Notes under the pieces: model-generated
The model's database searches: none
What the model saw: the letters and a program-made list of their open reading frames with translations, nothing else
What the model was told of the DNA's origin: nothing
Assembly: GCF_000092285.1 (NCBI RefSeq)
Contig: NC_014100.1
Span: forward strand, 2,914,001-2,978,000
DNA: 64,000 nt
Source: Caulobacter segnis ATCC 21756
GTDB lineage: Bacteria; Pseudomonadota; Alphaproteobacteria; Caulobacterales; Caulobacteraceae
Direction of reading: 5' to 3'
Position numbers and translations under genes: made by a program
Part shown: piece by piece, positions 1 to 64,000 of the stretch
Numbering within the stretch: position 1 is the first letter of the stretch
Layout: every line of letters begins with the position of its first letter

Positions 1-338
1 TTGGCGCAGACCTCGGCCGTGCGCCGATCCTGCCAGACGATGGCGGAGTGGATCGGACGGCCGGTATGACGGTCCCAAACCACGACGGTCTCGCGCTGGT
101 TGGTCACACCGATGGCGGCGATGTCCGCCGCGCGTCCCGAGGTCTCGGCGGCCTCACGCATCACGGCCACGCAAGCGGCGTAGATTTCCTCGGCGTCATG
201 CTCGACCCAACCGTCGTGAGGATAGTCCTGGCGAAGCGGTCGCGAGGCCTCGGCCAGGGCCCGCCCCTCGTGATCGAACAGAATGGCGCGCGTGCTGGTC
301 GTGCCCTGGTCCAAGGCCAGGATCAGGTTTTGCGCCAT
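1..338 (-). CDS. glpK: Glycerol kinase, N-terminal part (runs off the window)
   Basis: Phosphorylates glycerol to glycerol 3-phosphate in the cytoplasm. About 112 residues are visible, from the ATG at 338 to the left edge. The start reads [20 protein letters not shown], the FGGY-kinase phosphate-1 motif with DQGTTS. Further on are the blocks [15 protein letters not shown] and IVWQDRR that mark glycerol kinase rather than xylulose or ribulose kinases. A GGGAGG ribosome site lies about 8 bases before the ATG. It is divergent from the DUF2336 gene. The C-terminal three quarters are outside the window. Confidence 0.95.
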
Positions 339-420
339 GCCGGCGTCCTCCCTTGCAAACGGCCGCCGGTCTCGATTCACGCCGACGCCACGGTCGCCTT
401 TAAGCATGTTTTCATTTGCC

Positions 421-444
421 CTCCACAAGGTCATCCTTGTGGAG
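421..444. promoter_or_regulatory. Perfect 10-bp inverted repeat with 4-base loop
   Basis: CTCCACAAGG and CCTTGTGGAG flank TCAT exactly, in the gap between the divergent glpK and DUF2336 genes. There is no T-run, so it is a poor terminator. It could be an operator for either gene or a hairpin in the DUF2336 leader. The arms contain an AAGG and a correctly spaced GTG (439) in frame with the DUF2336 gene. Confidence 0.5.
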
Positions 445-495
445 CCTTCGGATTCGAGGAGTCGGGCCATTCCAGCCGTCGAGATTTCCACGCTT

Positions 496-1581
496 ATGAC
501 GCTGGCTCGCAGTCGCGAGCCGGGAGATCGTGAGCGTCTGCTCACCGGGATCATCGACCTGTGCGAGGCTGGCCGCGCCCGAGGCGAGCCGACACATCCC
601 GATGTCCAGGCCCTCCTCAACTCCATCTTCATGACCTTGGTCGTCGAGGCCGAGCGCGATATCCGGCATCGCCTGTCGGAACGTCTCGCCGACGCCGACT
701 GGGCGCCGTCGGCCCTGATCAACATCATGGCCCTCGACGAGATCGAGATCGCTCGCCCGATCATCGCCCGCAGCCCGGTCCTCAACGATCACGATCTGGT
801 CCGCCTGCTGGTCCAGGCGACGCTGGAGCATCAGATCGAGATCGCGCGGCGTCCGCGCCTGTCTCCGCCGGTGATCGACGCGATCATCGAGCGCGACGAG
901 CCGGCGGTCCTGACCGCCCTGGCGGCCAACGACACCGCGGAGATCTCCGACCAGGCCATGCAGAAGCTCGTCGACCGCTCGCGCGACGTGGTCGCCCTGC
1001 GCTCGCCGCTCGCCCGTCACCCGCGAATGTCCAGCGAACTGGCCGAGCAGCTCTACGTGCTGGTGGGCCACGCCCTGCGCGAGGCGCTGGCCACCCGCTT
1101 CCATCTCGACACCGTCCGCATGCAGGGGGCGCTCGAAGAAGCCCTTCGCGCCGCCCACCGCGGCGAGACCGACATCGAGGTCGGCCCCATCGAACAGGAC
1201 GAAGACCGCGAGGACATGGAGCGCTCTCTGATCGAGAAGCTCGACTCCGCCGGCCAGCTTCGTCCAGGCTATCTGTTGCGAGTGCTCCGCGAAGGACGGT
1301 TGCAGCTGTTCATCATGGCCCTGGCGCGCCTGGGCGAGTTCGAGCCGCCGCAGATCCGTCGCGCGATCGACAGCGCCAAGCCGGAGCTTCTCGCTCTGGC
1401 TTGTTCGGCCGTCGGCATCGACCGCAGCGTATTCCCGACCATCCTGGAGCATGTCCGCCAGCTGAACGGCGGCCGCCCGGGCGGCGGCGACGAAGGCTTG
1501 CGCCGCGCCAACAGCGCCTTTGGCCCCTTCACGCCGGACATCGCCGGCATGGCCTTCCGCCAGGCCGTCGGGGCGGTTTGA
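496..1581 (+). CDS. DUF2336 domain-containing protein
   Basis: About 361 residues, mostly helical, without signal peptide or obvious membrane segments. The repeated acidic/hydrophobic helices (for example the [13 protein letters not shown] opening and the paired [10 protein letters not shown] and [14 protein letters not shown] segments) fit the HEAT-like DUF2336 family, which is common in Caulobacter and Rhodospirillum relatives and has no settled function. Start choice is uncertain. The reading frame stays open upstream to ATG 406 and GTG 439, but codons before 496 have low GC in the third position, unlike the rest, so ATG 496 is preferred. NAD kinase follows 31 bases after the stop. Confidence 0.75.
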
Positions 1582-1612
1582 CAAGCGCCGAGGCTTGCCG
1601 CCTCTTGGCGCC

Positions 1613-2395
1613 ATGTACCAGCCGCAACCCTTCGTGACTCGCCTGACCTTCAAGTCCAGCGACCGCCCCGAAGCCCAGGAAGCTCTCGAACGGCTGACCG
1701 CACGTTACGGCGATGTCGGGGAGGACAACGCCCAGGTCATCGTCGCCCTGGGCGGCGATGGTTTCATGCTGGAGACGCTGCACGAGGCCATCGCCTCGCA
1801 GACGCCGATCTACGGCATGAACCGCGGCTCGGTCGGCTTCCTGATGAACGAGTACAGCGAGGACGGCCTGCTGGAGCGGATCAACGCCGCGGAACGGGCC
1901 GTCATCCATCCGCTCGCCATGGTCGCGATCGACGCCCGCAGGACGCAGCATCGCGCCCTGGCGATCAACGAGGTGTCTCTGCTGCGCCAAACCCGCCAGA
2001 CGGCCAAGCTGCGCATCTCGATCGACGGTAAGGTGCGGATGGGCGAGCTGGTCTGCGACGGAGCCCTGCTGGCGACCCCAGCGGGCTCGACCGCCTACAA
2101 TCTTTCGGCGCACGGCCCGATCATTCCGATCGACGGCCATGTCCTGGCCCTGACCCCGATCAGCGCCTTCCGCCCTCGCCGTTGGCGCGGCGCGCTGCTG
2201 CCGCAATCGGCCCGCGTCACTTTCGAAGTGCTCGAGGCCGACAAGCGTCCAGTCAGCGCCGTGGCCGACAACTTCGAAGTCCGGGACGTCGTGGAGGTTC
2301 ACATCTCCGAGGATCGTGGAACCTCGCTCGCCATGCTGTTTGACGCCGGGCGCAGTCTGGAAGAGCGGGTGCTGGCCGAGCAGTTCTCAGCCTGA
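1613..2395 (+). CDS. nadK: NAD kinase
   Basis: ATP-dependent phosphorylation of NAD to NADP in the cytosol. At 260 residues it is a compact bacterial NAD kinase. The GGDG motif ([16 protein letters not shown], about residue 45) is followed by the NEVSLLR block and the [16 protein letters not shown] signature that bind nucleotide. Start is the ATG at 1613; the frame is open further upstream, but that would overlap the preceding gene. No strong ribosome site is visible. The preceding DUF2336 gene and this one probably share a transcript. Confidence 0.95.
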
Positions 2396-2485
2396 GACGT
2401 TGAGTCGCGGTAGGTGCGGTCTCACTCAATGTTAACGCCTGCTATGGTAGCGACTCCCGACCATACCGCCGCTGGGGAGGCGATC

Positions 2486-2974
2486 GTGACGAACAAGACC
2501 ACCGCCGAGGTGATCCAGGTGCCAAACATGCTGAAGCTCAAGGTGGGCGGGCGTGGCGGCATCGACATGGCCGCGATCGCCAAGGCCGAGGCCGCGCTGA
2601 AGAGCCTGTCCGGCAACTTCGCCCAATGGCTGGACGACGAGATCATCAAGCTGGAGGCCGCGCGCCAAGCCGTCCGCACCGAGGGCCTCACCGCCGAAAC
2701 CGTCGAGACGCTGTATCTTCGCGCTCACGACCTGAAAGGCCTGGGCGCCACCTACGAGTTCCCGCTGATCACGCGCCTGTCGGCTTCGCTCTGCAAGCTG
2801 ATCGACGACCCGGCGACGCGCCTGTCGGCCCCCATGTTCCTGGTCGACGCCCACATCGATGCGATCAAGGCCTGCGTCCGCGACGATATCCGCGTCGACA
2901 CCCATCCGGTCGGCCGCCCGCTCGTCACCGAGCTGGAAGCCCGCGTCGCCGAGTATCTTGGCTCGGCCGCCTAG
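2486..2974 (+). CDS. Hpt-domain histidine phosphotransfer protein
   Basis: About 162 residues. The segment LRAHDLKGLGATYEFPLI near residue 78-95 carries the Hpt signature HxLKG, with His81 as the predicted phospho-acceptor. No kinase or receiver domain is attached, so it should shuttle phosphate between a hybrid kinase and a response regulator located elsewhere. Start GTG 2486 is chosen because GGGGAGG lies 5-6 bases upstream; the frame is open to an ATG at 2414. Its TAG stop overlaps the stop of the convergent oxidase within CTAG. The cognate kinase cannot be told from this window. Confidence 0.8.
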   Translation: MTNKTTAEVIQVPNMLKLKVGGRGGIDMAAIAKAEAALKSLSGNFAQWLDDEIIKLEAARQAVRTEGLTAETVETLYLRAHDLKGLGATYEFPLITRLSASLCKLIDDPATRLSAPMFLVDAHIDAIKACVRDDIRVDTHPVGRPLVTELEARVAEYLGSAA

Positions 2975-4374
2975 GTCAGCCCGAACAACCCCTTCAGATA
3001 CGGGTTGAGCATCCGGCCTTCCGGATCCAGTTCCTGGCGGACGGCCAGAAAATCGTTCCAGCGCGGATAGAGCGCCGCCAGCTGCTGTCCCCGCAGCGTG
3101 TGCAGCTTGCCCCAGTGCGGCCGCCCCTCGTAACGGCGGAAGATGGGCTCCACGAGGCTGTAGAGGAAGCTGAAGTCGTCGCGGTAGTAAGCGTGCACCG
3201 CCACCGAGCCGCGCGTTCCGCCCTGGAACGGCGAGAGCCAGGCGTCGTCCGCCGCGATCCGCCGGGCTTCGATCGGGAAGAAGACATCGGGACGCTCCTT
3301 CTCGATGGTCCGCACCACCTCCTCCAGCGCCTTCAGCTGGTTCTCGACCGGCAGGTGGAACTCCATCTCGTTGAAGCGCACCGGCCGTTCGGTCGACAGC
3401 AGTTTCCAACCCTCGTCGACCGCCGTCTCGGGCTTGGCGGTGGACAGCAGCGCCTTGGCGGCCGCCTTGCGCACCGGGGTCGCGAAACCCAGCAGGTTGC
3501 GCAGCCCCTTCAGCGCCTCGAGGAACTCGGTGTCCTGGTCGGGACCGCGCGCCAAGGCTGGCTCGTCGGTCTCGTCATGGCTGATGTTGGCGGCCAGACC
3601 CGTGAACGGCACGGCGTAGAATTCGAAGTTCCGGTGCTGGGCCCAGCGCACCTCGGCGTTGGCCAGCGCCTCGTCGAAAGGCTCCAGCCAGACCCGGCGG
3701 CGCAGGCGGCGGTTGGCGCTGGTCTTGATCCGCACCTGGCTGATGACGCCCAGCGAGCCCAGAGAGACGCGGGCGGCCTGGAACACCTCGGGATTATTGT
3801 CCGCGTCGGCGTCGATGACCTGGCCCGAGGGCGTGACGAGCCGCAGGCCCGTGACGTCCCCGTGCAGCGCCGGAATCTTCGTCCCCGTGCCGTGCGTGGC
3901 CGTGCCTAGCGCGCCGCCCAGCGACTGCTTGTTGATGTCGGGCAGGTTCGGCAGCGCCCTGCCCTTCTCGGCCAGCATGGGTCCCAAGGCGCCCAGCCGC
4001 GTGCCGGTGCGAACGATCGCGGCGTCGCCCTCCCAGCCGACGACGCCGGCCATGGCGTCCAGCGAGACCAGGGTCCCGGTCGTCGGCGCCAGGGCGGTGA
4101 AGGAGTGGCCCGCGCCCACCGGGCGGATCGGCCCCTGAGCGGTCTTGAGGGCCAGGGCCAGCTCGCCCTCGTCCTTGGGCGCCAGGCGGGCGGCGGGATA
4201 GGCGTTCTGGATGCCCGACCAGTTGCGCCAGAGCAGCTTGCCGTCGGCGTTGACCGAGGGCGGCGACGGCGGTTCGGGCTTGTCTCCGGTGGCGACCTTG
4301 TAAGCGCCCGCGCCGCCGGCGACCACCGCAACGCCTGTCCCGCCCGCGATCAGGGCCCCTCGCCTGGAGATCAT
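2971..4374 (-). CDS. Tat-exported FAD-linked oxidase, D-arabinono-1,4-lactone/L-gulonolactone oxidase family
   Basis: 467 residues. The N-terminus MISRRGALIAGGTGVAVVAG is a twin-arginine signal (SRRG) followed by a hydrophobic stretch, so it acts in the periplasm or is membrane-tethered. The PCMH-type FAD domain shows IRPVGAGHSFTALAPTTGTL (about 80-100), and the ALO C-terminal domain ends with HWGKLHTL near 420, the HWxK motif of sugar-lactone oxidases. Family members oxidise aldonolactones or alditols using FAD and pass electrons to oxygen or a carrier. The gene just upstream on the same strand encodes a lipoprotein cytochrome c, which could accept the electrons; this pairing is inference. 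The exact substrate is unknown. Confidence 0.88.
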   Translation of the reverse strand: MISRRGALIAGGTGVAVVAGGAGAYKVATGDKPEPPSPPSVNADGKLLWRNWSGIQNAYPAARLAPKDEGELALALKTAQGPIRPVGAGHSFTALAPTTGTLVSLDAMAGVVGWEGDAAIVRTGTRLGALGPMLAEKGRALPNLPDINKQSLGGALGTATHGTGTKIPALHGDVTGLRLVTPSGQVIDADADNNPEVFQAARVSLGSLGVISQVRIKTSANRRLRRRVWLEPFDEALANAEVRWAQHRNFEFYAVPFTGLAANISHDETDEPALARGPDQDTEFLEALKGLRNLLGFATPVRKAAAKALLSTAKPETAVDEGWKLLSTERPVRFNEMEFHLPVENQLKALEEVVRTIEKERPDVFFPIEARRIAADDAWLSPFQGGTRGSVAVHAYYRDDFSFLYSLVEPIFRRYEGRPHWGKLHTLRGQQLAALYPRWNDFLAVRQELDPEGRMLNPYLKGLFGLT

Positions 4375-4387
4375 GTTTCCGCCCGTT

Positions 4388-4747
4388 CTATTTCGCGGAG
4401 TCTTCGCGCCCCGCCATGAATCGTATCAGGGCCTTGAAATCGTCCGGCGTGCAAGTGGCGCATTGGCCGGTCGCCGGCATGGCGTTGAAGCCCTGGATCG
4501 TGTGATCCAGCAGCACGGCCTCACCCTGCTTCCAGCGCGGGTCCCAGGCCGCCCGATCATGCACCATCGGAGCGCCCGTCTCCGGCATGGCGTGACAGGC
4601 GCGACAAGAGGTTTCGTAGAGCGCGGCCAAGCGCGCGTCGGCCGGACGCAGCGCCAGGGCCTGCTCGGGCGTCGGCGGCGGCGGAGGCTTGGCCCCGCAC
4701 GCGGCCAGGATCAGGGCGGAGGCGACAAGGACGGCCCCCCGCTTCAT
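4388..4747 (-). CDS. Lipoprotein c-type cytochrome
   Basis: 119 residues. A lipobox (LILAAC, Cys17) is followed by a proline-rich linker and then a single haem site SCRACH (Cys48, Cys51, His52). A second Cys pair (QCATC) resembles the extra disulfide of cytochrome c5-type proteins. It is therefore a membrane-anchored periplasmic electron carrier. Its ATG shares one base with the folD stop (TGATG), and the exported FAD oxidase follows 13 bases downstream, so the three are probably co-transcribed. A role as electron acceptor for that oxidase is a reasonable guess. Confidence 0.85.
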   Translation of the reverse strand: MKRGAVLVASALILAACGAKPPPPPTPEQALALRPADARLAALYETSCRACHAMPETGAPMVHDRAAWDPRWKQGEAVLLDHTIQGFNAMPATGQCATCTPDDFKALIRFMAGREDSAK

Positions 4748-5640
4748 CAGGCGATCCCCGACAGGCGCTTGGCCGCCGTCAGCGTGTTGGCCAAAAGGCA
4801 GGCGATGGTCATGGGCCCCACTCCCCCCGGAACCGGCGTGATCGCGCCGGCGACCTCCTTAACCTCGTCGAAGGCGACATCGCCGACAAGGCGGGTCTTG
4901 CCCGCGGCCGCGGCCGCCGGGTCGCGGGCCGGATAGCGGGTGATGCCGACGTCGATCACGGTGGCGCCCGGCTTGACCCAGTCGGCCTTGACCATCTCGG
5001 CGCGGCCCACGGCGGCCACGACGATGTCGGCTTGGCGGACGATGCCCGGCAGGTCCTTGGAGCGCGAGTGAGCGATGGTGACGGTGCAGTCGGCGGCCAG
5101 CAGCATCTGGGCCATCGGCTTGCCCATCAGGTTCGAGCGGCCGATCACGACGGCGTTCTTGCCGGAGAGATCGCCCAGCGTGTCCTTCAGCAGCATCATG
5201 CAGCCCAGCGGCGTGCACGGCGTCAGGGCCGGCAGGCCGCTGGCCAGCCGTCCGGCGTTGGTCACGGTCAGCCCGTCGACGTCCTTGTCGGGCGACAGGG
5301 CCGCGACGACGTCCATCTGGCTGATGTGCGGCGGCACCGGGAACTGGACCAGCACCCCGTGGATCTTCGGATCGGCGTTGAGCTTGGCGACGACCGCCAG
5401 CAGCTCGTCCTGGCTCGTGTCAGCCGGCAGGCGGTGGGTCTCGGAGTACATGCCGGCCGCTTCGGTCTGCTCGCCCTTGTTGCGGACATAGACCTGGCTG
5501 GCGGGGTCCTCGCCGACCAGCACGACGGCCAGTCCCGGCGTCACGCCATGCTTGGCCTTCAGCTCAGCCACGTCCTCGGCGATCTTGGCCCGCAGATCGG
5601 CCGCGAAAGCCTTGCCGTCGATGAGTTTAGCCTGCGCCAT
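4747..5640 (-). CDS. folD: Bifunctional methylenetetrahydrofolate dehydrogenase/cyclohydrolase
   Basis: Interconverts 5,10-methylene-THF, 5,10-methenyl-THF and 10-formyl-THF using NADP in the cytosol. 297 residues, the usual length. The catalytic region contains SQVYVRNK (Tyr and Lys), the block [17 protein letters not shown], then the Rossmann segment [15 protein letters not shown] and the C-terminal [12 protein letters not shown] signature. Start ATG 5640 has AGGAGA about 8 bases upstream. It is divergent from the aldehyde dehydrogenase across a 103-base gap holding a perfect 19-bp palindrome. Confidence 0.97.
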
Positions 5641-5674
5641 GGGGGTTCTCCTGCTTGACCCGTCCCTAGCCGCT

Positions 5675-5693
5675 CGTTGCGTGTCACGCAACG
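5675..5693. promoter_or_regulatory. Perfect 19-bp palindrome between folD and the aldehyde dehydrogenase gene
   Basis: CGTTGCGTGTCACGCAACG reads the same on both strands apart from the central base. It sits 35 bases from the folD start and about 50 from the dehydrogenase start, where a transcription factor dimer could control one or both divergent promoters. The TTGCG-N5-CGCAA core would suit an Lrp/AsnC- or GntR-type protein, but no regulator is encoded next to it. Confidence 0.6.
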
Positions 5694-5743
5694 CCGCCGC
5701 CAAGGGCTTGACCCGAACCGTCGGGGAGCGTTTTCCAGGGCCC

Positions 5744-7267
5744 ATGACCCAGTCCTTCCCGACTCCCGCCGCCCACGCCCGCGACCTTCTGGACACGCTG
5801 GGCGTCCCGGCGCGCCCCGCCGACGCCGGCCAAGCCGTGCGCAGCCCGATCGACGGCTCGATCCTGACCCATGTCGCCTTCGACGACGCCCGCGAGATCG
5901 AGGCCAAGGTCGCCGCCGCCCGCCGCGCCTTCGACGCCTGGCGCGTCGTCCCCGCCCCGCGCCGCGGCGAGCTGGTGCGCCTGTTCGGCGAAGAGCTGCG
6001 CGCCGCCAAGGCCGATCTGGCCGCCCTCGTCACCCTGGAGGCCGGCAAGATCGCCTCGGAGGCGGCCGGCGAGGTCCAGGAGATGATCGACATCTGCGAC
6101 TTCGCCGTGGGCCTGTCGCGCCAGCTTCACGGCCTGACCATCGCCTCGGAGCGTCCGGGCCACGCCATGCGCGAGACCTGGCATCCTCTGGGCCCCGTCG
6201 CCGTGATCAGCGCCTTCAACTTCCCCGTCGCCGTCTGGGCCTGGAATGCGTGCCTGGCCCTGGTCTGCGGCGATCCGGTGATTTGGAAGCCGTCCGAGAA
6301 GACCCCGCTGACGGCCCTGGCCACCCACGCCATCCTGCAGCGCGCCCTCGCCCGCTTCGGCGACGCGCCCGAGGGTCTGGCCAGCGTGGTCCAGGGCGGC
6401 CGCGACGCCGGCGAGCGGTTGGCCCGCGATCCGCGCATCCCGCTGGTCAGCGCCACCGGCTCGACCCGCATGGGCAAGGCCCTCGCCCCCGTGGTCGCCG
6501 AGCGCTTCGGCCGCTCGATCCTGGAGCTGGGCGGCAACAACGCCATGATCGTCACCCCCTCGGCGGACCTCTCTTTGGCCCTGCGCGCCATCGTCTTCTC
6601 GGCCGCCGGCACCGCCGGGCAGCGCTGCACGTCCTTGCGACGCCTGATCGTCCACGAGAGCCTGGTCGACAAGGTGTCCGACGCGGTCGACACCGCCTTC
6701 CAGCGCCTGCCGGTCGGCGATCCGCGCGAGGGCAAGACCCTGCTGGGTCCGCTGATCGACCGGGCGGCCTACGAGGCCTTCGTCGCGGCGATGGACGCCG
6801 TCCGGACCGAAGGCGGAACCGTCAGCGGCGGCGAGCGGCTGCTGGCCGATCAGTGGCCCGAGGCCTTCTATGTTCGCCCGGCCCTGGCGCGCCTGCCCGC
6901 TCCGGCGCCATGCATGCAACGCGAGACCTTCGCGCCGCTGCTGCATGTCGTGCCGTACGCTGAGTTCGACGAGGCGGTGGCGATCCAGAACGACGTGCCC
7001 CAGGGGCTTTCCTCCTGCGTGATGACCAACGACGTGCGCGAGGCCGAGGCCTTCTTGTCGGCGGCCGGCAGCGACTGCGGCATCGCCAACGTCAATATCG
7101 GCCCCTCGGGCGCCGAGATCGGCGGCGCGTTCGGCGGCGAGAAGGAGACCGGCGGCGGTCGCGAAAGCGGCTCCGACAGCTGGAAGCAGTACATGCGCCG
7201 CCAGACCGCGACCGTGAACTATTCCGGCGCCCTGCCGCTGGCGCAGGGGGTGCGGTTCGATCTGTAG
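5744..7267 (+). CDS. amaB: Antiquitin-type aldehyde dehydrogenase (probable alpha-aminoadipic semialdehyde/piperideine-6-carboxylate dehydrogenase)
   Basis: 507 residues of the ALDH superfamily. The motifs [23 protein letters not shown] (general base Glu261) and [13 protein letters not shown] (nucleophile Cys295) match the ALDH7/antiquitin subgroup, in which the residue pattern GNNA and QRCT is characteristic. That subgroup oxidises alpha-aminoadipic semialdehyde to aminoadipate in lysine degradation with NAD. Start ATG 5744 has a weak site (CAGGG). The gene stands alone, divergent from folD, with a repeat-rich non-coding stretch behind it. Assignment to lysine catabolism rests on family similarity; no other lysine genes are nearby. 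Confidence 0.85.
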
Positions 7268-7274
7268 GCCGCAA

Positions 7275-7406
7275 AGCGCCCCCTCCGTCACGATGCTTCG
7301 CATCGCGCCACCTCCCCCGTTCCACGGGTGAGGAGAAAACCGTCATCCTCCCCCGCGTGCGGGGGAGGTGGATCGGCGCGGAACGCGACGAGACGGAGGG
7401 GGCGCT
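7275..7406. repeat. GC-rich intergenic inverted-repeat element
   Basis: AGCGCCCCCTCCGTC (7275-7289) is mirrored exactly by GACGGAGGGGGCGCT (7392-7406). Inside are CTTCGCATCGCGCCACCTCCCCCG and a CCTCCCCC...GGGGGAGG hairpin. The same modules recur at 31174-31293, so this is a dispersed non-coding repeat family. It could fold into a long cruciform and perhaps end transcripts from the dehydrogenase gene. Confidence 0.75.
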
Positions 7407-7873
7407 CTCTTCCACGCACGCCCTCGCCGCTTCACGCGGTTTCCCGCTGAAGGGATGGAAAGGGACGCGGAGCGCCGGACACCGTCCGGAGTGTGAATAA
7501 TAAATACCGTTTCGACGAAGCCCGACGCTCCGCGCGACCGTTATCCGCCAGCGTCCCGTCAGGTGGCCCTGTTCGGGCCTTACCGGGACCTGGGCCTCCC
7601 GTTTCCGAGAGTCCCAGCGGTCGGAGAGGACGGGCTTGCAGCCAGACACGCCCTTTTGCCTCCAACCACGCCGACGGCGGGCGGGTCTGGCCAGCAACCA
7701 GATCCCCGGACCGTCCGAGTATCCCCCTCGAACCTGTCCCCGCTCGATCGCCCCCCGTCGCCACGATGGTCGCTGGCCATGCGCCCTTTCCTCGCGACGA
7801 GGTGGGTAAAGCATACGACGGGTTTTGGAGGGGAGGATAAGTCGGCGCGAACGCCCGTCGAACGCCCGTGAAG

Positions 7874-7902
7874 ACCCTCTCCCGTCGAGAGAGAGAGAGG
7901 GT
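7874..7902. repeat. Purine/pyrimidine inverted repeat
   Basis: ACCCTCTC is mirrored by GAGAGGGT with an intervening GA-rich run. It is paired in style with the hairpin at 8016-8038; the two may be the ends of a second class of intergenic repeat spanning roughly 7874-8040. Confidence 0.5.
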
Positions 7903-8015
7903 GAGAGGCCTCCCCCTTTTCCGGACAGGGCAATGACCAACAAGTCGCTGAAACGACTGAGAATTCCCGAGCGGCCTCGTAACCACTCCCCTCCCACGCC
8001 TTCGGCGCGGGCCCC

Positions 8016-8038
8016 TCCCTCTCTCAAAGAGAGAGGGA
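8016..8038. repeat. 10-bp hairpin TCCCTCTCTC-AAA-GAGAGAGGGA
   Basis: The two arms are perfectly complementary around AAA. There is no T-run, and it lies about 90 bases before tRNA-Thr. Probably the right end of an intergenic repeat that begins near 7874. Confidence 0.55.
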
Positions 8039-8127
8039 TTCTACTCCCGCCCCTCGACGAGCATGGGCCCCACTTGCCGTCCGCGCCGGCAAACGGCATA
8101 AGCCCTGACCTCGGGTCGAAGACCCAT

Positions 8128-8202
<75 letters not shown>

Positions 8203-8228
8203 TTCCTTTCAGGTCCCAGCAGGCCGCG

Positions 8229-8690
8229 ATGACCGCCACGCTCTTCATCGACGCCGACGCCTGCCCCGTGAAGGACGAGGCCTACAAGGTCGCCGCCCGG
8301 CACGGGTTCAAGACCTTCGTGGTGTCCAACAGCTGGATCCGCGTGCCGCTGACGCCGGTGATCGAGCAGATCGTCGTCGACGCCGGCCCAGACGTGGCCG
8401 ACGACTGGATCGCCGAGCGCTGCGGGCCGGGCGACGTGGTGGTGACCAACGACATCCCCCTGGCCGACCGCGTCCTGAAGGCCGGCGGCGCGGCCGTGGC
8501 GCCGAACGGGCGGGTGTTCACCCACGACACGATCGGCGTGGCCCTGGCCTCGCGCTCGATCGGCGAGCACCTGCGCTCGATGGGCGAGGTCAGCAAGGGC
8601 CCCGCCGCCTTCGCCAACGCCGACCGCTCGCGGTTCCTTCAGGCGCTCGATCAGCTGGTGGTGAAGGCCAAGAGGGTCGCGCCGCGGTGA
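8229..8690 (+). CDS. YaiI/YqxD (DUF188) family protein
   Basis: 153 residues. The start MTATLFIDADACPVKDEAYK and the later segments VVTNDIPLADRVL and NGRVFTHDTIG are the conserved blocks of the UPF0178/DUF188 family, which has a PIN-like fold with clustered aspartates. A nuclease role is often suggested but is not proven. Start ATG 8229. Its stop overlaps the GTG start of arfB (GTGA), so translation of the two is probably coupled. Confidence 0.88.
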   Translation: MTATLFIDADACPVKDEAYKVAARHGFKTFVVSNSWIRVPLTPVIEQIVVDAGPDVADDWIAERCGPGDVVVTNDIPLADRVLKAGGAAVAPNGRVFTHDTIGVALASRSIGEHLRSMGEVSKGPAAFANADRSRFLQALDQLVVKAKRVAPR

Positions 8691-9112
8691 CCCTGGAGAT
8701 CACCTCCTGGCTGCGGATCGACGAGGACGAGCTGGTCTGGAAGGCGACGCGCGCCTCGGGCCCCGGCGGCCAGCACGTCAACAAGACCTCGACCGCGCTG
8801 GAGCTGCGGTTCGACGTCCGCAACTCCCCGTCCCTGCCCGAAGACGTCAAGGCGCGGTTGGAGAAACTGGCCGGCAGCCGCCTGACCCAGGACGGCGTGC
8901 TGATCCTGTTCGCCCAGGGCTCGCGCTCGCAGGAGATGAACCGCCAGGACGCCCAGGCGCGTCTGGTGGACCTGATCCGTCGCGCCACCGAAAAGCCCAA
9001 GCCGCGTAAGGCCACCAAGCCGACCTATTCCAGCAAGCTGAAACGCCTTGAGGGCAAGGCCAAGCGCGGGACGGTGAAGTCAGGACGCGGCCGGGTGAAG
9101 TTCGACGACTAG
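8687..9112 (+). CDS. arfB: Alternative ribosome-rescue factor / peptidyl-tRNA hydrolase ArfB (YaeJ)
   Basis: Releases peptides from ribosomes stalled on truncated mRNAs. 141 residues. The catalytic loop ASGPGGQHVNKTST carries the GGQ motif seen in release factors, and the lysine/arginine-rich tail (KPKPRKATKPTYSSKLKRLEGKAKRG) is the C-terminal helix that enters the empty mRNA channel. There is no codon-recognition domain, as expected for ArfB. Starts at GTG 8687, overlapping the upstream stop by four bases. smpB of trans-translation, the parallel rescue route, is also in this window. Confidence 0.93.
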   Translation: MTLEITSWLRIDEDELVWKATRASGPGGQHVNKTSTALELRFDVRNSPSLPEDVKARLEKLAGSRLTQDGVLILFAQGSRSQEMNRQDAQARLVDLIRRATEKPKPRKATKPTYSSKLKRLEGKAKRGTVKSGRGRVKFDD

Positions 9113-9630
9113 ACCGCCGGCGCGGGCGCGCTGAAGGCCAGGACGTCGTCCTTCCAGTCCGCCTCGGCGATCAACCCGCCCAGCATCTTCTGCAAGGCGC
9201 GCGTCATCGCGGCCTGCTCTTCCGGGGTTAGGTTCGCGCACACGTCGTGGTTCAAAGGGCGGATCTCGGCCCGGATATTGGCCAGCAGCGCGCGGCCGTT
9301 CTCGGTCAGACGAATGACGACGATGCGTCGGTCGGCGGACGAGGTCTCGCGCTGGACCAGACCGTCGGCGATCAGGCTGTCGATCGAGCGGGTCAGGGTG
9401 GTGCGATCGGTGGCCGAGAGCTTGGCCAGGCGGGTCATCGACAGATCGCCGAACCGGCGCAGCGAGATCATCGCCACCCACTTGGCGAAAGTCAGGCCGT
9501 GGCGCGCCAGCAGATCGGTCGCCATCGCGCGCCGGTGCTGCTCGGTCTGGTAAAGCAGGTAACTCAGATAACTCGGCAGCGGCAGCGCATGGTCCTCGAC
9601 CATCCCCGCGCGCTCTTCCCCCTCACGCAT
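9109..9630 (-). CDS. MarR-family transcriptional regulator
   Basis: 173 residues. The central winged helix-turn-helix shows MTRLAKLSATDRTTLTRSIDSLIADGLVQRETSSADRRIVVIRLTENGR, the standard MarR recognition helix and DRR wing. N- and C-terminal helices would form the dimer interface. ATG 9630 is preferred; a GTG at 9648 in frame is possible, and no good ribosome site marks either. Converges on arfB with stops overlapping in CTAG. No obvious target operon is adjacent, so its ligand and targets are unknown. Confidence 0.88.
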   Translation of the reverse strand: MREGEERAGMVEDHALPLPSYLSYLLYQTEQHRRAMATDLLARHGLTFAKWVAMISLRRFGDLSMTRLAKLSATDRTTLTRSIDSLIADGLVQRETSSADRRIVVIRLTENGRALLANIRAEIRPLNHDVCANLTPEEQAAMTRALQKMLGGLIAEADWKDDVLAFSAPAPAV

Positions 9631-9710
9631 AATCGTTTCGCCCCCCACAAAGCGGCGCTCTGTCTGTCATAAGGTTAACGACCACGCAATCAGCGCGGCC
9701 GTAACGGAAA

Positions 9711-9739
9711 CGAAAAACCCCGCGAAAGGCTTCGCGGGG
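9711..9739 (-). terminator. Rho-independent terminator
   Basis: CCCCGCGAA (9718-9726) pairs with TTCGCGGGG (9731-9739) around AGGC. On the minus strand it is followed by a T5 run (9717-9713), so it ends transcripts of the 71-residue protein gene and perhaps gcrA. Confidence 0.85.
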
Positions 9740-9794
9740 TCGGATCGTTCAATCTAGGCGGGAATTGGACCACCTAACACGGCGGCTGGGAGGG

Positions 9795-10010
9795 TCAGGC
9801 GTCGACGGCGGCCCGATTGCGGTTGCGGCCGCGGGTCAACCAGTCGTCGGGATAGGTCTCGCGCACGGTGATCGACTTGAACTGGGTGACCGGGATCTCG
9901 GCGTGGTCACCGGGGTTAAGGTCGCGCGACACCGAGTGGCCGGCGAACTCCTCGATAATGGTGATCACTTGGCTGCTGCCGGCGGCGTTTTCGATCAGGA
10001 CCATGTTCAT
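9795..10010 (-). CDS. Small hypothetical protein (71 residues)
   Basis: Reads MNMVLIENAAGSSQVITII at the start and ends with a basic RGRNRNRAAVDA. It has no signal peptide or membrane segment, and the balanced beta-prone composition looks like a real small cytosolic protein. It follows gcrA by 49 bases on the same strand and is followed by a good terminator, which supports its being the last gene of a gcrA transcript. I do not recognise the family. Confidence 0.65.
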   Translation of the reverse strand: MNMVLIENAAGSSQVITIIEEFAGHSVSRDLNPGDHAEIPVTQFKSITVRETYPDDWLTRGRNRNRAAVDA

Positions 10011-10059
10011 GAGATTGTCTCGGCGATCGTGCGTGATGGGGGAGGACGGGTGGTCGAGC

Positions 10060-10566
10060 TCAGCCGAGGTTGGGCTGGACGCGCTTGTCGTTGACGCCTT
10101 TCAAGGCCCAGGCTTCGAGGGCTTCGTTCGAGCCGACCCGGCGGAAGGCGCCCTGGCTGTGCTGCTCGCAGTAGGAGCCGCGGGCGCTGACCTTGGGACG
10201 ACCGCAGAAGCCGAAATCCTGGCTGTCGGGGTGGCCGATCGGCCAGCGGCAGGAATGAGCGCCCAGGCCCAGGATGCCGGAGGTCGGCAGCAGATCCTCT
10301 TCGACGCGTTCGAACGTCGGAATCTGGCGCGCCGCGGTCGTCGCCTCACGGACCGGACGCTGGCGGGAGGCCATGCGCGACGGGACGCGGATGGAAGAGG
10401 CGCGCTGGCGCACCGGGGTTTCACGGACCGTAATGCCCAGGCGGTGCACCTTGCCGATCACCGCGCTGCGGCTGACGCCGCCCAGTTGCCGCGCGACCTG
10501 GCTCGCGCTGAGGCCCTCCAGCCACAGCTTCTTGAGGGTCGCTGTGCGTTCTTCGCTCCAGTCCAT
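10060..10566 (-). CDS. gcrA: Cell-cycle regulator GcrA
   Basis: 168 residues. The start MDWSEERTATLKKLWLEGLS and the helix-turn-helix SASQVARQLGGVSRSAVIGKVHRLGI define GcrA. The C-terminal part (GILGLGAHSCRWPIGHP, FCGRP) is the domain that contacts the sigma-70 factor. In Caulobacter it acts as a sigma-bound activator of S-phase genes with GANTC sites methylated by CcrM. The frame is open to 10644, but ATG 10566 gives the canonical N-terminus. The upstream gap has a candidate promoter overlapped by a CtrA-like half-site pair and a GAATC site. Confidence 0.97.
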   Translation of the reverse strand: MDWSEERTATLKKLWLEGLSASQVARQLGGVSRSAVIGKVHRLGITVRETPVRQRASSIRVPSRMASRQRPVREATTAARQIPTFERVEEDLLPTSGILGLGAHSCRWPIGHPDSQDFGFCGRPKVSARGSYCEQHSQGAFRRVGSNEALEAWALKGVNDKRVQPNLG

Positions 10567-10614
10567 GATCTTGTTTCCCAGCCCTGCCCGGAGCCAGCCC
10601 GCTCCGTAGGAAAA

Positions 10615-10696
10615 GGGGTAAGATTTATGGTTAACGAGCGTCAAATGGTTATGTGCGAACCCACGGTTTGCGATTTCACTTTTCGCTTAGAGAATC
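10615..10696 (-). promoter_or_regulatory. Candidate gcrA control region (CtrA-like site, -35 element, GANTC)
   Basis: On the minus strand TTTG-N7-TTAAC (10645-10630) matches one and a half arms of the CtrA box TTAA-N7-TTAA. It overlaps a TTGACG -35-like hexamer (10644-10639), with an AT-rich AAATCTTACC about 17 bases on. A GAATC (CcrM) site lies at 10692-10696. Overlap of CtrA and -35 would fit CtrA repression of gcrA known in C. crescentus. The assignment is by eye only. Confidence 0.45.
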
Positions 10697-10836
10697 ACAT
10701 AGATATCGCCAATTGTCGCAGGCTTGACCGTTAGGGACCCTTGTTAGGTGACAAGGCCGGGGCCCAGATTTTATAAGGTTTTGGAATGCGTCGCGGCGTC
10801 GCAGAGCCCGCGACGAAACGTCAGCCGGGAACCCTT

Positions 10837-11343
10837 ATGCGCACGCTGAAACTGACCGCCTTCGCCGCGCTCGCCGTCGCCCTCGTCGCCTGCTCGAAGG
10901 ATGGCGGGAGCTCCTCGGAGGCGCCGGCGGATGCGCCGGCCTCGGCGCCCGCGGCCGCCGCCCCCACCGACGTCGAAAAGGCCGCGGCCCTGGCCGCCCT
11001 GCCCGCCCCGTACAACACCGGCGACCTCGCCAACGGCCAGAGCAAGTTCGCGCTTTGCCGCTCGTGCCATACGATCACCGAAGGCGGTCCGGACCTGACC
11101 GGCCCCAACCTCTATGGCGTCTTCGGCCGAAAGGCGGGCGCCAAGGCGGGCTACAGCTATTCCGACGTCGTGAAGGCGGCCGGCTTCACCTGGGACGCCG
11201 AGCACCTGGACAAGTGGCTGGCCGATCCGCGCGGCTTCATGCCGGGCACCAAGATGACCTTCGCCGGCCTCAAGAACCCGAAGGATCGGATCGACCTGAT
11301 CGCCTATCTGAAGGTCGAAACGGGCTACAAACCGGCGCCATAG
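10837..11343 (+). CDS. Lipoprotein class I cytochrome c
   Basis: 168 residues. A lipobox (ALVAC) near residue 19 is followed by an Ala/Pro/Ser-rich tether of about 30 residues. The haem motif CRSCHT sits in the block SKFALCRSCHTITEGGPDL, with GPNLYGVFGRKAG after it and the likely Met ligand in PGTKMTFAGLKNPKDRIDLIAYLK. This is the mitochondrial-like class I fold, tethered to the membrane on the periplasmic side, probably carrying electrons to a terminal oxidase. Divergent from gcrA. A SnoaL-like gene begins 2 bases after its stop. Confidence 0.9.
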   Translation: MRTLKLTAFAALAVALVACSKDGGSSSEAPADAPASAPAAAAPTDVEKAAALAALPAPYNTGDLANGQSKFALCRSCHTITEGGPDLTGPNLYGVFGRKAGAKAGYSYSDVVKAAGFTWDAEHLDKWLADPRGFMPGTKMTFAGLKNPKDRIDLIAYLKVETGYKPAP

Positions 11344-11345
11344 CT

Positions 11346-11732
11346 GTGAGACCCGCTCCACCCGACATCCAGGCGCGGGTCGAGCGCCTCTACGACGCCA
11401 ACCAGCGGCGTGACTTCGAGGCGTTCCGCGCCCTGGTCCACCCCACTCTGGAGTGGCCGGATGTGACGCGCGGAGGAACGCTCACCAACCCCGAGGCGGT
11501 CCGTGAGTACTGGGCCTACAACGATCGCGGACTTCGGGTCGAGATGGCGCCGGTCAAGGCGGAGATCGACGACGAGGGCCGCATCGTCGTCCTGGCCAAT
11601 CAGGTCGTCTGGAATCTGGCGGGCAAGCTCTGGTCGGATCTGATGGTCCGGCACCGCTACACGCTGCGCGAGGGTCTGTTCTGGCGTCTCGAATTGCTCG
11701 AGGTCGATCGCCCGTCGAGGAAAGACCCTTAA
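11346..11732 (+). CDS. SnoaL/NTF2-like domain protein
   Basis: 128 residues. The opening RVERLYDANQRRDFEAFRALVHPTLEWPDV and the ending in alternating strands (MVRHRYTLREGLFWRLELLEV) fit the cone-shaped NTF2-like fold of the SnoaL group, used for small-molecule binding or isomerisation. Start GTG 11346 directly follows the cytochrome stop. Function is unknown; only the fold is suggested. Confidence 0.75.
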   Translation: MRPAPPDIQARVERLYDANQRRDFEAFRALVHPTLEWPDVTRGGTLTNPEAVREYWAYNDRGLRVEMAPVKAEIDDEGRIVVLANQVVWNLAGKLWSDLMVRHRYTLREGLFWRLELLEVDRPSRKDP

Positions 11733-11788
11733 AGTCCTAGCGGGCGAGCGCGCCGGGGGAGGTCTCCGCCGACGCGCTCCAGAGAGGT

Positions 11789-14700
11789 CTAGGCCGGCGT
11801 GCTTTCGCCCTCGCCGTTCTTTTCCCTGGCCTCGTACTCCTCGATCTGCCGCGCCATCCATTCGGGCGACTTCGTGAAGCGCGCCAGCAGGTTGTAGAAG
11901 ACCGGCACCACGAACAGCGTCAGCAGGGTGGCGACGATCGCGCCCATGAAGATGACCGAACCGATGGTTTGGCGGCTGCCGGCGCCGGCCCCTGTCCACA
12001 GCATCAGCGGCAGCGCGCCCATGGCCGTGGCGATCGAGGTCATGACGATCGGACGCAGGCGCAGCGCGGCGGCCTCGATGACCGCCTCGCGGATCTTCAG
12101 GCCTTCGTCGCGCAGCTGGTTGGCGAACTCGACGATCAGGATGCCGTTCTTGGCCGCGATGCCCACCAGGATGATCAGGCCGATCTGGCTGTAGGTGTTG
12201 ATGGTCGAGCCCATCACCAAGAGCCCGAACAGGCCGCCCAGCACCGCCAGGGGCACGGTCAGCATGATGACGGCCGGGTGGATCCAGCTCTCGAACTGCG
12301 CCGCCAGCACCAGGAAGACCAGCAGCAGCGCGAACCCGAAGGCGATGCCGACCGCGCCGGAGGCTTCCAGATAGTCCTTGGCCTGCCCGCCCCATTTGAC
12401 GCTGACCCCGGGCGTCGGATGGGCGTCGGCCTGAGCCTGCAGGAAGCGCACGGCCTCCTCGACCGTAAAGCCGGGTGCGAGTTGGGCCGTCAGGGTGACT
12501 GAACGCAGGCGGTCCACGCGCGGACGGTCGGGCGTGTCGCCCCGGAGCTGCGTCGTAACCACGGTCGACAGCGGCACCAGGGTCCCGGCCTGGGTGCGAA
12601 CCTGCAGCTGGTTGAGATTGTCGATGCTGCGGCGTTGCTCCAGCTCGGACTGCAGGATGACGTCGTATTCCTGGCCGTTCTTGATGTAGGTGGTGGCGCG
12701 GCGCGAGCCGAACATGGTCTCGAGCGCGCGGCCGATCGACTGGGTCGAGACGCCCAGGCTGGCGGCCTTGTCGCGATCGATCTGCACCGACAGGCGCGGC
12801 GATGTCGGCTCATAGTCGATCCGGGGACGCGAGAAGCCCGGATTCTCCTGCGCGGCGGCCAGGATCGGCTCAAGCCATTTGGCCAGCTGGACATAGTCGT
12901 TACCGACGGCGATCAGGTCGACATTGGTGCCCCCGCCGCCACCGCCGCCGCGCTGAAACGCCCCACGAACCGAGGCGACGGCGCGCGCGCCGGTGATCTT
13001 GCTGAGGGTCTTGTTCAGTTCGGCGGCGACCTCATCGGCCGTCTTGTCACGCTCGCCCCAGTCCTTGAGCACCAGCACCCCGTTGCCGGTGTTGAACTGA
13101 CTCTGACCAAAGCGCGGCACGGCGATGATCGTCCGGTCGGCCACGCCCTCGGCGCGGTACTTGGCCAGCTCCTTCTCGACCTGGTCGGCGATCTTGGAGG
13201 TGTAGTCGAAGCCCGCGCCTTCCGGACCGCTGATCGAGACGTCGACGCGGCCACGGTCCTCGGCCGGCACCATTTCCTTGGGCAGGGCGATGAACAGACC
13301 CGTCGCCGCGCCCGCCAGAACCAGCACCATCAAGCCCGTGGCCCAGCCCGCCGCCCGCGCGCCCAGCAAGGTCTCCAGCGAGTTGCGATAGCTGTCGCGC
13401 AGCTTGTCCATCGCGAAGTCGACGCGGCGCGCCAACCAGCCTTCGCCATGGGCGGGCTTCAGCAGCTTGGACGCCAGCATCGGCGACAGGGTGAAGGCCA
13501 GCAGCGCCGAGAAGCCGACGGCGGCGGCGATCGCCACGGCCAGCTCAACGAACAGCCGGCCGGTATAGCCCGGCAGGAACATCAGCGGGGCGAACACCGA
13601 GATCAGAACGATGGTGGTGGCCACGACGGCGAAGAAGACCTGCCGCGTGCCGCGCAGGGCCGCGACGGGCGCGGGCTCGCCCTCGTCCACCCGGCGCTGG
13701 ATATTCTCGACCACGACGATGGCGTCGTCGACCACCAGGCCGACCGCCAGCACCAGGGCCAACAGCGTCAGCAGGTTCAGCGAGAAGCCGAGGGGCGCCA
13801 GGACGATGAAGGTCGAGAGAATGCAGATCGGGGCGACGATCGACGGGATCAGGGCCGAACGCCAGCTGCCCAGGAAGAGCAGGTTCACCAGGGCGACCAG
13901 GGCCACCGAGATGCCCATGGTGATCCAGACCTCGTGGATCGCCTCGGCGGTGAAGATCGAGTTGTCGACCGCCTTGATCAGCTGGGTGCCGGGCGGCAGC
14001 GTCTCGTTGATCGACTTGATCTCCTGGTCCACGACCTTGGAGATGGCCACGTCGTTGGCCTGGGACTGGCGGGTCAGGAAGATGCCGACCTGGTTTTGGC
14101 CGTTGCCCCGGAAGATCTTGCGGCGCTCGTCGGCGCCCTCCTCAACCCGGGCGATCTCGCCCAGTCGCACCACGAACCCGTTGGCGTCGGCGGCGCGCAC
14201 CGGCAGTTGGACGAAGTCCTCGGGCTTCGAATAGGCGCGGCTGACGCGGATCGTGAAGTCCTTGGCGGAGCTCTCCAGCGAACCGGCCGGGAGCTCGACG
14301 TTCTCGCTGTTCAGCGCGGTCTCGACGTCGTCCACCGTCACGCCGCGCGCGGCCATGGCGTCCGGATTGAGCCAGATCCGCATGGCGTAGAGCTGACCGT
14401 TCAGGCCGGCCTGGGCCACGCCCGGAACCGTCGACATCCGCTCGACCAGATAGCGGTCGGCGTAGTCGGCCAGCTCCAGCGGCGACAGGGTCGACGAGGT
14501 CAGGTTCAGGATGATGATCGGCGAGCTGTCGGCGTTGGCCTTGGCGATCTGCGGCGGATCGGCCTGATCGGGCAGGTTCGAGGCGACCCGGCTGACGGCG
14601 TCGCGGACATCGTTGGCCGCGTCGTCGAGGTCACGATCCAAGGTGAAGGTGATGTTGATCTGCGAGCGACCGTCGCGCGACGACGAGTTCACCCGGTCGA

Positions 14701-14926
14701 TGCCCTGGATACCCGCCACCTGGCGCTCGATCACCTGGGTGATGCGCTCTTCGATGACTTCGGCGGATGCGCCGCGGTAGCTGGTCGAAACGGAGACGAC
14801 CGGCGGGTCGACGTTCGGCAGTTCACGGATCGGCAGGCCCGTGAAGGCGGCCAGGCCGATGACGCAAAGAATGATCGCCGCGACGGCGGCGAAGACCGGA
14901 CGACGGACGGAGAGGTCGGAAATCAT
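11789..14926 (-). CDS. RND multidrug efflux transporter, inner-membrane pump subunit
   Basis: 1045 residues, the normal AcrB/MexB-class length. The start MISDLSVRRPVFAAVAAI is the usual first membrane helix. Proton-relay aspartates lie in VGLVVDDAIVVVENIQRR (about 400), and two large periplasmic loops and 12 membrane helices are evident from the hydropathy. It exports hydrophobic compounds using proton motive force together with an adaptor and an outer-membrane channel. Its ATG shares a base with the stop of the adaptor gene upstream. No outer-membrane channel gene is in the operon, so a shared TolC-type channel encoded elsewhere is expected. Confidence 0.95.
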   Translation of the reverse strand: MISDLSVRRPVFAAVAAIILCVIGLAAFTGLPIRELPNVDPPVVSVSTSYRGASAEVIEERITQVIERQVAGIQGIDRVNSSSRDGRSQINITFTLDRDLDDAANDVRDAVSRVASNLPDQADPPQIAKANADSSPIIILNLTSSTLSPLELADYADRYLVERMSTVPGVAQAGLNGQLYAMRIWLNPDAMAARGVTVDDVETALNSENVELPAGSLESSAKDFTIRVSRAYSKPEDFVQLPVRAADANGFVVRLGEIARVEEGADERRKIFRGNGQNQVGIFLTRQSQANDVAISKVVDQEIKSINETLPPGTQLIKAVDNSIFTAEAIHEVWITMGISVALVALVNLLFLGSWRSALIPSIVAPICILSTFIVLAPLGFSLNLLTLLALVLAVGLVVDDAIVVVENIQRRVDEGEPAPVAALRGTRQVFFAVVATTIVLISVFAPLMFLPGYTGRLFVELAVAIAAAVGFSALLAFTLSPMLASKLLKPAHGEGWLARRVDFAMDKLRDSYRNSLETLLGARAAGWATGLMVLVLAGAATGLFIALPKEMVPAEDRGRVDVSISGPEGAGFDYTSKIADQVEKELAKYRAEGVADRTIIAVPRFGQSQFNTGNGVLVLKDWGERDKTADEVAAELNKTLSKITGARAVASVRGAFQRGGGGGGGTNVDLIAVGNDYVQLAKWLEPILAAAQENPGFSRPRIDYEPTSPRLSVQIDRDKAASLGVSTQSIGRALETMFGSRRATTYIKNGQEYDVILQSELEQRRSIDNLNQLQVRTQAGTLVPLSTVVTTQLRGDTPDRPRVDRLRSVTLTAQLAPGFTVEEAVRFLQAQADAHPTPGVSVKWGGQAKDYLEASGAVGIAFGFALLLVFLVLAAQFESWIHPAVIMLTVPLAVLGGLFGLLVMGSTINTYSQIGLIILVGIAAKNGILIVEFANQLRDEGLKIREAVIEAAALRLRPIVMTSIATAMGALPLMLWTGAGAGSRQTIGSVIFMGAIVATLLTLFVVPVFYNLLARFTKSPEWMARQIEEYEAREKNGEGESTPA

Positions 14927-16032
14927 CAGCGGGCCTTGCGCTCGCCGCCGTTACCCGGCTTGCCCTGGCCGCCGCCGACGGGCGCGCCGTCCTGGACGCG
15001 GTTCAGGCCGTCCGCGACGATCTTGTCGCCGACCTTGAGCCCCGACTGGATCTCGACATAGCCGCCTTGATCGAGGCCGGTCGCGACGTTGGTCCGGCGC
15101 GCGATCTGGCCCTTGGGTCCCTGGGTGATCAGGAAGACGGAAGCCTGGGTTCCTTCGAATTGGACAGCCGCTTCGGGCACGGCGACCGAAGTCCTCACGC
15201 CCTGGTCGATCGCGACCTTGACCAACATGCCCGGGCGCATCCGGCCTTCGGGATTGGGAAACTCGGCGCGGGCCTTGATGGCGCGGGTCGCCGGGTCGAT
15301 GCGGGTGTCGATCTGGGCGATTCGTCCTTGGAAGGCCTCGCCCGGCAGCGCGTCCGGACGCGCCATGATCGGCAGACCAATGCGCAGGGTCGTCAGGTAC
15401 CGGTCGGGAATCGAGAAATCGACGCGGATCACCGAGACGTCATCCAGGGTGGCGATCGCCGTCCCCGGGCTGATCAGCGTGCCGGGGGCGATGTCGGAGA
15501 TGCCGACCTTGCCCGAGAACGGCGCGCGGATCACACGATCCAGCTTTTGCGCCTGGGCCGAGCCGACCACCGCCCGCGCCGTCTCCAGCGAGGCCAAATA
15601 TTGCTCGGCGGTGGCGCGGGGGGCGATGCCCTTGTCCGCCAGGGTCTTCCAGCGCTGATAGTCACGCTCGGCCTGGGCCAGGCGGGCGCGCGCCTCGGAA
15701 ATGCCGGCGTTCTCCTGGTCAGCCTTCAGCTCGACCAGAACCTGGCCACGCGACACGGTCTGGCCGTCCGAGAAGTGGACGGCGGTGATCAGCTCCGCGG
15801 TGTTCGACGTGATGGTGACCGACTGGCGACCCTTGGCGACACCGAGCACCTCGATGCGATCCGTGAACAGACGCTGTCCGACCACCAGCTGGGAAACGGG
15901 CGTGGCGCGTCCGCCACCGCCGCCGGCGCCCTGCTTCTCCTTGCCGCCGAAGGCGAGTTTCGCCCCGCCGACGACCAGCATCAGAACGACGGCGACCAGG
16001 GCCACGACGAGAAAGAAGTGCCTGCGGATCAA
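14926..16032 (-). CDS. RND efflux periplasmic adaptor subunit (membrane fusion protein)
   Basis: About 368 residues. An N-terminal membrane anchor (FFLVVALVAVVLMLVVGG) and glycine-rich linker precede barrel-sandwich and hairpin segments: LVELKADQENAGISEARARLAQAERDYQRW, then VIRAPFSGKVGISDIAPGTLISPG and GMLVKVAID. It links the RND pump to the outer-membrane channel. Start is TTG 16032, supported by GGAG 8 bases upstream. The C-terminus ends in a Gly/Lys/Arg-rich tail. First gene of the two-gene operon. Confidence 0.92.
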   Translation of the reverse strand: MIRRHFFLVVALVAVVLMLVVGGAKLAFGGKEKQGAGGGGGRATPVSQLVVGQRLFTDRIEVLGVAKGRQSVTITSNTAELITAVHFSDGQTVSRGQVLVELKADQENAGISEARARLAQAERDYQRWKTLADKGIAPRATAEQYLASLETARAVVGSAQAQKLDRVIRAPFSGKVGISDIAPGTLISPGTAIATLDDVSVIRVDFSIPDRYLTTLRIGLPIMARPDALPGEAFQGRIAQIDTRIDPATRAIKARAEFPNPEGRMRPGMLVKVAIDQGVRTSVAVPEAAVQFEGTQASVFLITQGPKGQIARRTNVATGLDQGGYVEIQSGLKVGDKIVADGLNRVQDGAPVGGGQGKPGNGGERKAR

Positions 16033-16147
16033 CGAACGGCTCCGGGCGCCAAGAATGGCGAAGTTATAGGTGCGGCGAGATATGACCGCAGCCTAAAGCG
16101 GCGTCCAGTGACAGGCGGATGACTGACTGTTGCAAGCCTGAAACAAG

Positions 16148-16990
16148 CTAGAAGCGGCGCCACAAGCCAAGGACGACGCCACGGTCCCGAGCGGTCTCCC
16201 GGCCGGATACCGTATCGCGCCATCCGGCCTGCACGCTCCAGTCGCCGAACGCCCGCGCCACCGAGATCTCACCCTTGACCCAACGCGCGTCCAGGCCGTC
16301 GCGATCCGCCTGTCCGGCATAGACCTGAGCCAAGATCAGCCAGGCTTTGGCGGGCCTGAGGCCGAGGGTCGCATCCAGCCGGGTTTCGTCCGCCAGGCCA
16401 TGACGCTTGAGGCGCGCGGCCTCCAGGTCGACGAAGGCCTCGCGTCCGCGCCACACGGCCGAGCGGCCGTAGAGGACGCGCGCCTCAAGATCGAGACTCC
16501 CCTTCCCCGGCGCCGCGTAGCCCGCGTTTCGGCCGACGCCCGCCTCGCCGGCGCCCAGATAAACGGCAAGCGATGACCGGGGACCGCGCTGCGCGGCCCA
16601 GCGAATCCCCGCCTCGACCGGTCCGCGACCGGAATAGGAGACCCAGCGGTCATGGCCGCGAGTCGCGCCGGCCTTAGCCTGCAAGGTCAGGCGCGATGTC
16701 AGGCCTCGCTCGACGAACACCGACAGGGTCTCGTCCCGCCGCCCGTCGATCGCGACCAGGTTCGCGTTCGGATCGTATCCCTGTTCCGCCGTGGTCCGCT
16801 CGTACTTGACGATCGCCTGCGTTCGGCCCGGCTCCATGGGCCATGCGCCGGCCGACGCGTTGGTCGCGCCCAGACAAGACAAAGCCGCCGCGGCCCAAAG
16901 GAACGCGGCGGCCCTGGACGTCTTGGACGACGCGTCTACTCCGCGTAGCCGGGCAGCTCGCGGTCCAGCTTTCTCAGGCAGCCGGGCCAC
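16148..16990 (-). CDS. Secreted, probably outer-membrane beta-barrel protein
   Basis: About 280 residues. A signal peptide is seen (FLWAAAALSCLGATNASA, cleavage before GAWPMEPGRT). The mature part alternates aromatic/hydrophobic and charged residues in short strands (RLTLQAKAGATRG, DLEARVLYGRSAVW, WLILAQVYAGQADRD) and ends in WRRF with a terminal aromatic residue, as outer-membrane barrels do. The start is probably GTG 16990 inside the aldolase gene, giving a 55-base overlap; no start codon lies between the aldolase stop and the signal peptide core. Specific function unknown. Confidence 0.7.
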   Translation of the reverse strand: MARLPEKAGPRAARLRGVDASSKTSRAAAFLWAAAALSCLGATNASAGAWPMEPGRTQAIVKYERTTAEQGYDPNANLVAIDGRRDETLSVFVERGLTSRLTLQAKAGATRGHDRWVSYSGRGPVEAGIRWAAQRGPRSSLAVYLGAGEAGVGRNAGYAAPGKGSLDLEARVLYGRSAVWRGREAFVDLEAARLKRHGLADETRLDATLGLRPAKAWLILAQVYAGQADRDGLDARWVKGEISVARAFGDWSVQAGWRDTVSGRETARDRGVVLGLWRRF

Positions 16991-17709
16991 GCCAGACCGC
17001 CGATCATCCCCATGCCCATGCCGGTCTGGCGACGCACCTCCTCCTGGGCGCCGTCGGGCGCCAGAAGGACGTTGTCGCGTCCGATCGACAGAGCCATCAC
17101 CTGCTGCGCGCACGCCCGCTCCAGGAAGAACATCCCCAACCAGCACTCGGCCGCGCTGGCGCCCACGGACAGGGTGCCGTGGTTGCGCAGCATCATCAGC
17201 TTCTTGTCGCCCAGGTCGGCCACCAGCCGTTCCCGCTCGTCCAAGTTGAGCGCGATTCCTTCATAGTCGTGATAGGCGAGTTGGGGCAAGACGATCAATG
17301 CGTGTTGCGTCAACGGCAGCAGCCCTTCGCGGTGCGCGGAGACAGCAACGCCCTGATCTGAGTGCAAATGCATCACGTAGTGGGCGTCTTCGCGCGCGGC
17401 GTGGACGGCCGAGTGGATCGTGAAGCCCGCCGGATTGATGTAGTACGGCGTCTTGTCGATGACGTTTCCGTCGAGATCGACCTTCACCAGGCACGAGGCG
17501 GTCATCTCGCCGAAGAACATGCCATACGGGTTGATCAGGAAATGGTGCTCGGGTCCCGGGATGCGGGCCGAGATGTGGGTGAAGATCATGTCGTCCCAGC
17601 CGTGCAGGGCGACCAGGCGGTAGAGCGCCGCCAGATCCACGCGCGCCTGCCATTCGGCGTCGCTGACCTTGCCCTTCAGGGATGTAATCGGCAGAGAGCC
17701 GTCGGCCAT
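16936..17709 (-). CDS. Class II aldolase/adducin family protein
   Basis: 257 residues. The metal-binding set is present: MHLHSDQGVAVSAHREG provides the HxH pair and LRNHGTLSVGA the third His, with the family block NPYGMFFGEMTAS before it. Members cleave or isomerise sugar phosphates, or act on related hydroxy-acids, with zinc. Start ATG 17709 has GGGAGG 5 bases upstream. Divergent from the DUF969 operon. Substrate not predictable. Confidence 0.88.
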   Translation of the reverse strand: MADGSLPITSLKGKVSDAEWQARVDLAALYRLVALHGWDDMIFTHISARIPGPEHHFLINPYGMFFGEMTASCLVKVDLDGNVIDKTPYYINPAGFTIHSAVHAAREDAHYVMHLHSDQGVAVSAHREGLLPLTQHALIVLPQLAYHDYEGIALNLDERERLVADLGDKKLMMLRNHGTLSVGASAAECWLGMFFLERACAQQVMALSIGRDNVLLAPDGAQEEVRRQTGMGMGMIGGLAWPGCLRKLDRELPGYAE

Positions 17710-17863
17710 GGGTGCCTCCCGTAGGTTATCGTTGTTGACTTGAGCGTCGCGCCGAGGCGCCGGGGCGTCAAGTCCAACCTCGCGAATGAGGTTTGGCGCT
17801 ATTGTCTTGCCAGTCTCGCCGCGTCGTCGGACGTTCGCCGCGAACACGGGGAGTCGTCGGGGG

Positions 17864-18526
17864 ATGCTGACCCTTTTGGGCGTGGCGGTGATCGTGCTGG
17901 GCTTTGCTCTGCGCTTCAATCCGCTGCTGGTCGTGATCGCCGCCGCCTTGGCCTCGGGCCTGGCCGCCGGCTTGACGCCGGTCGAGGTTCTGGCCGCCTT
18001 CGGCAAGGCCTTCAACACCAACCGCTATGTCAGCGTCGCCTGGCTGGTCCTGCCCGCCATCGGGGTGCTGGAGCGCGCTGGACTACGCGAGCAGGCGCGG
18101 CGGACGATCCAGAGCCTGCGCGCCGCGACCGCGGGCCGGATCCTGCTGGCCTATCTGGCCCTGCGCCAGATCGCGGCGGCGCTGGGTCTCACCCAGGTGG
18201 CCGGTCAGGCCCAGACCGTCCGCCCGCTGCTGGCGCCGATGGCCGAGGCCGCGGCCGAGCCGCTTTCGGACGATGACCGCCAGCGCGTGCGGGCCATGAG
18301 CGCGGCGACCGACAATGTCGGCCTGTTCTTCGGCGAGGACATCTTCCTGGCCATCGGCTCGATCCTGCTGATCGTCGGCTTCCTGGATCAGAGCGGGATC
18401 ACGGTCGAACCGCTGGCGCTGTCGGTCTGGGCGATCCCGACCGCCATCGCCGCCTTCCTGATCCACGGGGCGCGCCTTCTGCTGTTCGACCGGACGCTGA
18501 AGCCCCAGGCGGAGGACGCGGCGTGA
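17864..18526 (+). CDS. DUF969 family membrane protein (predicted permease subunit)
   Basis: About 220 residues with several membrane helices (LTLLGVAVIVLGFALRF, LLVVIAAALASGLAAGL, WLVLPAIGVLERAG, IFLAIGSILLIVGFL). The NRYVSVAWLVLPAIGVLERAGL block is typical of DUF969. The family is nearly always found directly before DUF979, as here, and the two are thought to form one transporter. Start ATG 17864 with GGGGAG upstream. Its stop overlaps the next GTG (GTGA). Confidence 0.85.
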   Translation: MLTLLGVAVIVLGFALRFNPLLVVIAAALASGLAAGLTPVEVLAAFGKAFNTNRYVSVAWLVLPAIGVLERAGLREQARRTIQSLRAATAGRILLAYLALRQIAAALGLTQVAGQAQTVRPLLAPMAEAAAEPLSDDDRQRVRAMSAATDNVGLFFGEDIFLAIGSILLIVGFLDQSGITVEPLALSVWAIPTAIAAFLIHGARLLLFDRTLKPQAEDAA

Positions 18527-19479
18527 TCGGCCTGCCGCTCGTCTATCTGCTGGCGGGGCTGATGTTCGCCGCCTTCGCGGGCCTCAGCCTCGCCGACCGC
18601 GAAAACAACAAGCGCCTGGGCAACGCCGCCTTCTGGGGTCTGTTCGCGCTGAGCTTCCTGGCCGGCGACCACCTGGGCGACCTCGGCAACGGCCTGCTGG
18701 CGCTGGCGCTCGCGCTGATCGCGGGGGCGGGCCAGCTGGGCGTCGGGGTCCCCCGCACCACCTCGCCCGAGGACCGCGAGACGCTGGCGGCGCGGTACGG
18801 CGCGCGCCTGTTCATTCCCGCCCTGGTCATTCCCGTGCTGGTCCTGGCCGGCTCCCTGGCCTTCAAGCGCCTGACCCTCAATGGCGCGCCGCTGGTCGAT
18901 CCCAAGCAGGCGACGCTGATCTCGCTGGCCCTGGCCGCGCTGGTCGCGGCCGTCCTGGCGCAAGTGATGTTCCGTCAGCCGGCCGTCTCGGCCGTGCAGG
19001 AAGGTCGCAGGCTGATGGACCTGGTCGGCTGGGCCGCCCTGCTGCCGCAGATGCTGGCGGCGCTGGGCGCGGTCTTCGCCCTGGCGGGGGTGGGCAAGAC
19101 GATCGGCGAGATCGCGGTGATGGTCACGCCCGCCGACAGCCGCTTCGCCGCCGTCGCCGCCTATTGCCTGGGCATGGCGGTTTTCACGATCATGATGGGC
19201 AACGCCTTCGCCGCCTTCCCGGTGATGACCGGCGGCATCGCCCTGCCCCTGGTGATCGGCCGCTTCGGCGGCGACCCGGCCGTGGTCTGCGCCATCGGCA
19301 TGCTGTCGGGGTTCTGCGGAACCCTGCTGACGCCGCTGGCGGCCAACTTCAACCTTGTGCCGGCCGCGCTGTTGCAGTTGAAGGACCGCTACGCCGTGAT
19401 CCGCGCCCAGGCGCCGACCGCGATCCTGATGCTGATCGTCAATGTGATCCTGATGAACGCCCTCGCCTTCCATGCCTGA
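18523..19479 (+). CDS. DUF979 family membrane protein (predicted permease subunit)
   Basis: 318 residues and about nine hydrophobic segments. Characteristic blocks are MVTPADSRFAAVAAYCLGMAVFTIMMGNAFAAFPVMTGGIALPLVI and GMLSGFCGTLLTPLAANFN, the latter resembling the re-entrant loops of ion-coupled transporters. It starts at GTG 18523, overlapping the DUF969 stop by four bases, and is followed 15 bases later by DUF2891. The substrate is unknown; linkage to an alpha-helical-barrel-like protein hints at a sugar or organic acid. Confidence 0.85.
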   Translation: MIGLPLVYLLAGLMFAAFAGLSLADRENNKRLGNAAFWGLFALSFLAGDHLGDLGNGLLALALALIAGAGQLGVGVPRTTSPEDRETLAARYGARLFIPALVIPVLVLAGSLAFKRLTLNGAPLVDPKQATLISLALAALVAAVLAQVMFRQPAVSAVQEGRRLMDLVGWAALLPQMLAALGAVFALAGVGKTIGEIAVMVTPADSRFAAVAAYCLGMAVFTIMMGNAFAAFPVMTGGIALPLVIGRFGGDPAVVCAIGMLSGFCGTLLTPLAANFNLVPAALLQLKDRYAVIRAQAPTAILMLIVNVILMNALAFHA

Positions 19480-19494
19480 GATCGGCCGCCGCCC

Positions 19495-20490
19495 ATGAGC
19501 CTCGCCCGCTCCACGGCCACGCGCTTCGCCAAGATCGCGCTCGGGCATCTGACCCGCGAGTATCCGAACAAGCTGGATCACGTCATGGCCGGGCCGGAGG
19601 ACGTCCGCTCCCCGCGCGAGCTGCATCCGATCTTCTTCGGCAGCTTCGACTGGCATTCGTGCGTGCACGGATACTGGCTGCTGGCGACCTTGCTGCGCCT
19701 GCGCCCCGAGATGCCCGAGGCCGAGACCATCATCGCCCTGTTCGACGACGCCTTCACCGAGGAGAAGGTCGCCGGCGAGGTCGCCTATCTGGCGCGCCCG
19801 GAGAGCCGGGGCTTCGAACGCCCCTACGGCTGGGCCTGGAGCCTGATGCTGCAGGCCGAGCTGCTTCGCCACGACCGCCCGTGGGCGGCCGCGCACGCGC
19901 CCTTGGCCCTGGCGTTCAAGGCTCGCTTCGAGGCGTTCCTGCCAGTCGCCGACTATCCGGTCCGCGCCGGGACCCACTACAACACCGCCTTCGCCCTGGT
20001 GCTGGCCTACGAGTACGCCGAGATGACGGGTGATCAGGCGTTCTATGAGCTCATGCGCAACCGCGCCCTGGTCTGGTATGGCGAGGACGCCGCCTGCCAG
20101 GCTTGGGAGCCGTCCGGCGACGACTTCCTGTCTCCCGCCCTCATCGAGGCCGAGGCCATGCGCCGGCTGCTGCCGCAAGAGCGCTTCGAGCTGTGGTTTC
20201 CGCGCTTCCTGCCCGATCTTGCGCGCAAGCAGCCGGCGACGCTGTTCACGCCCGCCCGGGTCGCCGACCGCACCGACGGCAAGATCGCCCACCTCGACGG
20301 CTTGAACCTCTCGCGCGCCTGGTGTTGGCGCACCCTGGCCGGCGCGATGTCTGAGGCCGACCCTGCAAAACCCCACGCGATCAACGCGGCGCTGAGTCAT
20401 TTGGCCGCGGCGATCCCGCACATCTCGGGCGATTATATGGGCGAACATTGGCTGGCGACCTTCGCCCTGCTCGCCATGGAGAATGGCTAG
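19495..20490 (+). CDS. DUF2891 family protein
   Basis: 331 residues, no signal peptide. Conserved features visible are HPIFFGSFDWHSCVHGYWLL near the start, ERPYGWAWSLMLQAEL, YPVRAGTHYNTAFAL, EPSGDDFLSP and NLSRAWCWRTLA. The regularly spaced aromatic, His, Glu and Asp residues in helical repeats look like an alpha/alpha-barrel of glycoside-processing type; that is inference. Co-occurrence with DUF969 and DUF979 as the third operon gene suggests it acts on what the permease brings in. Confidence 0.85.
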   Translation: MSLARSTATRFAKIALGHLTREYPNKLDHVMAGPEDVRSPRELHPIFFGSFDWHSCVHGYWLLATLLRLRPEMPEAETIIALFDDAFTEEKVAGEVAYLARPESRGFERPYGWAWSLMLQAELLRHDRPWAAAHAPLALAFKARFEAFLPVADYPVRAGTHYNTAFALVLAYEYAEMTGDQAFYELMRNRALVWYGEDAACQAWEPSGDDFLSPALIEAEAMRRLLPQERFELWFPRFLPDLARKQPATLFTPARVADRTDGKIAHLDGLNLSRAWCWRTLAGAMSEADPAKPHAINAALSHLAAAIPHISGDYMGEHWLATFALLAMENG

Positions 20491-20670
20491 TCAATCGCCG
20501 AAGTAATCGATGCTCGATGAGCATTTGACAGCGTTGACAGACCTGAAATTTCTCCAGGCACACGCCGCCCGATCGAGCCCCCTCGTCGACGTTTCTCGCG
20601 GCTATGCTGCGAACAATCGTCGCGGCCCCGCACTGACCTAGGTTGATCAGCCTCAAGTCACGCTAAGACT

Positions 20671-20687
20671 GAATCAGGGATTGATTC
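20671..20687. promoter_or_regulatory. Pair of GANTC (CcrM) sites upstream of a small membrane protein
   Basis: GAATC at 20671-20675 and GATTC at 20683-20687 lie 37-53 bases before the ATG at 20724, where a promoter would be expected. GcrA and CcrM methylation could regulate it in Caulobacter. Two GANTC sites within 17 bases is much denser than chance in this GC-rich DNA. Confidence 0.4.
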
Positions 20688-20723
20688 GTCACGCCAAAGA
20701 GGGCGTGGAAAACGGGATTTCAT

Positions 20724-20840
20724 ATGGCTCAGACGCGAACTGACGTCCGCGCGGATGTCCGCCGATATCTCATCGCCAGCGTCGCCGGCTTCTGCCTCGG
20801 CATGACGCTCGGCTTCCTGATGATGTTCGGACTGAGCTGA
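20724..20840 (+). CDS. Small single-span membrane protein (38 residues)
   Basis: Begins MAQTRTDVRADVRRYLIASV. A charged N-terminus is followed by one hydrophobic span (LIASVAGFCLGMTLGFLMMFGL) running to the end. The G-x3-G-like spacing of small residues in the span suits helix packing. The reading frame is intact, and upstream there is a purine-rich GGAAAACGGGA about 9 bases before the ATG. It sits between DUF2891 and smpB with two GANTC sites before it. Function unknown. Confidence 0.5.
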   Translation: MAQTRTDVRADVRRYLIASVAGFCLGMTLGFLMMFGLS

Positions 20841-20873
20841 GCAAGAAAAGCCTAAGAACAGCGCCAACGGCGT

Positions 20874-21332
20874 CTAATCGCCGCGGTCGCCCTTCATCAG
20901 TCGCGCCTTGTCGCGCTGCCAATCGCGATTGGCCTCGGTCTCGCGCTTGTCATGCAGCTTCTTGCCCTTGGCGAGGCCGACTTCCAGCTTCGCCAGGCCC
21001 TTCTCGTTCCAATACAGCTTGATCGGAATGAGGGTGCGGCCCTCGCGCTGCACCGCGCCGATCAGCTTGTCGATCTGCTTGCGATGCAGCAGCAGCTTCC
21101 GGTGGCGGCGCGGCTCGTGGTTGAAGCGGTTGGCGTGGCCGTAGGGCGGAATGTCGGCGTTGATCAGCACGATCTCGCGCCCTTCGACCGAGGCGTAGGA
21201 CTCAGCGATGTTCGCCCGTCCGGTCCGCAGGCTCTTCACCTCGGTGCCGGTCAGCATGATGCCCGCCTCGAACGTCTCCTCGATGAAGTAGTCGTAGCGC
21301 GCCCGCCGATTTTCCGCGATCGGCTTGACCAT
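20874..21332 (-). CDS. smpB: SsrA-binding protein SmpB
   Basis: Brings tmRNA to stalled ribosomes for trans-translation. 152 residues. Typical blocks are [38 protein letters not shown] and the tail [23 protein letters not shown], which folds into the mRNA channel. Start ATG 21332 is 2 bases after the dapA stop, so dapA and smpB are one operon. No tmRNA gene was recognised in the window. Confidence 0.97.
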
Positions 21333-21334
21333 CG

Positions 21335-22216
21335 TCAGAAACCCGCCTCGCGCATGGCGTCCAGGATCGTCGGACGCACCGCCTCGGCGCAGGGCGTGAT
21401 CGGCAGGCGGACGTCTTCCGTGCACAGACCCAGGTGCGAGAGCGCGAACTTGGTCGGGGCCGGCGAGGAATCCAGGAACAAGGCCTTGTGCAGGCGCACC
21501 AGGCGGTCCTGCCAGTAGAGCCCAGTCTCCCACTGACCCTGCAGGCAGGCGTTCATGAAGGCCGAGCAGGCCTCGGGCGCGACATTGGCGGTGACCGAGA
21601 TCACGCCGTGGCCGCCATGGGCCATGTAGCCGAGCGCGGTCGGATCATCGCCCGACAGCATCACCCAGTCCTCGCCGCACATCAGGCGCTGCATGCTGAT
21701 GCGGGTCAGATCGCCGGTGGCGTCCTTGATGCCGACGATGTTGGGCAGCTTGGACAGGCGCGCCAGGGTCTCGTTGCTGATGTCGACGCCCGAGCGGCCG
21801 GGCACGTTGTAGACGAAGATCGGCAGCTGGACGGCGTTGTTGATCGCCTCGTAGTGGCGATAGAGGCCTTCCTGGCTCGGACGATTGTAATAGGGCGTCA
21901 CGACCAGCGCCGCGTCGGCGCCGATGGCCTTGGCGTGCTGGGCCAGCTCGATGGCCTCGTCGGTCGAGTTGCTGCCGGCGCCGGCGATCACCGGCACGCG
22001 GCCGGCGGCGGTCTTCACACACAGCTCGACGACGCGGCGGTGCTCTTCGTGCGACAGGGTCGAGGTCTCGCCGGTGGTGCCGACCGGCACCAGGCCGTGG
22101 ACGCCGCCCGCGATCTGACGCTCCACCAGCGCCATGAAGGCTTTCTCGTCGACCTCCCCGTCCTTGAACGGCGTGACGAGGGCAGGAATGACGCCCTTGA
22201 ACGGGGAATGGACCAT
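21335..22216 (-). CDS. dapA: 4-hydroxy-tetrahydrodipicolinate synthase
   Basis: Condenses pyruvate with aspartate semialdehyde, the first committed step to diaminopimelate and lysine. 293 residues, a TIM barrel. Motifs: [16 protein letters not shown] (pyruvate/Thr-Thr pair), [18 protein letters not shown] (catalytic Tyr), [11 protein letters not shown] with Arg, and GIKDATGD with the Schiff-base Lys. Start ATG 22216. First gene of the dapA-smpB operon and divergent from the lytic transglycosylase gene. Confidence 0.97.
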
Positions 22217-22502
22217 GACTTGCAAATTGCCGTGAGAATGGCGCCGCGTCGGTTGCGGCAGGACGAAGGAGGCGGACAATATGTCCCTGCCCCGCCGTCC
22301 CGCAACCCGGGCGCGTCGAGGCTGGAGCGGTTTGATCGGACCAGGCCCTCGGGTCAAGTCCCGCCAACCCTCCTTTAAACATAATCCGGCCTGATCTTGT
22401 TTCGGACCCGGATTTGCGATTCGAAGAGACCCCTGTCGCCAGCGCGTATCCGGCTGCGGCGTGGTCGAGGCTCTCGTCCGGAGCCTGGTTGAGGAGTGCG
22501 TT

Positions 22503-24578
22503 TTGGCTTCAGTTCTGCGCCGTGTCATGCTCGGAGGGGCCTGCATTGTCGCCGTTTGCGGCGTCGCGGACGCTCAGACGGCCGCGCCCGATCTCGTCAG
22601 CTCGTCGATCAGCGCGGGCGCGAGCTCCGTCTCCGACACCGACGCCGCCAACCTGCGGACGGCTCTGTCCTCCGCCAAGCGCGGTGATGTCTCCGGAACG
22701 CGCGCGGCCATGGCCAGCCTGAGCGATCCCGTGGCCCGCAAGATCGCCCTCTGGGCCTTGGTCGACAGCAACGCCGAGGCGCTGGGCTTCTATGATCTCG
22801 ACTCGGCCCGCCGCGAGCTGGTCGGCTGGCCGCGCGGCGCGCGGCGCGACGCCGCGACCGAGCGCGCCTTGGCGACCTCGGGCCTGGATCCCGCGCGTAT
22901 CGTCGCCTGGTTCGGCGGCGCCCAGCCGGCGACGGCGGAAGGCGTCATGACCCTGGCCAGCGCCCTGCAGGCGACCGGCCGCCAGCAGGCCGCGACGGAC
23001 CTGATCCGCCGCACCTTCCGCGACACGGTGTTCGAGGCCGACGCCCAGCGCGCGATGATCGCGCGCTTCGGCGCCCTGCTCACGCCCGACGACTATGTCC
23101 GCCGCGCCGACATCCTGCTGTACGGCCAGCAGGGCCCCGCCGCGCGCGAGATCGTTTCGATGCTGTCGGAGACGCAACAGGCCGCCGCCCGCACGCGCAT
23201 GGCCTATCGTCAGAGCGCGGCCAACGCCAACGACCTCTACAATAACCTGACGCCGGACTTGCAGGACTCGCCGGGCGTGGTGTTCGAGCGCGCCGCCTAT
23301 CTGCGCCGCAAGGGCATGGAGACCCTGGCCCTGCCGATGGTGGCGAACTTCCCCGCGCCACCGACGGAAGAGGCCTCGGCGACGATCTGGAAGGAGCGCA
23401 AGCAACTGGTCGTCGCGGCGCTGCAGTCCGGCGACAACGCCGGCGCGTACGCCGCCGCCAGCAACACGCGCGCCCTGACGCCCACCGAGATCGCCGAGTC
23501 GGAGTTCTTCGCCGGCTGGATCGCGCTCTCGAGGCTGAGGAACCCCGACGCCGCCGCGGCCCACTTCGCCCAGATCGCCGCCGTCGGCGCCTCGCCGATC
23601 ACCAAGGGCAGAGCGCTCTATTGGCAAGGCCGCGCCGCCGAGGCGCAGGGCGACCCGATCGCGGCCCAGGCCTTCTATTTCGAGGGCGCGCGCTACATCA
23701 CCACCTTCTATGGCCAGCTCTCCGCCGAGAAGGCTGGACTCCGGGAGCTTCGCCTTGAGCGCGATCCGGTGATCACCGCCGCCGATCGCGCCCGCTTCTA
23801 CAGCCGCGAGCAGGTCCGCGCCGCGCGGATCCTCGCCGACATCGGCGCGCGCGACCAGTTCCGCAGCCTGATGCTCTATATCGACGACGTCCTGCCCGAC
23901 GCCCAGGAGACCGCCCTGCTGGTCGACATGGCGCGCGGCTATGGCGATCAGGACCTGGCCATGCGCGCGGTCCGCGCCGCCGCCCAGAAGGGCATTATTC
24001 TCGCCGAGCGGGGCTATCCGCTGCTGGACCACCACTTCACACCGGTCCCCGGCGCGGCCGAGACGGCGTTCGTCTATTCGATCTCGCGCCAGGAGAGCAA
24101 TTTCGATCCCGAGGCCCGCTCCGGCGTCGGCGCGCGCGGCATGATGCAGTTGATGCCGGCCACGGCCTCGCTGGTGGCGCGTAAGCTGGGCGAGGACCAC
24201 TCGGTCGATCGCCTGTCCGACGCGTCCTACAACATGCGCCTAGGCTCGGTTTACCTGGGCCAAATGGTCAACAATTTCAGCGGCTCGTACATCATGGCCG
24301 CCGCCGCCTACAACGCCGGCCCGGGCCGGCCCGCACGCTGGGTGAACCAGTGCGGCGACCCGCGCGGCGCCATGACCGACCCGCTCGACTTCATCGAGTG
24401 CATCCCCTTCTCCGAGACCCGCAACTACGTGATGCGGACCCTGGAGACGACCATGGTCTATCGCGCCCGGCTGAACGGCGGCGTCACGCCCTTGACGCTC
24501 TCCAGCGAGCTCAAGCGCGGCGGCTACAGCTACAACGCGGCGGTGGCCTCGGCCGAGACCGTGGCGGCGCAGCCTTAA
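22503..24578 (+). CDS. Soluble lytic murein transglycosylase (Slt70-like)
   Basis: About 691 residues. A signal peptide ([16 protein letters not shown], cut before QTAAPD) sends it to the periplasm. A long alpha-superhelical U/L region with many AA-rich helices is followed by the SLT domain: [30 protein letters not shown] with catalytic Glu531, and [15 protein letters not shown]. It cleaves the glycan backbone to 1,6-anhydro-muropeptides. Start is set at TTG 22503 because GAGGAG lies 6 bases upstream; a GTG at 22461 in frame has no such site. Caulobacter has SdpA/SdpB of this class, but which one this is cannot be told. Confidence 0.92.
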
Positions 24579-24585
24579 CGCCGAC

Positions 24586-25341
24586 CTAGGCTCGTCGCGC
24601 AGCCAGAACCAGACCTGCCGGCGTCTCCACCAGTTCGCCGTTGAGGCCGAACACCCCCGCCAGAACCTCGGGCGAAAGAGCTTCGCGCGGCGCGCCTTCG
24701 GCGACGATGCGGCCCTGCGAGACGACGACTACCCGATCGCAGGCCCGCCCCGCCAGACCCAGGTCGTGCAACGTGACGACCACCGCCGCCCCGCCCGCGG
24801 CTTCGGCGCGCAGCAGGTCCAGGGTCAGCAACTGGGCGTCGGGATCCAGACCGGCCACCGGCTCATCGGCGACCAGCAGCGGCGCGCGGGTCGCCAGCAG
24901 ACGCGCCAGCAGCACCCTCGCCCGCTCGCCGCCCGACATGTCGAGGACGCCGCGATCGACCAACTCGCCGGCGCCCACACGCGCCAGGCAAGCCCGCGCC
25001 AGCCTGTCGGCCTCGGGTTCCGAAAGATCGCTCGCGCCCAAGGCCGCGATCATGCGCGCCGGCAGGTTCCAAGCCGCGCGCCGCTCCTGCGGCAGGTAGC
25101 CGACCAGGCGCGCGCGCTCATCGGGCTTCAGCGCGGACACGGGTCGACTGGACAACAGCGCCTCGCCCGCCGCCAGCGGCAGAAGGCCCAGGCCCGCGCG
25201 CAGCAGGCTGGTCTTGCCGGCGCCGTTCGGACCGACGATCCCGACGACCTCGCCCGGAGCAATGGCCAGGCTCGCGGCCTCCAGCACCGTCTTGCGCCCG
25301 TGACGGGCGGTCACGGCGTCCAGCGTCCAGACCGCGCTCAT
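24586..25341 (-). CDS. Cobalamin/Fe-siderophore-type ABC transporter ATP-binding protein (BtuD-like)
   Basis: 251 residues. Walker A GIVGPNGAGKTSLL, signature DMSGGERARVLLARLL, Walker B PLLVADEPVAGLD and the switch His in TLHDLGLAG are intact. It powers uptake through the BtuC-like permease whose gene overlaps it by four bases (ATGA). Last gene of a TetR-F-C-D operon with every junction overlapping. The substrate could be cobalamin or a siderophore; BtuF-type resemblance of the binding protein favours a corrinoid. Confidence 0.9.
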   Translation of the reverse strand: MSAVWTLDAVTARHGRKTVLEAASLAIAPGEVVGIVGPNGAGKTSLLRAGLGLLPLAAGEALLSSRPVSALKPDERARLVGYLPQERRAAWNLPARMIAALGASDLSEPEADRLARACLARVGAGELVDRGVLDMSGGERARVLLARLLATRAPLLVADEPVAGLDPDAQLLTLDLLRAEAAGGAAVVVTLHDLGLAGRACDRVVVVSQGRIVAEGAPREALSPEVLAGVFGLNGELVETPAGLVLAARRA

Positions 25342-26324
25342 GACCGCCAGCTCCGTGCGGCGCGCCAGGCCAGGAGGCCGAAGGCGGGCGCGCCGAACAG
25401 GGCGGTGACGACGCCCAGCTTCAGCTCCTGTTCGGTCGGGATCAGGCGCGCGGCGAGGTCAGCGACGACCAACAGCAGCGCTCCGGCCAGGGCCGAGGGC
25501 CACAGGATCCGTTTGGGGTCGTCGCGCACCAGCGCCCGCACCAGGTGCGGCGCGGCCAGGCCGACAAAGCCGATCACGCCCGCCGCCGCGACGGCCGCGC
25601 CGGTCAGCAGCGCCGCGCCAGCGACCGCATAGACCCGCAGTCGCGCCATCGGCAGAGCCGACATCCGCGCGGCCTCCTCGCCCAGGGTCAGCATCCGCAG
25701 GCCGTTTCCAGCGCGCAGGCAGAGCGCCGCGCCGATCGCCATCGGGACCAAAGCCCGCAGGGCGTCCATCGCGTCACGGTTCTGCACCGAGCCCATCAGC
25801 CAGGCCAGGATCTCGGCCATCGCCACCGGCGAGGGCGACAGGTTGAAGACCAGCGCCGTAAGTGCGCCGCCGAAGGCCGATAGCGCCACGCCGAACAGGA
25901 TCAGCGCCTCGGGCTCACGGAACCGCGCCGCCAGGGCCACGACCAGGACGCCGGCGACCAGGGCGCCCAGCAGCGCCGAAAGTTCGATCGCGCCGGGAAT
26001 GACGGCGAGGCCGGCCGAGATGGCGATCGCCGCCCCCAGGCCGGAGACCGCCGAGACCCCCAGCACGCCCGGATCAGCCAGCGGGTTGCGCAGCAGGCCC
26101 TGCATGGTCGCGCCGGCCAGGCCCAGGGCCGCGCCGACCAGGGCCGCGACCGCGGCCCGCGGCGCGCGGATCGTCCACAACACCTCGCCGGGCGGCGATC
26201 CCGGCTGGATCAGAGCCTGGACGTACTGGCTCCAGGTCATCGGCGTCTCGCCCAAAGCCACGGCCAAGACCGTCGCCAGCGCCAGGACGAACAACATCAG
26301 GAGACATAGTCGAAGAACGCTCAT
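25338..26324 (-). CDS. FecCD/BtuC-family ABC transporter permease
   Basis: About 328 residues with around ten membrane helices. The family block RAPRAAVAALVGAALGLAGATMQGLLRNPLADPGVLGVSAVSGLGA is nearly complete, and GVIGFVGLAAPHLVRALVRDD is the coupling region that meets the ATPase. Start ATG 26324 overlaps the stop of the binding-protein gene (ATGA). Forms the inner-membrane channel for a corrinoid or iron chelate. Confidence 0.92.
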   Translation of the reverse strand: MSVLRLCLLMLFVLALATVLAVALGETPMTWSQYVQALIQPGSPPGEVLWTIRAPRAAVAALVGAALGLAGATMQGLLRNPLADPGVLGVSAVSGLGAAIAISAGLAVIPGAIELSALLGALVAGVLVVALAARFREPEALILFGVALSAFGGALTALVFNLSPSPVAMAEILAWLMGSVQNRDAMDALRALVPMAIGAALCLRAGNGLRMLTLGEEAARMSALPMARLRVYAVAGAALLTGAAVAAAGVIGFVGLAAPHLVRALVRDDPKRILWPSALAGALLLVVADLAARLIPTEQELKLGVVTALFGAPAFGLLAWRAARSWRS

Positions 26325-27127
26325 CGCGACGCTTCCGCCAGCATCCGCGCGCCGTCGGCGGCGAACCAGCCCGGGCAACCGACCACCGAGGCCGGCAGCG
26401 AAGCGGCGGTGCGGGTCGCGACCGCGCGCTGGAGCGCGGCGTGGCGACCGGGGCCCCAACGATCGGCCCCGGCTCGGGCCATGTCGAAGAGTCCCAGCAC
26501 CACCGCCGCCGGCGGTCGCATCACCAATCCCTCCAGCGACACCGGCGCGAAGTAAGGCGTCGAGGTCGCGTTGGCGTATCCGGCCGCTTTGAGCAGGGCG
26601 TCGATCAGGGTCCCCGAGCCCGCCGTGAAGCCGCCTGGCGTCAGATAGAGCGCCGACCGGCCCCTCCCCGCCCCCGCCGCGCCGGCCAACTGGGCGTCCA
26701 TGCGCGCGACGATCGCCTCGCCCTGCGCGCGGCGATCCAGCGCGGTCGCGACCTTGCGCACATTGGCGCGGACGCCGTCGAAGTCGGCCGCGTCGTCCAG
26801 GACGACGGTGGTCACGCCCTTGCGCTCGAGCGCCTGAACAAGCCGGGCGTCACCGCCCCATAGCCGCACCACGACCTGAGGCCGCGCCGCGACCAGACTC
26901 TCGAACGTGGCGCGCCGCAAAGGCAGACCGACGGCCGCGTTTCGCATGTAGCTGTCGCGGGAGACGGCGCGGTAGGACAGGCCGACGATGCTGTCGCGCG
27001 GGGCCAGGGCCAGCACATACTGGTCGGCGCAGGAATCCAGGGACATGACACGCGGAGCCGCCAGCGCGGCGCCGGGGGCGAGCGCCAGCGCCGCCACAAG
27101 GGCGCACAAGGCCTTGGCGGCGCGCAT
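26321..27127 (-). CDS. Periplasmic substrate-binding protein, BtuF/FepB-like
   Basis: 268 residues. Signal peptide MRAAKALCALVAALALAPGAALA. The mature part starts PRVMSLDSCADQYVLALAPRD, typical of the class III binding fold (two lobes joined by one helix). Later come ESLVAARPQVVVRLWGG and SLEGLVMRPPAAVVLG. ATG 27127 is preferred over the adjacent TTG. Overlaps the TetR gene stop (TGATG) and the permease start. Delivers ligand to the BtuC/D-like pair. Confidence 0.88.
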   Translation of the reverse strand: MRAAKALCALVAALALAPGAALAAPRVMSLDSCADQYVLALAPRDSIVGLSYRAVSRDSYMRNAAVGLPLRRATFESLVAARPQVVVRLWGGDARLVQALERKGVTTVVLDDAADFDGVRANVRKVATALDRRAQGEAIVARMDAQLAGAAGAGRGRSALYLTPGGFTAGSGTLIDALLKAAGYANATSTPYFAPVSLEGLVMRPPAAVVLGLFDMARAGADRWGPGRHAALQRAVATRTAASLPASVVGCPGWFAADGARMLAEASR

Positions 27128-27768
27128 CAAATCAGTCCGAGACCAGGCCGTGCAGCAGACCGTCCAGCATCACCTTCATCAGCCCCTCGGAGCGAGGACC
27201 AGCCGCGCGAGGGCTTGGTGATCAGCAGCGACACCAGGCCATGACAGCCGGCCCACAGCACCTCGGCCGCCTCGACCGCCGAACCCGAGCGTAGACGGCC
27301 TTGGGCGGCGATCTGGTGCACCGGCTCGCTGAACTTCTCGAAGCAGCGATCGCCCAGCGACAGCAGGTCGGAGATCTTGTCCTGCGAGATGTGTTCGCCG
27401 GTGCTGCAGAAGACCAGCTGGTAGGTGTTGGGGTTATCGAGGGCGAACGTCATGTACGCCTCCAGCATCAGCCGCACCCGCGCGACCGGATCGACCGGCT
27501 GGGCCGCGATCTGGGTGTTCAGGGCCAGCAGACGCTCGATGGCGTCGTTGCTGATCTCCATCAGGATCTGGTCCTTGTCGCGGAAGTGCATGTAGAGCGC
27601 CGTCGACGACACCCCCACCGCGTCGGCGATCTTGCGGATCGTGGCGCCGGAATAACCTTCGGCGATGAAAATCTTCTCGGCGGCCTCAAGGATCTCGCCC
27701 CGCCGCAGGTGCCCGTCGCCCTTCGGCTTTCGAGCGGACTTTTGAGGCTTCTTCAAAACGACCGTCAC
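27127..27768 (-). CDS. TetR-family regulator at the head of the BtuFCD-like operon, apparent C-terminal frameshift
   Basis: 213 residues as read. The HTH is clear: RRGEILEAAEKIFIAEGYSGATIRKIADAVGVSSTALYMHFRDKDQIL. The last 20 or so residues (SSLRGADEGDAGRSAARPGLGLI) look out of frame. Reading one base over from about 27200 gives EGLMKVMLDGLLHGLVSD and a stop at 27132, a normal TetR ending, just before the next gene. The site adjoins a small hairpin CCTCG-GAG-CGAGG. It may be a sequencing slip or a true mutation. Start GTG 27768. Autoregulation of the operon is likely. Confidence 0.85.
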   Translation of the reverse strand: MTVVLKKPQKSARKPKGDGHLRRGEILEAAEKIFIAEGYSGATIRKIADAVGVSSTALYMHFRDKDQILMEISNDAIERLLALNTQIAAQPVDPVARVRLMLEAYMTFALDNPNTYQLVFCSTGEHISQDKISDLLSLGDRCFEKFSEPVHQIAAQGRLRSGSAVEAAEVLWAGCHGLVSLLITKPSRGWSSLRGADEGDAGRSAARPGLGLI

Positions 27769-27975
27769 GGAACTGGCTTCCCCTGCGTTTCCCCACCGAA
27801 CACTAAACGGGAATCACCCAGCCGCCGCAAGAACGTGCGTAGGCGGCGCATTTTCCGTTCCGAGGTTTCGCGCGCGCGAGAAAACATCTTAAAACGAGTG
27901 TTTTTCCATTTGACACTTTTTGGTTGAGATATCGTTATCCACGCCGTTGGGGCGATCTTGCGTCTTGGGGCGACG

Positions 27976-29436
27976 ATGGCGCGTGAAGAAGGACGGTTAG
28001 ACCCGGCGCTTGCGCCGGCGGGCGGACCTGCGCCTGGATTTCAGGCTTTCTCTGCTGAAGCGGCGCTCGGCCAGGCCTATGTCGCCGCAGAGCCGCTGGC
28101 GGCGCCCGACCGGGACGGGGCCCACCATTCGCTGTCACGCAGGCAGGCGGCGGCCATCTGTATCGTCGGGCTCGTGGTCGCGATCGGCATGGCGCTGGCG
28201 CCGGCGAGCGGGCTGGTGGGCGTGCACCACCTGTTCTTCGCCGTGTTCCTGCTGGGCGGCATGACGCGGCTGGCGGCCGCCTGCACGCCGCTGGCGACGC
28301 GGCCGCCGCCGCCTTTGGCCGACGCGGACCTACCCGCCTATACGATCATCGCGCCGCTCTATCGCGAGGCCGAGGTCGTCGGCGAACTGCTGGAGAACCT
28401 GGCCGCGATCGACTACCCGCGCGACCGGCTGCAGGCGCTGATCGTACTCGAGGCCGACGACACCCAGACCCTGGCGGCCGTGCGCGCCCTGGACCTGCCG
28501 GCCTTCGCGCAGGTGCTGGTCGTTCCCCCTGGAACGCCGAAGACCAAGCCCCGCGCCTGCAACCACGCCCTCGAGCGGGCCCGTGGCGATCTGGTGGTGA
28601 TCTACGACGCCGAGGACATGCCCGATCCGGGACAGCTGCGCGAGGCGGCGGCGCGGTTCGCCGTCTCACCGTCGAGGCTGGCCTGCCTGCAGGCGCCGCT
28701 GCGGATCGAAGATCCAGGCTTTTCGCTCTTTCTTCCCTCACAGTTCCGTTTGGAATACGCCGCCCACTTCGAGGTGCTGCTGCCGGCGCTGGCGCGATGG
28801 GGCCTGGCTTTTCCTCTGGGCGGGACCAGTAATCACTTCAAGGTCGCCCCGTTGCGCGAGATCGGCGCCTGGGACGCCTACAATGTCACCGAGGATGCGG
28901 ACGTCGGGTTCCGCCTGGCCGCCGCCGGCTACACGCTGGGCGTCATTTCCAAGCCGACCTGGGAGACCGCCCCGACGCGGTGGAGCCAATGGCTCCCGCA
29001 GCGGGCGCGATGGATCAAGGGACACATGCAGACCCTGGCGGTCCATTCGCGCGGTCGCATCGTCCGGCAGGCTCGCAACGCCACGGCGCTGGTCGTGACC
29101 CTGGCTCAATCGGTAGCCTCCTCGCACCTTCATGGCCCCGTGATGGCGGTGGCGATCGTGGCGGCGGCGGTCGACTATTGGCCCGACGGGCGGTTTGAGA
29201 TCCCGGCCGCCGACCTCGTGCTCTACGCCCTGGGCTGGAGCTCGGCCGCCCTCGCCGGCGCGCGCGGCGTCCTGCGCGCGAACGGCGCGCCCAAGGCCCT
29301 GCACCTCTTCGGCATGCCGATCTATTGGCTGTTGCAGGGCGTGGCGGCGGCCAAGGCGCTGCATCAGTTCGTGACCGATCCGCACCGCTGGGACAAGACG
29401 CTGCACGTCCCGCGCTCTGGACGGGTCCGGCTGTAA
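27976..29436 (+). CDS. Membrane glycosyltransferase family 2
   Basis: 486 residues. Two hydrophobic segments near residues 55-90 (ICIVGLVVAIGMALA, LFFAVFLLGG) precede the GT-A domain: YTIIAPLYREAEVVGELLENLAAIDYP, VLEADD, VIYDAEDMPDPG (DxD-like metal site), TEDADVGFRLA and QRARWIKGHMQT (QxxRW, processive-type). C-terminal membrane helices follow. It probably builds a cell-surface or exported polysaccharide. ATG 27976 is preferred, with GGGG 8 bases upstream. Divergent from the TetR operon; a TTGACA lies at 27910. Confidence 0.85.
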   Translation: MAREEGRLDPALAPAGGPAPGFQAFSAEAALGQAYVAAEPLAAPDRDGAHHSLSRRQAAAICIVGLVVAIGMALAPASGLVGVHHLFFAVFLLGGMTRLAAACTPLATRPPPPLADADLPAYTIIAPLYREAEVVGELLENLAAIDYPRDRLQALIVLEADDTQTLAAVRALDLPAFAQVLVVPPGTPKTKPRACNHALERARGDLVVIYDAEDMPDPGQLREAAARFAVSPSRLACLQAPLRIEDPGFSLFLPSQFRLEYAAHFEVLLPALARWGLAFPLGGTSNHFKVAPLREIGAWDAYNVTEDADVGFRLAAAGYTLGVISKPTWETAPTRWSQWLPQRARWIKGHMQTLAVHSRGRIVRQARNATALVVTLAQSVASSHLHGPVMAVAIVAAAVDYWPDGRFEIPAADLVLYALGWSSAALAGARGVLRANGAPKALHLFGMPIYWLLQGVAAAKALHQFVTDPHRWDKTLHVPRSGRVRL

Positions 29437-29453
29437 GAAGGTATGGGCGGGCG

Positions 29454-30365
29454 ATGGCTCCGAAGATCGCTCCCGCCCCCATCGTCATGCGCACCACCGG
29501 CTGGGCGGACTACGCCCTGCTGGACAGCGGCCACGGCAAGAAGCTGGAGCGCTACGGCCGCTACACGGTCGTGCGTCCCGAGCCCCAGTGCTTCTGGGCG
29601 CCGCGCCTGGACCAGAAGGTCTGGGACAACGCCGACGCCGTGTTCGATCCGACCGACGAGGACGAGGCGGGCCGCTGGCGCTTCAAGGGCAAGCCGATCG
29701 AAAAGTTTCCGCTGGCCTGGGGCGGCGCCAAGTTCCACGGCCAGTTCACGCCCTTCCGCCACCTGGCCTTCTTCCCCGAGCAGGCGGCCAACTGGGCCTG
29801 GCAGGACGAGCGCGTGCGCGCTTTCGCCAAGACCTCAGGCCGCCAACCCAAGATCCTGAACCTGTTCGGCTATACCGGCGTGGCCTCGCTGGTTTGCGCC
29901 GCCGCCGGCGCGGCCGTCACCCATGTCGACGCCTCCAAGAAGTCGGTCGGCTTCGCGCGCGAGAACGCCGCCTTCGCCAGCCTCGCCGACAAGCCCATCC
30001 GCTGGATCGTCGAGGACGCCCGCAAGTTCGTGGCCCGCGAGGTCCGGCGCGGCAATGTCTATGACGGGATCATCCTGGACCCGCCCAAGTTCGGCCGCGG
30101 CGCCGATGGCGAGGTCTGGCGCCTGTTCGAGGATCTGGCCGGCCTGACCCGCGATGTCGCCGCCCTGCTCAGCGAAGACGCTTCGTTCCTGCTGATGAAC
30201 GCCTACGCCGCCCGCGTCTCGGGCGCGGCGATGTCGGGCCTTCTGGCCCAGGAGCTGGAAGGCCGGGGCGGCGTCATCGACTGGGGCGAGCTTTCGCTCG
30301 TCGAGGACAAGGGCGACCGGCAGATCGGCCTGTCGTTCTTCGCCCGCTGGTCGTCTGAAGGCTGA
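29454..30365 (+). CDS. Class I SAM-dependent methyltransferase (RlmI/RlmK-like rRNA type)
   Basis: 303 residues. The SAM motif I is ILNLFGYTGVASLVCAAAGA, motif II THVDASKKSVGFARENA, and the catalytic region GIILDPPKFGRGADGEVW (DPPxF) fits RNA base methyltransferases of the RlmI/K group. No PUA domain is obvious. It probably methylates rRNA. Start ATG 29454, 17 bases after the glycosyltransferase stop; a TrmH-type methyltransferase follows 5 bases later, so two RNA modification genes are co-transcribed. Confidence 0.85.
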   Translation: MAPKIAPAPIVMRTTGWADYALLDSGHGKKLERYGRYTVVRPEPQCFWAPRLDQKVWDNADAVFDPTDEDEAGRWRFKGKPIEKFPLAWGGAKFHGQFTPFRHLAFFPEQAANWAWQDERVRAFAKTSGRQPKILNLFGYTGVASLVCAAAGAAVTHVDASKKSVGFARENAAFASLADKPIRWIVEDARKFVAREVRRGNVYDGIILDPPKFGRGADGEVWRLFEDLAGLTRDVAALLSEDASFLLMNAYAARVSGAAMSGLLAQELEGRGGVIDWGELSLVEDKGDRQIGLSFFARWSSEG

Positions 30366-30370
30366 GGGAC

Positions 30371-31162
30371 ATGAGCACCAAGACCGTCACCTCCCTGACC
30401 AACGCCACCGTCAAGGCCGTCCGCGCCCTGCACATGCGCAAGGAGCGCGAGGAGAGCGGCCTGTTCCTGGCCGAGGGCCTGAAGATCGTCATCGAGGCGA
30501 TCGACTGCGGCCACGCGCCGAAAATCGTCATGTACGGCCCCGACGCCGCCGACCATCCGATGCTGAAAAAGGCGGTCGCGGCCTGCCTCAAGGCCGGCGG
30601 CGAAGTCATTGAGGTCAATCGCGAAATCCTCGAGAAGGTCTCGCGCCGCGACAATCCTCAGGCGGTCGTGGCCGTGTTCCGTCAAGTGTTCACGCCGCTG
30701 ACGGCCATCGTCCCCGAAAGCGCGCCCTGCTGGGTGGCCATGCAGGCGGTCCGCGACCCCGGCAACCTCGGCACCGTGATCCGCACCGCCGACGCGGCCG
30801 GCTGCGGCGGGGTGATCCTGGTCGGCGACTGCGTCGATCCCTATTCGGTCGAGGGCGTCCGCGCGACCATGGGCTCGATCTTCGCCGTGAAGATCGCCAA
30901 GGCCACCATCCCCGAGTTCCTCGCCTGGCGCGAAACCTGGCCCGGCAGCGTGGTCGGCACGCTGCTGACCGCCACCGTCGACCACAAGTCCGCCGACTAC
31001 GTGAAGCCGTCGCTGATCCTGATGGGCAACGAGCAGCAAGGCCTGCCCCCCGAGCTGGCGGCGGCATGCGACGTGAATGTGAAGATCCCGATGCGCGGCC
31101 GGGCGGACAGCCTGAACCTGTCCGTGGCCACGGGGATCATGATTTATACGGTGACGGGGTAA
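30371..31162 (+). CDS. TrmH/SpoU-family RNA 2'-O-methyltransferase
   Basis: 263 residues. N-terminal substrate-binding domain (KAVRALHMRKEREESGLFLAEGLKIV) followed by the SPOUT knot: VRDPGNLGTVIRTADAAGCGGVIL (motif 1), ILMGNEQQGLP (motif 2) and IPMRGRADSLNLSVATGIMIY (motif 3). It transfers a methyl from SAM to a ribose of rRNA or tRNA. The exact RNA target cannot be read from sequence alone. Start ATG 30371; last gene before a repeat element. Confidence 0.92.
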   Translation: MSTKTVTSLTNATVKAVRALHMRKEREESGLFLAEGLKIVIEAIDCGHAPKIVMYGPDAADHPMLKKAVAACLKAGGEVIEVNREILEKVSRRDNPQAVVAVFRQVFTPLTAIVPESAPCWVAMQAVRDPGNLGTVIRTADAAGCGGVILVGDCVDPYSVEGVRATMGSIFAVKIAKATIPEFLAWRETWPGSVVGTLLTATVDHKSADYVKPSLILMGNEQQGLPPELAAACDVNVKIPMRGRADSLNLSVATGIMIYTVTG

Positions 31163-31173
31163 GGCATTGGCCG

Positions 31174-31293
31174 AAATCCTCCCCCTAGCGGGGAGGTGTC
31201 GGCTCGAAGAGGCGACGGAGGGGGAAGAGGCAGGCTCTCAGGCACTTCCCCCTCCGGCGCTTCGCGCCACCTCCCCCGCTAGGGGGAGGATTT
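31174..31293. repeat. GC-rich intergenic inverted-repeat element, second copy type
   Basis: The left arm begins AAATCCTCCCCCTAGCGGGG at 31174 and runs to 31198; the right arm (31268-31293) is its complement apart from one G. The inner part shares GACGGAGGGGG and CGCGCCACCTCCCCCG with the element at 7275-7406. It fills the gap between convergent TrmH and hrpB genes and could serve as a two-way transcription barrier. Confidence 0.8.
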
Positions 31294-31306
31294 CTCATAC
31301 CGCCCC

Positions 31307-33748
31307 TCAAGTCCCTCGCGGCTTCGCCCGGGTCACCGGCGCCGCGCTGGCGGGATCATCCGGCCAGACGTGCCGCGGATACCGCCCCTTCATCTCGACC
31401 TTCACCTCGCGCCAGGAGCCTTTCCAGAAACCCGGCAGGTCCTTGGTGATCTGGATCGGACGGTGGGCTGGCGACAGCAGCGAGAGCGTCAGCGGCACCT
31501 TGCCGCCGGCCACGCTGGGGTGTTCGGAGAGGCCATAGAGCTCGCCCACCCGCACCTCGACGCGAGGCCCGCCCTCCGCGGCATAGTCGATGGCGAAGGT
31601 GTTGCCGGTCGGCGCCTCGAAGCGTGCCGGCAGCAGCGCGTCCATCTTCCGCTGCAGGTCCCAAGGCACTAGCGTCTTCAGGGCGTCGTGCAGCGTTCCC
31701 TCGTCCAGGCTGGAGAGCGATGAGCGACCGGCCAGCAGCGGCTCAAGCCAATCGTCGAGGCGCTCGACCAAGGCGCTCTCCGACAGATCGGGCCATTCGT
31801 CGCCATCCACCGAACGCAGGAAGGCCACGCGGTCCAGCAGCGCCCTGCCGCGCTCGCCCAGGCGCAGAGCCGACAGTCCCTCGGCGCGAACCTGATCCAT
31901 CAGGGCGCCGGCGATCATCGCGGGGTCGGGGTTCTCGATCAGTCGCTCTTCCAGGACGAGCTTGCCCAGCCGCAGCAGGCGCTTGGCGCGCACCTTGCCG
32001 CCGGTGGTCTCCAAACGGTCCTCGGCGACCAAGCGGTCGGCGAAGGTCTCGCGCAGCTCGGCCTCGTCGACGGCGGCGGCCAGCAGGACGCGGTCGCGGC
32101 TGTCGCCGCCCCCCAGTTCGCCCACCGCTAGCCAGGATTCTCGCGCCAGCGGATCAGTCGGTTCCAGATAGACGCCGCGACCGCCGGCCAGCTGGAATTC
32201 GCCGGGCTTGCCGCGCGCCTTGGCGACGCGCTCGGGATAGGCCTCGGCCAGCATCAGGCCGACCTCAAGCTCTTTAGCGCCGGAGGGCTTCCCGGCCGCG
32301 CGGCTCCAGCGCTCGACCAGGGCCATGGCGTCGCGGGCCCTCGGCGAGCGGTCGCGGTGCAGGTTTTCGAGCCGCCGACGCAGGTCGACATCCTTGCCGC
32401 CCAGCCCTTGCTCGGTCAGCACCGCGGCGACCTCGGCCGCCTCGCGCGCCTGGCCGGAGGCGGCGCCCCGCACGACCATGTGCGCCAGGCGCGGCGGCAG
32501 AGGCATCTCGGCCAGCGCCTTGCCGTGGGACGTGAGGTCGCCTTGGGCGTCCAGCGCTTGGATGCGCGTCAGCAGACCGCGCGCCTCGGCGAAGGCGGCC
32601 GCCGGCGGCGGGTCCAGGAAGGTCAGGCCGTCCGCGTCTCGCGCGCCCCAACGGGCAAGATCGAGCGCGAGACGCGACAGGTCCGCCTCCAGGATTTCGG
32701 GACGGGCGAAGGCGGGAAGCGCGCGGGTCTCGGGCTCGTCCCACAGACGGTAGCAGACGCCGGGCTCGGTCCGGCCGGCGCGACCTCGGCGCTGGTCGGC
32801 GGCGGCGCGGCTGACCCGCACGGTCTCCAGCCGCGTGATGCCCGAGGCCGGGTCGTAGCGCGGAACGCGGGCCAGCCCCGCGTCGATCACCACCCGTACG
32901 CCCTCGATGGTCAAGCTGGTCTCGGCGATCGAGGTCGCCAGCACGACCTTGCGGCGCCCGGCGGGCGACGGCGAGATCGCGCGGTCCTGCGCGGCCGGCT
33001 CGAGCGCGCCATACAGCGGCGCGATGTCGACGTCCGGACGGCGAAGTCGCTCGTTCAGCCAGCTTTCCGTCCGGCGGATCTCGCCCTGTCCCGGCAGGAA
33101 GACGAGGACCGAGCCGCTCTCTTCGGCCAGGGCTCGTTCGACGGCGCGGCCGACACGTTCTTCCAATCGCTGGCGCTCGTCGCGGCCGAGATAGCGGGTG
33201 TCGACCGGGAACATCCGCCCCTGGCTCTCGACGACCGGCGCATCGCCCAGCAGGGCCGAGATGCGGGCGCCGTCCAGCGTGGCCGACATGACCAGCAGAC
33301 GCAGGTCGTCGCGCAGCACGCTCTGGACGTCGCGGGCGAAGGCTAGGCCCAGATCCGCGTCAAGGCTGCGCTCGTGGAACTCGTCGAAAAGGACCGCCGC
33401 GACGCCGTCGAGCCCGGGGTCGTCGAGAATCATCCGCGTGAAGACGCCCTCGGTGACCACCTCGATCCGCGTCCTGGCCGACACCTTGGACTGCAGCCGC
33501 ACGCGGAAGCCCACGGTCTCGCCAACGGATTCGCCGAGATTGGCGGCCATGCGCGACGCGGCGGCGCGCGCGGCCAGGCGTCGGGGCTCCAGCACGATCA
33601 GCTTGCGGCCCTCGACCCACGGCTCTTCCAAGAGCGCCAAGGGAACGGCCGTGGTCTTGCCCGCGCCCGGCGGGGCGACGAGAACGGCGCTCTCCCGCGC
33701 GTTCAGGGCGCCTTTCAGCGCCGGAAGGGCCTCGAAAATGGGCAACAT
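31307..33748 (-). CDS. hrpB: ATP-dependent RNA helicase HrpB (DEAH-type)
   Basis: 813 residues, usual length. Walker A APPGAGKTTAVPL, motif Ia LEPRRLAARAAA, motif II DEFHERSLDADLG (DEFH, typical of HrpB), motif III MSATLD, motif V ATSIAETSLTIEGV and motif VI QRRGRAGRTEPG are all visible, followed by the HA2-like and HrpB C-terminal domain with QITKDLPGFWKGSWREVK. Cytosolic; its RNA substrate in bacteria is not well established. ATG 33748. Confidence 0.95.
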   Translation of the reverse strand: MLPIFEALPALKGALNARESAVLVAPPGAGKTTAVPLALLEEPWVEGRKLIVLEPRRLAARAAASRMAANLGESVGETVGFRVRLQSKVSARTRIEVVTEGVFTRMILDDPGLDGVAAVLFDEFHERSLDADLGLAFARDVQSVLRDDLRLLVMSATLDGARISALLGDAPVVESQGRMFPVDTRYLGRDERQRLEERVGRAVERALAEESGSVLVFLPGQGEIRRTESWLNERLRRPDVDIAPLYGALEPAAQDRAISPSPAGRRKVVLATSIAETSLTIEGVRVVIDAGLARVPRYDPASGITRLETVRVSRAAADQRRGRAGRTEPGVCYRLWDEPETRALPAFARPEILEADLSRLALDLARWGARDADGLTFLDPPPAAAFAEARGLLTRIQALDAQGDLTSHGKALAEMPLPPRLAHMVVRGAASGQAREAAEVAAVLTEQGLGGKDVDLRRRLENLHRDRSPRARDAMALVERWSRAAGKPSGAKELEVGLMLAEAYPERVAKARGKPGEFQLAGGRGVYLEPTDPLARESWLAVGELGGGDSRDRVLLAAAVDEAELRETFADRLVAEDRLETTGGKVRAKRLLRLGKLVLEERLIENPDPAMIAGALMDQVRAEGLSALRLGERGRALLDRVAFLRSVDGDEWPDLSESALVERLDDWLEPLLAGRSSLSSLDEGTLHDALKTLVPWDLQRKMDALLPARFEAPTGNTFAIDYAAEGGPRVEVRVGELYGLSEHPSVAGGKVPLTLSLLSPAHRPIQITKDLPGFWKGSWREVKVEMKGRYPRHVWPDDPASAAPVTRAKPRGT

Positions 33749-33927
33749 CGCGCCCGCTTTACTGGCCGCGCCGCTTCACGCCAAGCATCTCTGGACTAGT
33801 CACGTGCGCGGAGAACATTTACGCGCTTCCACCGCCTGGCCTTGACCCCATGCTCATAAACGGGTCACGGTCCGCAAAATTTTCCAAAGGCGACCCCAGG
33901 GGGAGTCTTGCCTATCCAGGAGGAACT

Positions 33928-35544
33928 ATGTGGCGCGTAAAATCGCTTGATGCGATCCTAGCGACGGCCGAGAAGAAATCCCTACATCGCTCGCTAGGTC
34001 CCGTGCAGCTGACGCTGCTGGGGGTGGGCGCGATCATCGGCACCGGCATCTTCGTTCTGACCGCCGCCGCGGCGCAGAAGGCCGGCCCCGGCATGATGTG
34101 GAGCTTCGTGATCGCGGGCGCCGTCTGCGCCTTCGCCGCGCTCTGCTATTCTGAACTGGCCTCGATGGTTCCCGTTTCGGGCTCGGCCTACACCTATTCC
34201 TACGCCGTCATGGGCGAACTTCTGGCCTGGATGGTCGGCTGGGCGCTGATCCTGGAATACGCCGTCGCGGCCAGCGCCGTCTCCGCCGGCTGGTCAGGCT
34301 ATTTCCTCGGCTTGATTGAAAACGCGCTCGGCTTCCAGTGGCCCGAGCTCCTAAGGCAAGGCCCCGCGTGGTCGATGAACGGCTGGATGCCGGTCGCCGA
34401 CTTCAGCCACGGCATCGTCAATGTGCCCGCCATCGTCGTGGCGCTGGCCGTGACGTCCCTGCTGGTCGTCGGCACCACCGAAAGCGCCACCGTGAACGCC
34501 GCCCTGGTGGCGATCAAGGTGACCGCCCTGACGGTGTTCATCGCCCTCGCCCTGCCCGTCCTGAAGACCGGCAACTTCTCGCCCTTCGCCCCGAACGGCT
34601 GGTTTGGGCCGGCCGGCACCACCGGCATGGGCATCGTCGGCGCGGCCGCGTCGATCTTCTTCGCCTATGTCGGCTTCGACGCGGTGTCGACCGCCGCCGA
34701 AGAAACCAAGAACCCGCAGCGCAACGTTCCGATCGACCTGATCGGCTCGCTGGGCATCTGCACGTTTTTCTATCTGCTGGTCGCGGCCGGCGCGATCGGC
34801 GCCATGGGCGCTCAGCCCGTGCTCGGCGCCGACGGCTCGGCCGTGCAGCCCGGCTCGGCCGCCTTTGTCGCCGCCTGCGCCCTGCCCGCCAACGCGGACG
34901 TGCTGGTCTGCTCGAACGAGGCCCTGGCCCACGTGCTGCGCCAGATCAACTTCCCCGTCATTGGCAACCTGCTGGGCCTGGCGGCCAACCTCGCCCTGCC
35001 CTCGGTCATCCTGATGATGATCTACGGCCAGACCCGCATCTTCTTCGTGATGGCGCGCGATGGCCTGCTGCCGGAAAAGCTGGCCAGCATCCACCCGAAG
35101 TTCAAGACGCCGCACATCGTGACGATGGTCACCGGCGTGTTCGTCGCGATCGCCGCGGCGTTCTTCCCGGTCGGTCAGCTGGCCGACATCTCGAACTCGG
35201 GCACGCTGTTCGCCTTCTTCATGGTGTCGATCGCCGTGATGGTGCTGCGCGTGAAGGATCCGAACCGTCCGCGTCCGTTCAAGACGCCGCTGATCTGGGT
35301 TGTCGCCCCTGTGGCCATGGTCGGTTGCGCGGTGCTGTACTTCAACCTGCCGGTCGAGGCGATGGCCGTGCTGCCCATCTGGGGCGCGATCGGCCTGGTG
35401 ATCTACTTCGCCTACGGCTACCGCAAGAGCCACGTCGGCCGCGGCGTGACCGAGGTGCCGGAACTGTCGCCCGACGCGCCGGCCGGCCCCGTGCCGCCGA
35501 TGCCGGGCGCCCCGGCGCCGGGCTCGAAGGAAGAGCGCGACTAA
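33928..35544 (+). CDS. APC-family amino acid permease (cationic amino acid transporter-like)
   Basis: 538 residues with about 12-14 helices. VGAIIGTGIFVLTAAAAQKAGPGMMWSF carries the GxGIF substrate-binding motif of the first helix, and FFAYVGFDAVSTAAEETKNPQRNVPIDL the family block around helix 6. A Pro/Ala-rich tail ends the protein. It imports amino acids, probably by proton coupling. The start is certain: AGGAGGAACT directly precedes ATG 33928. Upstream at 33843-33867 TGACCC and GGGTCA form a 13-base-spaced inverted repeat over a likely promoter. A strong terminator follows. Confidence 0.93.
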   Translation: MWRVKSLDAILATAEKKSLHRSLGPVQLTLLGVGAIIGTGIFVLTAAAAQKAGPGMMWSFVIAGAVCAFAALCYSELASMVPVSGSAYTYSYAVMGELLAWMVGWALILEYAVAASAVSAGWSGYFLGLIENALGFQWPELLRQGPAWSMNGWMPVADFSHGIVNVPAIVVALAVTSLLVVGTTESATVNAALVAIKVTALTVFIALALPVLKTGNFSPFAPNGWFGPAGTTGMGIVGAAASIFFAYVGFDAVSTAAEETKNPQRNVPIDLIGSLGICTFFYLLVAAGAIGAMGAQPVLGADGSAVQPGSAAFVAACALPANADVLVCSNEALAHVLRQINFPVIGNLLGLAANLALPSVILMMIYGQTRIFFVMARDGLLPEKLASIHPKFKTPHIVTMVTGVFVAIAAAFFPVGQLADISNSGTLFAFFMVSIAVMVLRVKDPNRPRPFKTPLIWVVAPVAMVGCAVLYFNLPVEAMAVLPIWGAIGLVIYFAYGYRKSHVGRGVTEVPELSPDAPAGPVPPMPGAPAPGSKEERD

Positions 35545-35584
35545 CAGGCTTGGCTTGATCTTGGGCCGAGAGGCTTTAGGTCAG

Positions 35585-35616
35585 AAGGGCGGGCGCTTCG
35601 GCTCCCGCCCTTTTTC
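35585..35616 (+). terminator. Rho-independent terminator after the amino acid permease
   Basis: AAGGGCGGG (35585-35593) pairs with CCCGCCCTT (35604-35612), followed by a T-run to 35615. The next gene begins 17 bases later with its own GGAGG site. Confidence 0.9.
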
Positions 35617-35631
35617 GTTGGAGGTCGCCCG

Positions 35632-36342
35632 ATGACCATGCCCATCGCCGCCGTGATCGCGCCCGTCACGCCGCTGCAGCAGAACTGCACGATCGTCTGG
35701 TGCACCAAGACCATGAAGGCCGCGATCATCGATCCGGGCGGCGAGGTAGATCGTCTGCTGAAGGCGCTGGCCGACAAGGGGCTGACGCTAGAGAAGATCT
35801 GGATCACCCATGGCCACATGGACCACGCCGGCGGCGCGGCCGAGCTAAAGGTCCGCACCGGCGTCCCGATCGAAGGCCCGCACGAAGCCGACCAGTTCTG
35901 GATCGACCGCATCCAGCAGAGCGGCGAGATGTACGGCATGCCCGAGGCCCGGATCTTCGTGACGGATCGCTGGCTGCATGACGGGGACAAGGTCACGCTG
36001 GGCGAGACCGAGTTCGAGGTCTTGCACTGCCCCGGTCACACGCCCGGCCACGTGGTGTTCTTCCATCGGGAAACCAAGTTCGCCCAGGTCGGCGACGTGC
36101 TGTTCCAAGGCTCTATCGGCCGCACCGACTTCCCGATGGGCAACCACCAGGACCTGATCGACGCCATCACGCAAAAGCTGTGGCCGCTGGGCGACGACGT
36201 ACGCTTCGTCCCGGGTCACGGGCCGATGTCCAGTTTCGGGGCCGAGCGGCGCGGCAATCCGTTCGTCGGCGATCGAGCGGTGGCGGCCATGAAGGCCGAG
36301 GGCGCCGCCTATCACGCGCCCGCGAACCATTCTCCAGGCTAG
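35632..36342 (+). CDS. MBL-fold hydrolase, glyoxalase II-like (YcbL type)
   Basis: 236 residues. Metal ligands are present: THGHMDHAGG (HxHxDH), CPGHTPGHVVF, GDVLFQGSIGRTD (bridging Asp) and VPGHGPMSS. The single-domain layout fits YcbL/GloC-like thioesterases that hydrolyse S-lactoylglutathione or related thioesters in the cytosol. ATG 35632 has GGAGG 8 bases upstream. It stands between a terminator and an inverted repeat, so is probably monocistronic. Confidence 0.9.
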   Translation: MTMPIAAVIAPVTPLQQNCTIVWCTKTMKAAIIDPGGEVDRLLKALADKGLTLEKIWITHGHMDHAGGAAELKVRTGVPIEGPHEADQFWIDRIQQSGEMYGMPEARIFVTDRWLHDGDKVTLGETEFEVLHCPGHTPGHVVFFHRETKFAQVGDVLFQGSIGRTDFPMGNHQDLIDAITQKLWPLGDDVRFVPGHGPMSSFGAERRGNPFVGDRAVAAMKAEGAAYHAPANHSPG

Positions 36343-36343
36343 C

Positions 36344-36393
36344 CGTCTGGGTCCGATCCGCTAAGGGGGGTGTAAGCCGACCGGACCCAGACG
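36344..36393. promoter_or_regulatory. 12-bp inverted repeat after the MBL gene
   Basis: CGTCTGGGTCCG (36344-36355) and CGGACCCAGACG (36382-36393) are exact complements with a 26-base spacer containing AAGGGGGG. It begins right after the MBL stop and ends about 120 bases before the response regulator. There is no T-run. It could be a stabilising 3' hairpin or a protein-binding site for the downstream operon. Confidence 0.5.
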
Positions 36394-36511
36394 CCGACGG
36401 TTGCAGGGTGGGGGAACAGCCGCCGGTGCGACACCTGATCGCATGGCAGGGTTGCGCACCTGTTGCAGAGATGAAATCAGAGCGTGACGGGGCCGTGACA
36501 GGAAAGCGCAT

Positions 36512-37276
36512 ATGGAAAATGCCCAAACCACCGTCCAAGGCGATCCTGACGCCCCTCGCGGCGCGGCGCCGCGTATCCTGATCGTCGATGACGACCCCGG
36601 CATCCGAGACGTGGTGTCGGACTTCCTCAGCCGCCACGGCTATGCGGTGGAAACGGCGCAAGACGCCCGCACCATGGAGCAGGTCCTGGCCCGCGGCCCG
36701 ATCGATCTGATCGTGCTGGACGTCATGCTGCCCGGCGAAGACGGCCTGGCGATCTGCCGCCGCCTGTCCTCCGCCGCGGACGGTCCCGCCATCATCATGC
36801 TCTCGGCCATGGGCGAGGAAACCGACCGGATCGTCGGCCTCGAACTCGGCGCCGACGACTATCTGCCCAAGCCGTGCAACCCGCGCGAGCTGCTGGCCCG
36901 CGTCCGGGCCGTGCTGCGCCGACGTCAGGAGCCCCGCGTGGCCGACGACGCCATGGGCGCGGCCTGCGAGTTCGCCGGTTGGCGCCTGGATCTCGTCCGC
37001 CGCGAGCTGCGCTCGCCGCAGTCGGTGGTCGTGAACCTGTCCAGCGGGGAATTCTCGCTGCTTCGCGCCTTCGTCGAGCGGCCGCAGCGCGTCCTGACTC
37101 GTGACCAGCTGCTGGACCTCGCCCGGGGCCGCGACAGCGACGCCTACGACCGCGCCATCGACGTCCAGATCAGCCGGCTGCGGCGCAAGCTGGATGACGG
37201 CGGCGGCGGCGAGCTGATCCGCACGATCCGCAGCGAGGGCTACATGTTCACCGCCAAGGTCGTGCGCACCCCATGA
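36512..37276 (+). CDS. OmpR/PhoB-family response regulator
   Basis: 254 residues. Receiver domain: ILIVDDDPGIRDVV (acidic pair), LIVLDVMLPGEDGL (phospho-acceptor Asp about 70), LSAMGEETDR and LPKPCNPREL (Lys). The C-terminal winged helix includes LSSGEFSLLRAFVERPQRVLTRDQLLDLARG and AIDVQISRLRRKLDDGGG. It binds DNA after phosphorylation by the kinase encoded next, whose start overlaps its stop by four bases. Confidence 0.95.
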   Translation: MENAQTTVQGDPDAPRGAAPRILIVDDDPGIRDVVSDFLSRHGYAVETAQDARTMEQVLARGPIDLIVLDVMLPGEDGLAICRRLSSAADGPAIIMLSAMGEETDRIVGLELGADDYLPKPCNPRELLARVRAVLRRRQEPRVADDAMGAACEFAGWRLDLVRRELRSPQSVVVNLSSGEFSLLRAFVERPQRVLTRDQLLDLARGRDSDAYDRAIDVQISRLRRKLDDGGGGELIRTIRSEGYMFTAKVVRTP

Positions 37277-38697
37277 CGATGTTTCGGCGCGGCGCGCCGC
37301 TGTTCGTGCAGGCCCTGGGTCTGGTGATCGTCACGCTGGTGGCGGCCCAATTGATCGCGATCGCGGTCATCTTCAACCTGCCGCCGCCGCCGCCCGAGTT
37401 CTATCGCTCCGCCGAGATCGTTCGCGCGCTCAAGAGCGGCCAGTCCGTCCAGCCCCGCGACGGGCGACTGCTGGTGGTGAAGGAGCGCAGCGCGCTACGG
37501 TCCAACGGACCCGACAGCATCCGCCGCGCCGACTTCAAGGCCGGCATCGCGCGCGCGATTGGCGTTCCGGCTAATCGCGTCGAGCTGCAGATCGACAACG
37601 GTCCGCGCTTCTTCGTCCGCCGCACGCCGGTGAACCCGCCCAAGACGGCGGATGACGGCCGCCCTCCTCCGCCGAACGGCCGCCCTCCTCGAGAGCCGTT
37701 CGCGCGGGAGCCAGGCTCCGGCGGTCCCCCGGGATCTCGTGGCCAAGGCCGAGACGAACCGCTGATCTTCGGCGATTTCAAACTGGGCGTGCGTCAGAGC
37801 GACGGTCACTGGCTGGTGGTCGAACCCAAGCCCACGTTCCGCCTCGACAGCTGGCAGCAGCGGATCCTGCTGATCCTGTTGCTGTCGGTGATCGCCGTGA
37901 CGCCGCTGGCCTGGCTGTTCGCCCGTCGCCTGTCGCAACCGATCACCGCCTTCGCCGACGCCGCCGAGCGCCTGGGCAAGGACCCGCGCACGCCGCCCCT
38001 CAACCTGTCCGGTTCTACCGAGGTCGTCGCCGCGGCCTCGGCCTTCAACATGATGCAGGAGCGGCTGCGGCGTTACGTCGAGGACCGCACGGCCATGGTC
38101 GGCGCCATCGCCCACGACCTGCGCACGCCCCTCACGCGCCTCAAGTTCCGCATCGAGGCCGCGCCCGACGACATCCGTCCGAAGCTGGCCGCCGACATCG
38201 ACCAGATGGAGGCGATGATCGCCGCGACTCTCGGCTTCGTCCGCGACACCAACCGCCCGGCCGAGCGAACCAAGCTGGAACTCGCCTCGCTGCTGGAGAG
38301 CGTGATGGACGAGGCGGCGGAGACCGGCGGCGACGCCACGGTCGAGCGCGCCGAGAAGACGGTGATCGAGGGCGATCCGGTCGCGCTGAAGCGCCTGGTG
38401 CAGAACCTGATCGACAACGCCTTGAAATATGGCGGAGCCGCCCGCGGGCGGGTCTACGCCGAGGACGGCATGGCGATCATCGAAATCGATGACGACGGCC
38501 CAGGCGTGCCGCCGGCCGAATTGGAGCGGGTGTTCGAACCCTTCTATCGCGGCGAGCCCTCGCGAAACCGCGAAACCGGCGGCATGGGCTTGGGCCTGGC
38601 CGTCGTCCGGTCGCTGGCCCGCGCTCACGGCGGCGACGTCAACCTGGCCAATCGTCCGGACGGCGGCCTGCGGGCCAGCGTGCGCCTGCCCGCCTGA
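37273..38697 (+). CDS. EnvZ-like sensor histidine kinase
   Basis: 474 residues. Membrane helix near residues 12-36, a periplasmic sensor of about 160 residues with a strikingly Pro/Arg/Gly-rich stretch, a second helix (ILLILLLSVIAVTPLAWLFA), HAMP domain, then HisKA with AIAHDLRTPLTRL (phospho-His) and HATPase blocks NLIDNALKYG, DDDGPGVPP and GGMGLGLAVVRSLARAHGG. It phosphorylates the upstream regulator. The Pro/Arg-rich sensor and the Gly-rich EF-hand lipoprotein behind it hint at metal or envelope sensing, which is speculative. Confidence 0.94.
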   Translation: MTMFRRGAPLFVQALGLVIVTLVAAQLIAIAVIFNLPPPPPEFYRSAEIVRALKSGQSVQPRDGRLLVVKERSALRSNGPDSIRRADFKAGIARAIGVPANRVELQIDNGPRFFVRRTPVNPPKTADDGRPPPPNGRPPREPFAREPGSGGPPGSRGQGRDEPLIFGDFKLGVRQSDGHWLVVEPKPTFRLDSWQQRILLILLLSVIAVTPLAWLFARRLSQPITAFADAAERLGKDPRTPPLNLSGSTEVVAAASAFNMMQERLRRYVEDRTAMVGAIAHDLRTPLTRLKFRIEAAPDDIRPKLAADIDQMEAMIAATLGFVRDTNRPAERTKLELASLLESVMDEAAETGGDATVERAEKTVIEGDPVALKRLVQNLIDNALKYGGAARGRVYAEDGMAIIEIDDDGPGVPPAELERVFEPFYRGEPSRNRETGGMGLGLAVVRSLARAHGGDVNLANRPDGGLRASVRLPA

Positions 38698-38806
38698 AGC
38701 TTGCGAACGGCGCCTGATTGTTGCGCGCCCGCAAACTCGCCGCCCCTGCCTGACATTGCCCGGCAATCGGAAAGGTCTTCAAAGCTTGGCGATGGAGACC
38801 GCCTCG

Positions 38807-39577
38807 ATGACGCTTCGCGCCCTCACCCTGACCGCGATACTGGCCGCCACCCTGTCCGCCTGCGCCAGCGGCCCTCCCGAAGGCGGCCCCGGCGGCGGGC
38901 CAGACGGCCCTGACTTCGGACCACCCCGCCGTGGTGGCCCGGGCGGACCGGGCGGCGGGCCGCAGCTGTTCATCAGTCCGGCCGGCGAGCCTTTCCGCGC
39001 GCCGCCCGGCCAGCCCTATCCCGTCGCGACATGGTTCGCCGGCGCCGACGCCAACCATGACGGCGCGGTGAGCCGCGAAGAGTTCGTCGCGGACTCCCTG
39101 CGCTTCTTCGCGGTCGTCGACGCCGACCATGACGGCGTCATCGATGGCTTCGAGGTCTCGGCGTACGAGACCCGCATCGCGCCGGAGATCGTCGGCGGCG
39201 CCGCGCCGACGATGCGGCGTGGCCCGATGGGCCAGGGTCCGGGCGGCGGCGGCGGCGGCCCGCCTGGCGGTGGTCGTGGTCCCGGCGGCGACGGACCGAG
39301 CGGCGGGCGACGGAGCGGCGGCGCCAACATGCTGCAGGGGGCTTCCTTGTACGCGCTGATCGCCGAGCCCGAGCCCGTCATGGGCGCCGACGCCGACTTC
39401 AATCGGCGGATCACCCGGGACGAGGCGACCAAGGCCGCCAAGACGCGTTTCGCCTTGCTCGACCGAGACAAGGACGGCGTCTTGAAACTCGAGGAGCTTC
39501 CCAAGACCCCGGCCCAGCAGATGGCCGAAGGCGGCAAGGATCGCGGCAAGCGCGGCGGTCGACCACCTCGCCGGTAG
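38807..39577 (+). CDS. EF-hand lipoprotein with Gly/Pro-rich linkers
   Basis: 256 residues. Lipobox TLSACA puts it on the envelope. Calcium-binding loops: DANHDGAVSREE, DADHDGVIDGFE, a weaker DADFNRRITRDE, and DRDKDGVLKLEE. Between them are Gly/Pro-rich stretches that may act as flexible spacers. ATG 38807 is chosen for GGAGA 8 bases upstream; ATG 38792 is in frame. It lies about 110 bases behind the kinase and may be a target or partner of that system. Ends 1 base before the convergent DUF1345 gene. Confidence 0.85.
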   Translation: MTLRALTLTAILAATLSACASGPPEGGPGGGPDGPDFGPPRRGGPGGPGGGPQLFISPAGEPFRAPPGQPYPVATWFAGADANHDGAVSREEFVADSLRFFAVVDADHDGVIDGFEVSAYETRIAPEIVGGAAPTMRRGPMGQGPGGGGGGPPGGGRGPGGDGPSGGRRSGGANMLQGASLYALIAEPEPVMGADADFNRRITRDEATKAAKTRFALLDRDKDGVLKLEELPKTPAQQMAEGGKDRGKRGGRPPRR

Positions 39578-39578
39578 A

Positions 39579-40247
39579 CTAGCCTCCGACGAGGCTGGCG
39601 ATGATGTTGATGCCCAGAGCCAGGACCGCCGTGTTGTAGAAATAGGCGGCGGCGGCGTGGGCGGTCACCAGACGGCGGAGCTTCGAGGTCAGGATGTTGT
39701 TATCCGACACCTGGAAAGTCGCGCCGACGCTGAAGGCCAGATAGGCGAAGTCGAGGTAGCTGGTGGGCTGCTCGCCCGGAAACTGGATGCCTCCCTTGCC
39801 CTTCCCCGCGCCGAAATGGCGGTGAGCGTAGTGCAGGACGAACACGGTCTGCAGCACCAGCCAGGACAGGATCAGTGTGGCGCCGGCGCTGGCCACGATC
39901 AGGACCTTGGCGCCGCTCTGCGCGGCCTTCGCCACGATCATCGCATCGATCACCGCCCCCAGGCTGGCGACGATGGCGGCCAGGACGATCAGCATCAGCA
40001 CCGGCACGCCTTCGTCATAGCGGCTGGCGCGCGAGCGAAGTTCGGCCTCGTCGGACCGGATAAAAAGGCTCCACATCGTCAAGAGATAGACCATCGCGCC
40101 GCCATCCCAGGCCAGCAACAGCCGAGCTCCGCGCGGCGCGCCGAAATAGTTCGCCGTGATCCAGACGATGATCCCGGTCGCGAAGGCGGCCATCAGCCGC
40201 CAATGGGACATGGCTCGGGAAGGCGTCTGCTTGGTGTTGCGCGGCAT
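39579..40247 (-). CDS. DUF1345 integral membrane protein
   Basis: 222 residues and about five membrane spans (LMAAFATGIIVWITANYFG, VPVLMLIVLAAIVASLGAVIDAM, VLIVASAGATLILSWLVLQTVFVLHYAHRHFG). DUF1345 blocks YLDFAYLAFSVGATFQVSD and HAAAAYFYNTAVLALGINI are clear; the family is distantly ion-channel-like in topology. Function unknown. ATG 40247. Convergent with the EF-hand gene. Confidence 0.85.
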   Translation of the reverse strand: MPRNTKQTPSRAMSHWRLMAAFATGIIVWITANYFGAPRGARLLLAWDGGAMVYLLTMWSLFIRSDEAELRSRASRYDEGVPVLMLIVLAAIVASLGAVIDAMIVAKAAQSGAKVLIVASAGATLILSWLVLQTVFVLHYAHRHFGAGKGKGGIQFPGEQPTSYLDFAYLAFSVGATFQVSDNNILTSKLRRLVTAHAAAAYFYNTAVLALGINIIASLVGG

Positions 40248-40367
40248 TCTCAGGCGTCTCCTTGAGCGCGGACATTTCCGGATCCGGCGTAATTAGTGCG
40301 GCTTCATGGTGAACCGAAAGCGTGCTCGCTGGTTACTTCACCGGAACGCGCAGGAAACGACGCCAAA

Positions 40368-40535
40368 ATGACCGACCCAGACGCCCCGCCCCCGATCGAG
40401 CCCAAGCCGCCCGAGTACGAGCCCGGCGTCATCCCCGTCGAGGAGCCCCAGCCCTCGCCGCCGGTCGATCCTGGGGACGACCGTCCCTATGGCGCCGCGC
40501 CCTCGCTCGTACCGCCTGTGACCAGTCCCGACTAG
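40368..40535 (+). CDS. Proline-rich small protein (55 residues)
   Basis: MTDPDAPPPIEPKPPEYEPG is followed by similar Pro/Glu/Asp-rich sequence. It is acidic, disordered in character, without signal or membrane span. ATG 40368 has AGGAAA about 12 bases upstream. Nine bases separate it from the KGG-motif gene, and one strong terminator follows both, supporting a bicistronic unit. Function unknown. Confidence 0.6.
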   Translation: MTDPDAPPPIEPKPPEYEPGVIPVEEPQPSPPVDPGDDRPYGAAPSLVPPVTSPD

Positions 40536-40544
40536 GAGCCCCAG

Positions 40545-40751
40545 ATGGACACCGATAGCGAACGTCCCCGCGGTCGTCGCGGTTTCGCCGCCATGGACCC
40601 GGAACGCCGTCGCGAGATCGCCAGGAAAGGCGGAGCGAGCGTGCCGAGTGAAAAGCGCAGCTTCGCCAAGGATCGAGACCTGGCCGCCAACGCCGGTCGC
40701 AAGGGCGGGTCCTCCTCGCGCGGCGGCCGTCCCGGCGAGCGCGGGCTTTAG
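40545..40751 (+). CDS. KGG-motif general-stress-type small protein
   Basis: 68 residues with repeats RRGFAAMDPERRREIARKGG and RKGGSSSRGG. The RKGG motif and hydrophilic, glycine-rich make-up place it with GsiB/Con-10-like stress proteins. AGGAG lies directly upstream of ATG 40545. Such proteins are usually induced by desiccation or general stress; whether SigT controls it here is unproven. Confidence 0.8.
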   Translation: MDTDSERPRGRRGFAAMDPERRREIARKGGASVPSEKRSFAKDRDLAANAGRKGGSSSRGGRPGERGL

Positions 40752-40774
40752 GTGATCGAACCACGGTTCGAATG

Positions 40775-40809
40775 CGCCGGTTCCGAGTCTCTCGGAACCG
40801 GCGTTTTTT
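40775..40809 (+). terminator. Rho-independent terminator after the KGG gene
   Basis: CGCCGGTTCCGAG (40775-40787) pairs exactly with CTCGGAACCGGCG (40791-40803) around TCT, followed by six T. Also lies just downstream of the convergent egtBD gene. Confidence 0.95.
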
Positions 40810-40831
40810 CGTGCCTGCCTGAACGCGCCGA

Positions 40832-42994
40832 TTAGGCGGCCAGGATATAGACGGCGAAGGTGGGGTCGGCGCTGACCCAGCGGCGCGTCACGGTCCAACC
40901 CGCGCGACGCGCGATGGCTTCGAAAGCCTCCGGCCGATACTTGTACGAATTCTCGGTATGGATGGTCTCGCCGGCGGCGAAGCGGAAGCCGTGATCGCCG
41001 ACCATGACGATCTGATCGCGGATGCTCTCGAGATGCATCTCGATCCGGCTTTCGGCGGCGTTCCAGACCGCGCGGTGAGCGAAGGCGGCAGGGTCAAAGG
41101 TCCCGCCCAACTCGCGGTTGATGTGGACCAGCACGTTGCGATTGAACGCCGCCGTGACGCCCTGGGCGTCGTCATAGGCCGGGATCAGCACCGCGGGATC
41201 CTTGGCGACGTCGGCGCCGACGACGAACATGGCGTCCTCCCCCAGCAAGGCGCGCGCTTGGCGAAGCAAGGCCTCGGCCTCGTCCGGCGCGAAATTGCCG
41301 ATCGTTGAGCCGGGGAAAAAGCCGACCAGCGGACGCCCGCGCGCGCCCTCCGGCGGGGTCAAGGCTTGCGTGAAGTCTTCGACCAGAGGCGCAACGATCA
41401 GGTCGGGATAGTCCGCTCGCAGGCTCGCGGCGGCCTCGTCCAGGGCGGTCGGGCTGATGTCGATCGGCGCGTAGACGCTCACCTGAGGCGCGGCGTCCAG
41501 AAGGATGCGGGTCTTGGTGCTGGCGCCGCTGCCGAACTCCACCAGGGCCGCGCCATCGGGGATGCGAGCAGCGATTTCCGGCGCGATCTCGCGCAGCAGG
41601 GCCGTCTCGGTGCGGGTCAGATAGTATTCCGGCAGCGCGCAGATCTGCTCGAACAGGCGCGAGCCTTCCGCGTCGTAGAAGTATTTGGCCGGCAAGGTCT
41701 TGGGCGTCGCCGAAAGCCCGCCGATCACTTCGTCGAGGAAGGGGTTTCCAGGCGTCACCTCGGCCAGACGATCATCGTCCGCCAACCTCACGCCCGCGAA
41801 CATCCAGCGTCGGTCGGGGTGGAAGAAGTTGCGATAGGTCGCGCGCGAATGCGCGGGCGGCGTCGCTTCGCAGCCGCCTCGCAGCACCATCTGATTGACC
41901 ATGAACTTGCCGTTGTACTCGCCAAGCGCGCCAGCCCCCGGCTTGAAGCCCGGGTAGGCCGTGTAGGCGCTGGAGGTCCACTGCCAAGCCGAGCCGTAGA
42001 GCTGGCGCAGACCCATGTCGCCCGACGCCGTCGCGGCGGCCTCCCATTCGGCCTCGGTGGGAAGGCGACGTCCAGTCCAGGCGGCGAAGGCCGCGGCCTC
42101 ATAGTAGCTGACGTGAAGCACGGGCGCGGCCACATCCACAGGCCCGCGGCCGCGCAAGGTCATGGTGGTCCAGGTCCCGTCATCTTCCTGCCGCCAATAG
42201 GCCGGGGCGATCCAGCCCTCCGCCTGGGCGGTGCTCCAGCCCTCGGAGAGCCAGAGGTCGACGCGCTGGTAGCCGCCGGCCTCGATGAAGGCGATCCACT
42301 CCCCGTTCGTCACGAGACGGTCCGACAAGCGGAACGGCGCGACATAGACCCGATGCCGGGGTCGCTCGTTGTCGAATGCGAAGCCAGTCTTGTCGGCCCC
42401 GATCTCGACCAGCCCGCCCGCGTAACGGTGGAAGCGCTGCGGTCCAGGATCGGCGCGGCGGGCTTGACCGCCAGCGTGATAGGCGGGACTGAGCGGCGAC
42501 TGCGCGAACAGGTGCAGGATATCCATCAGGATCAGTTCCTGGTGCTGCTCCTCATGCGCCAGACCAAGGTCGAGGCGCTCTCTGATCTCTTCGGTCAGGG
42601 GCCCGTCCAGCAGACGCTCCATCGCCGCGTCGACGTGAGCGCGATACGCGCCGATCGCCTGGGCGGAGGGCCGCGTCAGCAAGCCCCTCTGGGGTCGAGG
42701 CTGCCGAGGTCCAACGGACTCGTAGTAGGAATTGAAAAGGTACCCGTAGTCCGGGTCATAGGCCGCGTAGCCCGGCAGGAACGGGGCCAGCAGGAAGGTC
42801 TCGAAGAACCAGGTGGTGTGGGCGCGATGCCACTTGGTGGGGCTGGCGTCGGGCATGGACTGGGCCGCCTGGTCCTCCGGGGACAACGGCGCGGCCAAGG
42901 TTTCGGTGCGTCGGCGGACACGACGGTAGCGCTCGAGCGCGGCGGCCGCCTCGACGTCGGCCAGATCGAGGACAGGCAGATCGTCGGGGGTCAT
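40832..42994 (-). CDS. EgtB-EgtD fusion: ergothioneine sulfoxide synthase joined to histidine N-alpha-trimethyltransferase
   Basis: 720 residues in one frame. Residues about 1-410 are EgtB: DinB-type helices with HRAHTTWFFE and LAHEEQHQEL (iron-binding His), then an FGE-like domain (LPTEAEWEAAA, WQWTSSAYTAYPGF, GGCEATPPAHSRATYRNFFHP). Residues about 415-720 are EgtD: KYFYDAEGSRLFEQICALPEYYLTRTE, VEFGSGASTKTR, GFFPGSTIGNF. EgtD trimethylates histidine to hercynine, which EgtB couples oxidatively to a thiol. These are normally separate genes, and the fungal Egt1 fusion has the reverse order. GAGGAG precedes ATG 42994. The junction includes GTGACG, which could once have been a separate egtD start. 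Confidence 0.88.
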   Translation of the reverse strand: MTPDDLPVLDLADVEAAAALERYRRVRRRTETLAAPLSPEDQAAQSMPDASPTKWHRAHTTWFFETFLLAPFLPGYAAYDPDYGYLFNSYYESVGPRQPRPQRGLLTRPSAQAIGAYRAHVDAAMERLLDGPLTEEIRERLDLGLAHEEQHQELILMDILHLFAQSPLSPAYHAGGQARRADPGPQRFHRYAGGLVEIGADKTGFAFDNERPRHRVYVAPFRLSDRLVTNGEWIAFIEAGGYQRVDLWLSEGWSTAQAEGWIAPAYWRQEDDGTWTTMTLRGRGPVDVAAPVLHVSYYEAAAFAAWTGRRLPTEAEWEAAATASGDMGLRQLYGSAWQWTSSAYTAYPGFKPGAGALGEYNGKFMVNQMVLRGGCEATPPAHSRATYRNFFHPDRRWMFAGVRLADDDRLAEVTPGNPFLDEVIGGLSATPKTLPAKYFYDAEGSRLFEQICALPEYYLTRTETALLREIAPEIAARIPDGAALVEFGSGASTKTRILLDAAPQVSVYAPIDISPTALDEAAASLRADYPDLIVAPLVEDFTQALTPPEGARGRPLVGFFPGSTIGNFAPDEAEALLRQARALLGEDAMFVVGADVAKDPAVLIPAYDDAQGVTAAFNRNVLVHINRELGGTFDPAAFAHRAVWNAAESRIEMHLESIRDQIVMVGDHGFRFAAGETIHTENSYKYRPEAFEAIARRAGWTVTRRWVSADPTFAVYILAA

Positions 42995-43100
42995 GGCGGC
43001 TCCTCGGGACGTGATAACGCTTGCCCATCCAGGCGACGACAACGCCCGCGAAACTTCGGCGTTCCAACCTGCGCTGGCAAGCCGCTCTGGCTCGCCCTGC

Positions 43101-43115
43101 TGACACATCGTGTCA
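43101..43115. promoter_or_regulatory. TGACAC-N3-GTGTCA palindrome upstream of egtBD
   Basis: TGACACATCGTGTCA lies about 107 bases before the egtBD start. Its arms are identical to those of the sites at 44020-44036 and 48107-48123, though the spacer is 3 rather than 5, so binding by the same TetR protein is less certain here. Confidence 0.45.
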
Positions 43116-43221
43116 GGACGCTCGTCGCAAGGCGCGACCATCGAAGGATAAAGAATTTTCTCGCGATCCTCGGAAGGGCGATGGAGGTCTCGCGCAAACG
43201 GCGACGTCCCTTCTACGTAAG

Positions 43222-43251
43222 GACACCGATCGCCCCTTACGATCGGGTGTC
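43222..43251. other. Inverted repeat in the egtBD-tetR gap
   Basis: GACACCGATCG (43222-43232) is mirrored by CGATCGGGTGTC (43240-43251) with one extra G. It lies 55 bases past the tetR stop without a T-run. The 311-base gap 42995-43305 otherwise contains only the palindrome at 43101 and the presumed egtBD promoter. It may end tetR transcripts or bind a regulator. Confidence 0.45.
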
Positions 43252-43305
43252 TGCCGGTCGGAGTTTGAGCAGCTTCGACCGGCCCCTTCCCCGCCCCCGA
43301 GACCC

Positions 43306-43929
43306 TCAGCCGCGTTCGGCTTGTCTCAGCAGCGTCTGGATCGACATCTGAAGGACTTCGGTGGCGTCACGCGGGCCAAGCTGCTGGTCCCGCCGCAGGC
43401 GACGCCAAGCGTCGAAACTCAGAAGCAGGTCGATGGCCTCGAAAAGATCGCGGTCGTCGGCCAGGCTGGCCGGCAGCTCACGCCTCAGGATGTCCCGCGC
43501 GCCCGCGACGAACTTGGCGTTGTCCAGAGCCAGAGTCGGGGACTGGTGGCGGTGGACCTCCGACGCGTGCTTGAAGGGCGCGATCCGTTCGTAGGCCCAT
43601 CCGCGACGCTCGACCAACTCAAGCACCCGCTCGCGCCAGCTGGTGGCCTTGAACGGCGTTTCGGCCAAGGCCAGCAGTTCGGCCTCGATGACGCCCGACA
43701 TCTCGCGATACAGGCTCTCCAGATCCTTGAAGTGCCGAAAGACAGTGCGCAGGCCGACATCCGCCCGCGCGGCGACCAGTTCGGCCGAGGGCGAAACATG
43801 ACCTTCGCGCACGAGATCCAGCATGGCTTGGACAATGCGGGCGCGACTGTCCTGTCCCCGGCGACGTCGGCCGTCAACGGACGGCTCGTCGGCATGCGAC
43901 TGAGAAAGAAGATAGCGCGCGCGGTCCAA
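43306..43929 (-). CDS. TetR-family regulator of the dehalogenase/sulfatase block
   Basis: About 207 residues. The HTH is at the N-terminus: GQDSRARIVQAMLDLVREGHVSPSAELVAARADVGLRTVFRHFKDLESLY. The C-terminal helices would bind an effector. The TTG at 43929 is chosen because AGGAGG lies 9 bases upstream; another TTG at 43935 is too close. Divergent from the haloalkane dehalogenase, with a TGACAC-N5-GTGTCA palindrome between, so it very probably represses both genes. The same palindrome before the sulfatase suggests a local regulon. Confidence 0.87.
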   Translation of the reverse strand: MDRARYLLSQSHADEPSVDGRRRRGQDSRARIVQAMLDLVREGHVSPSAELVAARADVGLRTVFRHFKDLESLYREMSGVIEAELLALAETPFKATSWRERVLELVERRGWAYERIAPFKHASEVHRHQSPTLALDNAKFVAGARDILRRELPASLADDRDLFEAIDLLLSFDAWRRLRRDQQLGPRDATEVLQMSIQTLLRQAERG

Positions 43930-44019
43930 GGCCAAGACCCTCCTTCCCCTTGCTTAGCCCCGGATGAAGGCGACCGCCACCGCCAACGGGCCTCTGGTTC
44001 TTGACAGCCAGCCAGATAA

Positions 44020-44036
44020 TGACACTCATTGTGTCA
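44020..44036. promoter_or_regulatory. Putative TetR operator between tetR and dehalogenase genes
   Basis: TGACACTCATTGTGTCA has perfect 6-bp arms around 5 bases. A TTGACA lies at 44001 on the plus strand, and the right arm itself forms TTGACA on the minus strand, so bound repressor would block both divergent promoters. Confidence 0.7.
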
Positions 44037-44065
44037 AAACACCGTTATGCGGAGGGAGAGACGCC

Positions 44066-44986
44066 GTGGACGTGCTGCGTACGCCGGACGAACGGTTCGA
44101 GGGGCTGACTGACTGGCCCTTCGCGCCTCGCTACACCCAGATCACCGATCCGGATGGAACCCGTCTGCGCCTCCATCATGTCGACGAGGGTCCTGGCGAT
44201 CAGCGCCCGATCCTGCTGATGCACGGCGAACCTTCCTGGGCCTATCTGTACCGCAAGATCATCGCCGATCTCGTGGCCAGAGGCCGCCGCGCGGTCGCTC
44301 CCGATCTCGTCGGCTTCGGGCGCTCAGACAAGCCCGCCTCGCGCGGCGACTACACCTACGAGCGCCACGTGGCCTGGATGAGCGACTGGCTCGTCCGCAA
44401 CGACCTCAAGGACATCGTCCTCTTCTGCCAGGACTGGGGCGGACTGATCGGCCTGCGCCTGGTGGCGGCTTTTCCGGAGCGTTTCGCGGCGGTGGTCGTG
44501 TCCAACACCGGCATGCCGGTCGGCCAGGGCAAGACAGAGGGCTTCGAGGCCTGGCTGAACTTCAGCCAGAACGTGCCCGAACTGCCGATCGGCTTCATTC
44601 TGAACGGCGGGACGTCGCGCGACCTCTCGGACGCCGAACGCGCCGCCTATGACGCGCCCTTCCCCGACGAAAGCTACAAGGAAGGCGCCCGACAGTTCCC
44701 GGCCCTGGTGCCGATCACGCCCGAGCACGCCTCGATCGCCGAAAACGAGGCGGCGTGGAAAGTGCTCGAACGCTTCGACAAGCCGTTCCTGACCGCCTTC
44801 TCGGACGCCGACCCGATCACGCGCGGCGGCGAGGCCATCTTCCAGGCGCGCGTGCCGGCGACCCAAAAGTCCAAGCACGTCACGCTGAAGGGCGGACACT
44901 TCATCCAGGAGGACGCTCCGGCCGAGATCGCCGCCCTGCTGGACGAGCTCGTCGCGTCCCTGCCACAGCCGGAGGCGGTGGCGTGA
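44066..44986 (+). CDS. Haloalkane dehalogenase (alpha/beta hydrolase, subfamily I type)
   Basis: 306 residues. The start [21 protein letters not shown] and [14 protein letters not shown] match HLD subfamily I enzymes. Nucleophile Asp123 lies in [14 protein letters not shown] with the halide-binding Trp124 next to it; the acid is probably Asp249 in [10 protein letters not shown] and the base His278 in KGGHFIQED. It hydrolyses carbon-halogen bonds to alcohol and halide in the cytosol. Start GTG 44066 with GGAGGGAGAG upstream. Its stop overlaps the DUF1330 gene (GTGA). The natural substrate is unknown; an epoxide or other ester cannot be excluded. Confidence 0.88.
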
Positions 44987-45399
44987 GGGTCGTCAACGCC
45001 GTTTTCCCCGAGCCCCCTCAGATCGCCGAATTCTTCGGCGCGCCGGAAGACGGGCCGTTCGTCATGGTCAACCTGCTGAAGTTCCACGAGAAGGCCCAGT
45101 ATCCGGACGGCTCCGACAGCCACCTTTCCGGCCGCGAGGCCTACGCCCGCTACGGCGAAGCGGTGCGGAAGCTCGTCGAAGGCCTGGGCGGGCGCATTCG
45201 CTACAGCGGCGCGGTCACCGGCCTGCTCTTGGGCGAGGTCGAAGAGCTTTGGGACGCGGTCGCCTTGGCCGAATACCCGACCCTGGCCGCGTTCCAGGCC
45301 ATGGCGATGTCGCCCGAGATGCACGCCATCGAACACCACCGCAAGGCGGGCTTGGCGGGTCAGCTGAACATCCGGACCCGGCCGGGACCGGGCTTCTAG
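44983..45399 (+). CDS. DUF1330 family protein
   Basis: 138 residues. [49 protein letters not shown] and the later [28 protein letters not shown] are the ferredoxin-like dimeric alpha/beta-barrel blocks of DUF1330. Translation is coupled to the dehalogenase through the GTGA overlap, so it may process or bind the dehalogenation product. Stops in CTAG shared with the convergent FGE gene. Biochemical role unknown. Confidence 0.85.
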
Positions 45400-46424
45400 C
45401 GCTCCCGCAGGACCGTACGGAAGCCGATGTGGGAGGCTCCGCTGTCGGGCGGCCCGGGGGTGCGCGCGGCCGGGCGATAGCGGAAGCAATAGTCGTCCGT
45501 ACAGAGGAACGACCCACCCTTGATCACGTGCTTGGCCACGCCCGGTTCGTCGGGATCGAGGGCGCGGATTTCAGGCGGCCCGCCCATCTCGATCACGCTG
45601 GCGGGCTCCAGCCCAGGCTTGAACCAGTCCTTGGTCCACTCCCAGACGTTGCCGGCCATGTCCGAGAGACCATAGCCGTTCGGCGCAAAGCAGCCCACGG
45701 GCGCGGGTCTCGCCTTGAAGCCGTCATCGCCGAGGTCCTGCGCGGGAAAGACGCCCTGCCAGGTGTTGGCGCGGGGTTGCTTGGGGGTTTGAGACTGGTC
45801 GCCCCAGACATAGCGTTTTGCGACCAGGCCGCCCCGGGCGGCGTATTCCCATTCCGCCTCGGTCGGCAGGTCGCGGCCCAGCCAGCGCGCGTAGGCCATG
45901 GCGTCCTCCCAGGCGATGTGCACGACGGGCCAGGCTTCCTTGCCTCGAATGTTGGAGCCAGGCCCTTCCGGGCGCCGCCAGTCGGCGCCGGGGATCACCC
46001 GCCACCATTGCGAAGGATCGTCCGACCTCGCTCCTTTTTCCCCCACGAAAACGAGCGAGGCCGGACGCCGCTGCGCCGCCGACAATGGGGCGTCGCGCGC
46101 GGGATCGAGCGGTCGCTCGGCCACGGTGCGATACCCCGTGGCCGCGACGAACCGCGCGAAGGCGGCGTTGGTGACTTCGGTGCGATCGATCCAGAACGGG
46201 GCGACACGAACCGTCTCCGGCGGCCCCTCCTCTGACCTGAGCGGAGCGCCTCCCATCAGGAAGTCACCGCCGGCCACCCGGACCATGCCGGCGGTGCGGT
46301 GAGCGGGATCCGGGATCGGAAGGTCGGCCAGGCAAGCCTTGGGCGCCTTCGGGCCGCACGCCGCCAGCGACAAGGCGACGACCCCGCCGACGACCGACAG
46401 GCGCAGCGTCGTCAGTTGTCCCAA
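45396..46424 (-). CDS. Formylglycine-generating enzyme, exported lipoprotein form
   Basis: 342 residues. The SUMF1/FGE fold is seen in GGDFLMGG, DRTEVTNAAFARFVAATGY, LPTEAEWEYAARGG, GNVWEWTKDW and the active-site region GGSFLCTDDYCFRYRPAAR. Cys308 and Cys313 match the CxxxxC pair of true FGEs (human Cys336/Cys341), and PDSGASHIGFR follows as in those enzymes. It converts a sulfatase cysteine to formylglycine. A lipobox (LSLAAC, Cys23) indicates export and membrane attachment. Start TTG 46424 overlaps the sulfatase stop by 13 bases, so they are co-expressed. Confidence 0.88.
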   Translation of the reverse strand: MGQLTTLRLSVVGGVVALSLAACGPKAPKACLADLPIPDPAHRTAGMVRVAGGDFLMGGAPLRSEEGPPETVRVAPFWIDRTEVTNAAFARFVAATGYRTVAERPLDPARDAPLSAAQRRPASLVFVGEKGARSDDPSQWWRVIPGADWRRPEGPGSNIRGKEAWPVVHIAWEDAMAYARWLGRDLPTEAEWEYAARGGLVAKRYVWGDQSQTPKQPRANTWQGVFPAQDLGDDGFKARPAPVGCFAPNGYGLSDMAGNVWEWTKDWFKPGLEPASVIEMGGPPEIRALDPDEPGVAKHVIKGGSFLCTDDYCFRYRPAARTPGPPDSGASHIGFRTVLRER

Positions 46425-48067
46425 TAGATGTACTCATCGCTGGGCTTGGGCGACTGGTCGCCGGGATGATCGATATAGATCGCGCCGGACAGCAACGAAG
46501 GCCAGGCGGGCTTGGCCATCTGGCTATCCAGTTGGGCCAGGATCGCGGTCAGCTCGCGAACCTTGTCCGGACGCGCCTTGGAAAGGTCGCGCCGCTCCGT
46601 CGGATCGGTGGCCAAGTCGAACAACCATATCTTCTTTGGTTCCTGGGCGACCTGCAGCTTCCAGCCGCCGGCCATCACCACCTTGTAGCGGCCCGACCGC
46701 CAGTACATCGCCTTGTGCGGATCACCCGCCGCTTGGCCCTTCACGAACGGGACGAGGTCGACGCCGTCCATGACCCGGCCCGCCGGTGGGCGGGCGCCGG
46801 CCGCGCCGGCGGCGGTGGCGAAGATGTCCACGTGGCCGACCGGGCTGCGATAGACGGCGCCGGGCGGCAGTTGGGCGGGCCAGCGCAACAGGAACGGCAC
46901 CTTGATCCCGCCTTCGAAGAAGGTCGCCTTCCAGCCGCGATAGGGCCGGTTCAGATCCGGCAGGCCCACATAGTTGGCGCCGCCGTTGTCGGAGGTGAAG
47001 ATCACCAGGGTGTTGTCGTCGAGACCCCGGTCCTTCAGCGCCTGGAGAACGCGACCGACATTGCGATCGAGGTTGCGGACCATCGCGCCATAGACCCGCA
47101 GACGGTGATCCTTGATCCCCGAAAGGGCGTCGTAGTCCGCCTTGGGCGCCTGGAGCGGCGTATGGACGGCGTTGTAGGCCAGGTAGAGGAAGAAGGGCCG
47201 GTTGCGATTGGCGTCGATCGCCGCGACCGCCTGATCGGTCAGGTAGTCGGTCATGTAGGCGTTCGGATGGAAGAGCGGCCCGCCGTTGTACTGGACCGCG
47301 AAGGGCAGCGCGCCCCACAGGAACTTGTCGATCGGATCGAAATCCTGGCGCGACTCCTCGACTGACGCGTCGCCGACGGGCGCGAACAACGACGCGCCCG
47401 CCATGAAGCCGAGGCTCTCGTCAAAGCCCTGGTCCTCCGGACGAGAGCCCTTGATCCCGCCCAGGTGCCACTTGCCGAGATGAACCGTATGATAGCCGCG
47501 GGTCTTCAAGGCCTCGGCGATCGTGACTTCCGTCGGTGGCACGGCCTCGGTGTTGTCGTCCTTGGGGACGTTCTTGACCTCCGCGGCGTTGAAGCGCGAC
47601 GGGTGAAGCGGATCCCCCGCATGCCCGCCGACGACACGCGAGAAGGCCACGGGCGTGGGCGTGAATTCGAAACCGAAGCGGGTGGCGTAGCGCCCGGTCA
47701 TGATCGCGGCGCGGGACGGCGCGCAGGTGGCGTTTCCCGCATAGCCGTTGGCGAAGGTCACGCCTTGCCGGGCGATGGAATCGATGGCCGGCGTCGGAAC
47801 CGCGCCGCCCGCCACGCCCCCGCCGTTCAACGTGATGTCGTTGTAGCCCAGGTCGTCAGCCAGGATGAACACGACATTCGGCGGGCGCTCGGCCGCCGCG
47901 GTCGACACGGTCGGACCTTGGCTCCAGCTGACGGGGCGATAGGCCTCGATCTTCGGCTGCTGCGCGCGGGCGTAGAGGATGATCAGGTCGAAACGGAAGA
48001 ACCACAGAGCGGCGACGGTCAGCCCGAGGACCAGAGCCACCGCGCAGAACCCCTTCAAAACCCGCAT
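46412..48067 (-). CDS. Exported Cys-type sulfatase
   Basis: 551 residues. An N-terminal hydrophobic segment (FCAVALVLGLTVAALWFF) acts as signal anchor. The alkaline phosphatase-like fold begins PPNVVFILADDLGYND (metal Asp pair). The maturation motif CAPSR (Cys115-Arg119) in NATCAPSRAAIMTGR requires conversion to formylglycine. HLGKWHLGG, VHTPLQAP and FTSDNGG complete the active site. It hydrolyses sulfate esters outside the cytoplasm. ATG 48067 (AAGGGG upstream) is preferred over GTG 48076. A TGACAC palindrome lies 40 bases upstream, with an AT-rich TATATAT between. Confidence 0.92.
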   Translation of the reverse strand: MRVLKGFCAVALVLGLTVAALWFFRFDLIILYARAQQPKIEAYRPVSWSQGPTVSTAAAERPPNVVFILADDLGYNDITLNGGGVAGGAVPTPAIDSIARQGVTFANGYAGNATCAPSRAAIMTGRYATRFGFEFTPTPVAFSRVVGGHAGDPLHPSRFNAAEVKNVPKDDNTEAVPPTEVTIAEALKTRGYHTVHLGKWHLGGIKGSRPEDQGFDESLGFMAGASLFAPVGDASVEESRQDFDPIDKFLWGALPFAVQYNGGPLFHPNAYMTDYLTDQAVAAIDANRNRPFFLYLAYNAVHTPLQAPKADYDALSGIKDHRLRVYGAMVRNLDRNVGRVLQALKDRGLDDNTLVIFTSDNGGANYVGLPDLNRPYRGWKATFFEGGIKVPFLLRWPAQLPPGAVYRSPVGHVDIFATAAGAAGARPPAGRVMDGVDLVPFVKGQAAGDPHKAMYWRSGRYKVVMAGGWKLQVAQEPKKIWLFDLATDPTERRDLSKARPDKVRELTAILAQLDSQMAKPAWPSLLSGAIYIDHPGDQSPKPSDEYIYWDN

Positions 48068-48106
48068 GCCCGCCACCCCTTACCCACGAGCGGCGAGCAT
48101 ATATAT

Positions 48107-48123
48107 TGACACAAAGAGTGTCG
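48107..48123. promoter_or_regulatory. Putative TetR operator before the sulfatase operon
   Basis: TGACACAAAGAGTGTCG matches the 44020-44036 palindrome in arms and 5-base spacing, with one end base different. On the minus strand it directly precedes TATATAT, a likely -10, at 48105-48099. Confidence 0.6.
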
Positions 48124-48211
48124 ATAGATGACGCGCTGGCGCGTCCCGTGTTGAACAACCCGCCGCATGATCAACAAAGGTCTTGGGCGAACGGCGGCGG
48201 AGGACTATCCA

Positions 48212-48850
48212 TTGCCCCCAATGCTCACCCAGACCGACGGCGCTCCCGCCATCCCCACACTCAGCGCCGCAGAGCGGGCCCGCAACCGACGCCGGGCGCC
48301 GGTCCGTCGTTTGCGCCTGGGCCTGGCGGTGTTCGCGATCATCATCGGCGGCGCGGTCGTGGGGCAAGCCTCATGGCGCAGCCTGGCTTCGAGCAAGCTG
48401 CAGACCCAGGCCTCCACGACACCGCTTCTGCTGGACAAGCCGCGCTTCACGGGCGTTCTGAAGGATGGCCGCCCGTTCCTGATCACCGCCGACCGCGCCG
48501 AGCGCGACTCGGAAGACGAGGACTTGGTCCGCCTCAGCGCCCCGACCCTCGTCCGCGGCTACGGTCAGCCAGACGCCAGCCAAGCCACGGCCAAGAGCGG
48601 CGTCTATCGCGAGGCCGCCCGTACCCTGCTGCTGACCCAGGACGTGAAGATCACCAACGGCGAAGGCTATGAATTCGACGCGCCGCGGGCCCTGATCGAC
48701 ATGCGCACCGGCGAGGTGAGCGGCGACGCGGGCGTCGCCGGCTCAGGCCCGAACGCCAGCACCCGCGCCAACGCCTATAGCGTCAAGGACAAGGGCGATC
48801 GGGTCATCCTGAATGGTCGCGTGCGCACGCGCCTGGAGCCCCGTCCCTGA
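48212..48850 (+). CDS. LptC-like protein at the head of the sphingolipid operon
   Basis: About 212 residues. One N-terminal membrane span (LRLGLAVFAIIIGGAVVG) then a periplasmic beta-jellyroll-like part (LLLDKPRFTGVLKDGRPFLITADRA, GVYREAARTLLLTQDVKITNGEGYEFDAPRALIDMRTGEVSGD) of the LptC/OstA kind. LptC bridges the LptB2FG pump to LptA. No lptA or lptB is adjacent; instead it leads genes for ceramide synthesis, so it is probably a paralogue for sphingolipid. TTG 48212 is chosen for GGAGGA 7 bases upstream; ATG 48221 or 48167 are possible. Confidence 0.82.
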   Translation: MPPMLTQTDGAPAIPTLSAAERARNRRRAPVRRLRLGLAVFAIIIGGAVVGQASWRSLASSKLQTQASTTPLLLDKPRFTGVLKDGRPFLITADRAERDSEDEDLVRLSAPTLVRGYGQPDASQATAKSGVYREAARTLLLTQDVKITNGEGYEFDAPRALIDMRTGEVSGDAGVAGSGPNASTRANAYSVKDKGDRVILNGRVRTRLEPRP

Positions 48851-48851
48851 C

Positions 48852-49976
48852 GTGCCCAAAAAGCGGGTCTGTTTCCTCTATATCGCGCAACACCATCAGG
48901 TCTGGCACAGCCTGTCGGTGGCCGTCGCCATGGCGCGCGAATGGCCCGACCTGAAGGTCGAGATCGCCGCGACCACGCGCGAACTGCTCGACTACGTCTC
49001 GGGCCTGCTCGCCGAGCTTGGCGGAGCGCCGATCGCTCTCGTGCTACTGCCGCCCGCCTGGATGAGACGGTTCGGCGGCGGCGGCGCGCCGCCCAAGGCG
49101 CCGATGCTGATCGCGAACGCCCTGCGGCTGGGACGCTACGACGCCGTGATCACGCCCGAGCGCACCACCGCCCTCCTCCACAAGCTAGGCGTCCGCCACC
49201 CGATCCTGGTCTACACTCAGCATGGGGCCGGCGATCGCGAAGGTCCTTTCGAGCCCCGCCTGCGCGTCTTCGATCTCGTCATGGCGGCGGGGCCAAAACA
49301 GCGCGACCGGATGATCGGCGAAGGCTGGGTCAAGCCCGAGAACTGCGCCATGGTCGGCTATCCGAAATTCGACCTGGTGGACGCCCTGCCCCGGCGACCC
49401 GGCCCGCGCTTTGAGCGTCCAGGTCCGGTCGTGGTCTACAACCCGCACTTCCATCCCGAGCTCAGCTCCTGGCCCAGGTGGGGTTGGCAGGTTCTGGACG
49501 CCTTCGCCCGCGGCGATCGCCACAACCTGATCTTCTCGCCCCACATCCGCCTGTTCGAGACCGCGTCCAGCGACGATCGCGCCGCCTTCAAGCGTTACGC
49601 CGAGCACCCGCGCATCCACGTCGATCTGGGCGGTCCGGCGGCGGCGGACATGACCTACACGCGCGCCGCCGATCTCTATCTCGGCGATGTCTCGAGCCAG
49701 ATCTACGAGTTCCTGCGCACGCCCAAACCCTGCCTGTTCCTCAACGCCAGCGGCGCCGACTGGCGCGGCGATCCCAGCTTCCATCATTGGCTGTTCGGGC
49801 CCGTGTTGGACGGCGTGGACGCCTTGGACGACGCTGTCGACAGCGCCCTCGCCACCCATGTCGACTTCCGGCCGGCGCAGGCTGAAGGCATCGCCGAAAC
49901 CTTCGACATCACCGAAGAACCGTCATCGCTGCGCGCCGCACGGGCGATCGCGGAGCGGCTGGAGTCACGGGCGTGA
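48852..49976 (+). CDS. GT-B glycosyl/glycerophosphotransferase-like protein
   Basis: 374 residues, no signal peptide. KKRVCFLYIAQHHQVWHSLSVAVAMA starts an N-terminal Rossmann domain, TPERTTALLHKLGVRHPILVYTQHGAGDRE lies in the middle, and the C-terminal domain reads VVVYNPHFHPE, FSPHIRLFE and ADLYLGDVSSQIYEFLRTPKPCLFLN, similar to the CDP-glycerol glycerophosphotransferase/UDP-GlcNAc epimerase-like group. It may add a headgroup to a lipid or glycan. GTG 48852 starts 1 base after the LptC-like stop. Function assigned by fold only. Confidence 0.7.
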   Translation: MPKKRVCFLYIAQHHQVWHSLSVAVAMAREWPDLKVEIAATTRELLDYVSGLLAELGGAPIALVLLPPAWMRRFGGGGAPPKAPMLIANALRLGRYDAVITPERTTALLHKLGVRHPILVYTQHGAGDREGPFEPRLRVFDLVMAAGPKQRDRMIGEGWVKPENCAMVGYPKFDLVDALPRRPGPRFERPGPVVVYNPHFHPELSSWPRWGWQVLDAFARGDRHNLIFSPHIRLFETASSDDRAAFKRYAEHPRIHVDLGGPAAADMTYTRAADLYLGDVSSQIYEFLRTPKPCLFLNASGADWRGDPSFHHWLFGPVLDGVDALDDAVDSALATHVDFRPAQAEGIAETFDITEEPSSLRAARAIAERLESRA

Positions 49977-51352
49977 CGACGGCGCCGGAACACGCGACGT
50001 CGCCGATCAAGCGCGTCCTGGCCAACGCGGGGCAGCTGCTCAGCGGCCGAGTCGTCAACGCCGTGGTGGGATTGGCCTACATCGCCCTGACCGCGCGCAG
50101 CCTCGGCAAGGAGGCGATGGGCGTCCTGGTCCTGATCAACGCCTTCGCCCAGTTCCTGGGCGAGGTGGCGCACTTCCAGTCTTGGCAGACGGTCCTGACC
50201 TACGGAACGGGCCCGCTCCTGGCCAACGAGCGCGTGAAGTTCCAGCAGGTCTTGCGATTCTCACTGCTGCTCGACGGCATTAGCGGCGTACTGGGCGTCG
50301 CCTTGGGCGTGGCTGGCGCGTGGTTCTTCTGGAACGAGTTGCGCTGGCCCGAAGGCATGAGCGGCTATGGCGCGCTGTATGCGCTCTCGATCCCGGTGAT
50401 GAGCTCGGCCACGGGCGTGGGCCTGCTGCGGCTTTTCGACCGCTTCCGCTTCCTGGCGGCGGAGCAGGCGATCAGTTCCTTGGTCCGCATGATCGGCTGC
50501 GGGATCTGCGCCCTGACTCAAGCGCCGCTACCTTATTTCCTGCTGGCCTGGGCGGCGGGAACCTTCGCGTCGTTCTTCTACGTCGCCTCGATCGCGATCT
50601 GGGATTTGAACCGACGGGGCTTGCTGAAGGGGTTTTCGCTTCTGGGTCCGACCAGCCGCGACATGCCGGGCGTCTGGCGCTTCGCCATGGCGACCAATTT
50701 CTCCAGCACTTTGGACGTCGGCTTCACGCACGTCCTGACCATGGTCGTCGGCGCCCTGCTGGGCCCGGCTCAGGCGGCGCTGTGGCGTATCGGCAAGCAA
50801 GTGGCCGATGGCATGGCCAAGCCCGCGCGCCTGATGGTGCCGGCGCTCTATCCGGAGCTCGCCAAGATGCGCGCGTCGGGCGGCCAGCAAGCCATGACCA
50901 AGCTGGCGGTCCAGATCGCCCTGCTCGGCGGCGCGGCGGCCGGCGTGCTGCTGCTGGTCAGCCTCCTAGCGGGTCGTTGGATCCTGGAAACCGTCATGGG
51001 ACAAGCCTTTGGCGCCGCCGCCGGGGTCATGAACTGGCAAGTCGCCGCCGCCGCGATCGGAGTCATGACCTTGCCGCTCGAGCCCATGCTAGTCTCGATG
51101 CGGGCGGCCGGCGCGGCCTTGGTGGTTCGGCTGGTCGTTGTGATCTGCTATTTCGCGGCCCTGGTTCCGCTGATCACGCGGTTTGGCCTGACCGGCGCGG
51201 GCGCGGCTTTGGTCGTATCCGCCTTGGCGATGGCCATCGGCATGTATTTGATGGCGCGCCGCAGGCTCGCCCGACTCGCGGCGGAGGACGACTCCGCGCG
51301 CACGACGAAAGACGATGAAGGCCCCAAGTATGATCACGCCCACGGCGTCTGA
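49973..51352 (+). CDS. MOP/Wzx-like flippase (polysaccharide/lipid exporter family)
   Basis: 459 residues, 12-14 membrane helices. LANAGQLLSGRVVNAVVGLAYIALTARSLGKEAMGVLVLINAFAQ is the standard N-terminus of the Wzx/PST exporters. Starts at GTG 49973 overlapping the previous stop (GTGA), and its 3' end overlaps the acyl-AMP ligase. It may flip a glycosylated lipid across the inner membrane; context suggests a sphingolipid intermediate. Confidence 0.82.
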   Translation: MTTAPEHATSPIKRVLANAGQLLSGRVVNAVVGLAYIALTARSLGKEAMGVLVLINAFAQFLGEVAHFQSWQTVLTYGTGPLLANERVKFQQVLRFSLLLDGISGVLGVALGVAGAWFFWNELRWPEGMSGYGALYALSIPVMSSATGVGLLRLFDRFRFLAAEQAISSLVRMIGCGICALTQAPLPYFLLAWAAGTFASFFYVASIAIWDLNRRGLLKGFSLLGPTSRDMPGVWRFAMATNFSSTLDVGFTHVLTMVVGALLGPAQAALWRIGKQVADGMAKPARLMVPALYPELAKMRASGGQQAMTKLAVQIALLGGAAAGVLLLVSLLAGRWILETVMGQAFGAAAGVMNWQVAAAAIGVMTLPLEPMLVSMRAAGAALVVRLVVVICYFAALVPLITRFGLTGAGAALVVSALAMAIGMYLMARRRLARLAAEDDSARTTKDDEGPKYDHAHGV

Positions 51353-53033
51353 CCGCACCGTTCGGTTCGCCGACTTCCCGACCCTGACCCAGGCCCTCGA
51401 TTTCGCCGCGACCGGCGAGACGGGGATCAACCTCTATTCGCTGCGCGGCGAACTGGTCGAGGCCCTGCCCTACGCCAAGCTCCGGGAGGACGCCCAGGTC
51501 CTGGCCCGCCGGCTGCTGGCGACCGGCGCCAAGGTCGGCGACAGCGTCGCTTTGCTGGCCGAGACGGACGGCGACTTCGTGCGGGCGTTCTTCGCCTGCC
51601 AGTACGCCGGCCTGTTGCCCGCGCCCATGGCGCTGCCGACTCCTTTGGGGGGGCGCGAGGCCTATATCGAGCAGATCACCAACCTGGCCCGTTCGGCCAA
51701 GGCTAGGATCCTGCTGGGCCCGGTCGGCCTGAAGGACTGGGTGGCCGAGATCGGCCAGCGCGCGAACCTGGACTTCGCCGGCGTCCTGGCGGACCTGCCG
51801 GAGGACGGCGGCGCGGCCTTGCCGACCATCACGCCGGAAGACCCCTGCTACCTGCAGTTCTCGTCGGGCAGCACGCGCACCCCGACCGGCGTCCTGGTCC
51901 TTCACAAGGCCCTGATGGCCAACTGCGTGGCGATCACGCGCGATGGGCTGCAGGTGAAGCCGGCGGACCGCGCCATCTCGTGGCTGCCGCTCTACCACGA
52001 CATGGGCCTGATCGGCTTCCTGCTCAGCCCCCTGAGCTGCCAGATGTCGGTCGACCTGCTGCCCACGGGCGCCTTCGTCCGCCGCCCGCTGCTGTGGATC
52101 GACCTGATCGGCCGCAACAAGGCCACCATCGCCTACAGCCCCACCTTCGGCTACGAGCTGTGCGCCCGCCGCGTCCAGGGCCAGCCGCTGGACGCCTATG
52201 ATCTGTCGCATTGGCGCAGCGCCGGCCTTGGGGGCGACATGATCCGCATGCCGCCGCTGAAGGCCTTCGTTGAGGCGTTCGGCCCCGCCGGCTTCTCCGA
52301 TAAGGCGTTCGTCGCCAGCTATGGCATGGCCGAGGCGACCCTGGCCCTGTCGATGGCGCCGCTGGGCAAGGGCCTTCGCGCTGAAACTCTCGACGTGGAG
52401 CGCCTGGAGCGCGACGCCCTGGCTGTCGACGCGCCCGAAGGCTCCGAACGCGCCCGCGACTTCGCCCGGTGCGGCCCCGCCCTGCCCGATCACTTCCTGG
52501 AAGTGCGCGGCGAGGACGGTCAGGTCCTGCCGGAGCGCGGCGTGGGCCGCATCTTCGCCAAAGGTCCCTCGGTCATGAGCGGCTACTTCGCCAATCCGGA
52601 GGAGACGGCGCGCGTGCTGTCGGCCGACGGCTGGCTGGACACCGGCGACCTCGGGTTCAAGATCGAGGGCGAAATCGTCATCACCGGTCGCGCCAAGGAC
52701 CTGATCATCCTGAATGGCCGAAACATCTGGCCGCAGGACCTGGAATGGACCGCCGACCACGAGATCGACGGCCTGCGTAGCGGCGACGTCTGCGCCTTCG
52801 CGATCCCCGCCGAGCCGGAAGACCAAATCGTGGTGCTGGTCCAGGCGCGCGGCGGCGACGCCGACACCCGCGCGGCCCTGGTCGAGCAGGTCGCAACCCT
52901 GCTGCGCACCCGCCACGGCGTGGAAGCCAAGGTGAAGCTGGTCGGCGCCCACGCCCTGCCGCAGACTTCCTCGGGCAAGCTCAGCCGCTCGAAGGCTCGC
53001 GCGGCCTATCTGGCCGGAGCCTATGGAGACTGA
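51330..53033 (+). CDS. Fatty acyl-AMP ligase / acyl-ACP synthetase for ceramide synthesis
   Basis: About 567 residues of the FAAL/adenylate-forming class. AMP-binding blocks are YLQFSSGSTRTPTGVLVLH (P-loop), SWLPLYHDMGLIGFLL, YSPTFGYELC, ASYGMAEATLALSMAP, and WLDTGDLGFKIEGEIVITGRAKDLIILNGRNIWPQDLE. It activates fatty acid and should load the dedicated acyl carrier protein downstream. In C. crescentus the homologue (CC_1165, from memory) is one of five genes needed for ceramide. ATG 51330 (AAGG upstream) or ATG 51315 are possible starts; both overlap the flippase gene. Confidence 0.88.
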   Translation: MITPTASDRTVRFADFPTLTQALDFAATGETGINLYSLRGELVEALPYAKLREDAQVLARRLLATGAKVGDSVALLAETDGDFVRAFFACQYAGLLPAPMALPTPLGGREAYIEQITNLARSAKARILLGPVGLKDWVAEIGQRANLDFAGVLADLPEDGGAALPTITPEDPCYLQFSSGSTRTPTGVLVLHKALMANCVAITRDGLQVKPADRAISWLPLYHDMGLIGFLLSPLSCQMSVDLLPTGAFVRRPLLWIDLIGRNKATIAYSPTFGYELCARRVQGQPLDAYDLSHWRSAGLGGDMIRMPPLKAFVEAFGPAGFSDKAFVASYGMAEATLALSMAPLGKGLRAETLDVERLERDALAVDAPEGSERARDFARCGPALPDHFLEVRGEDGQVLPERGVGRIFAKGPSVMSGYFANPEETARVLSADGWLDTGDLGFKIEGEIVITGRAKDLIILNGRNIWPQDLEWTADHEIDGLRSGDVCAFAIPAEPEDQIVVLVQARGGDADTRAALVEQVATLLRTRHGVEAKVKLVGAHALPQTSSGKLSRSKARAAYLAGAYGD

Positions 53034-53961
53034 GTCCAGAGGCGTCGTCGCCGTCACCGGCGCCACGGGCTTCCTGGGCCGTCACCTGGTCCGCGCCCTG
53101 GCCGAAGACGGCTGGACGCCGCGGGTCCTGGTCCGCCGAGATCCGATCCACCCGCTTTGGCGCGACTTCGAAGTCGAAGTCGTGGCCGGCGACCTCAAGA
53201 CGCCTGGCGCCCTGCAGCGGCTTAGCGAGGGCGCCAGCGTCGTGATCCACGTGGCGGGGCTGATCAAGGCCACGTCACTGGAAGGCTTCAACACCGTCAA
53301 TCGCGACGGCGCCCTGGCGGCCGCGCGCGCCGCGCGAGAGGCAAGCGCCCGCTTCATCCTGGTTTCGAGCTTGGCCGCCCGCGAACCGGCGCTGTCGAAC
53401 TACGCCGCCAGCAAGCGCGCCGGGGAAGACGCGGTGCTGGCCGAGACGCCGCATGCGCTGATCGCTCGCCCGCCGGCGATCTATGGACCCGGCGACACCG
53501 AGACCCTGGAAGTCTTCAAGCTCGCCGCGAGCAGCCCGTTTCTGCCTGTGCTTTCGCCGACCTCTCGCGTCGCCATGATCCACGTCCAAGACGCTGCGGC
53601 GCAGCTTGCGAACTACTGCAAAAGTCCAAGTTCGGGCCTGGTAGAGCTGTCGGATGTGCGGCGCGACGGTTACACTTGGGCGGAAATCATGAGCGCCGCC
53701 GCAGCGGTCATGGGCCGAAATCCAAGGCTGATAAGGCTTCCAGCGGGGGGCGTCCTAGCCGCCGGAGCCCTTGCGGATGCTTGGTCTTTCGTCAGCCAAA
53801 CACCCACCGTCTTCGGTTTTGGCAAGGCCAGGGAGTTGCTTCACGCCGATTGGACCCCATCTAGCGCTCCGAGGGCGGAGGGAGTACCCAGCGTATTCGG
53901 TCTGCTTGACGGGTTCGCTCACACCGTCGAGTGGTATCGGAAACAGGGCTGGCTGCCCTAA
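53023..53961 (+). CDS. cerR: NAD(P)-dependent epimerase/reductase family, probable ceramide reductase
   Basis: 312 residues of the extended SDR family. VAVTGATGFLGRHLVRAL gives the nucleotide-binding GxxGxxG (residues 13-19), and SSLAAREPALSNYAASKRAGE the YxxxK pair (Tyr127, Lys131). In Caulobacter the gene at this position reduces the 3-keto group in ceramide formation. Its ATG overlaps the ligase stop by 11 bases. The last 120 codons use many rare codons (AGG, ATA, CTA, GTA, CCA), unlike the first two thirds. Confidence 0.87.
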   Translation: METESRGVVAVTGATGFLGRHLVRALAEDGWTPRVLVRRDPIHPLWRDFEVEVVAGDLKTPGALQRLSEGASVVIHVAGLIKATSLEGFNTVNRDGALAAARAAREASARFILVSSLAAREPALSNYAASKRAGEDAVLAETPHALIARPPAIYGPGDTETLEVFKLAASSPFLPVLSPTSRVAMIHVQDAAAQLANYCKSPSSGLVELSDVRRDGYTWAEIMSAAAAVMGRNPRLIRLPAGGVLAAGALADAWSFVSQTPTVFGFGKARELLHADWTPSSAPRAEGVPSVFGLLDGFAHTVEWYRKQGWLP

Positions 53962-54053
53962 AATTTCATCGCCTTGCGCAAATGAGGCGGCTATCTGACA
54001 GACTCGCCGTTACAGTAGTGTCACGGGTGGGGCTCCCGGAGGTTTGATCTAGA

Positions 54054-54305
54054 ATGGAAACGGTGACGGATCTCAGCTTACGCGAGATCGGGGTAGCGGC
54101 GAGCAAGGTTCTGGGGCGGCCGGTCGAGGTTCGCGCCGAGTCGCACATTGGCCGTGACCTCGCCGTGGACTCCCTGGCCCTCATGAACATCATCATGGAG
54201 CTCGAAGACACCTTCGACATCTCCATTCCCTTGGATCGCCTGGCTTCGGTCGAAACCGCCGGCGACCTTTCCAAACTGATCAACGATCTCCGGACTAGGG
54301 CTTAA
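54054..54305 (+). CDS. acpR: Dedicated acyl carrier protein for sphingolipid synthesis
   Basis: 83 residues. The phosphopantetheine site is Ser40 in RDLAVDSLALMNIIMELED, with the usual four-helix ACP pattern (FDISIPLDRLASVETAGDLSKLI). It carries the acyl chain used by serine palmitoyltransferase, whose gene begins 3 bases after its stop. GGAGG lies about 11 bases before ATG 54054. The 92-base gap upstream is less GC-rich and contains a GACTC (CcrM) site at 54001. Confidence 0.9.
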   Translation: METVTDLSLREIGVAASKVLGRPVEVRAESHIGRDLAVDSLALMNIIMELEDTFDISIPLDRLASVETAGDLSKLINDLRTRA

Positions 54306-54308
54306 CTA

Positions 54309-55523
54309 ATGGGGCTATTCGATAAGCACCTGGCCTATCGCGATGCGTACAAGGCCATCCAAGACGCCGGCGCCGACCCGTTCAAGGTCCGCTTCGACGC
54401 GGTGCATTCGCCGACCGAAGGCGTCGTGGACGGTCGTCCGACCATTCTGCTCGGCACCAACAACTACCTTGGCCTGACCTTCGACGAGCAAGCCATCGCC
54501 GCGTCGGTGAAAGCGGTACAGGAACGCGGTACGGGCACCACGGGTTCCCGCATCGCCAACGGCAGCTTCGAAGCCCACGTCGAGCTCGAGCAGGAACTGG
54601 CCAAGTTCTACGGCCGCAAGCACGCCATGGTCTTCACGACCGGCTACCAGGCCAATCTGGGCGTGCTGTCGACCCTTGTCGGCCGCGGCGACCATCTGAT
54701 CCTCGACGCCGACAGCCACGCCTCGATCTACGACGCCTCGCGTCTGGGCCAGGCCGAGGTCATCCGCTTCCGCCACAACGACCCCGAAGACCTGGCCAAG
54801 CGCCTGCGTCGCCTGGGCGATGCGCCGGGCGAGCGCCTGATTGTGGTCGAAGGCGTCTATTCGATGATCGGCGACGTCGCGCCGCTGAAGGAAATCGCGG
54901 CCGTAAAGCGCGAGCTGGGCGGCTACCTCTTGGTGGACGAAGCCCACTCGATGGGCGTGCTCGGCGCCACGGGCCGCGGGCTGGCCGAAGCGGCGGGCGT
55001 GGAAGAGGACGTCGACTTCATCGTCGGCACCTTCTCCAAGAGCCTGGGCGCCATCGGCGGCTTCTGCGTCTCGAACATGGACGACTTCGACGTCATGCGC
55101 GTCGTCTGCCGCCCCTACATGTTCACCGCCTCGCTGCCGCCCGCCGTGGTCGCCTCGACCATCACGGCCCTGCGCCGCATGATCGAGCAGCCGCAGCTGC
55201 GCGACCGCCTGAACCACAACGCCAAGCGCCTGTATGACGGCCTGACGTCGCTGGGCTTCCACACCGGCCCGACGGCCAGCCCCGTGGTCGCCACGACCAT
55301 GCCGGACCAGGAGCGCGCCATCGCCATGTGGAACGCCCTGCTGCACGCCGGCGTCTACCTGAACCTGGCCCTGCCGCCCGCCACGCCGGACAGCCGTCCG
55401 CTGCTGCGCGCCAGCGTCAGCGCCGCTCACACCGACGAGCAGATCGACGCGGTCCTCAAGACCTTCGCCGAAATCGGCGCGGCCCTCGGCGTCATCGAGC
55501 CGCTCAAGCGCGCCCGCGCCTGA
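54309..55523 (+). CDS. spt: Serine palmitoyltransferase
   Basis: Condenses serine with a long-chain acyl thioester to 3-ketosphinganine, the first step of sphingolipid synthesis. 404 residues of the alpha-oxoamine synthase family. PLP lysine 244 is in VGTFSKSLGAIGGF; DEAHSMGVLGATGRG holds the PLP-binding Asp; ILLGTNNYLGLTF and GTGTTGSRIANGSFEAHVELE are family blocks. It is soluble, as in other bacteria. A strong terminator follows. Confidence 0.95.
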   Translation: MGLFDKHLAYRDAYKAIQDAGADPFKVRFDAVHSPTEGVVDGRPTILLGTNNYLGLTFDEQAIAASVKAVQERGTGTTGSRIANGSFEAHVELEQELAKFYGRKHAMVFTTGYQANLGVLSTLVGRGDHLILDADSHASIYDASRLGQAEVIRFRHNDPEDLAKRLRRLGDAPGERLIVVEGVYSMIGDVAPLKEIAAVKRELGGYLLVDEAHSMGVLGATGRGLAEAAGVEEDVDFIVGTFSKSLGAIGGFCVSNMDDFDVMRVVCRPYMFTASLPPAVVASTITALRRMIEQPQLRDRLNHNAKRLYDGLTSLGFHTGPTASPVVATTMPDQERAIAMWNALLHAGVYLNLALPPATPDSRPLLRASVSAAHTDEQIDAVLKTFAEIGAALGVIEPLKRARA

Positions 55524-55548
55524 GACCGCTCCCATTGCTGAAAACGAG

Positions 55549-55577
55549 AACGCCCGGGTGCAGACCCGGGCGTTTTT
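55549..55577. terminator. Terminator between convergent spt and nucleotidyltransferase-like genes
   Basis: AACGCCCGGGT pairs with ACCCGGGCGTT around GCAG, followed by T5. On the other strand the T-rich TTCTCGTTTT follows the stem, so it may act in both directions. Confidence 0.93.
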
Positions 55578-55592
55578 GTTTGGGCGAGAGGG

Positions 55593-56474
55593 TCACGAGG
55601 CCCTGCGCCTCCCCTTCCAGACCTTCAGCAGCACCCTGGGCGCGGACAGTATCGGGTGCCGCTCCCGCCAGGGCGTGACCTCGATCTCGACCCCCGTGTG
55701 CCGCTCGATCTTCCAGGCGGCGTAGCGCGCGGCGCCCTGGAAGGTGAAGGCGGCCTTCACCAGCCGGGCGACGTTCAGGGGCTTGCCCATCAGCCTGCGA
55801 GGCCCCCAAGCCTTGCGCAGGCGCGTCCGCTCCGCAGGATCCAGCGCTCCGCCCTGATCGTCCAGAACGGCTGTCATCACGTGGTCGTAGCGCTCGGGAT
55901 CGTAGGCCAGAATCGACGCCTCGCGCCCAGCCTTCTCCACGCGCAGCTCGGCCTTGTAGGTCTCCTGGAAAAGCGCCGTCCACAGCGCGCGCGGGGCGCC
56001 GCCCGCCGGGCCCAGGGCCTGGGCGAAGCGCGCTGCGGTCCGGCAGGCCTCCGCGACAGCGTCGACCACCTGATCGCGGACGCCCGCAGAAGCCCAGACC
56101 AGGGCGCTGGGCTGGACGAACCGCGCCCAGATGGTCGTGTCCGCCCCCGCCCCGCTCACCGCCCGCTGGAACTGGGCGAGCGTCATGGAGGCGACCTTGG
56201 CTCGCAGCGTTTCGCCGTCATGAACCAGCTCGTGATAGCTGACGTCCGGCCACAGGATGCGCGTGAAGAACCCCCGCCAACCGGCCGGCGGCCGCTCGGT
56301 CAGGACGTAGTAGTCGAGCACGCCGGAGAGATCGCCCGTCCGCAGGATCGAACCGTAGAATAGCACCGCCCGCACCTCCGGAAAAACGCCGGTCAGATGC
56401 TCGGCGAAGGCGGTGATCGGCGCTGGGAGCGGCGTGGCGAGTTCGGCCGCGACGAGGTCGCGCAGGCGGTTCAT
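55593..56474 (-). CDS. Nucleotidyltransferase-fold protein of the ceramide-phosphoglycerate operon (CpgC position)
   Basis: 293 residues. The segment EVRAVLFYGSILRTGDLSGVLDYYVL resembles the GS-x(n)-D of minimal nucleotidyltransferases, followed by helices with FARFVQPSALVWAS-like sequence and a basic C-terminus KVWKGRRR. It is third in the operon, with ATGA overlap on the kinase gene. From memory, C. crescentus CpgA, CpgB and CpgC (three adjacent genes next to spt) make ceramide phosphoglycerate; position makes this CpgC. Its own reaction is not shown by the sequence. Confidence 0.78.
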   Translation of the reverse strand: MNRLRDLVAAELATPLPAPITAFAEHLTGVFPEVRAVLFYGSILRTGDLSGVLDYYVLTERPPAGWRGFFTRILWPDVSYHELVHDGETLRAKVASMTLAQFQRAVSGAGADTTIWARFVQPSALVWASAGVRDQVVDAVAEACRTAARFAQALGPAGGAPRALWTALFQETYKAELRVEKAGREASILAYDPERYDHVMTAVLDDQGGALDPAERTRLRKAWGPRRLMGKPLNVARLVKAAFTFQGAARYAAWKIERHTGVEIEVTPWRERHPILSAPRVLLKVWKGRRRAS

Positions 56475-57388
56475 CCGACCAGGAACCTCAAGGCCGGACC
56501 CAGGGCGATGACCAGTTCGCCGCCTTCGAACACTTCACCGTCCAGAACGAAGGGCGCGCAGCCCGCCAGACCGACCATGTCGGGATCGCGGCGACGATAG
56601 CCCATGCTCTCCAGCTTGGGCTCCGCCCGGCCGCTGAGCACCAGCGGCAGAGCCTTCAGCAGCTTCCGGGGCGGCGCATCGACGTCCAGGATCTTGAGGC
56701 CCTCGCGCGGCTCGCCGAACGGCTTCAAGCCGAACGGCAAGCGCTTCAGGGCCGTGGCGACAATGGCGAACCGCTCGTCGCCCGGCTGGGCCTGGCCGTC
56801 GAAGGTCAGCTTAGCCGGCACGCCCTCGCGCCACTCGTCACGCGCGCCGCCGAACAGCGCCCCGAAGGTGGCGGTGGCGATCGTCACGCCGACCGCCAGA
56901 TTGTGGAAGAAGCCGACCTTGTGGACCTTCTGGGACAGGTTGGTCGCCTTCACCAGAGCCCCGACACCGAAGAAGAAGCCTTGCAGGCAAGGCCGATGAC
57001 CATCGACCCAGCTGATCCGCAGCGGCGGTCGCGATTTGATCCGCGGCTCGGTCTGTCGCGCGGCGTTCAGCGCTTCCTCCAGTCGCCAATCGCGCTGCGT
57101 GCCCAGATCGATCGCCAGCACATTGGTCTTGCCCGACGGCAGCACCGCCAGCAGCGGCAAGTCTTCGCCGAAGGTGTGCGGCAGCAGGCTGATCACGTCG
57201 CGCACCGTGCCGTCGCCGCCGTCGATGACCAGAAGGTCGAGACCGTCGCGAGCGAAGTCTTCGAGAACCGTCCTCAGGGCGTCGCGACCGAACGGCTCGG
57301 CCAACCGCACCCCCTCGGGCGTCGGCCCGGGCGGGTTGATCCGATTGCCGTGGCTCTTCGGATTGCGAATGACCGCGATGCGACTCAT
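56471..57388 (-). CDS. cpgB: Diacylglycerol-kinase-family ceramide kinase
   Basis: 305 residues. The N-terminus RIAVIRNPKSHGN and LLVIDGGDGTVRDVISLLPH (GGDGT, residues 57-61) define the DAGK/sphingosine kinase fold; LLAVLPSGKTNVLAIDLG follows. Phosphorylates ceramide with ATP, the first step of anionic headgroup formation. Matches the bacterial ceramide kinase CpgB described in Caulobacter by family and position beside spt. Both ends overlap neighbours by ATGA. Confidence 0.88.
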   Translation of the reverse strand: MSRIAVIRNPKSHGNRINPPGPTPEGVRLAEPFGRDALRTVLEDFARDGLDLLVIDGGDGTVRDVISLLPHTFGEDLPLLAVLPSGKTNVLAIDLGTQRDWRLEEALNAARQTEPRIKSRPPLRISWVDGHRPCLQGFFFGVGALVKATNLSQKVHKVGFFHNLAVGVTIATATFGALFGGARDEWREGVPAKLTFDGQAQPGDERFAIVATALKRLPFGLKPFGEPREGLKILDVDAPPRKLLKALPLVLSGRAEPKLESMGYRRRDPDMVGLAGCAPFVLDGEVFEGGELVIALGPALRFLVG

Positions 57389-58527
57389 TTTGACAGCCAA
57401 GATTGGATCGAGCCCTTGGGCGCGGCCAAGCCCTGCAGAATTTGAACGGCGTGCACGATGAAGCACGCGGCGGTCCAGATCGCCACCAGGGTGAAGCCGA
57501 CATCCGGGCGACCTACCAACGCGCAGGCCGTCATCAGGATCAAGTTCGGGTTTCTACGGGCGGTGATCAGACGGAAGAAGCTGTCGAAGGGCCGCCAGGC
57601 GTGCATCTCCAACTTGAAGAGGGCCAGGAAGATCCCCTCCTCCACGCGCTGGGCGACATAGCCGCCGATCACGATCGCCAGGCTGAGCTCCGCATACGGG
57701 ATGGATTGGCCGACGGCGTAGACGCCGACGAACCAGGCCCACCACCAGAAGGGCGGATGGAGCAGGTCGATGCCGTGATCGAAGACGTTGCCCCATTTCG
57801 ACGAGGTCAGGGTCACGCGGGCCAGCTTGCCGTCGACGGTGTCGAGGAAGGTCATGATCCAGGCGAAGACCAGACCCCAGCCGAACTGGCCATGCCAGAA
57901 CAGCCAGGTGGCCGCCAGGGTCAGCAGGAATCCGATGAACGTCACCTGGTTGGGCGTCATCTTGGCCAGCGCGCACCAGCGGGTCACCACGCGCGCGGGC
58001 GCGGGCCAGACGTACTTGGTCACCAGATCGGTGACCCCCTTGTAGGAGCCCTGGAACAGCCGCTTCTCGACCGCGCGAACGGTCTCGGGCGTCAGTCGCT
58101 CCAGAACCGGCGGCTCACGCTTGCGCAAGGCGCTGTTATAGGCCGAACCCAGCTCCAGCGCGGTCAGGCGGGTCAGGCGCGCGTCCAGGCCGGACGGGTC
58201 CCGCCCGGCGGCCAAAGCCTCCGCGGCGGCGTAGGCCAGGTCGGCAGGCGCGTGAGCGGCCACCGCGCGCCCCGCGTCATCGACCAGCACAGCGCCTTCG
58301 CGGCCCGCCAGGGCCTTGACCAGCGCCTCGTCGAACACCCAGCCGGCGTCGACCACGACGACCGCGTGCGAAAGGTCCACGGCCGGCGTCTCGACCAGGC
58401 CCAGACGCCGATAGATGCGAGACAGGCGCTCGCGCGAGGTCATGCCCCAGATGCGGCCGCCAGCCTCGCCGACGGTGACCGCCCTCGGGCCGCCCGCGCC
58501 GGCCATGTTTTGAATTTCAGCGCTCAA
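57385..58527 (-). CDS. CDP-alcohol phosphatidyltransferase with nucleotidyltransferase-like N-terminus (CpgA position)
   Basis: About 380 residues. The CDP-alcohol motif D-x2-DG-x2-AR-x8-G-x3-D-x3-D is complete in FLDTVDGKLARVTLTSSKWGNVFDHGID (about 240), within several membrane helices. The first 150 residues resemble sugar-phosphate cytidylyltransferase domains (RIWGMTSRERLSRIYRRLGL) but lack the usual LAAG start, so that half may be non-catalytic. First gene of the operon. TTG 58527 or ATG 58506 are possible starts. It probably transfers an alcohol phosphate to a ceramide-derived acceptor. Confidence 0.82.
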   Translation of the reverse strand: MSAEIQNMAGAGGPRAVTVGEAGGRIWGMTSRERLSRIYRRLGLVETPAVDLSHAVVVVDAGWVFDEALVKALAGREGAVLVDDAGRAVAAHAPADLAYAAAEALAAGRDPSGLDARLTRLTALELGSAYNSALRKREPPVLERLTPETVRAVEKRLFQGSYKGVTDLVTKYVWPAPARVVTRWCALAKMTPNQVTFIGFLLTLAATWLFWHGQFGWGLVFAWIMTFLDTVDGKLARVTLTSSKWGNVFDHGIDLLHPPFWWWAWFVGVYAVGQSIPYAELSLAIVIGGYVAQRVEEGIFLALFKLEMHAWRPFDSFFRLITARRNPNLILMTACALVGRPDVGFTLVAIWTAACFIVHAVQILQGLAAPKGSIQSWLSK

Positions 58528-58604
58528 GAACCGATATACCCCTTGAATCCCGCGCCGATTGATAAGCAGCTTCGGCTGTTTCGACCAGAACGACCCGAAA
58601 GATC

Positions 58605-59513
58605 TTGTCCATTTACCGCATCGCCCACCTGTCCGACCCCCACCTGCCGCCGCCGCCCGGCGCGTTTGGGTGGAAGGACGTGTTCACCAAGCGCCTCCTG
58701 AGCCGCATCGCCTGGCGCAAGAAACGCAAGGTTCATCGTCCCGAAGTCCTGTCGGCGCTGGTGGCCGACCTGAAGGCCTCCGCGCCCGATCATGTGGTGA
58801 TTAGCGGCGATCTCACCAACTTCGCTTCGCATACGGAGATTGCCGCCGCTCGCAAGTGGCTGGAATCTCTCGGGGAGCCAACCGACTTCACCGTCAGTCC
58901 CGGCAACCACGACGCCTTGGCCGGCGCGGGCGGCCCCGAGCGTTTCGCCATCTGGGCGCCCTGGCTGGGCGACGACGGCGAGAGCCGTTTCCCCCAGGTC
59001 CGGTTGCGCGGCCCCGTCGCGATCTTCAACCTTTGCTCGGCTGTGCCGACCGCGCCGCATCTGGCCACCGGCCGCCTGGGCGAAGAACAGCTTCGGAAAC
59101 TGGACGCGGCCCTGGCCGATCCGGCTTACGACGGCTTCTTCAAGCTCGTCGTTCTGCACCACCCGCCACACGAGGGCGCGGTCTCCAAGCGCAAATCGCT
59201 TGATGACGGCCACGCCCTGCGCGAGGTGCTGGAGCGGCGCGGCGCCGATCTTGTGCTGCACGGCCACGCCCACGAGGCCCTGCTCGGCGCGTTGAGGGGT
59301 CCGGATGGCGCGACGGTCCCCGTGCTGGGCGTTCCCTCCGCTTCGGCCCGTCCGAACCGGCATGGCCCGGCGCGATGGAATGCGATCGAGATCGAGCCTC
59401 GCGCCGCCGGCGGCTTCGACGTCCGCATCGTCTCGCGCGGGATCGAGGCGGGCCGCGAAGGCCTAACCGAACTGGGCCGCTTCAGCCTGTCTAGCGCGGA
59501 TAGCGGACCTTGA
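58605..59513 (+). CDS. Calcineurin-like metallophosphoesterase
   Basis: 302 residues. Two-metal site: HLSDPHL (DxH), VISGDLTNFAS (GD), SPGNHDALAG (GNHD), VVLHHPPHEG and LVLHGHAHEALLG (GHxH). It hydrolyses phosphomonoesters or diesters. Divergent from the cpg operon, with an 77-base gap, so it may turn over a sphingolipid or nucleotide intermediate, which is speculative. TTG 58605 is the start giving the normal N-terminus. Confidence 0.9.
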   Translation: MSIYRIAHLSDPHLPPPPGAFGWKDVFTKRLLSRIAWRKKRKVHRPEVLSALVADLKASAPDHVVISGDLTNFASHTEIAAARKWLESLGEPTDFTVSPGNHDALAGAGGPERFAIWAPWLGDDGESRFPQVRLRGPVAIFNLCSAVPTAPHLATGRLGEEQLRKLDAALADPAYDGFFKLVVLHHPPHEGAVSKRKSLDDGHALREVLERRGADLVLHGHAHEALLGALRGPDGATVPVLGVPSASARPNRHGPARWNAIEIEPRAAGGFDVRIVSRGIEAGREGLTELGRFSLSSADSGP

Positions 59514-59982
59514 TGCGGATGGTGTTGTCGCCCGGCTTCACCATGAAACGGGCGGCGTCGTATGAGGGCGCGGCGTACCGCGTCGGCGCGTCGTTCGAGA
59601 ATCCGTAACCCTCGGTCGGCATGCCGATCTGATTGCGGCCGAACTCCCGATCGGCGTTGGCGTCGTGATAGACGGCCACGGCGTAGGCGTCAGCGACGGG
59701 CAGGTTGAAGCAGGCCTGGGTCATGGGCGCCGAGGCCTTGACCCTCTGGCGCAGAAGCTTGCCGCGCGGCGCAAGGAACCGATCGGGGTCGGACGGGTAG
59801 ATCGTGATCGTCACCTCGCCGGCGTTTGAGCGCAGCGCTCCGACCTGGACGATCAGCCGAACGTCGCCCTTGCGCCCGACACAGTCCTTGTCGGTCAGGG
59901 GCGCGGCCAGCCCTTCGGCGCGCGCCGAGCCCGCCGCCAAAGTCGCTAAGATCGCGCCGATGAGAACGGATCGTGCTTTCAT
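59491..59982 (-). CDS. DUF2141 family secreted protein
   Basis: 163 residues. Signal peptide MKARSVLIGAILATLAAGSA (cut near ARA-EG). The mature part has GEVTITIYPSDPDRFLAP and AVAVYHDANADREFGRNQIGMPTEGYGFSNDA, the DUF2141 signature, with a DxNxDxxF loop that may bind calcium. Periplasmic or outer-membrane. Overlaps the metallophosphoesterase 3' end by 23 bases in convergent orientation. Function unknown. Confidence 0.87.
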   Translation of the reverse strand: MKARSVLIGAILATLAAGSARAEGLAAPLTDKDCVGRKGDVRLIVQVGALRSNAGEVTITIYPSDPDRFLAPRGKLLRQRVKASAPMTQACFNLPVADAYAVAVYHDANADREFGRNQIGMPTEGYGFSNDAPTRYAAPSYDAARFMVKPGDNTIRIKVRYPR

Positions 59983-60045
59983 CTAAAACGCGGCATCCCT
60001 ATTGTTACGCCCAGGCGACACCGGCCTGAAGTTCCCGGCTTTCTC

Positions 60046-60483
60046 ATGACCAATCCCACCGCCCTGGCGTTCGGCTATCCCGGTTCGAAGATCGCGGAGA
60101 CCGATCACTGGCTGATTCTGCTCCGCCCCAAGCAGCCGACATTTGGGTCTTTGGTGCTGGTGTGCAAGGAAACCGTTCAGGCGTTCTCCGAAGTGAGTCC
60201 CGCCGCCTTCGCGGACCTGCAGGTGGCGGTGACGGGTATCGAGCGTTTGCTGAGGGCCCAGGTCGACTACGAGAAGATCAATTACCTGATGCTGATGATG
60301 GTCGACAAAGACGTCCATTTCCACGTGCTGCCGCGCTATGCCGGCGTTCGCGAGCACGAGGGCCTGGCCTTCCCGGACGCAGGCTGGCCCGCGGCGCCCG
60401 CCCTGGGTTCGGCCGTTGAGCTGTCGCCCGACGCCGTCGAACGCCTCGCCGCGCGCTTCGCCCAGGCCTGGGGCCAAGCGTGA
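60046..60483 (+). CDS. HIT-family (histidine triad) protein
   Basis: 145 residues. The triad region reads DKDVHFHVLPRYAG (HxHx), preceded by GSLVLVCKETVQAFSEVSPAAFADLQVAVTGIERLL. HIT enzymes hydrolyse nucleoside phosphoramidates or dinucleoside polyphosphates. First gene of an overlapping chain leading to LptF/LptG-like proteins and ceramide synthase; its stop overlaps the next GTG (GTGA). Confidence 0.87.
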   Translation: MTNPTALAFGYPGSKIAETDHWLILLRPKQPTFGSLVLVCKETVQAFSEVSPAAFADLQVAVTGIERLLRAQVDYEKINYLMLMMVDKDVHFHVLPRYAGVREHEGLAFPDAGWPAAPALGSAVELSPDAVERLAARFAQAWGQA

Positions 60484-61697
60484 GCGCCAAGAAGATGTCC
60501 GCCGGCCCCATGCGGCTGATCGACCGTTACCTGCTGCGCCTGCTGTTCTGGCCGCTGGTCGGCTGCCTGGGCGTGACGGTCGTCGCCTTGCTGCTGGAGC
60601 GCATCTTGCGGCTCCTCGACGCCCTGTCGCAGAGCAGCGCGCGGTTCGGCTACGTCGCGCAACTGGCCGCCAACCTGGTGCCGCACTATCTCGGCCTCGC
60701 CCTGCCGGTGGCCTTCTTCGTGGCGCTGTTCATCGTCATCGCGAAGCTGTCGGACGGCTCCGAGGTTGACGCCCTGCTGGCCAGCGGGCAATCGCTGGAG
60801 CGGATCGCCGCGCCCTTCCTGGCGGTCGGCCTGTTCCTCAGCGTCTTCAGCCTGATCGTCTTCGGCTACATGCAGCCGTACAGCCGCTACGCCTACCGCG
60901 CCGTGATGCACGCGGCGATCAACGCCGGCTGGAACGGACGCTTGGCGGGCGGCGCCTTCATCGACGACAAGGGCTCGCTGCTGACGGCCGACAGCGCCGA
61001 CATCGCCGGCCAGAGCCTGACCCGGGTCTTCATCCGCCGCCTCGACGCCAAGGGGCGCGAAGAGATCATCACCGCCGGCTCGGCCAATCTGAAGATGGAT
61101 CCCGGCGGCAAGACCGTGACCATGGATCTGCGCGATGGTCGCCGCATCGTGCGCGACGACAATGGCCAATATCGCAACCTCGCCTTCAACAGCCTGACCA
61201 CGCAGACGCCGCTGGCGGCGGCCGCGGTGCTGCTGCGCGACCGCGGCGGCGACGAGCGTGAGCTGACCCTGGGCGAGCTGGCCACGCAGGCCAAGTCGCC
61301 CCATCCGGTGGTCTCGAAGAGCACCCTGCTGAGTGAGCTCTACGGACGCCTGGCCCGCGCGGCCTTCTTGCCGTTCCTGCCGCTGCTGGCCTTCCCGCTG
61401 GGCCTGGCCTCCAAGCGCGGCAACCGAGCGGCGGGCCTGATCATGGCCGGCGTCCTGCTGCTGGCCTTCCAGCACGCCCTGCTTCTGGGACAGAGTCTCG
61501 CCAAGGCCGACAAGGTGGCGGCGGCGCCGGCGATCTGGATTCCGTTCGCCCTGTTCTCGAGCTTCGCCGTCTGGCTTTTCCTGGGCAGCCGCACGCGTCC
61601 GGGCGATACGCCTGTCTCGCGGCTGGTCCGCCGTATCAACAACCTGGTCACGCGCCTGGTGCGCGCCCTGCCTCTGCCCAAGCGACAACCCGCATGA
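60480..61697 (+). CDS. LptF-like permease in the ceramide synthase operon
   Basis: About 405 residues. RLIDRYLLRLLFWPLVGCLGVTVVALLLERILRLLD and GLALPVAFFVALFIVIAKLSDGSEVDALLASGQS are the YjgP/YjgQ family blocks, with a periplasmic beta domain between helices 3 and 4 and a further three helices at the end. With LptG it forms the channel of a lipid-extracting ABC transporter. GTG 60480 overlaps the HIT stop; ATG 60510 is also possible. Operon partners suggest sphingolipid rather than LPS as cargo. Confidence 0.87.
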   Translation: MSAKKMSAGPMRLIDRYLLRLLFWPLVGCLGVTVVALLLERILRLLDALSQSSARFGYVAQLAANLVPHYLGLALPVAFFVALFIVIAKLSDGSEVDALLASGQSLERIAAPFLAVGLFLSVFSLIVFGYMQPYSRYAYRAVMHAAINAGWNGRLAGGAFIDDKGSLLTADSADIAGQSLTRVFIRRLDAKGREEIITAGSANLKMDPGGKTVTMDLRDGRRIVRDDNGQYRNLAFNSLTTQTPLAAAAVLLRDRGGDERELTLGELATQAKSPHPVVSKSTLLSELYGRLARAAFLPFLPLLAFPLGLASKRGNRAAGLIMAGVLLLAFQHALLLGQSLAKADKVAAAPAIWIPFALFSSFAVWLFLGSRTRPGDTPVSRLVRRINNLVTRLVRALPLPKRQPA

Positions 61698-62755
61698 AGC
61701 TGCAGCTCTACGTCCTGCGGACCGTCGCCACCCGAATCCTGGGCGCGGCGCTGATCCTGATGTCCATCCTGCAGATCCTTGACCTGCTGGACGTGACTAC
61801 CGACATCCTGGACCGGGGCCTGGGCATGGCGGGCGTCGCCTACTACGCCGCCCTGCGCCTGCCCCGCCTGTTCGAGCAGGTCGCTCCGATCGCGGTCCTG
61901 GCCGGCGGCCTCTTCGCCTTCTCGCAGCTGGCGCGCGAAAGCGCCGTGGTCGCCATGCGGGCCAGCGGCATCTCCGGATACCGCATCGTCGGGATGGCCA
62001 TGCCGGCCGTGATCGCCGTCATGCTGCTGGACGCGCTCTGCGGCCAGGTCCTGGCGCCACGCTCCGATCCGACCCTGGCGGACTGGTGGCGGAACACCAC
62101 GCCGGTCGCCGAGCGCAAGGCGCCCTCGCCCCGCACCTTCCGGGCGGGTTCCGATCTCGTCATCGGGGCGGACGCCTCGGCGGATGGGCGCGAGATCACC
62201 AGCCTCACCATCTTCCGCCGCAACGCCAAGGGCATCCTCGTCGAAAAGGTCGAGGCGTCGAAGGCGCTCTACGATGGTCGCCGCTGGACGCTCCAAAGCC
62301 CCAAGACGACCCGCTTCGCCGGCGACCTCGCCCAGACCTCGACGGCGGCGTCGATCAACTGGCCGACGGCTCTGCGACCGCAAGACGTGCAGGGCCTGTT
62401 CGGCGACGACAGCGCGCCCACCGCCGCCACGGCTCGCCGCGCGCTGGAGAACGGTGGTTCGGATAGGCCGGAGAGCTTCTACGCCACCCACTTCCAGTCC
62501 GCGTTCGCCAGCCCGTTCGTCTCTCTGGTCATGCTGCTGCTGAGCGCGCCCGTCGCCCTCGCCAACTTCCGCAGCGGCCAGGGCGCGGTCCTGCTGACGG
62601 CCGGCCTTGGCGCTGGCCTCCTCTTCCTGGTGGCGAACGGGATGCTGACCGCCCTGGGCGAGTCCGGCGCCTTGTCGCCCTTGCTGGCCGTCTGGGCCGC
62701 TCCCGCCATCTTCGGCGCGCTGGCGGCGCGCACCTTCTTGGCCCTGGAGGGGTGA
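61694..62755 (+). CDS. LptG-like permease in the ceramide synthase operon
   Basis: 353 residues. LQLYVLRTVATRILGAALILMSILQILDLLDVTTDIL and PIAVLAGGLFAFSQLARESAVVAMRASGISGYRI are typical of the LptG side of the pair; a periplasmic domain and three C-terminal helices follow. ATG 61694 overlaps the LptF-like stop (ATGA), and its stop abuts the ceramide synthase start (TGATG). No LptB ATPase gene is in the window, so it would share the housekeeping one. Confidence 0.88.
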   Translation: MKLQLYVLRTVATRILGAALILMSILQILDLLDVTTDILDRGLGMAGVAYYAALRLPRLFEQVAPIAVLAGGLFAFSQLARESAVVAMRASGISGYRIVGMAMPAVIAVMLLDALCGQVLAPRSDPTLADWWRNTTPVAERKAPSPRTFRAGSDLVIGADASADGREITSLTIFRRNAKGILVEKVEASKALYDGRRWTLQSPKTTRFAGDLAQTSTAASINWPTALRPQDVQGLFGDDSAPTAATARRALENGGSDRPESFYATHFQSAFASPFVSLVMLLLSAPVALANFRSGQGAVLLTAGLGAGLLFLVANGMLTALGESGALSPLLAVWAAPAIFGALAARTFLALEG

Positions 62756-63909
62756 TGCCTTTCGACTCCACGAACGCCGACCTTCAGGTCATCCCGGTCA
62801 AGACGCCGGACGAGCTTAAGCGCTTCATCGTCCTGCCCGCCCGGCTCAACGCCAAGGATCCCAACTGGATCACGCCGCTTTTCATGGAGCGGACCGAGGC
62901 CCTGACGCCGAAGACCAACCCGTTCTTCGCCCACGCCGAGGTGCAGCTGTTCCTGGCGACGCGCGGCGGCCGCGACGTCGGACGGATCAGCGCCCAGATC
63001 GACCACCTCACCCCTCAGCCGACGCCCGGGCGCTTGGACGGTCACTTCGGCATGATCGCGGCCGAGGACGACGCGGCGGTTTTCCAGATTCTTTTCCGCA
63101 CGGCCGAGGACTGGCTGAGCGCGAAAGGCCGCACCCACGCCGTCGGGCCCTTCAACCTGTCGATCAACGAAGAGGTCGGCCTGCTGGTCCACGGCTTCGA
63201 CACGCCGCCGATGGTGCTGATGGGCCACGACCCGGTCTACGCCGGCAAGCGGATCGAGGAGCAGGGCTACGTCAAGGCCCAGGACCTGTTCGCCTACAGG
63301 GCCGACGAGACCGGCGACATTCCCGAGATCGCCCAGCGCCGCGTCAAGCGCGGCCTGCCCGCCGGCGTCGTCCTGCGGCAGCTGGACTGGAAGCGCTATG
63401 ACGAGGAGGTCGCCACCCTGACCGACATCCTCAACGACGCCTGGAAAGACAATTGGGGCTTCACCCCGACCACCGAGGCCGAGACGCGTCAGCTGGCCAA
63501 AGCCCTCAAGCAGGTGATCGACAAGCGCCTGGTCTGGTTCGCCGAGATCGACGGAGAACCGGCCGGCGTCGTCGTCTTCCTGCCGAACGTCAACGAAGCC
63601 ATCGCCGACCTGAACGGCAAGCTCCTGCCGTTCGGATGGGCCAAGCTGCTGTGGCGCCTGAAGGTCAAGGGCGTGAAGTCGGCGCGCATCCCGCTGATGG
63701 GCGTCAAGCGCAAGTTCTCGACCACCCAGCGCGGCCGCATGCTGCCCTTCTGGATGATGAAGGCCAGTCGCGACACCGCGATCGGGCTTGGTTACAACCG
63801 GTTCGAAATCTCGTGGGTGCTCGAGGCCAACACGGCCATGACCCACATCGCCGAGAACGTCGGCGGCACGCACTACAAGACCTATCGCGTTTACGAGAAG
63901 GCTCTGTGA
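62755..63909 (+). CDS. Bacterial ceramide synthase (bCerS), acyltransferase-like
   Basis: 384 residues. LKRFIVLPARLNAKDPNWITPLFMERTEALTPKTNPFFAHAEVQLFLATRGGRDVGRISAQ begins a double GNAT-like protein; VGPFNLSINEEVGLLVHGFDTPPMVLM and EISWVLEANTAMTHIAENVGGTHYKTYRVYEK are its conserved blocks. It matches the position and type of CC_1154, described as N-acylating sphinganine to ceramide independently of eukaryotic CerS. ATG 62755 is preferred over GTG 62752. Coupled to the LptG-like gene. Confidence 0.85.
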   Translation: MPFDSTNADLQVIPVKTPDELKRFIVLPARLNAKDPNWITPLFMERTEALTPKTNPFFAHAEVQLFLATRGGRDVGRISAQIDHLTPQPTPGRLDGHFGMIAAEDDAAVFQILFRTAEDWLSAKGRTHAVGPFNLSINEEVGLLVHGFDTPPMVLMGHDPVYAGKRIEEQGYVKAQDLFAYRADETGDIPEIAQRRVKRGLPAGVVLRQLDWKRYDEEVATLTDILNDAWKDNWGFTPTTEAETRQLAKALKQVIDKRLVWFAEIDGEPAGVVVFLPNVNEAIADLNGKLLPFGWAKLLWRLKVKGVKSARIPLMGVKRKFSTTQRGRMLPFWMMKASRDTAIGLGYNRFEISWVLEANTAMTHIAENVGGTHYKTYRVYEKAL

Positions 63910-64000
63910 GCGACTTCAAGGCGCTGATCCTGGCCGGATCGCGGCCGGGCGAAATCGATCCGGCAGCGGCCTACGCCGGCGTCGCTCACAAGGGCCTGAT
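63906..64000 (+). CDS. NTP-transferase domain protein, N-terminal fragment (cut by window end)
   Basis: About 31 residues are visible from GTG 63906, overlapping the ceramide synthase stop (GTGA): MSDFKALILAGSRPGEIDPA, then VAHKGL. This is the LILAGxR...HKGL start of MobA-like nucleotidyltransferases. It may activate a headgroup, as its operon position suggests. The rest is outside the window. Confidence 0.75.
   Translation, partial: MSDFKALILAGSRPGEIDPAAAYAGVAHKGL

Follow-up and report, generated by a model that had tools for sequence, protein, structure and literature searches.

Analysis of the ceramide region of Caulobacter segnis ATCC 21756 revealed three genes, lptC2, lptF2 and lptG2, that very probably (roughly 85%) encode the inner-membrane part of an exporter dedicated to sphingolipids and organised like the one for LPS. 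They lie in a window of 64,000 nucleotides, the whole stretch of DNA analysed, to which all coordinates below refer unless prefixed C1. This reading is based on the genes themselves, their clade, the copy-number pattern of the Lpt genes and the retention of the clade in genomes without lipid A genes. Direction of transport, complex formation and shared use of LptA, LptB and LptD are predicted from this evidence, as is sphingolipid as the substrate, which follows from that retention.

The sphingolipid Lpt proposal itself is not new. Olea-Ozuna et al. 2024 (PMC11324152) name C. crescentus CC_1168, CC_1156 and CC_1155 LptC2, LptF2 and LptG2 and propose, by analogy with LPS transport, that they carry phosphosphingolipids from the inner to the outer membrane; the recent Caulobacter work mentioned in the original prediction is thus in print. 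C. segnis has the same gene set in its ceramide region, with the same proposed role. To that proposal the present analysis adds genomes without lipid A genes, a clade test, counts of LptA, LptB and LptD, and a second recruitment. Both the same paper and PMC11087976 describe the route of bacterial sphingolipids to the outer membrane as unknown. A literature search whose reach excluded bioRxiv and most subscription papers found no transport test.

Gene content and order in the ceramide region

LptC2 (48167..48850, + strand) belongs to the LptC family (PF06835, 72 bits, cut-off 21) and has a single N-terminal hydrophobic segment (residues 51-69). It showed 39% identity across 174 residues to LptC1, the genome's other LptC, and a PDB sequence search returned no real relative (one chance match, E 0.83). 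Its start had been placed at 48212, an in-frame TTG downstream of the ATG at 48167. As originally described, it heads an operon with the acyl-AMP ligase and cerR, in the order LptC, GT-B-fold protein, MOP-type flippase, acyl-AMP ligase, CerR, ACP and Spt.

The predicted GT-B-fold protein (48813..49976, +; CC_1167 position by gene order) gave no match in a Pfam search; its AF2 model (pLDDT 69.9, built from 3 sequences) matched UDP-GlcNAc 2-epimerase/GT-B structures (best E 1.1e-10, TM about 0.5). The candidate MOP-superfamily (Wzx/MurJ-like) flippase (49973..51352, +; CC_1166 position by gene order) had no Pfam match itself, PF01943 being matched by both orthologues tested, and its AF2 model (pLDDT 89.4) resembled MATE, MurJ and WzxE structures (TM mostly 0.55-0.75). 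These are followed by an AasR-type fatty acyl-AMP ligase (51315..53033, +; PF00501; NCBIfam fatty acyl-AMP ligase NF006624, 903 bits), a putative CerR-type ceramide reductase of the epimerase/SDR family (53023..53961, +; PF01370, role from gene order), an 83-aa ORF assigned by eye and gene order to an AcpR-type acyl carrier protein (54054..54305, +) and Spt, serine palmitoyltransferase (54309..55523, +; NCBIfam NF047599, 686 bits, cut-off 500).

Four further genes were assigned by gene order: a putative head-group gene without a Pfam family at the CC_1161 position (55593..56474, -), a DAGK-family ceramide kinase candidate at the CC_1160 position (56471..57466, -; PF00781), a probable CC_1159-position CDP-alcohol phosphotransferase (57385..58527, -; PF01066) and a probable CC_1158-position metallophosphoesterase (58605..59513, +; PF00149). 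A HIT-domain protein (60046..60483, +; PF01230) precedes LptF2 (60480..61697, +) and LptG2 (61694..62755, +), the two putative inner-membrane permease halves of the sphingolipid-type Lpt module, which matched the LptF/LptG permease family PF03739 with 218.9 and 239.4 bits (cut-off 27.9). Their best PDB relatives were an LptF chain for LptF2 (4.8e-10) and an LptG chain for LptG2 (3.6e-13), and each has six hydrophobic segments, two of those in LptG2 overlapping.

The last gene encodes bCerS/CerS, bacterial ceramide synthase (62752..63909, +), which has an 88%-identical relative named 'ceramide synthase [Caulobacter sp.]' at NCBI. LptF2 and LptG2 overlap at ATGA (61694-61697), and the LptG2 stop TGA (62753-62755) overlaps the bCerS start, GTG 62752 or, probably, ATG 62755. 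The overlapping stops of the original prediction were thus found, but its 'fusion' of LptF/LptG to ceramide synthase was not, these being separate overlapping genes.

Copy number and phylogeny of the Lpt genes

The original prediction would have fallen had the window held the only lptC, lptF and lptG. The genome instead contains four LptF/LptG genes in two pairs and two LptC genes, and this second LptFG pair and second LptC rule out the window genes as its only Lpt set. LptA, LptB and LptD, the further components of an Lpt-type bridge, were each detected once (the LptB count, from 49 of 63 candidates scored, being the least sure) and so would have to serve both systems, in agreement with the sharing suggested earlier for LptB and perhaps LptA. 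An lptC-A-B cluster lies at C1:4476561-4478433, and the sole detected copies of lptA and lptB, at C1:4476561-4477766, are indeed not adjacent to the window genes. In the proposed mechanism, LptB2F2G2, with LptC2, would put anionic ceramide lipids onto an LptA-LptD bridge that would be common to LPS and ceramide-lipid export.

Phylogenetic analysis placed the window pair in a clade, Lpt2 (52 of 115 LptFG pairs), apart from LPS-type LptFG and together with pairs linked to ceramide synthase in alpha-, beta- and gammaproteobacteria, as expected of a sphingolipid-type module. Lpt2 formed one side of a branch with SH-aLRT 100 (quick IQ-TREE, 32/73 rows) and was recovered in LptF-only and LptG-only FastTrees (52/52 rows each, supports 0.81 and 0.64). 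Another LptFG lineage of 8 pairs likewise lies inside ceramide clusters and, on this tree evidence, was recruited into them independently.

Of the 80 named bCerS loci, 21 entered the tree directly, and the other named rows came from stretches of 32 named genomes searched whole (32/80 loci). The tree does not include Chenggangzhangella (G160), in which a single disrupted pair accounts, as fragments, for all four matches. Also kept out were loci with one domain or cut short (L041, L067 and L072), the end of the G022 contig (L145) and the surplus matches in G018 (L177) and G072 (L174). A single lineage joining Lpt2 with this 8-pair lineage, the Nitrospirillum/Acidocella pairs, a group named post hoc, was rejected (AU p 5e-5).

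Like the LptB2FGC LPS exporter of E. coli and Shigella, the module has members of the LptC, LptF and LptG families, six hydrophobic segments per permease half, the LptF coupling-helix glutamate and an LptB in the genome. This glutamate, E84, an LptB contact in the E. coli coupling helix (PMC5548808), was kept in 115/115 pairs, including LptF2; its LptG counterpart, E88, was kept in 44/52 Lpt2 sequences and is Ala in the other 8, LptG2 of the window included. As differences from the LPS exporter, LptF2 and LptG2 showed 18.5-20.7% identity to the LPS-type proteins of their own genome and of E. coli, and position 40 of LptG was rarely basic in Lpt2 (2/51 sequences vs 41/54 LPS-type), a contrast between related rows for which Fisher values are not independent. 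The genome's own LPS-type LptF gave no match when searched against E. coli DNA. In a Shigella structure (PMC6744409), LptG K40 lies in contact with the LPS 4'-phosphate, but an E. coli test strain carrying K40E/K41E grew normally (PMC5548808), and we therefore rejected loss of K40/K41 as proof of a changed substrate.

Ceramide synthase, lipid A genes and Lpt genes across genomes

A sample of 144 Alphaproteobacteria genomes was scored for bCerS, LpxC and LptF/LptG. At least four LptF/LptG genes were present in 8/10 genomes with both LpxC and bCerS vs 1/111 with LpxC and without bCerS (Fisher 4e-10, uncorrected for kinship). G053 was not counted as bCerS-positive, its match being partial (E 3e-9), and G018 has four LptF/LptG genes without bCerS. 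Pfam showed one LptC in 9/10 of the genomes with both markers, namely those other than C. segnis, so LptC2 is not a general feature of Lpt2.

Among the 13 genomes with bCerS and without LpxC, 12 had exactly two LptF/LptG genes, that is, one pair. This sole pair belonged to Lpt2 and lay within about 5 kb of bCerS in 12/12; LptA, LptB and LptD were present in 12/12 and LptC in 10/12. LpxB, scored together with LptA, LptB and LptD in the same 43 of the 144 genomes (including all 23 without LpxC) and by itself in 6 others, was also absent from 11/12, the exception (G047) having a weak 105-bit match. Of the 23 LpxC-less genomes tested, the 11 with LptFG and without LpxB all had bCerS, and the five with LptFG and without bCerS all had LpxB. 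By hand count, LptD adjoined an LptFG pair in 21/25 examined genomes with a lipid A gene vs 0/12 LpxC-less, bCerS-positive one-pair genomes, which indicates that the LPS-type pair is the one lost.

An LptF/LptG-family domain was found in 61/80 named bCerS loci (stretches up to 10 kb each side), an association beyond chance; 16 of the other 19 loci have stretches below 21 kb. Co-location with bCerS could also reflect cluster transfer. Together with the second lptC, second lptFG pair and separate clade, the retention of the window-type pair alone in ceramide-synthase genomes without lipid A genes supports the predicted second Lpt-type bridge for ceramide lipids. Five bCerS genomes count against the exporter reading: in G028 and G064 of the sample, in Rhodanobacter L36 and in two Methylotenera, bCerS and LpxC are accompanied by LPS-type LptFG pairs only. 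Immundisolibacter has LpxC and one LptFG pair of a third lineage.

Substrate of the module

Lpt2 may be restricted to some sphingolipids (e.g. species whose head group is phosphoglycerate), or may move a different lipid made by the same clusters, instead of ceramide lipids generally, which we consider unlikely. In its favour, CC_1160- and CC_1161-type genes are found no more than about 20 kb from the pair in 9/12 lipid A-less loci (all except G010, G078 and G125), and in Rhodanobacter, Immundisolibacter and two Methylotenera, none of which has Lpt2, the 14-21 kb of the bCerS loci showed no CC_1159-1161 homologue. Cofitness values of moderate strength in PMC11324152 favour the sphingolipid exporter and, through CC_1159, also this narrower reading: CC_1168 scored 0.52 with spt and 0.78 with CC_1159, and CC_1156 scored 0.60 with CC_1159, the strongest partner of both; CC_1156 and CC_1166 are absent from the list given there for spt, and CC_1155 is without cofitness data. 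However, CC_1160/CC_1161-type genes do not lie near Lpt2 in Sphingomonas G010 or in G125, of the same family, and sphingomonads are described in PMC11165598 as having sphingolipids in place of LPS.

It is improbable that sphingolipids take another route (e.g. AsmA/TamB-type bridges) with Lpt2 accessory or regulatory, since LptFG, LptA, LptB and LptD were retained in 12/13 LpxC-less ceramide genomes. In the thirteenth, G055, a ceramide locus is present, with a bCerS that shares 100% identity with an Enhydrobacter protein, but no LptF/G, LptC, LptA or LptD match was obtained, nor an LptB match at E 1e-60; the LptB search also gave no match in control genome G001, which has an LPS-type pair, LpxC and LptD. 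Any ceramide lipids that reach the outer membrane in G055 would need another route. Least tenable is a second LPS exporter, spare or for modified lipid A, merely travelling with the ceramide cluster: the protein family is shared, several Sphingomonas members are NCBI-named 'LPS export ABC transporter permease LptF' and both LptFG types co-occur in LPS-making genomes, but Lpt2 is the sole pair in 11 sample genomes without LpxC and LpxB, a second pair occurs in 1/111 LpxC genomes without bCerS, and LptF2 (TIGR04407, 186.2/230 bits), LptG2 (TIGR04408, 223.9/240) and LptC2 (TIGR04409, 34.9/38) all missed the curated LPS-export equivalog cut-offs.

Beyond a sphingolipid exporter in C. segnis, we find it reasonably likely that Lpt exports outer-leaflet lipids in general through interchangeable inner-membrane heads, with about one LptFG pair for each class of surface lipid on one common LptB/LptA/LptD, that ceramide clusters gained heads on two or more occasions and from different LptFG sources, and that the bridge of Sphingomonas and other lipid A-less Alphaproteobacteria now serves sphingolipids alone, in which case the 'LPS export' label given to their proteins is wrong about the substrate. 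An essential envelope machine would then switch substrate by a change of LptF and LptG only, with consequences for how outer membranes evolved, for Caulobacter cells that live without LPS and for many such annotations.

The lipid A-less genomes make the export role directly testable. One of the 12 one-pair genomes is a Sphingomonas, its LptF sharing 99% identity with the S. qomolangmaensis protein; in such a Sphingomonas, blocking the sole LptFG pair should strand sphingolipid. Hansschlegelia plantiphila, which is without LpxC and LpxB, likewise has one LptFG pair, of the Lpt2 type and beside bCerS.

Lpt-like genes of the ceramide region

The window covers bases 2914001-2978000 of a closed 4.66-Mb genome, whose bacterial ceramide synthase (bCerS) has its nearest relatives in Caulobacter; within the window, the ceramide region spans positions 48167-63909. 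An LptC-family gene (LptC2, 48167-48850) opens a run that continues with genes for a GT-B-fold protein, a MOP-type flippase, an acyl-AMP ligase, ceramide reductase (CerR), an acyl carrier protein and serine palmitoyltransferase (Spt); head-group genes come after this run, and the final run comprises HIT, LptF-like (LptF2), LptG-like (LptG2) and bCerS genes with overlapping stop and start codons. The three Lpt-like genes gave clear Pfam family matches, and none reached the curated equivalog cut-offs for LPS export. Their C. crescentus orthologues are already named LptC2, LptF2 and LptG2, with a proposed role in sphingolipid transport, in PMC11324152.

The MOP-fold protein (AF2 pLDDT 89) showed structural matches to WzxE, MurJ and MATE, and is a fitting flippase candidate. 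No Pfam family was found for the GT-B-fold protein (48813-49976), which lies between LptC2 and the flippase and has homologues near bCerS in Belnapia and one Burkholderiales MAG. PMC11324152 judged CC_1167, its counterpart by gene order, probably unrelated, yet gave it cofitness values of 0.57 with spt and 0.54 with CC_1159. Adjoining the LptC2 operon on the minus strand (45396-48076) are two ORFs that by eye resemble a sulfatase and a formylglycine-generating-enzyme-type protein. A second bCerS-like gene of the window's genome (G000:C1:3335881-3337011, minus strand; L029/L191), 68% identical, had no further ceramide-cluster gene within the surrounding 12 kb.

Downstream of the other LptF-LptG pair of this genome (C1:2504130-2506336) come lptD (C1:2507319) and surA; upstream, on the opposite strand, lies a gene that by eye resembles pepA, as in E. 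coli, where pepA adjoins lptF. The other lptC belongs to an lptC-lptA-lptB cluster (C1:4476561-4478433). LptB, LptD and the LptA/LptD_N family gave a single match each, the LptB count being the least certain (49 of 63 candidates scored; control genome G001 without any LptB match). Given a second LptFG pair and a second lptC but only one match to each of these components, the window adds an alternative inner-membrane set that would need to share its ATPase, bridge and translocon with the first.

LptFG pairs in genomes with and without lipid A genes

An identical set of 144 alphaproteobacterial genomes was searched for LptF/LptG, bCerS, LpxC and LptC. bCerS was found in 24, and exclusion of a partial match (G053, E 3e-9) left 23. 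Ten of these also carried LpxC; eight had at least four LptF/LptG genes, the five matches of G022 arising from one gene split across contigs, and two (G028 and G064) had two. Four such genes occurred in one of the 111 genomes with LpxC and without bCerS (G018), which carries a very divergent extra LptF/LptG-family pair (G018:C2:499772-501927, L177; 76-82 bits). Among the 13 genomes with bCerS and without LpxC, 12 had two LptF/LptG genes and one (G055) had none, while the 10 genomes lacking both divided into five without LptFG and five with two or three matches. LpxB was present in all of the latter five, which therefore probably still make lipid A; it was not found in 12 of the 13 bCerS-positive, LpxC-negative genomes, G047 giving a weak 105-bit match. 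Because LpxB was tested in all 23 LpxC-negative genomes, it holds for the whole sample that each of the 11 genomes with LptFG and without LpxC and LpxB carries bCerS. These statistics ignore kinship, the eight two-pair genomes representing seven families and the 12 lipid A-less genomes nine by the tool's family codes.

Phylogenetic analysis covered 115 LptF+LptG pairs from 37 sample genomes, named genomes, 21 named bCerS loci and E. coli, leaving out two extra matches (G018 and G072). FastTree analysis of the joined alignment placed the window pair in a clade of 52 pairs (Lpt2; support 0.93), including bCerS-linked alpha-, beta- and gammaproteobacterial pairs such as those of Methylopila, Roseospira, Variovorax, Ramlibacter and Hydrocarboniphaga. 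The same 52 pairs were recovered in LptF-only and LptG-only trees with modest support (0.81 and 0.64), and a quick IQ-TREE run with a mixture model (73 rows) gave the window clade a support of 100, quick trees with long rows being less trustworthy. The sole pair of all 12 lipid A-less genomes (bCerS-positive, LpxC-negative, with LptFG) fell in Lpt2, about 5 kb or less from bCerS in each; the pair missing from these genomes is the LPS-type one. They retained LptA, LptB and LptD (12/12) and LptC (10/12). Of 25 genomes examined that carry a lipid A gene, 21 had LptD next to an LptFG pair, compared with none of the 12. None of the 55 LPS-type pairs had bCerS in the fetched stretch, although many named LPS-type stretches measured 2.6-3.9 kb, where linkage is invisible; no SurA-linked pair fell outside the LPS-type group.

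One lipid A-less genome is a Sphingomonas, its LptF sharing 99% identity with the S. qomolangmaensis protein, and sphingomonads are described in the abstract of PMC11165598 as bearing surface sphingolipids in place of LPS. A second named case, Hansschlegelia plantiphila, lacks LpxC and LpxB and has one pair, of Lpt2, beside bCerS. Whole-genome searches covered 32 named bCerS genomes (of 80 loci), with pair types taken from FastTree: 22 genomes had LPS-type and Lpt2 pairs, four had LPS-type and third-type pairs (a separate lineage), three had an LPS-type pair only (Rhodanobacter and two Methylotenera), Immundisolibacter had the third type only and Hansschlegelia Lpt2 only, while Chenggangzhangella (G160) had one disrupted pair beside bCerS, which was left out of the tree. 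Two of the 32 genomes had no LpxC: Hansschlegelia, and a Nevskia MAG in which LpxB is present. Chenggangzhangella gave only a 181-bit LpxC-like match and lacks LpxB, and Methylopila (G153, G154) carries a second, divergent LpxC (226-231 bits).

Proposed route and its scope

Passages of PMC11087976 place bCerS and Spt in the cytoplasm and CerR in the periplasm, a flippase or transporter not having been identified at that time. We infer from the genes that Lpt2 may transport sphingolipids: the MOP-type protein of the operon would flip the lipid, LptF2/LptG2 with LptB would extract it, and LptC2 would take it over from them. The occurrence of Lpt2 in both Sphingomonas and Caulobacter suggests recognition of a ceramide anchor with an anionic head, not of one particular head group. 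The cofitness values in PMC11324152 are moderate. A literature search, with preprints and most subscription papers outside its scope, apparently returned no paper testing transport or reporting the lipid A-less pattern.

Lpt is not established as a universal sphingolipid route, because some bCerS genomes lack Lpt2 and G055 has no detected Lpt gene. The latter, a 5.4-Mb single-contig, Enhydrobacter-like alphaproteobacterium whose bCerS shares 100% identity with a protein from Enhydrobacter, has a ceramide locus with bCerS, Spt, CerR and acyl-AMP ligase (G055:C1:1497500-1517400; L250, L188); searches returned no match for LptF/G, LptC, LptA, LptD, LpxC or LpxB, nor any for LptB at E 1e-60.

Divergence of Lpt2 and a probable second recruitment

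LptF E84, an LptB contact (PMC5548808), was invariant in all 115 pairs. LptG E88 in the coupling helix (E. coli numbering) was kept in all LPS-type (55/55) and third-type (8/8) pairs and in 44 of 52 Lpt2 pairs, being Ala in the other eight, including the window gene (61694-62755). LptG position 40 was basic in 41 of 54 LPS-type versus two of 51 Lpt2 proteins; in 34 of these 51 an acidic residue occupied position 41. K40 and K41 touch LPS in the Shigella structure (PMC6744409); because the K40E/K41E double mutant grows (PMC5548808), this pattern is consistent with a changed substrate without proving it. Most Lpt2 LptF proteins share marks absent from the LPS type, such as PHY at 57-59. The identity between LptC2 and LptC1, the genome's other LptC, is 39%, whereas LptF2 and LptG2 reach 18.5% and 20.3% against their own LPS-type partners. 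LptC2 thus appears to have arisen by a later duplication, and the remaining Lpt2 genomes of the sample apparently rely on a single LptC.

The third lineage comprises eight pairs (Nitrospirillum, Acidocella, Immundisolibacter and others) related to beta- and gammaproteobacterial LPS-type pairs. Its grouping with Lpt2 was rejected (AU p 5e-5), the group tested having been defined post hoc, after the tree. Seven of the eight pairs lie within the examined stretch around bCerS, and those in ceramide clusters include L061:16881-19167, L073:17836-20101, L055:8903-11202, L057:15007-17207, L105:12833-15024 and L103:9696-11812; at one Nitrospirillum and one Acidocella locus the pair sits between the genes for acyl-AMP ligase and Spt. 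On these sequences, LptFG apparently entered ceramide clusters at least twice, independently. At six loci, L040, L046, L053, L056, L060 and L062 (several Caulobacteraceae), LptF2 and LptG2 domains occur in single frames, apparently as natural fusions.
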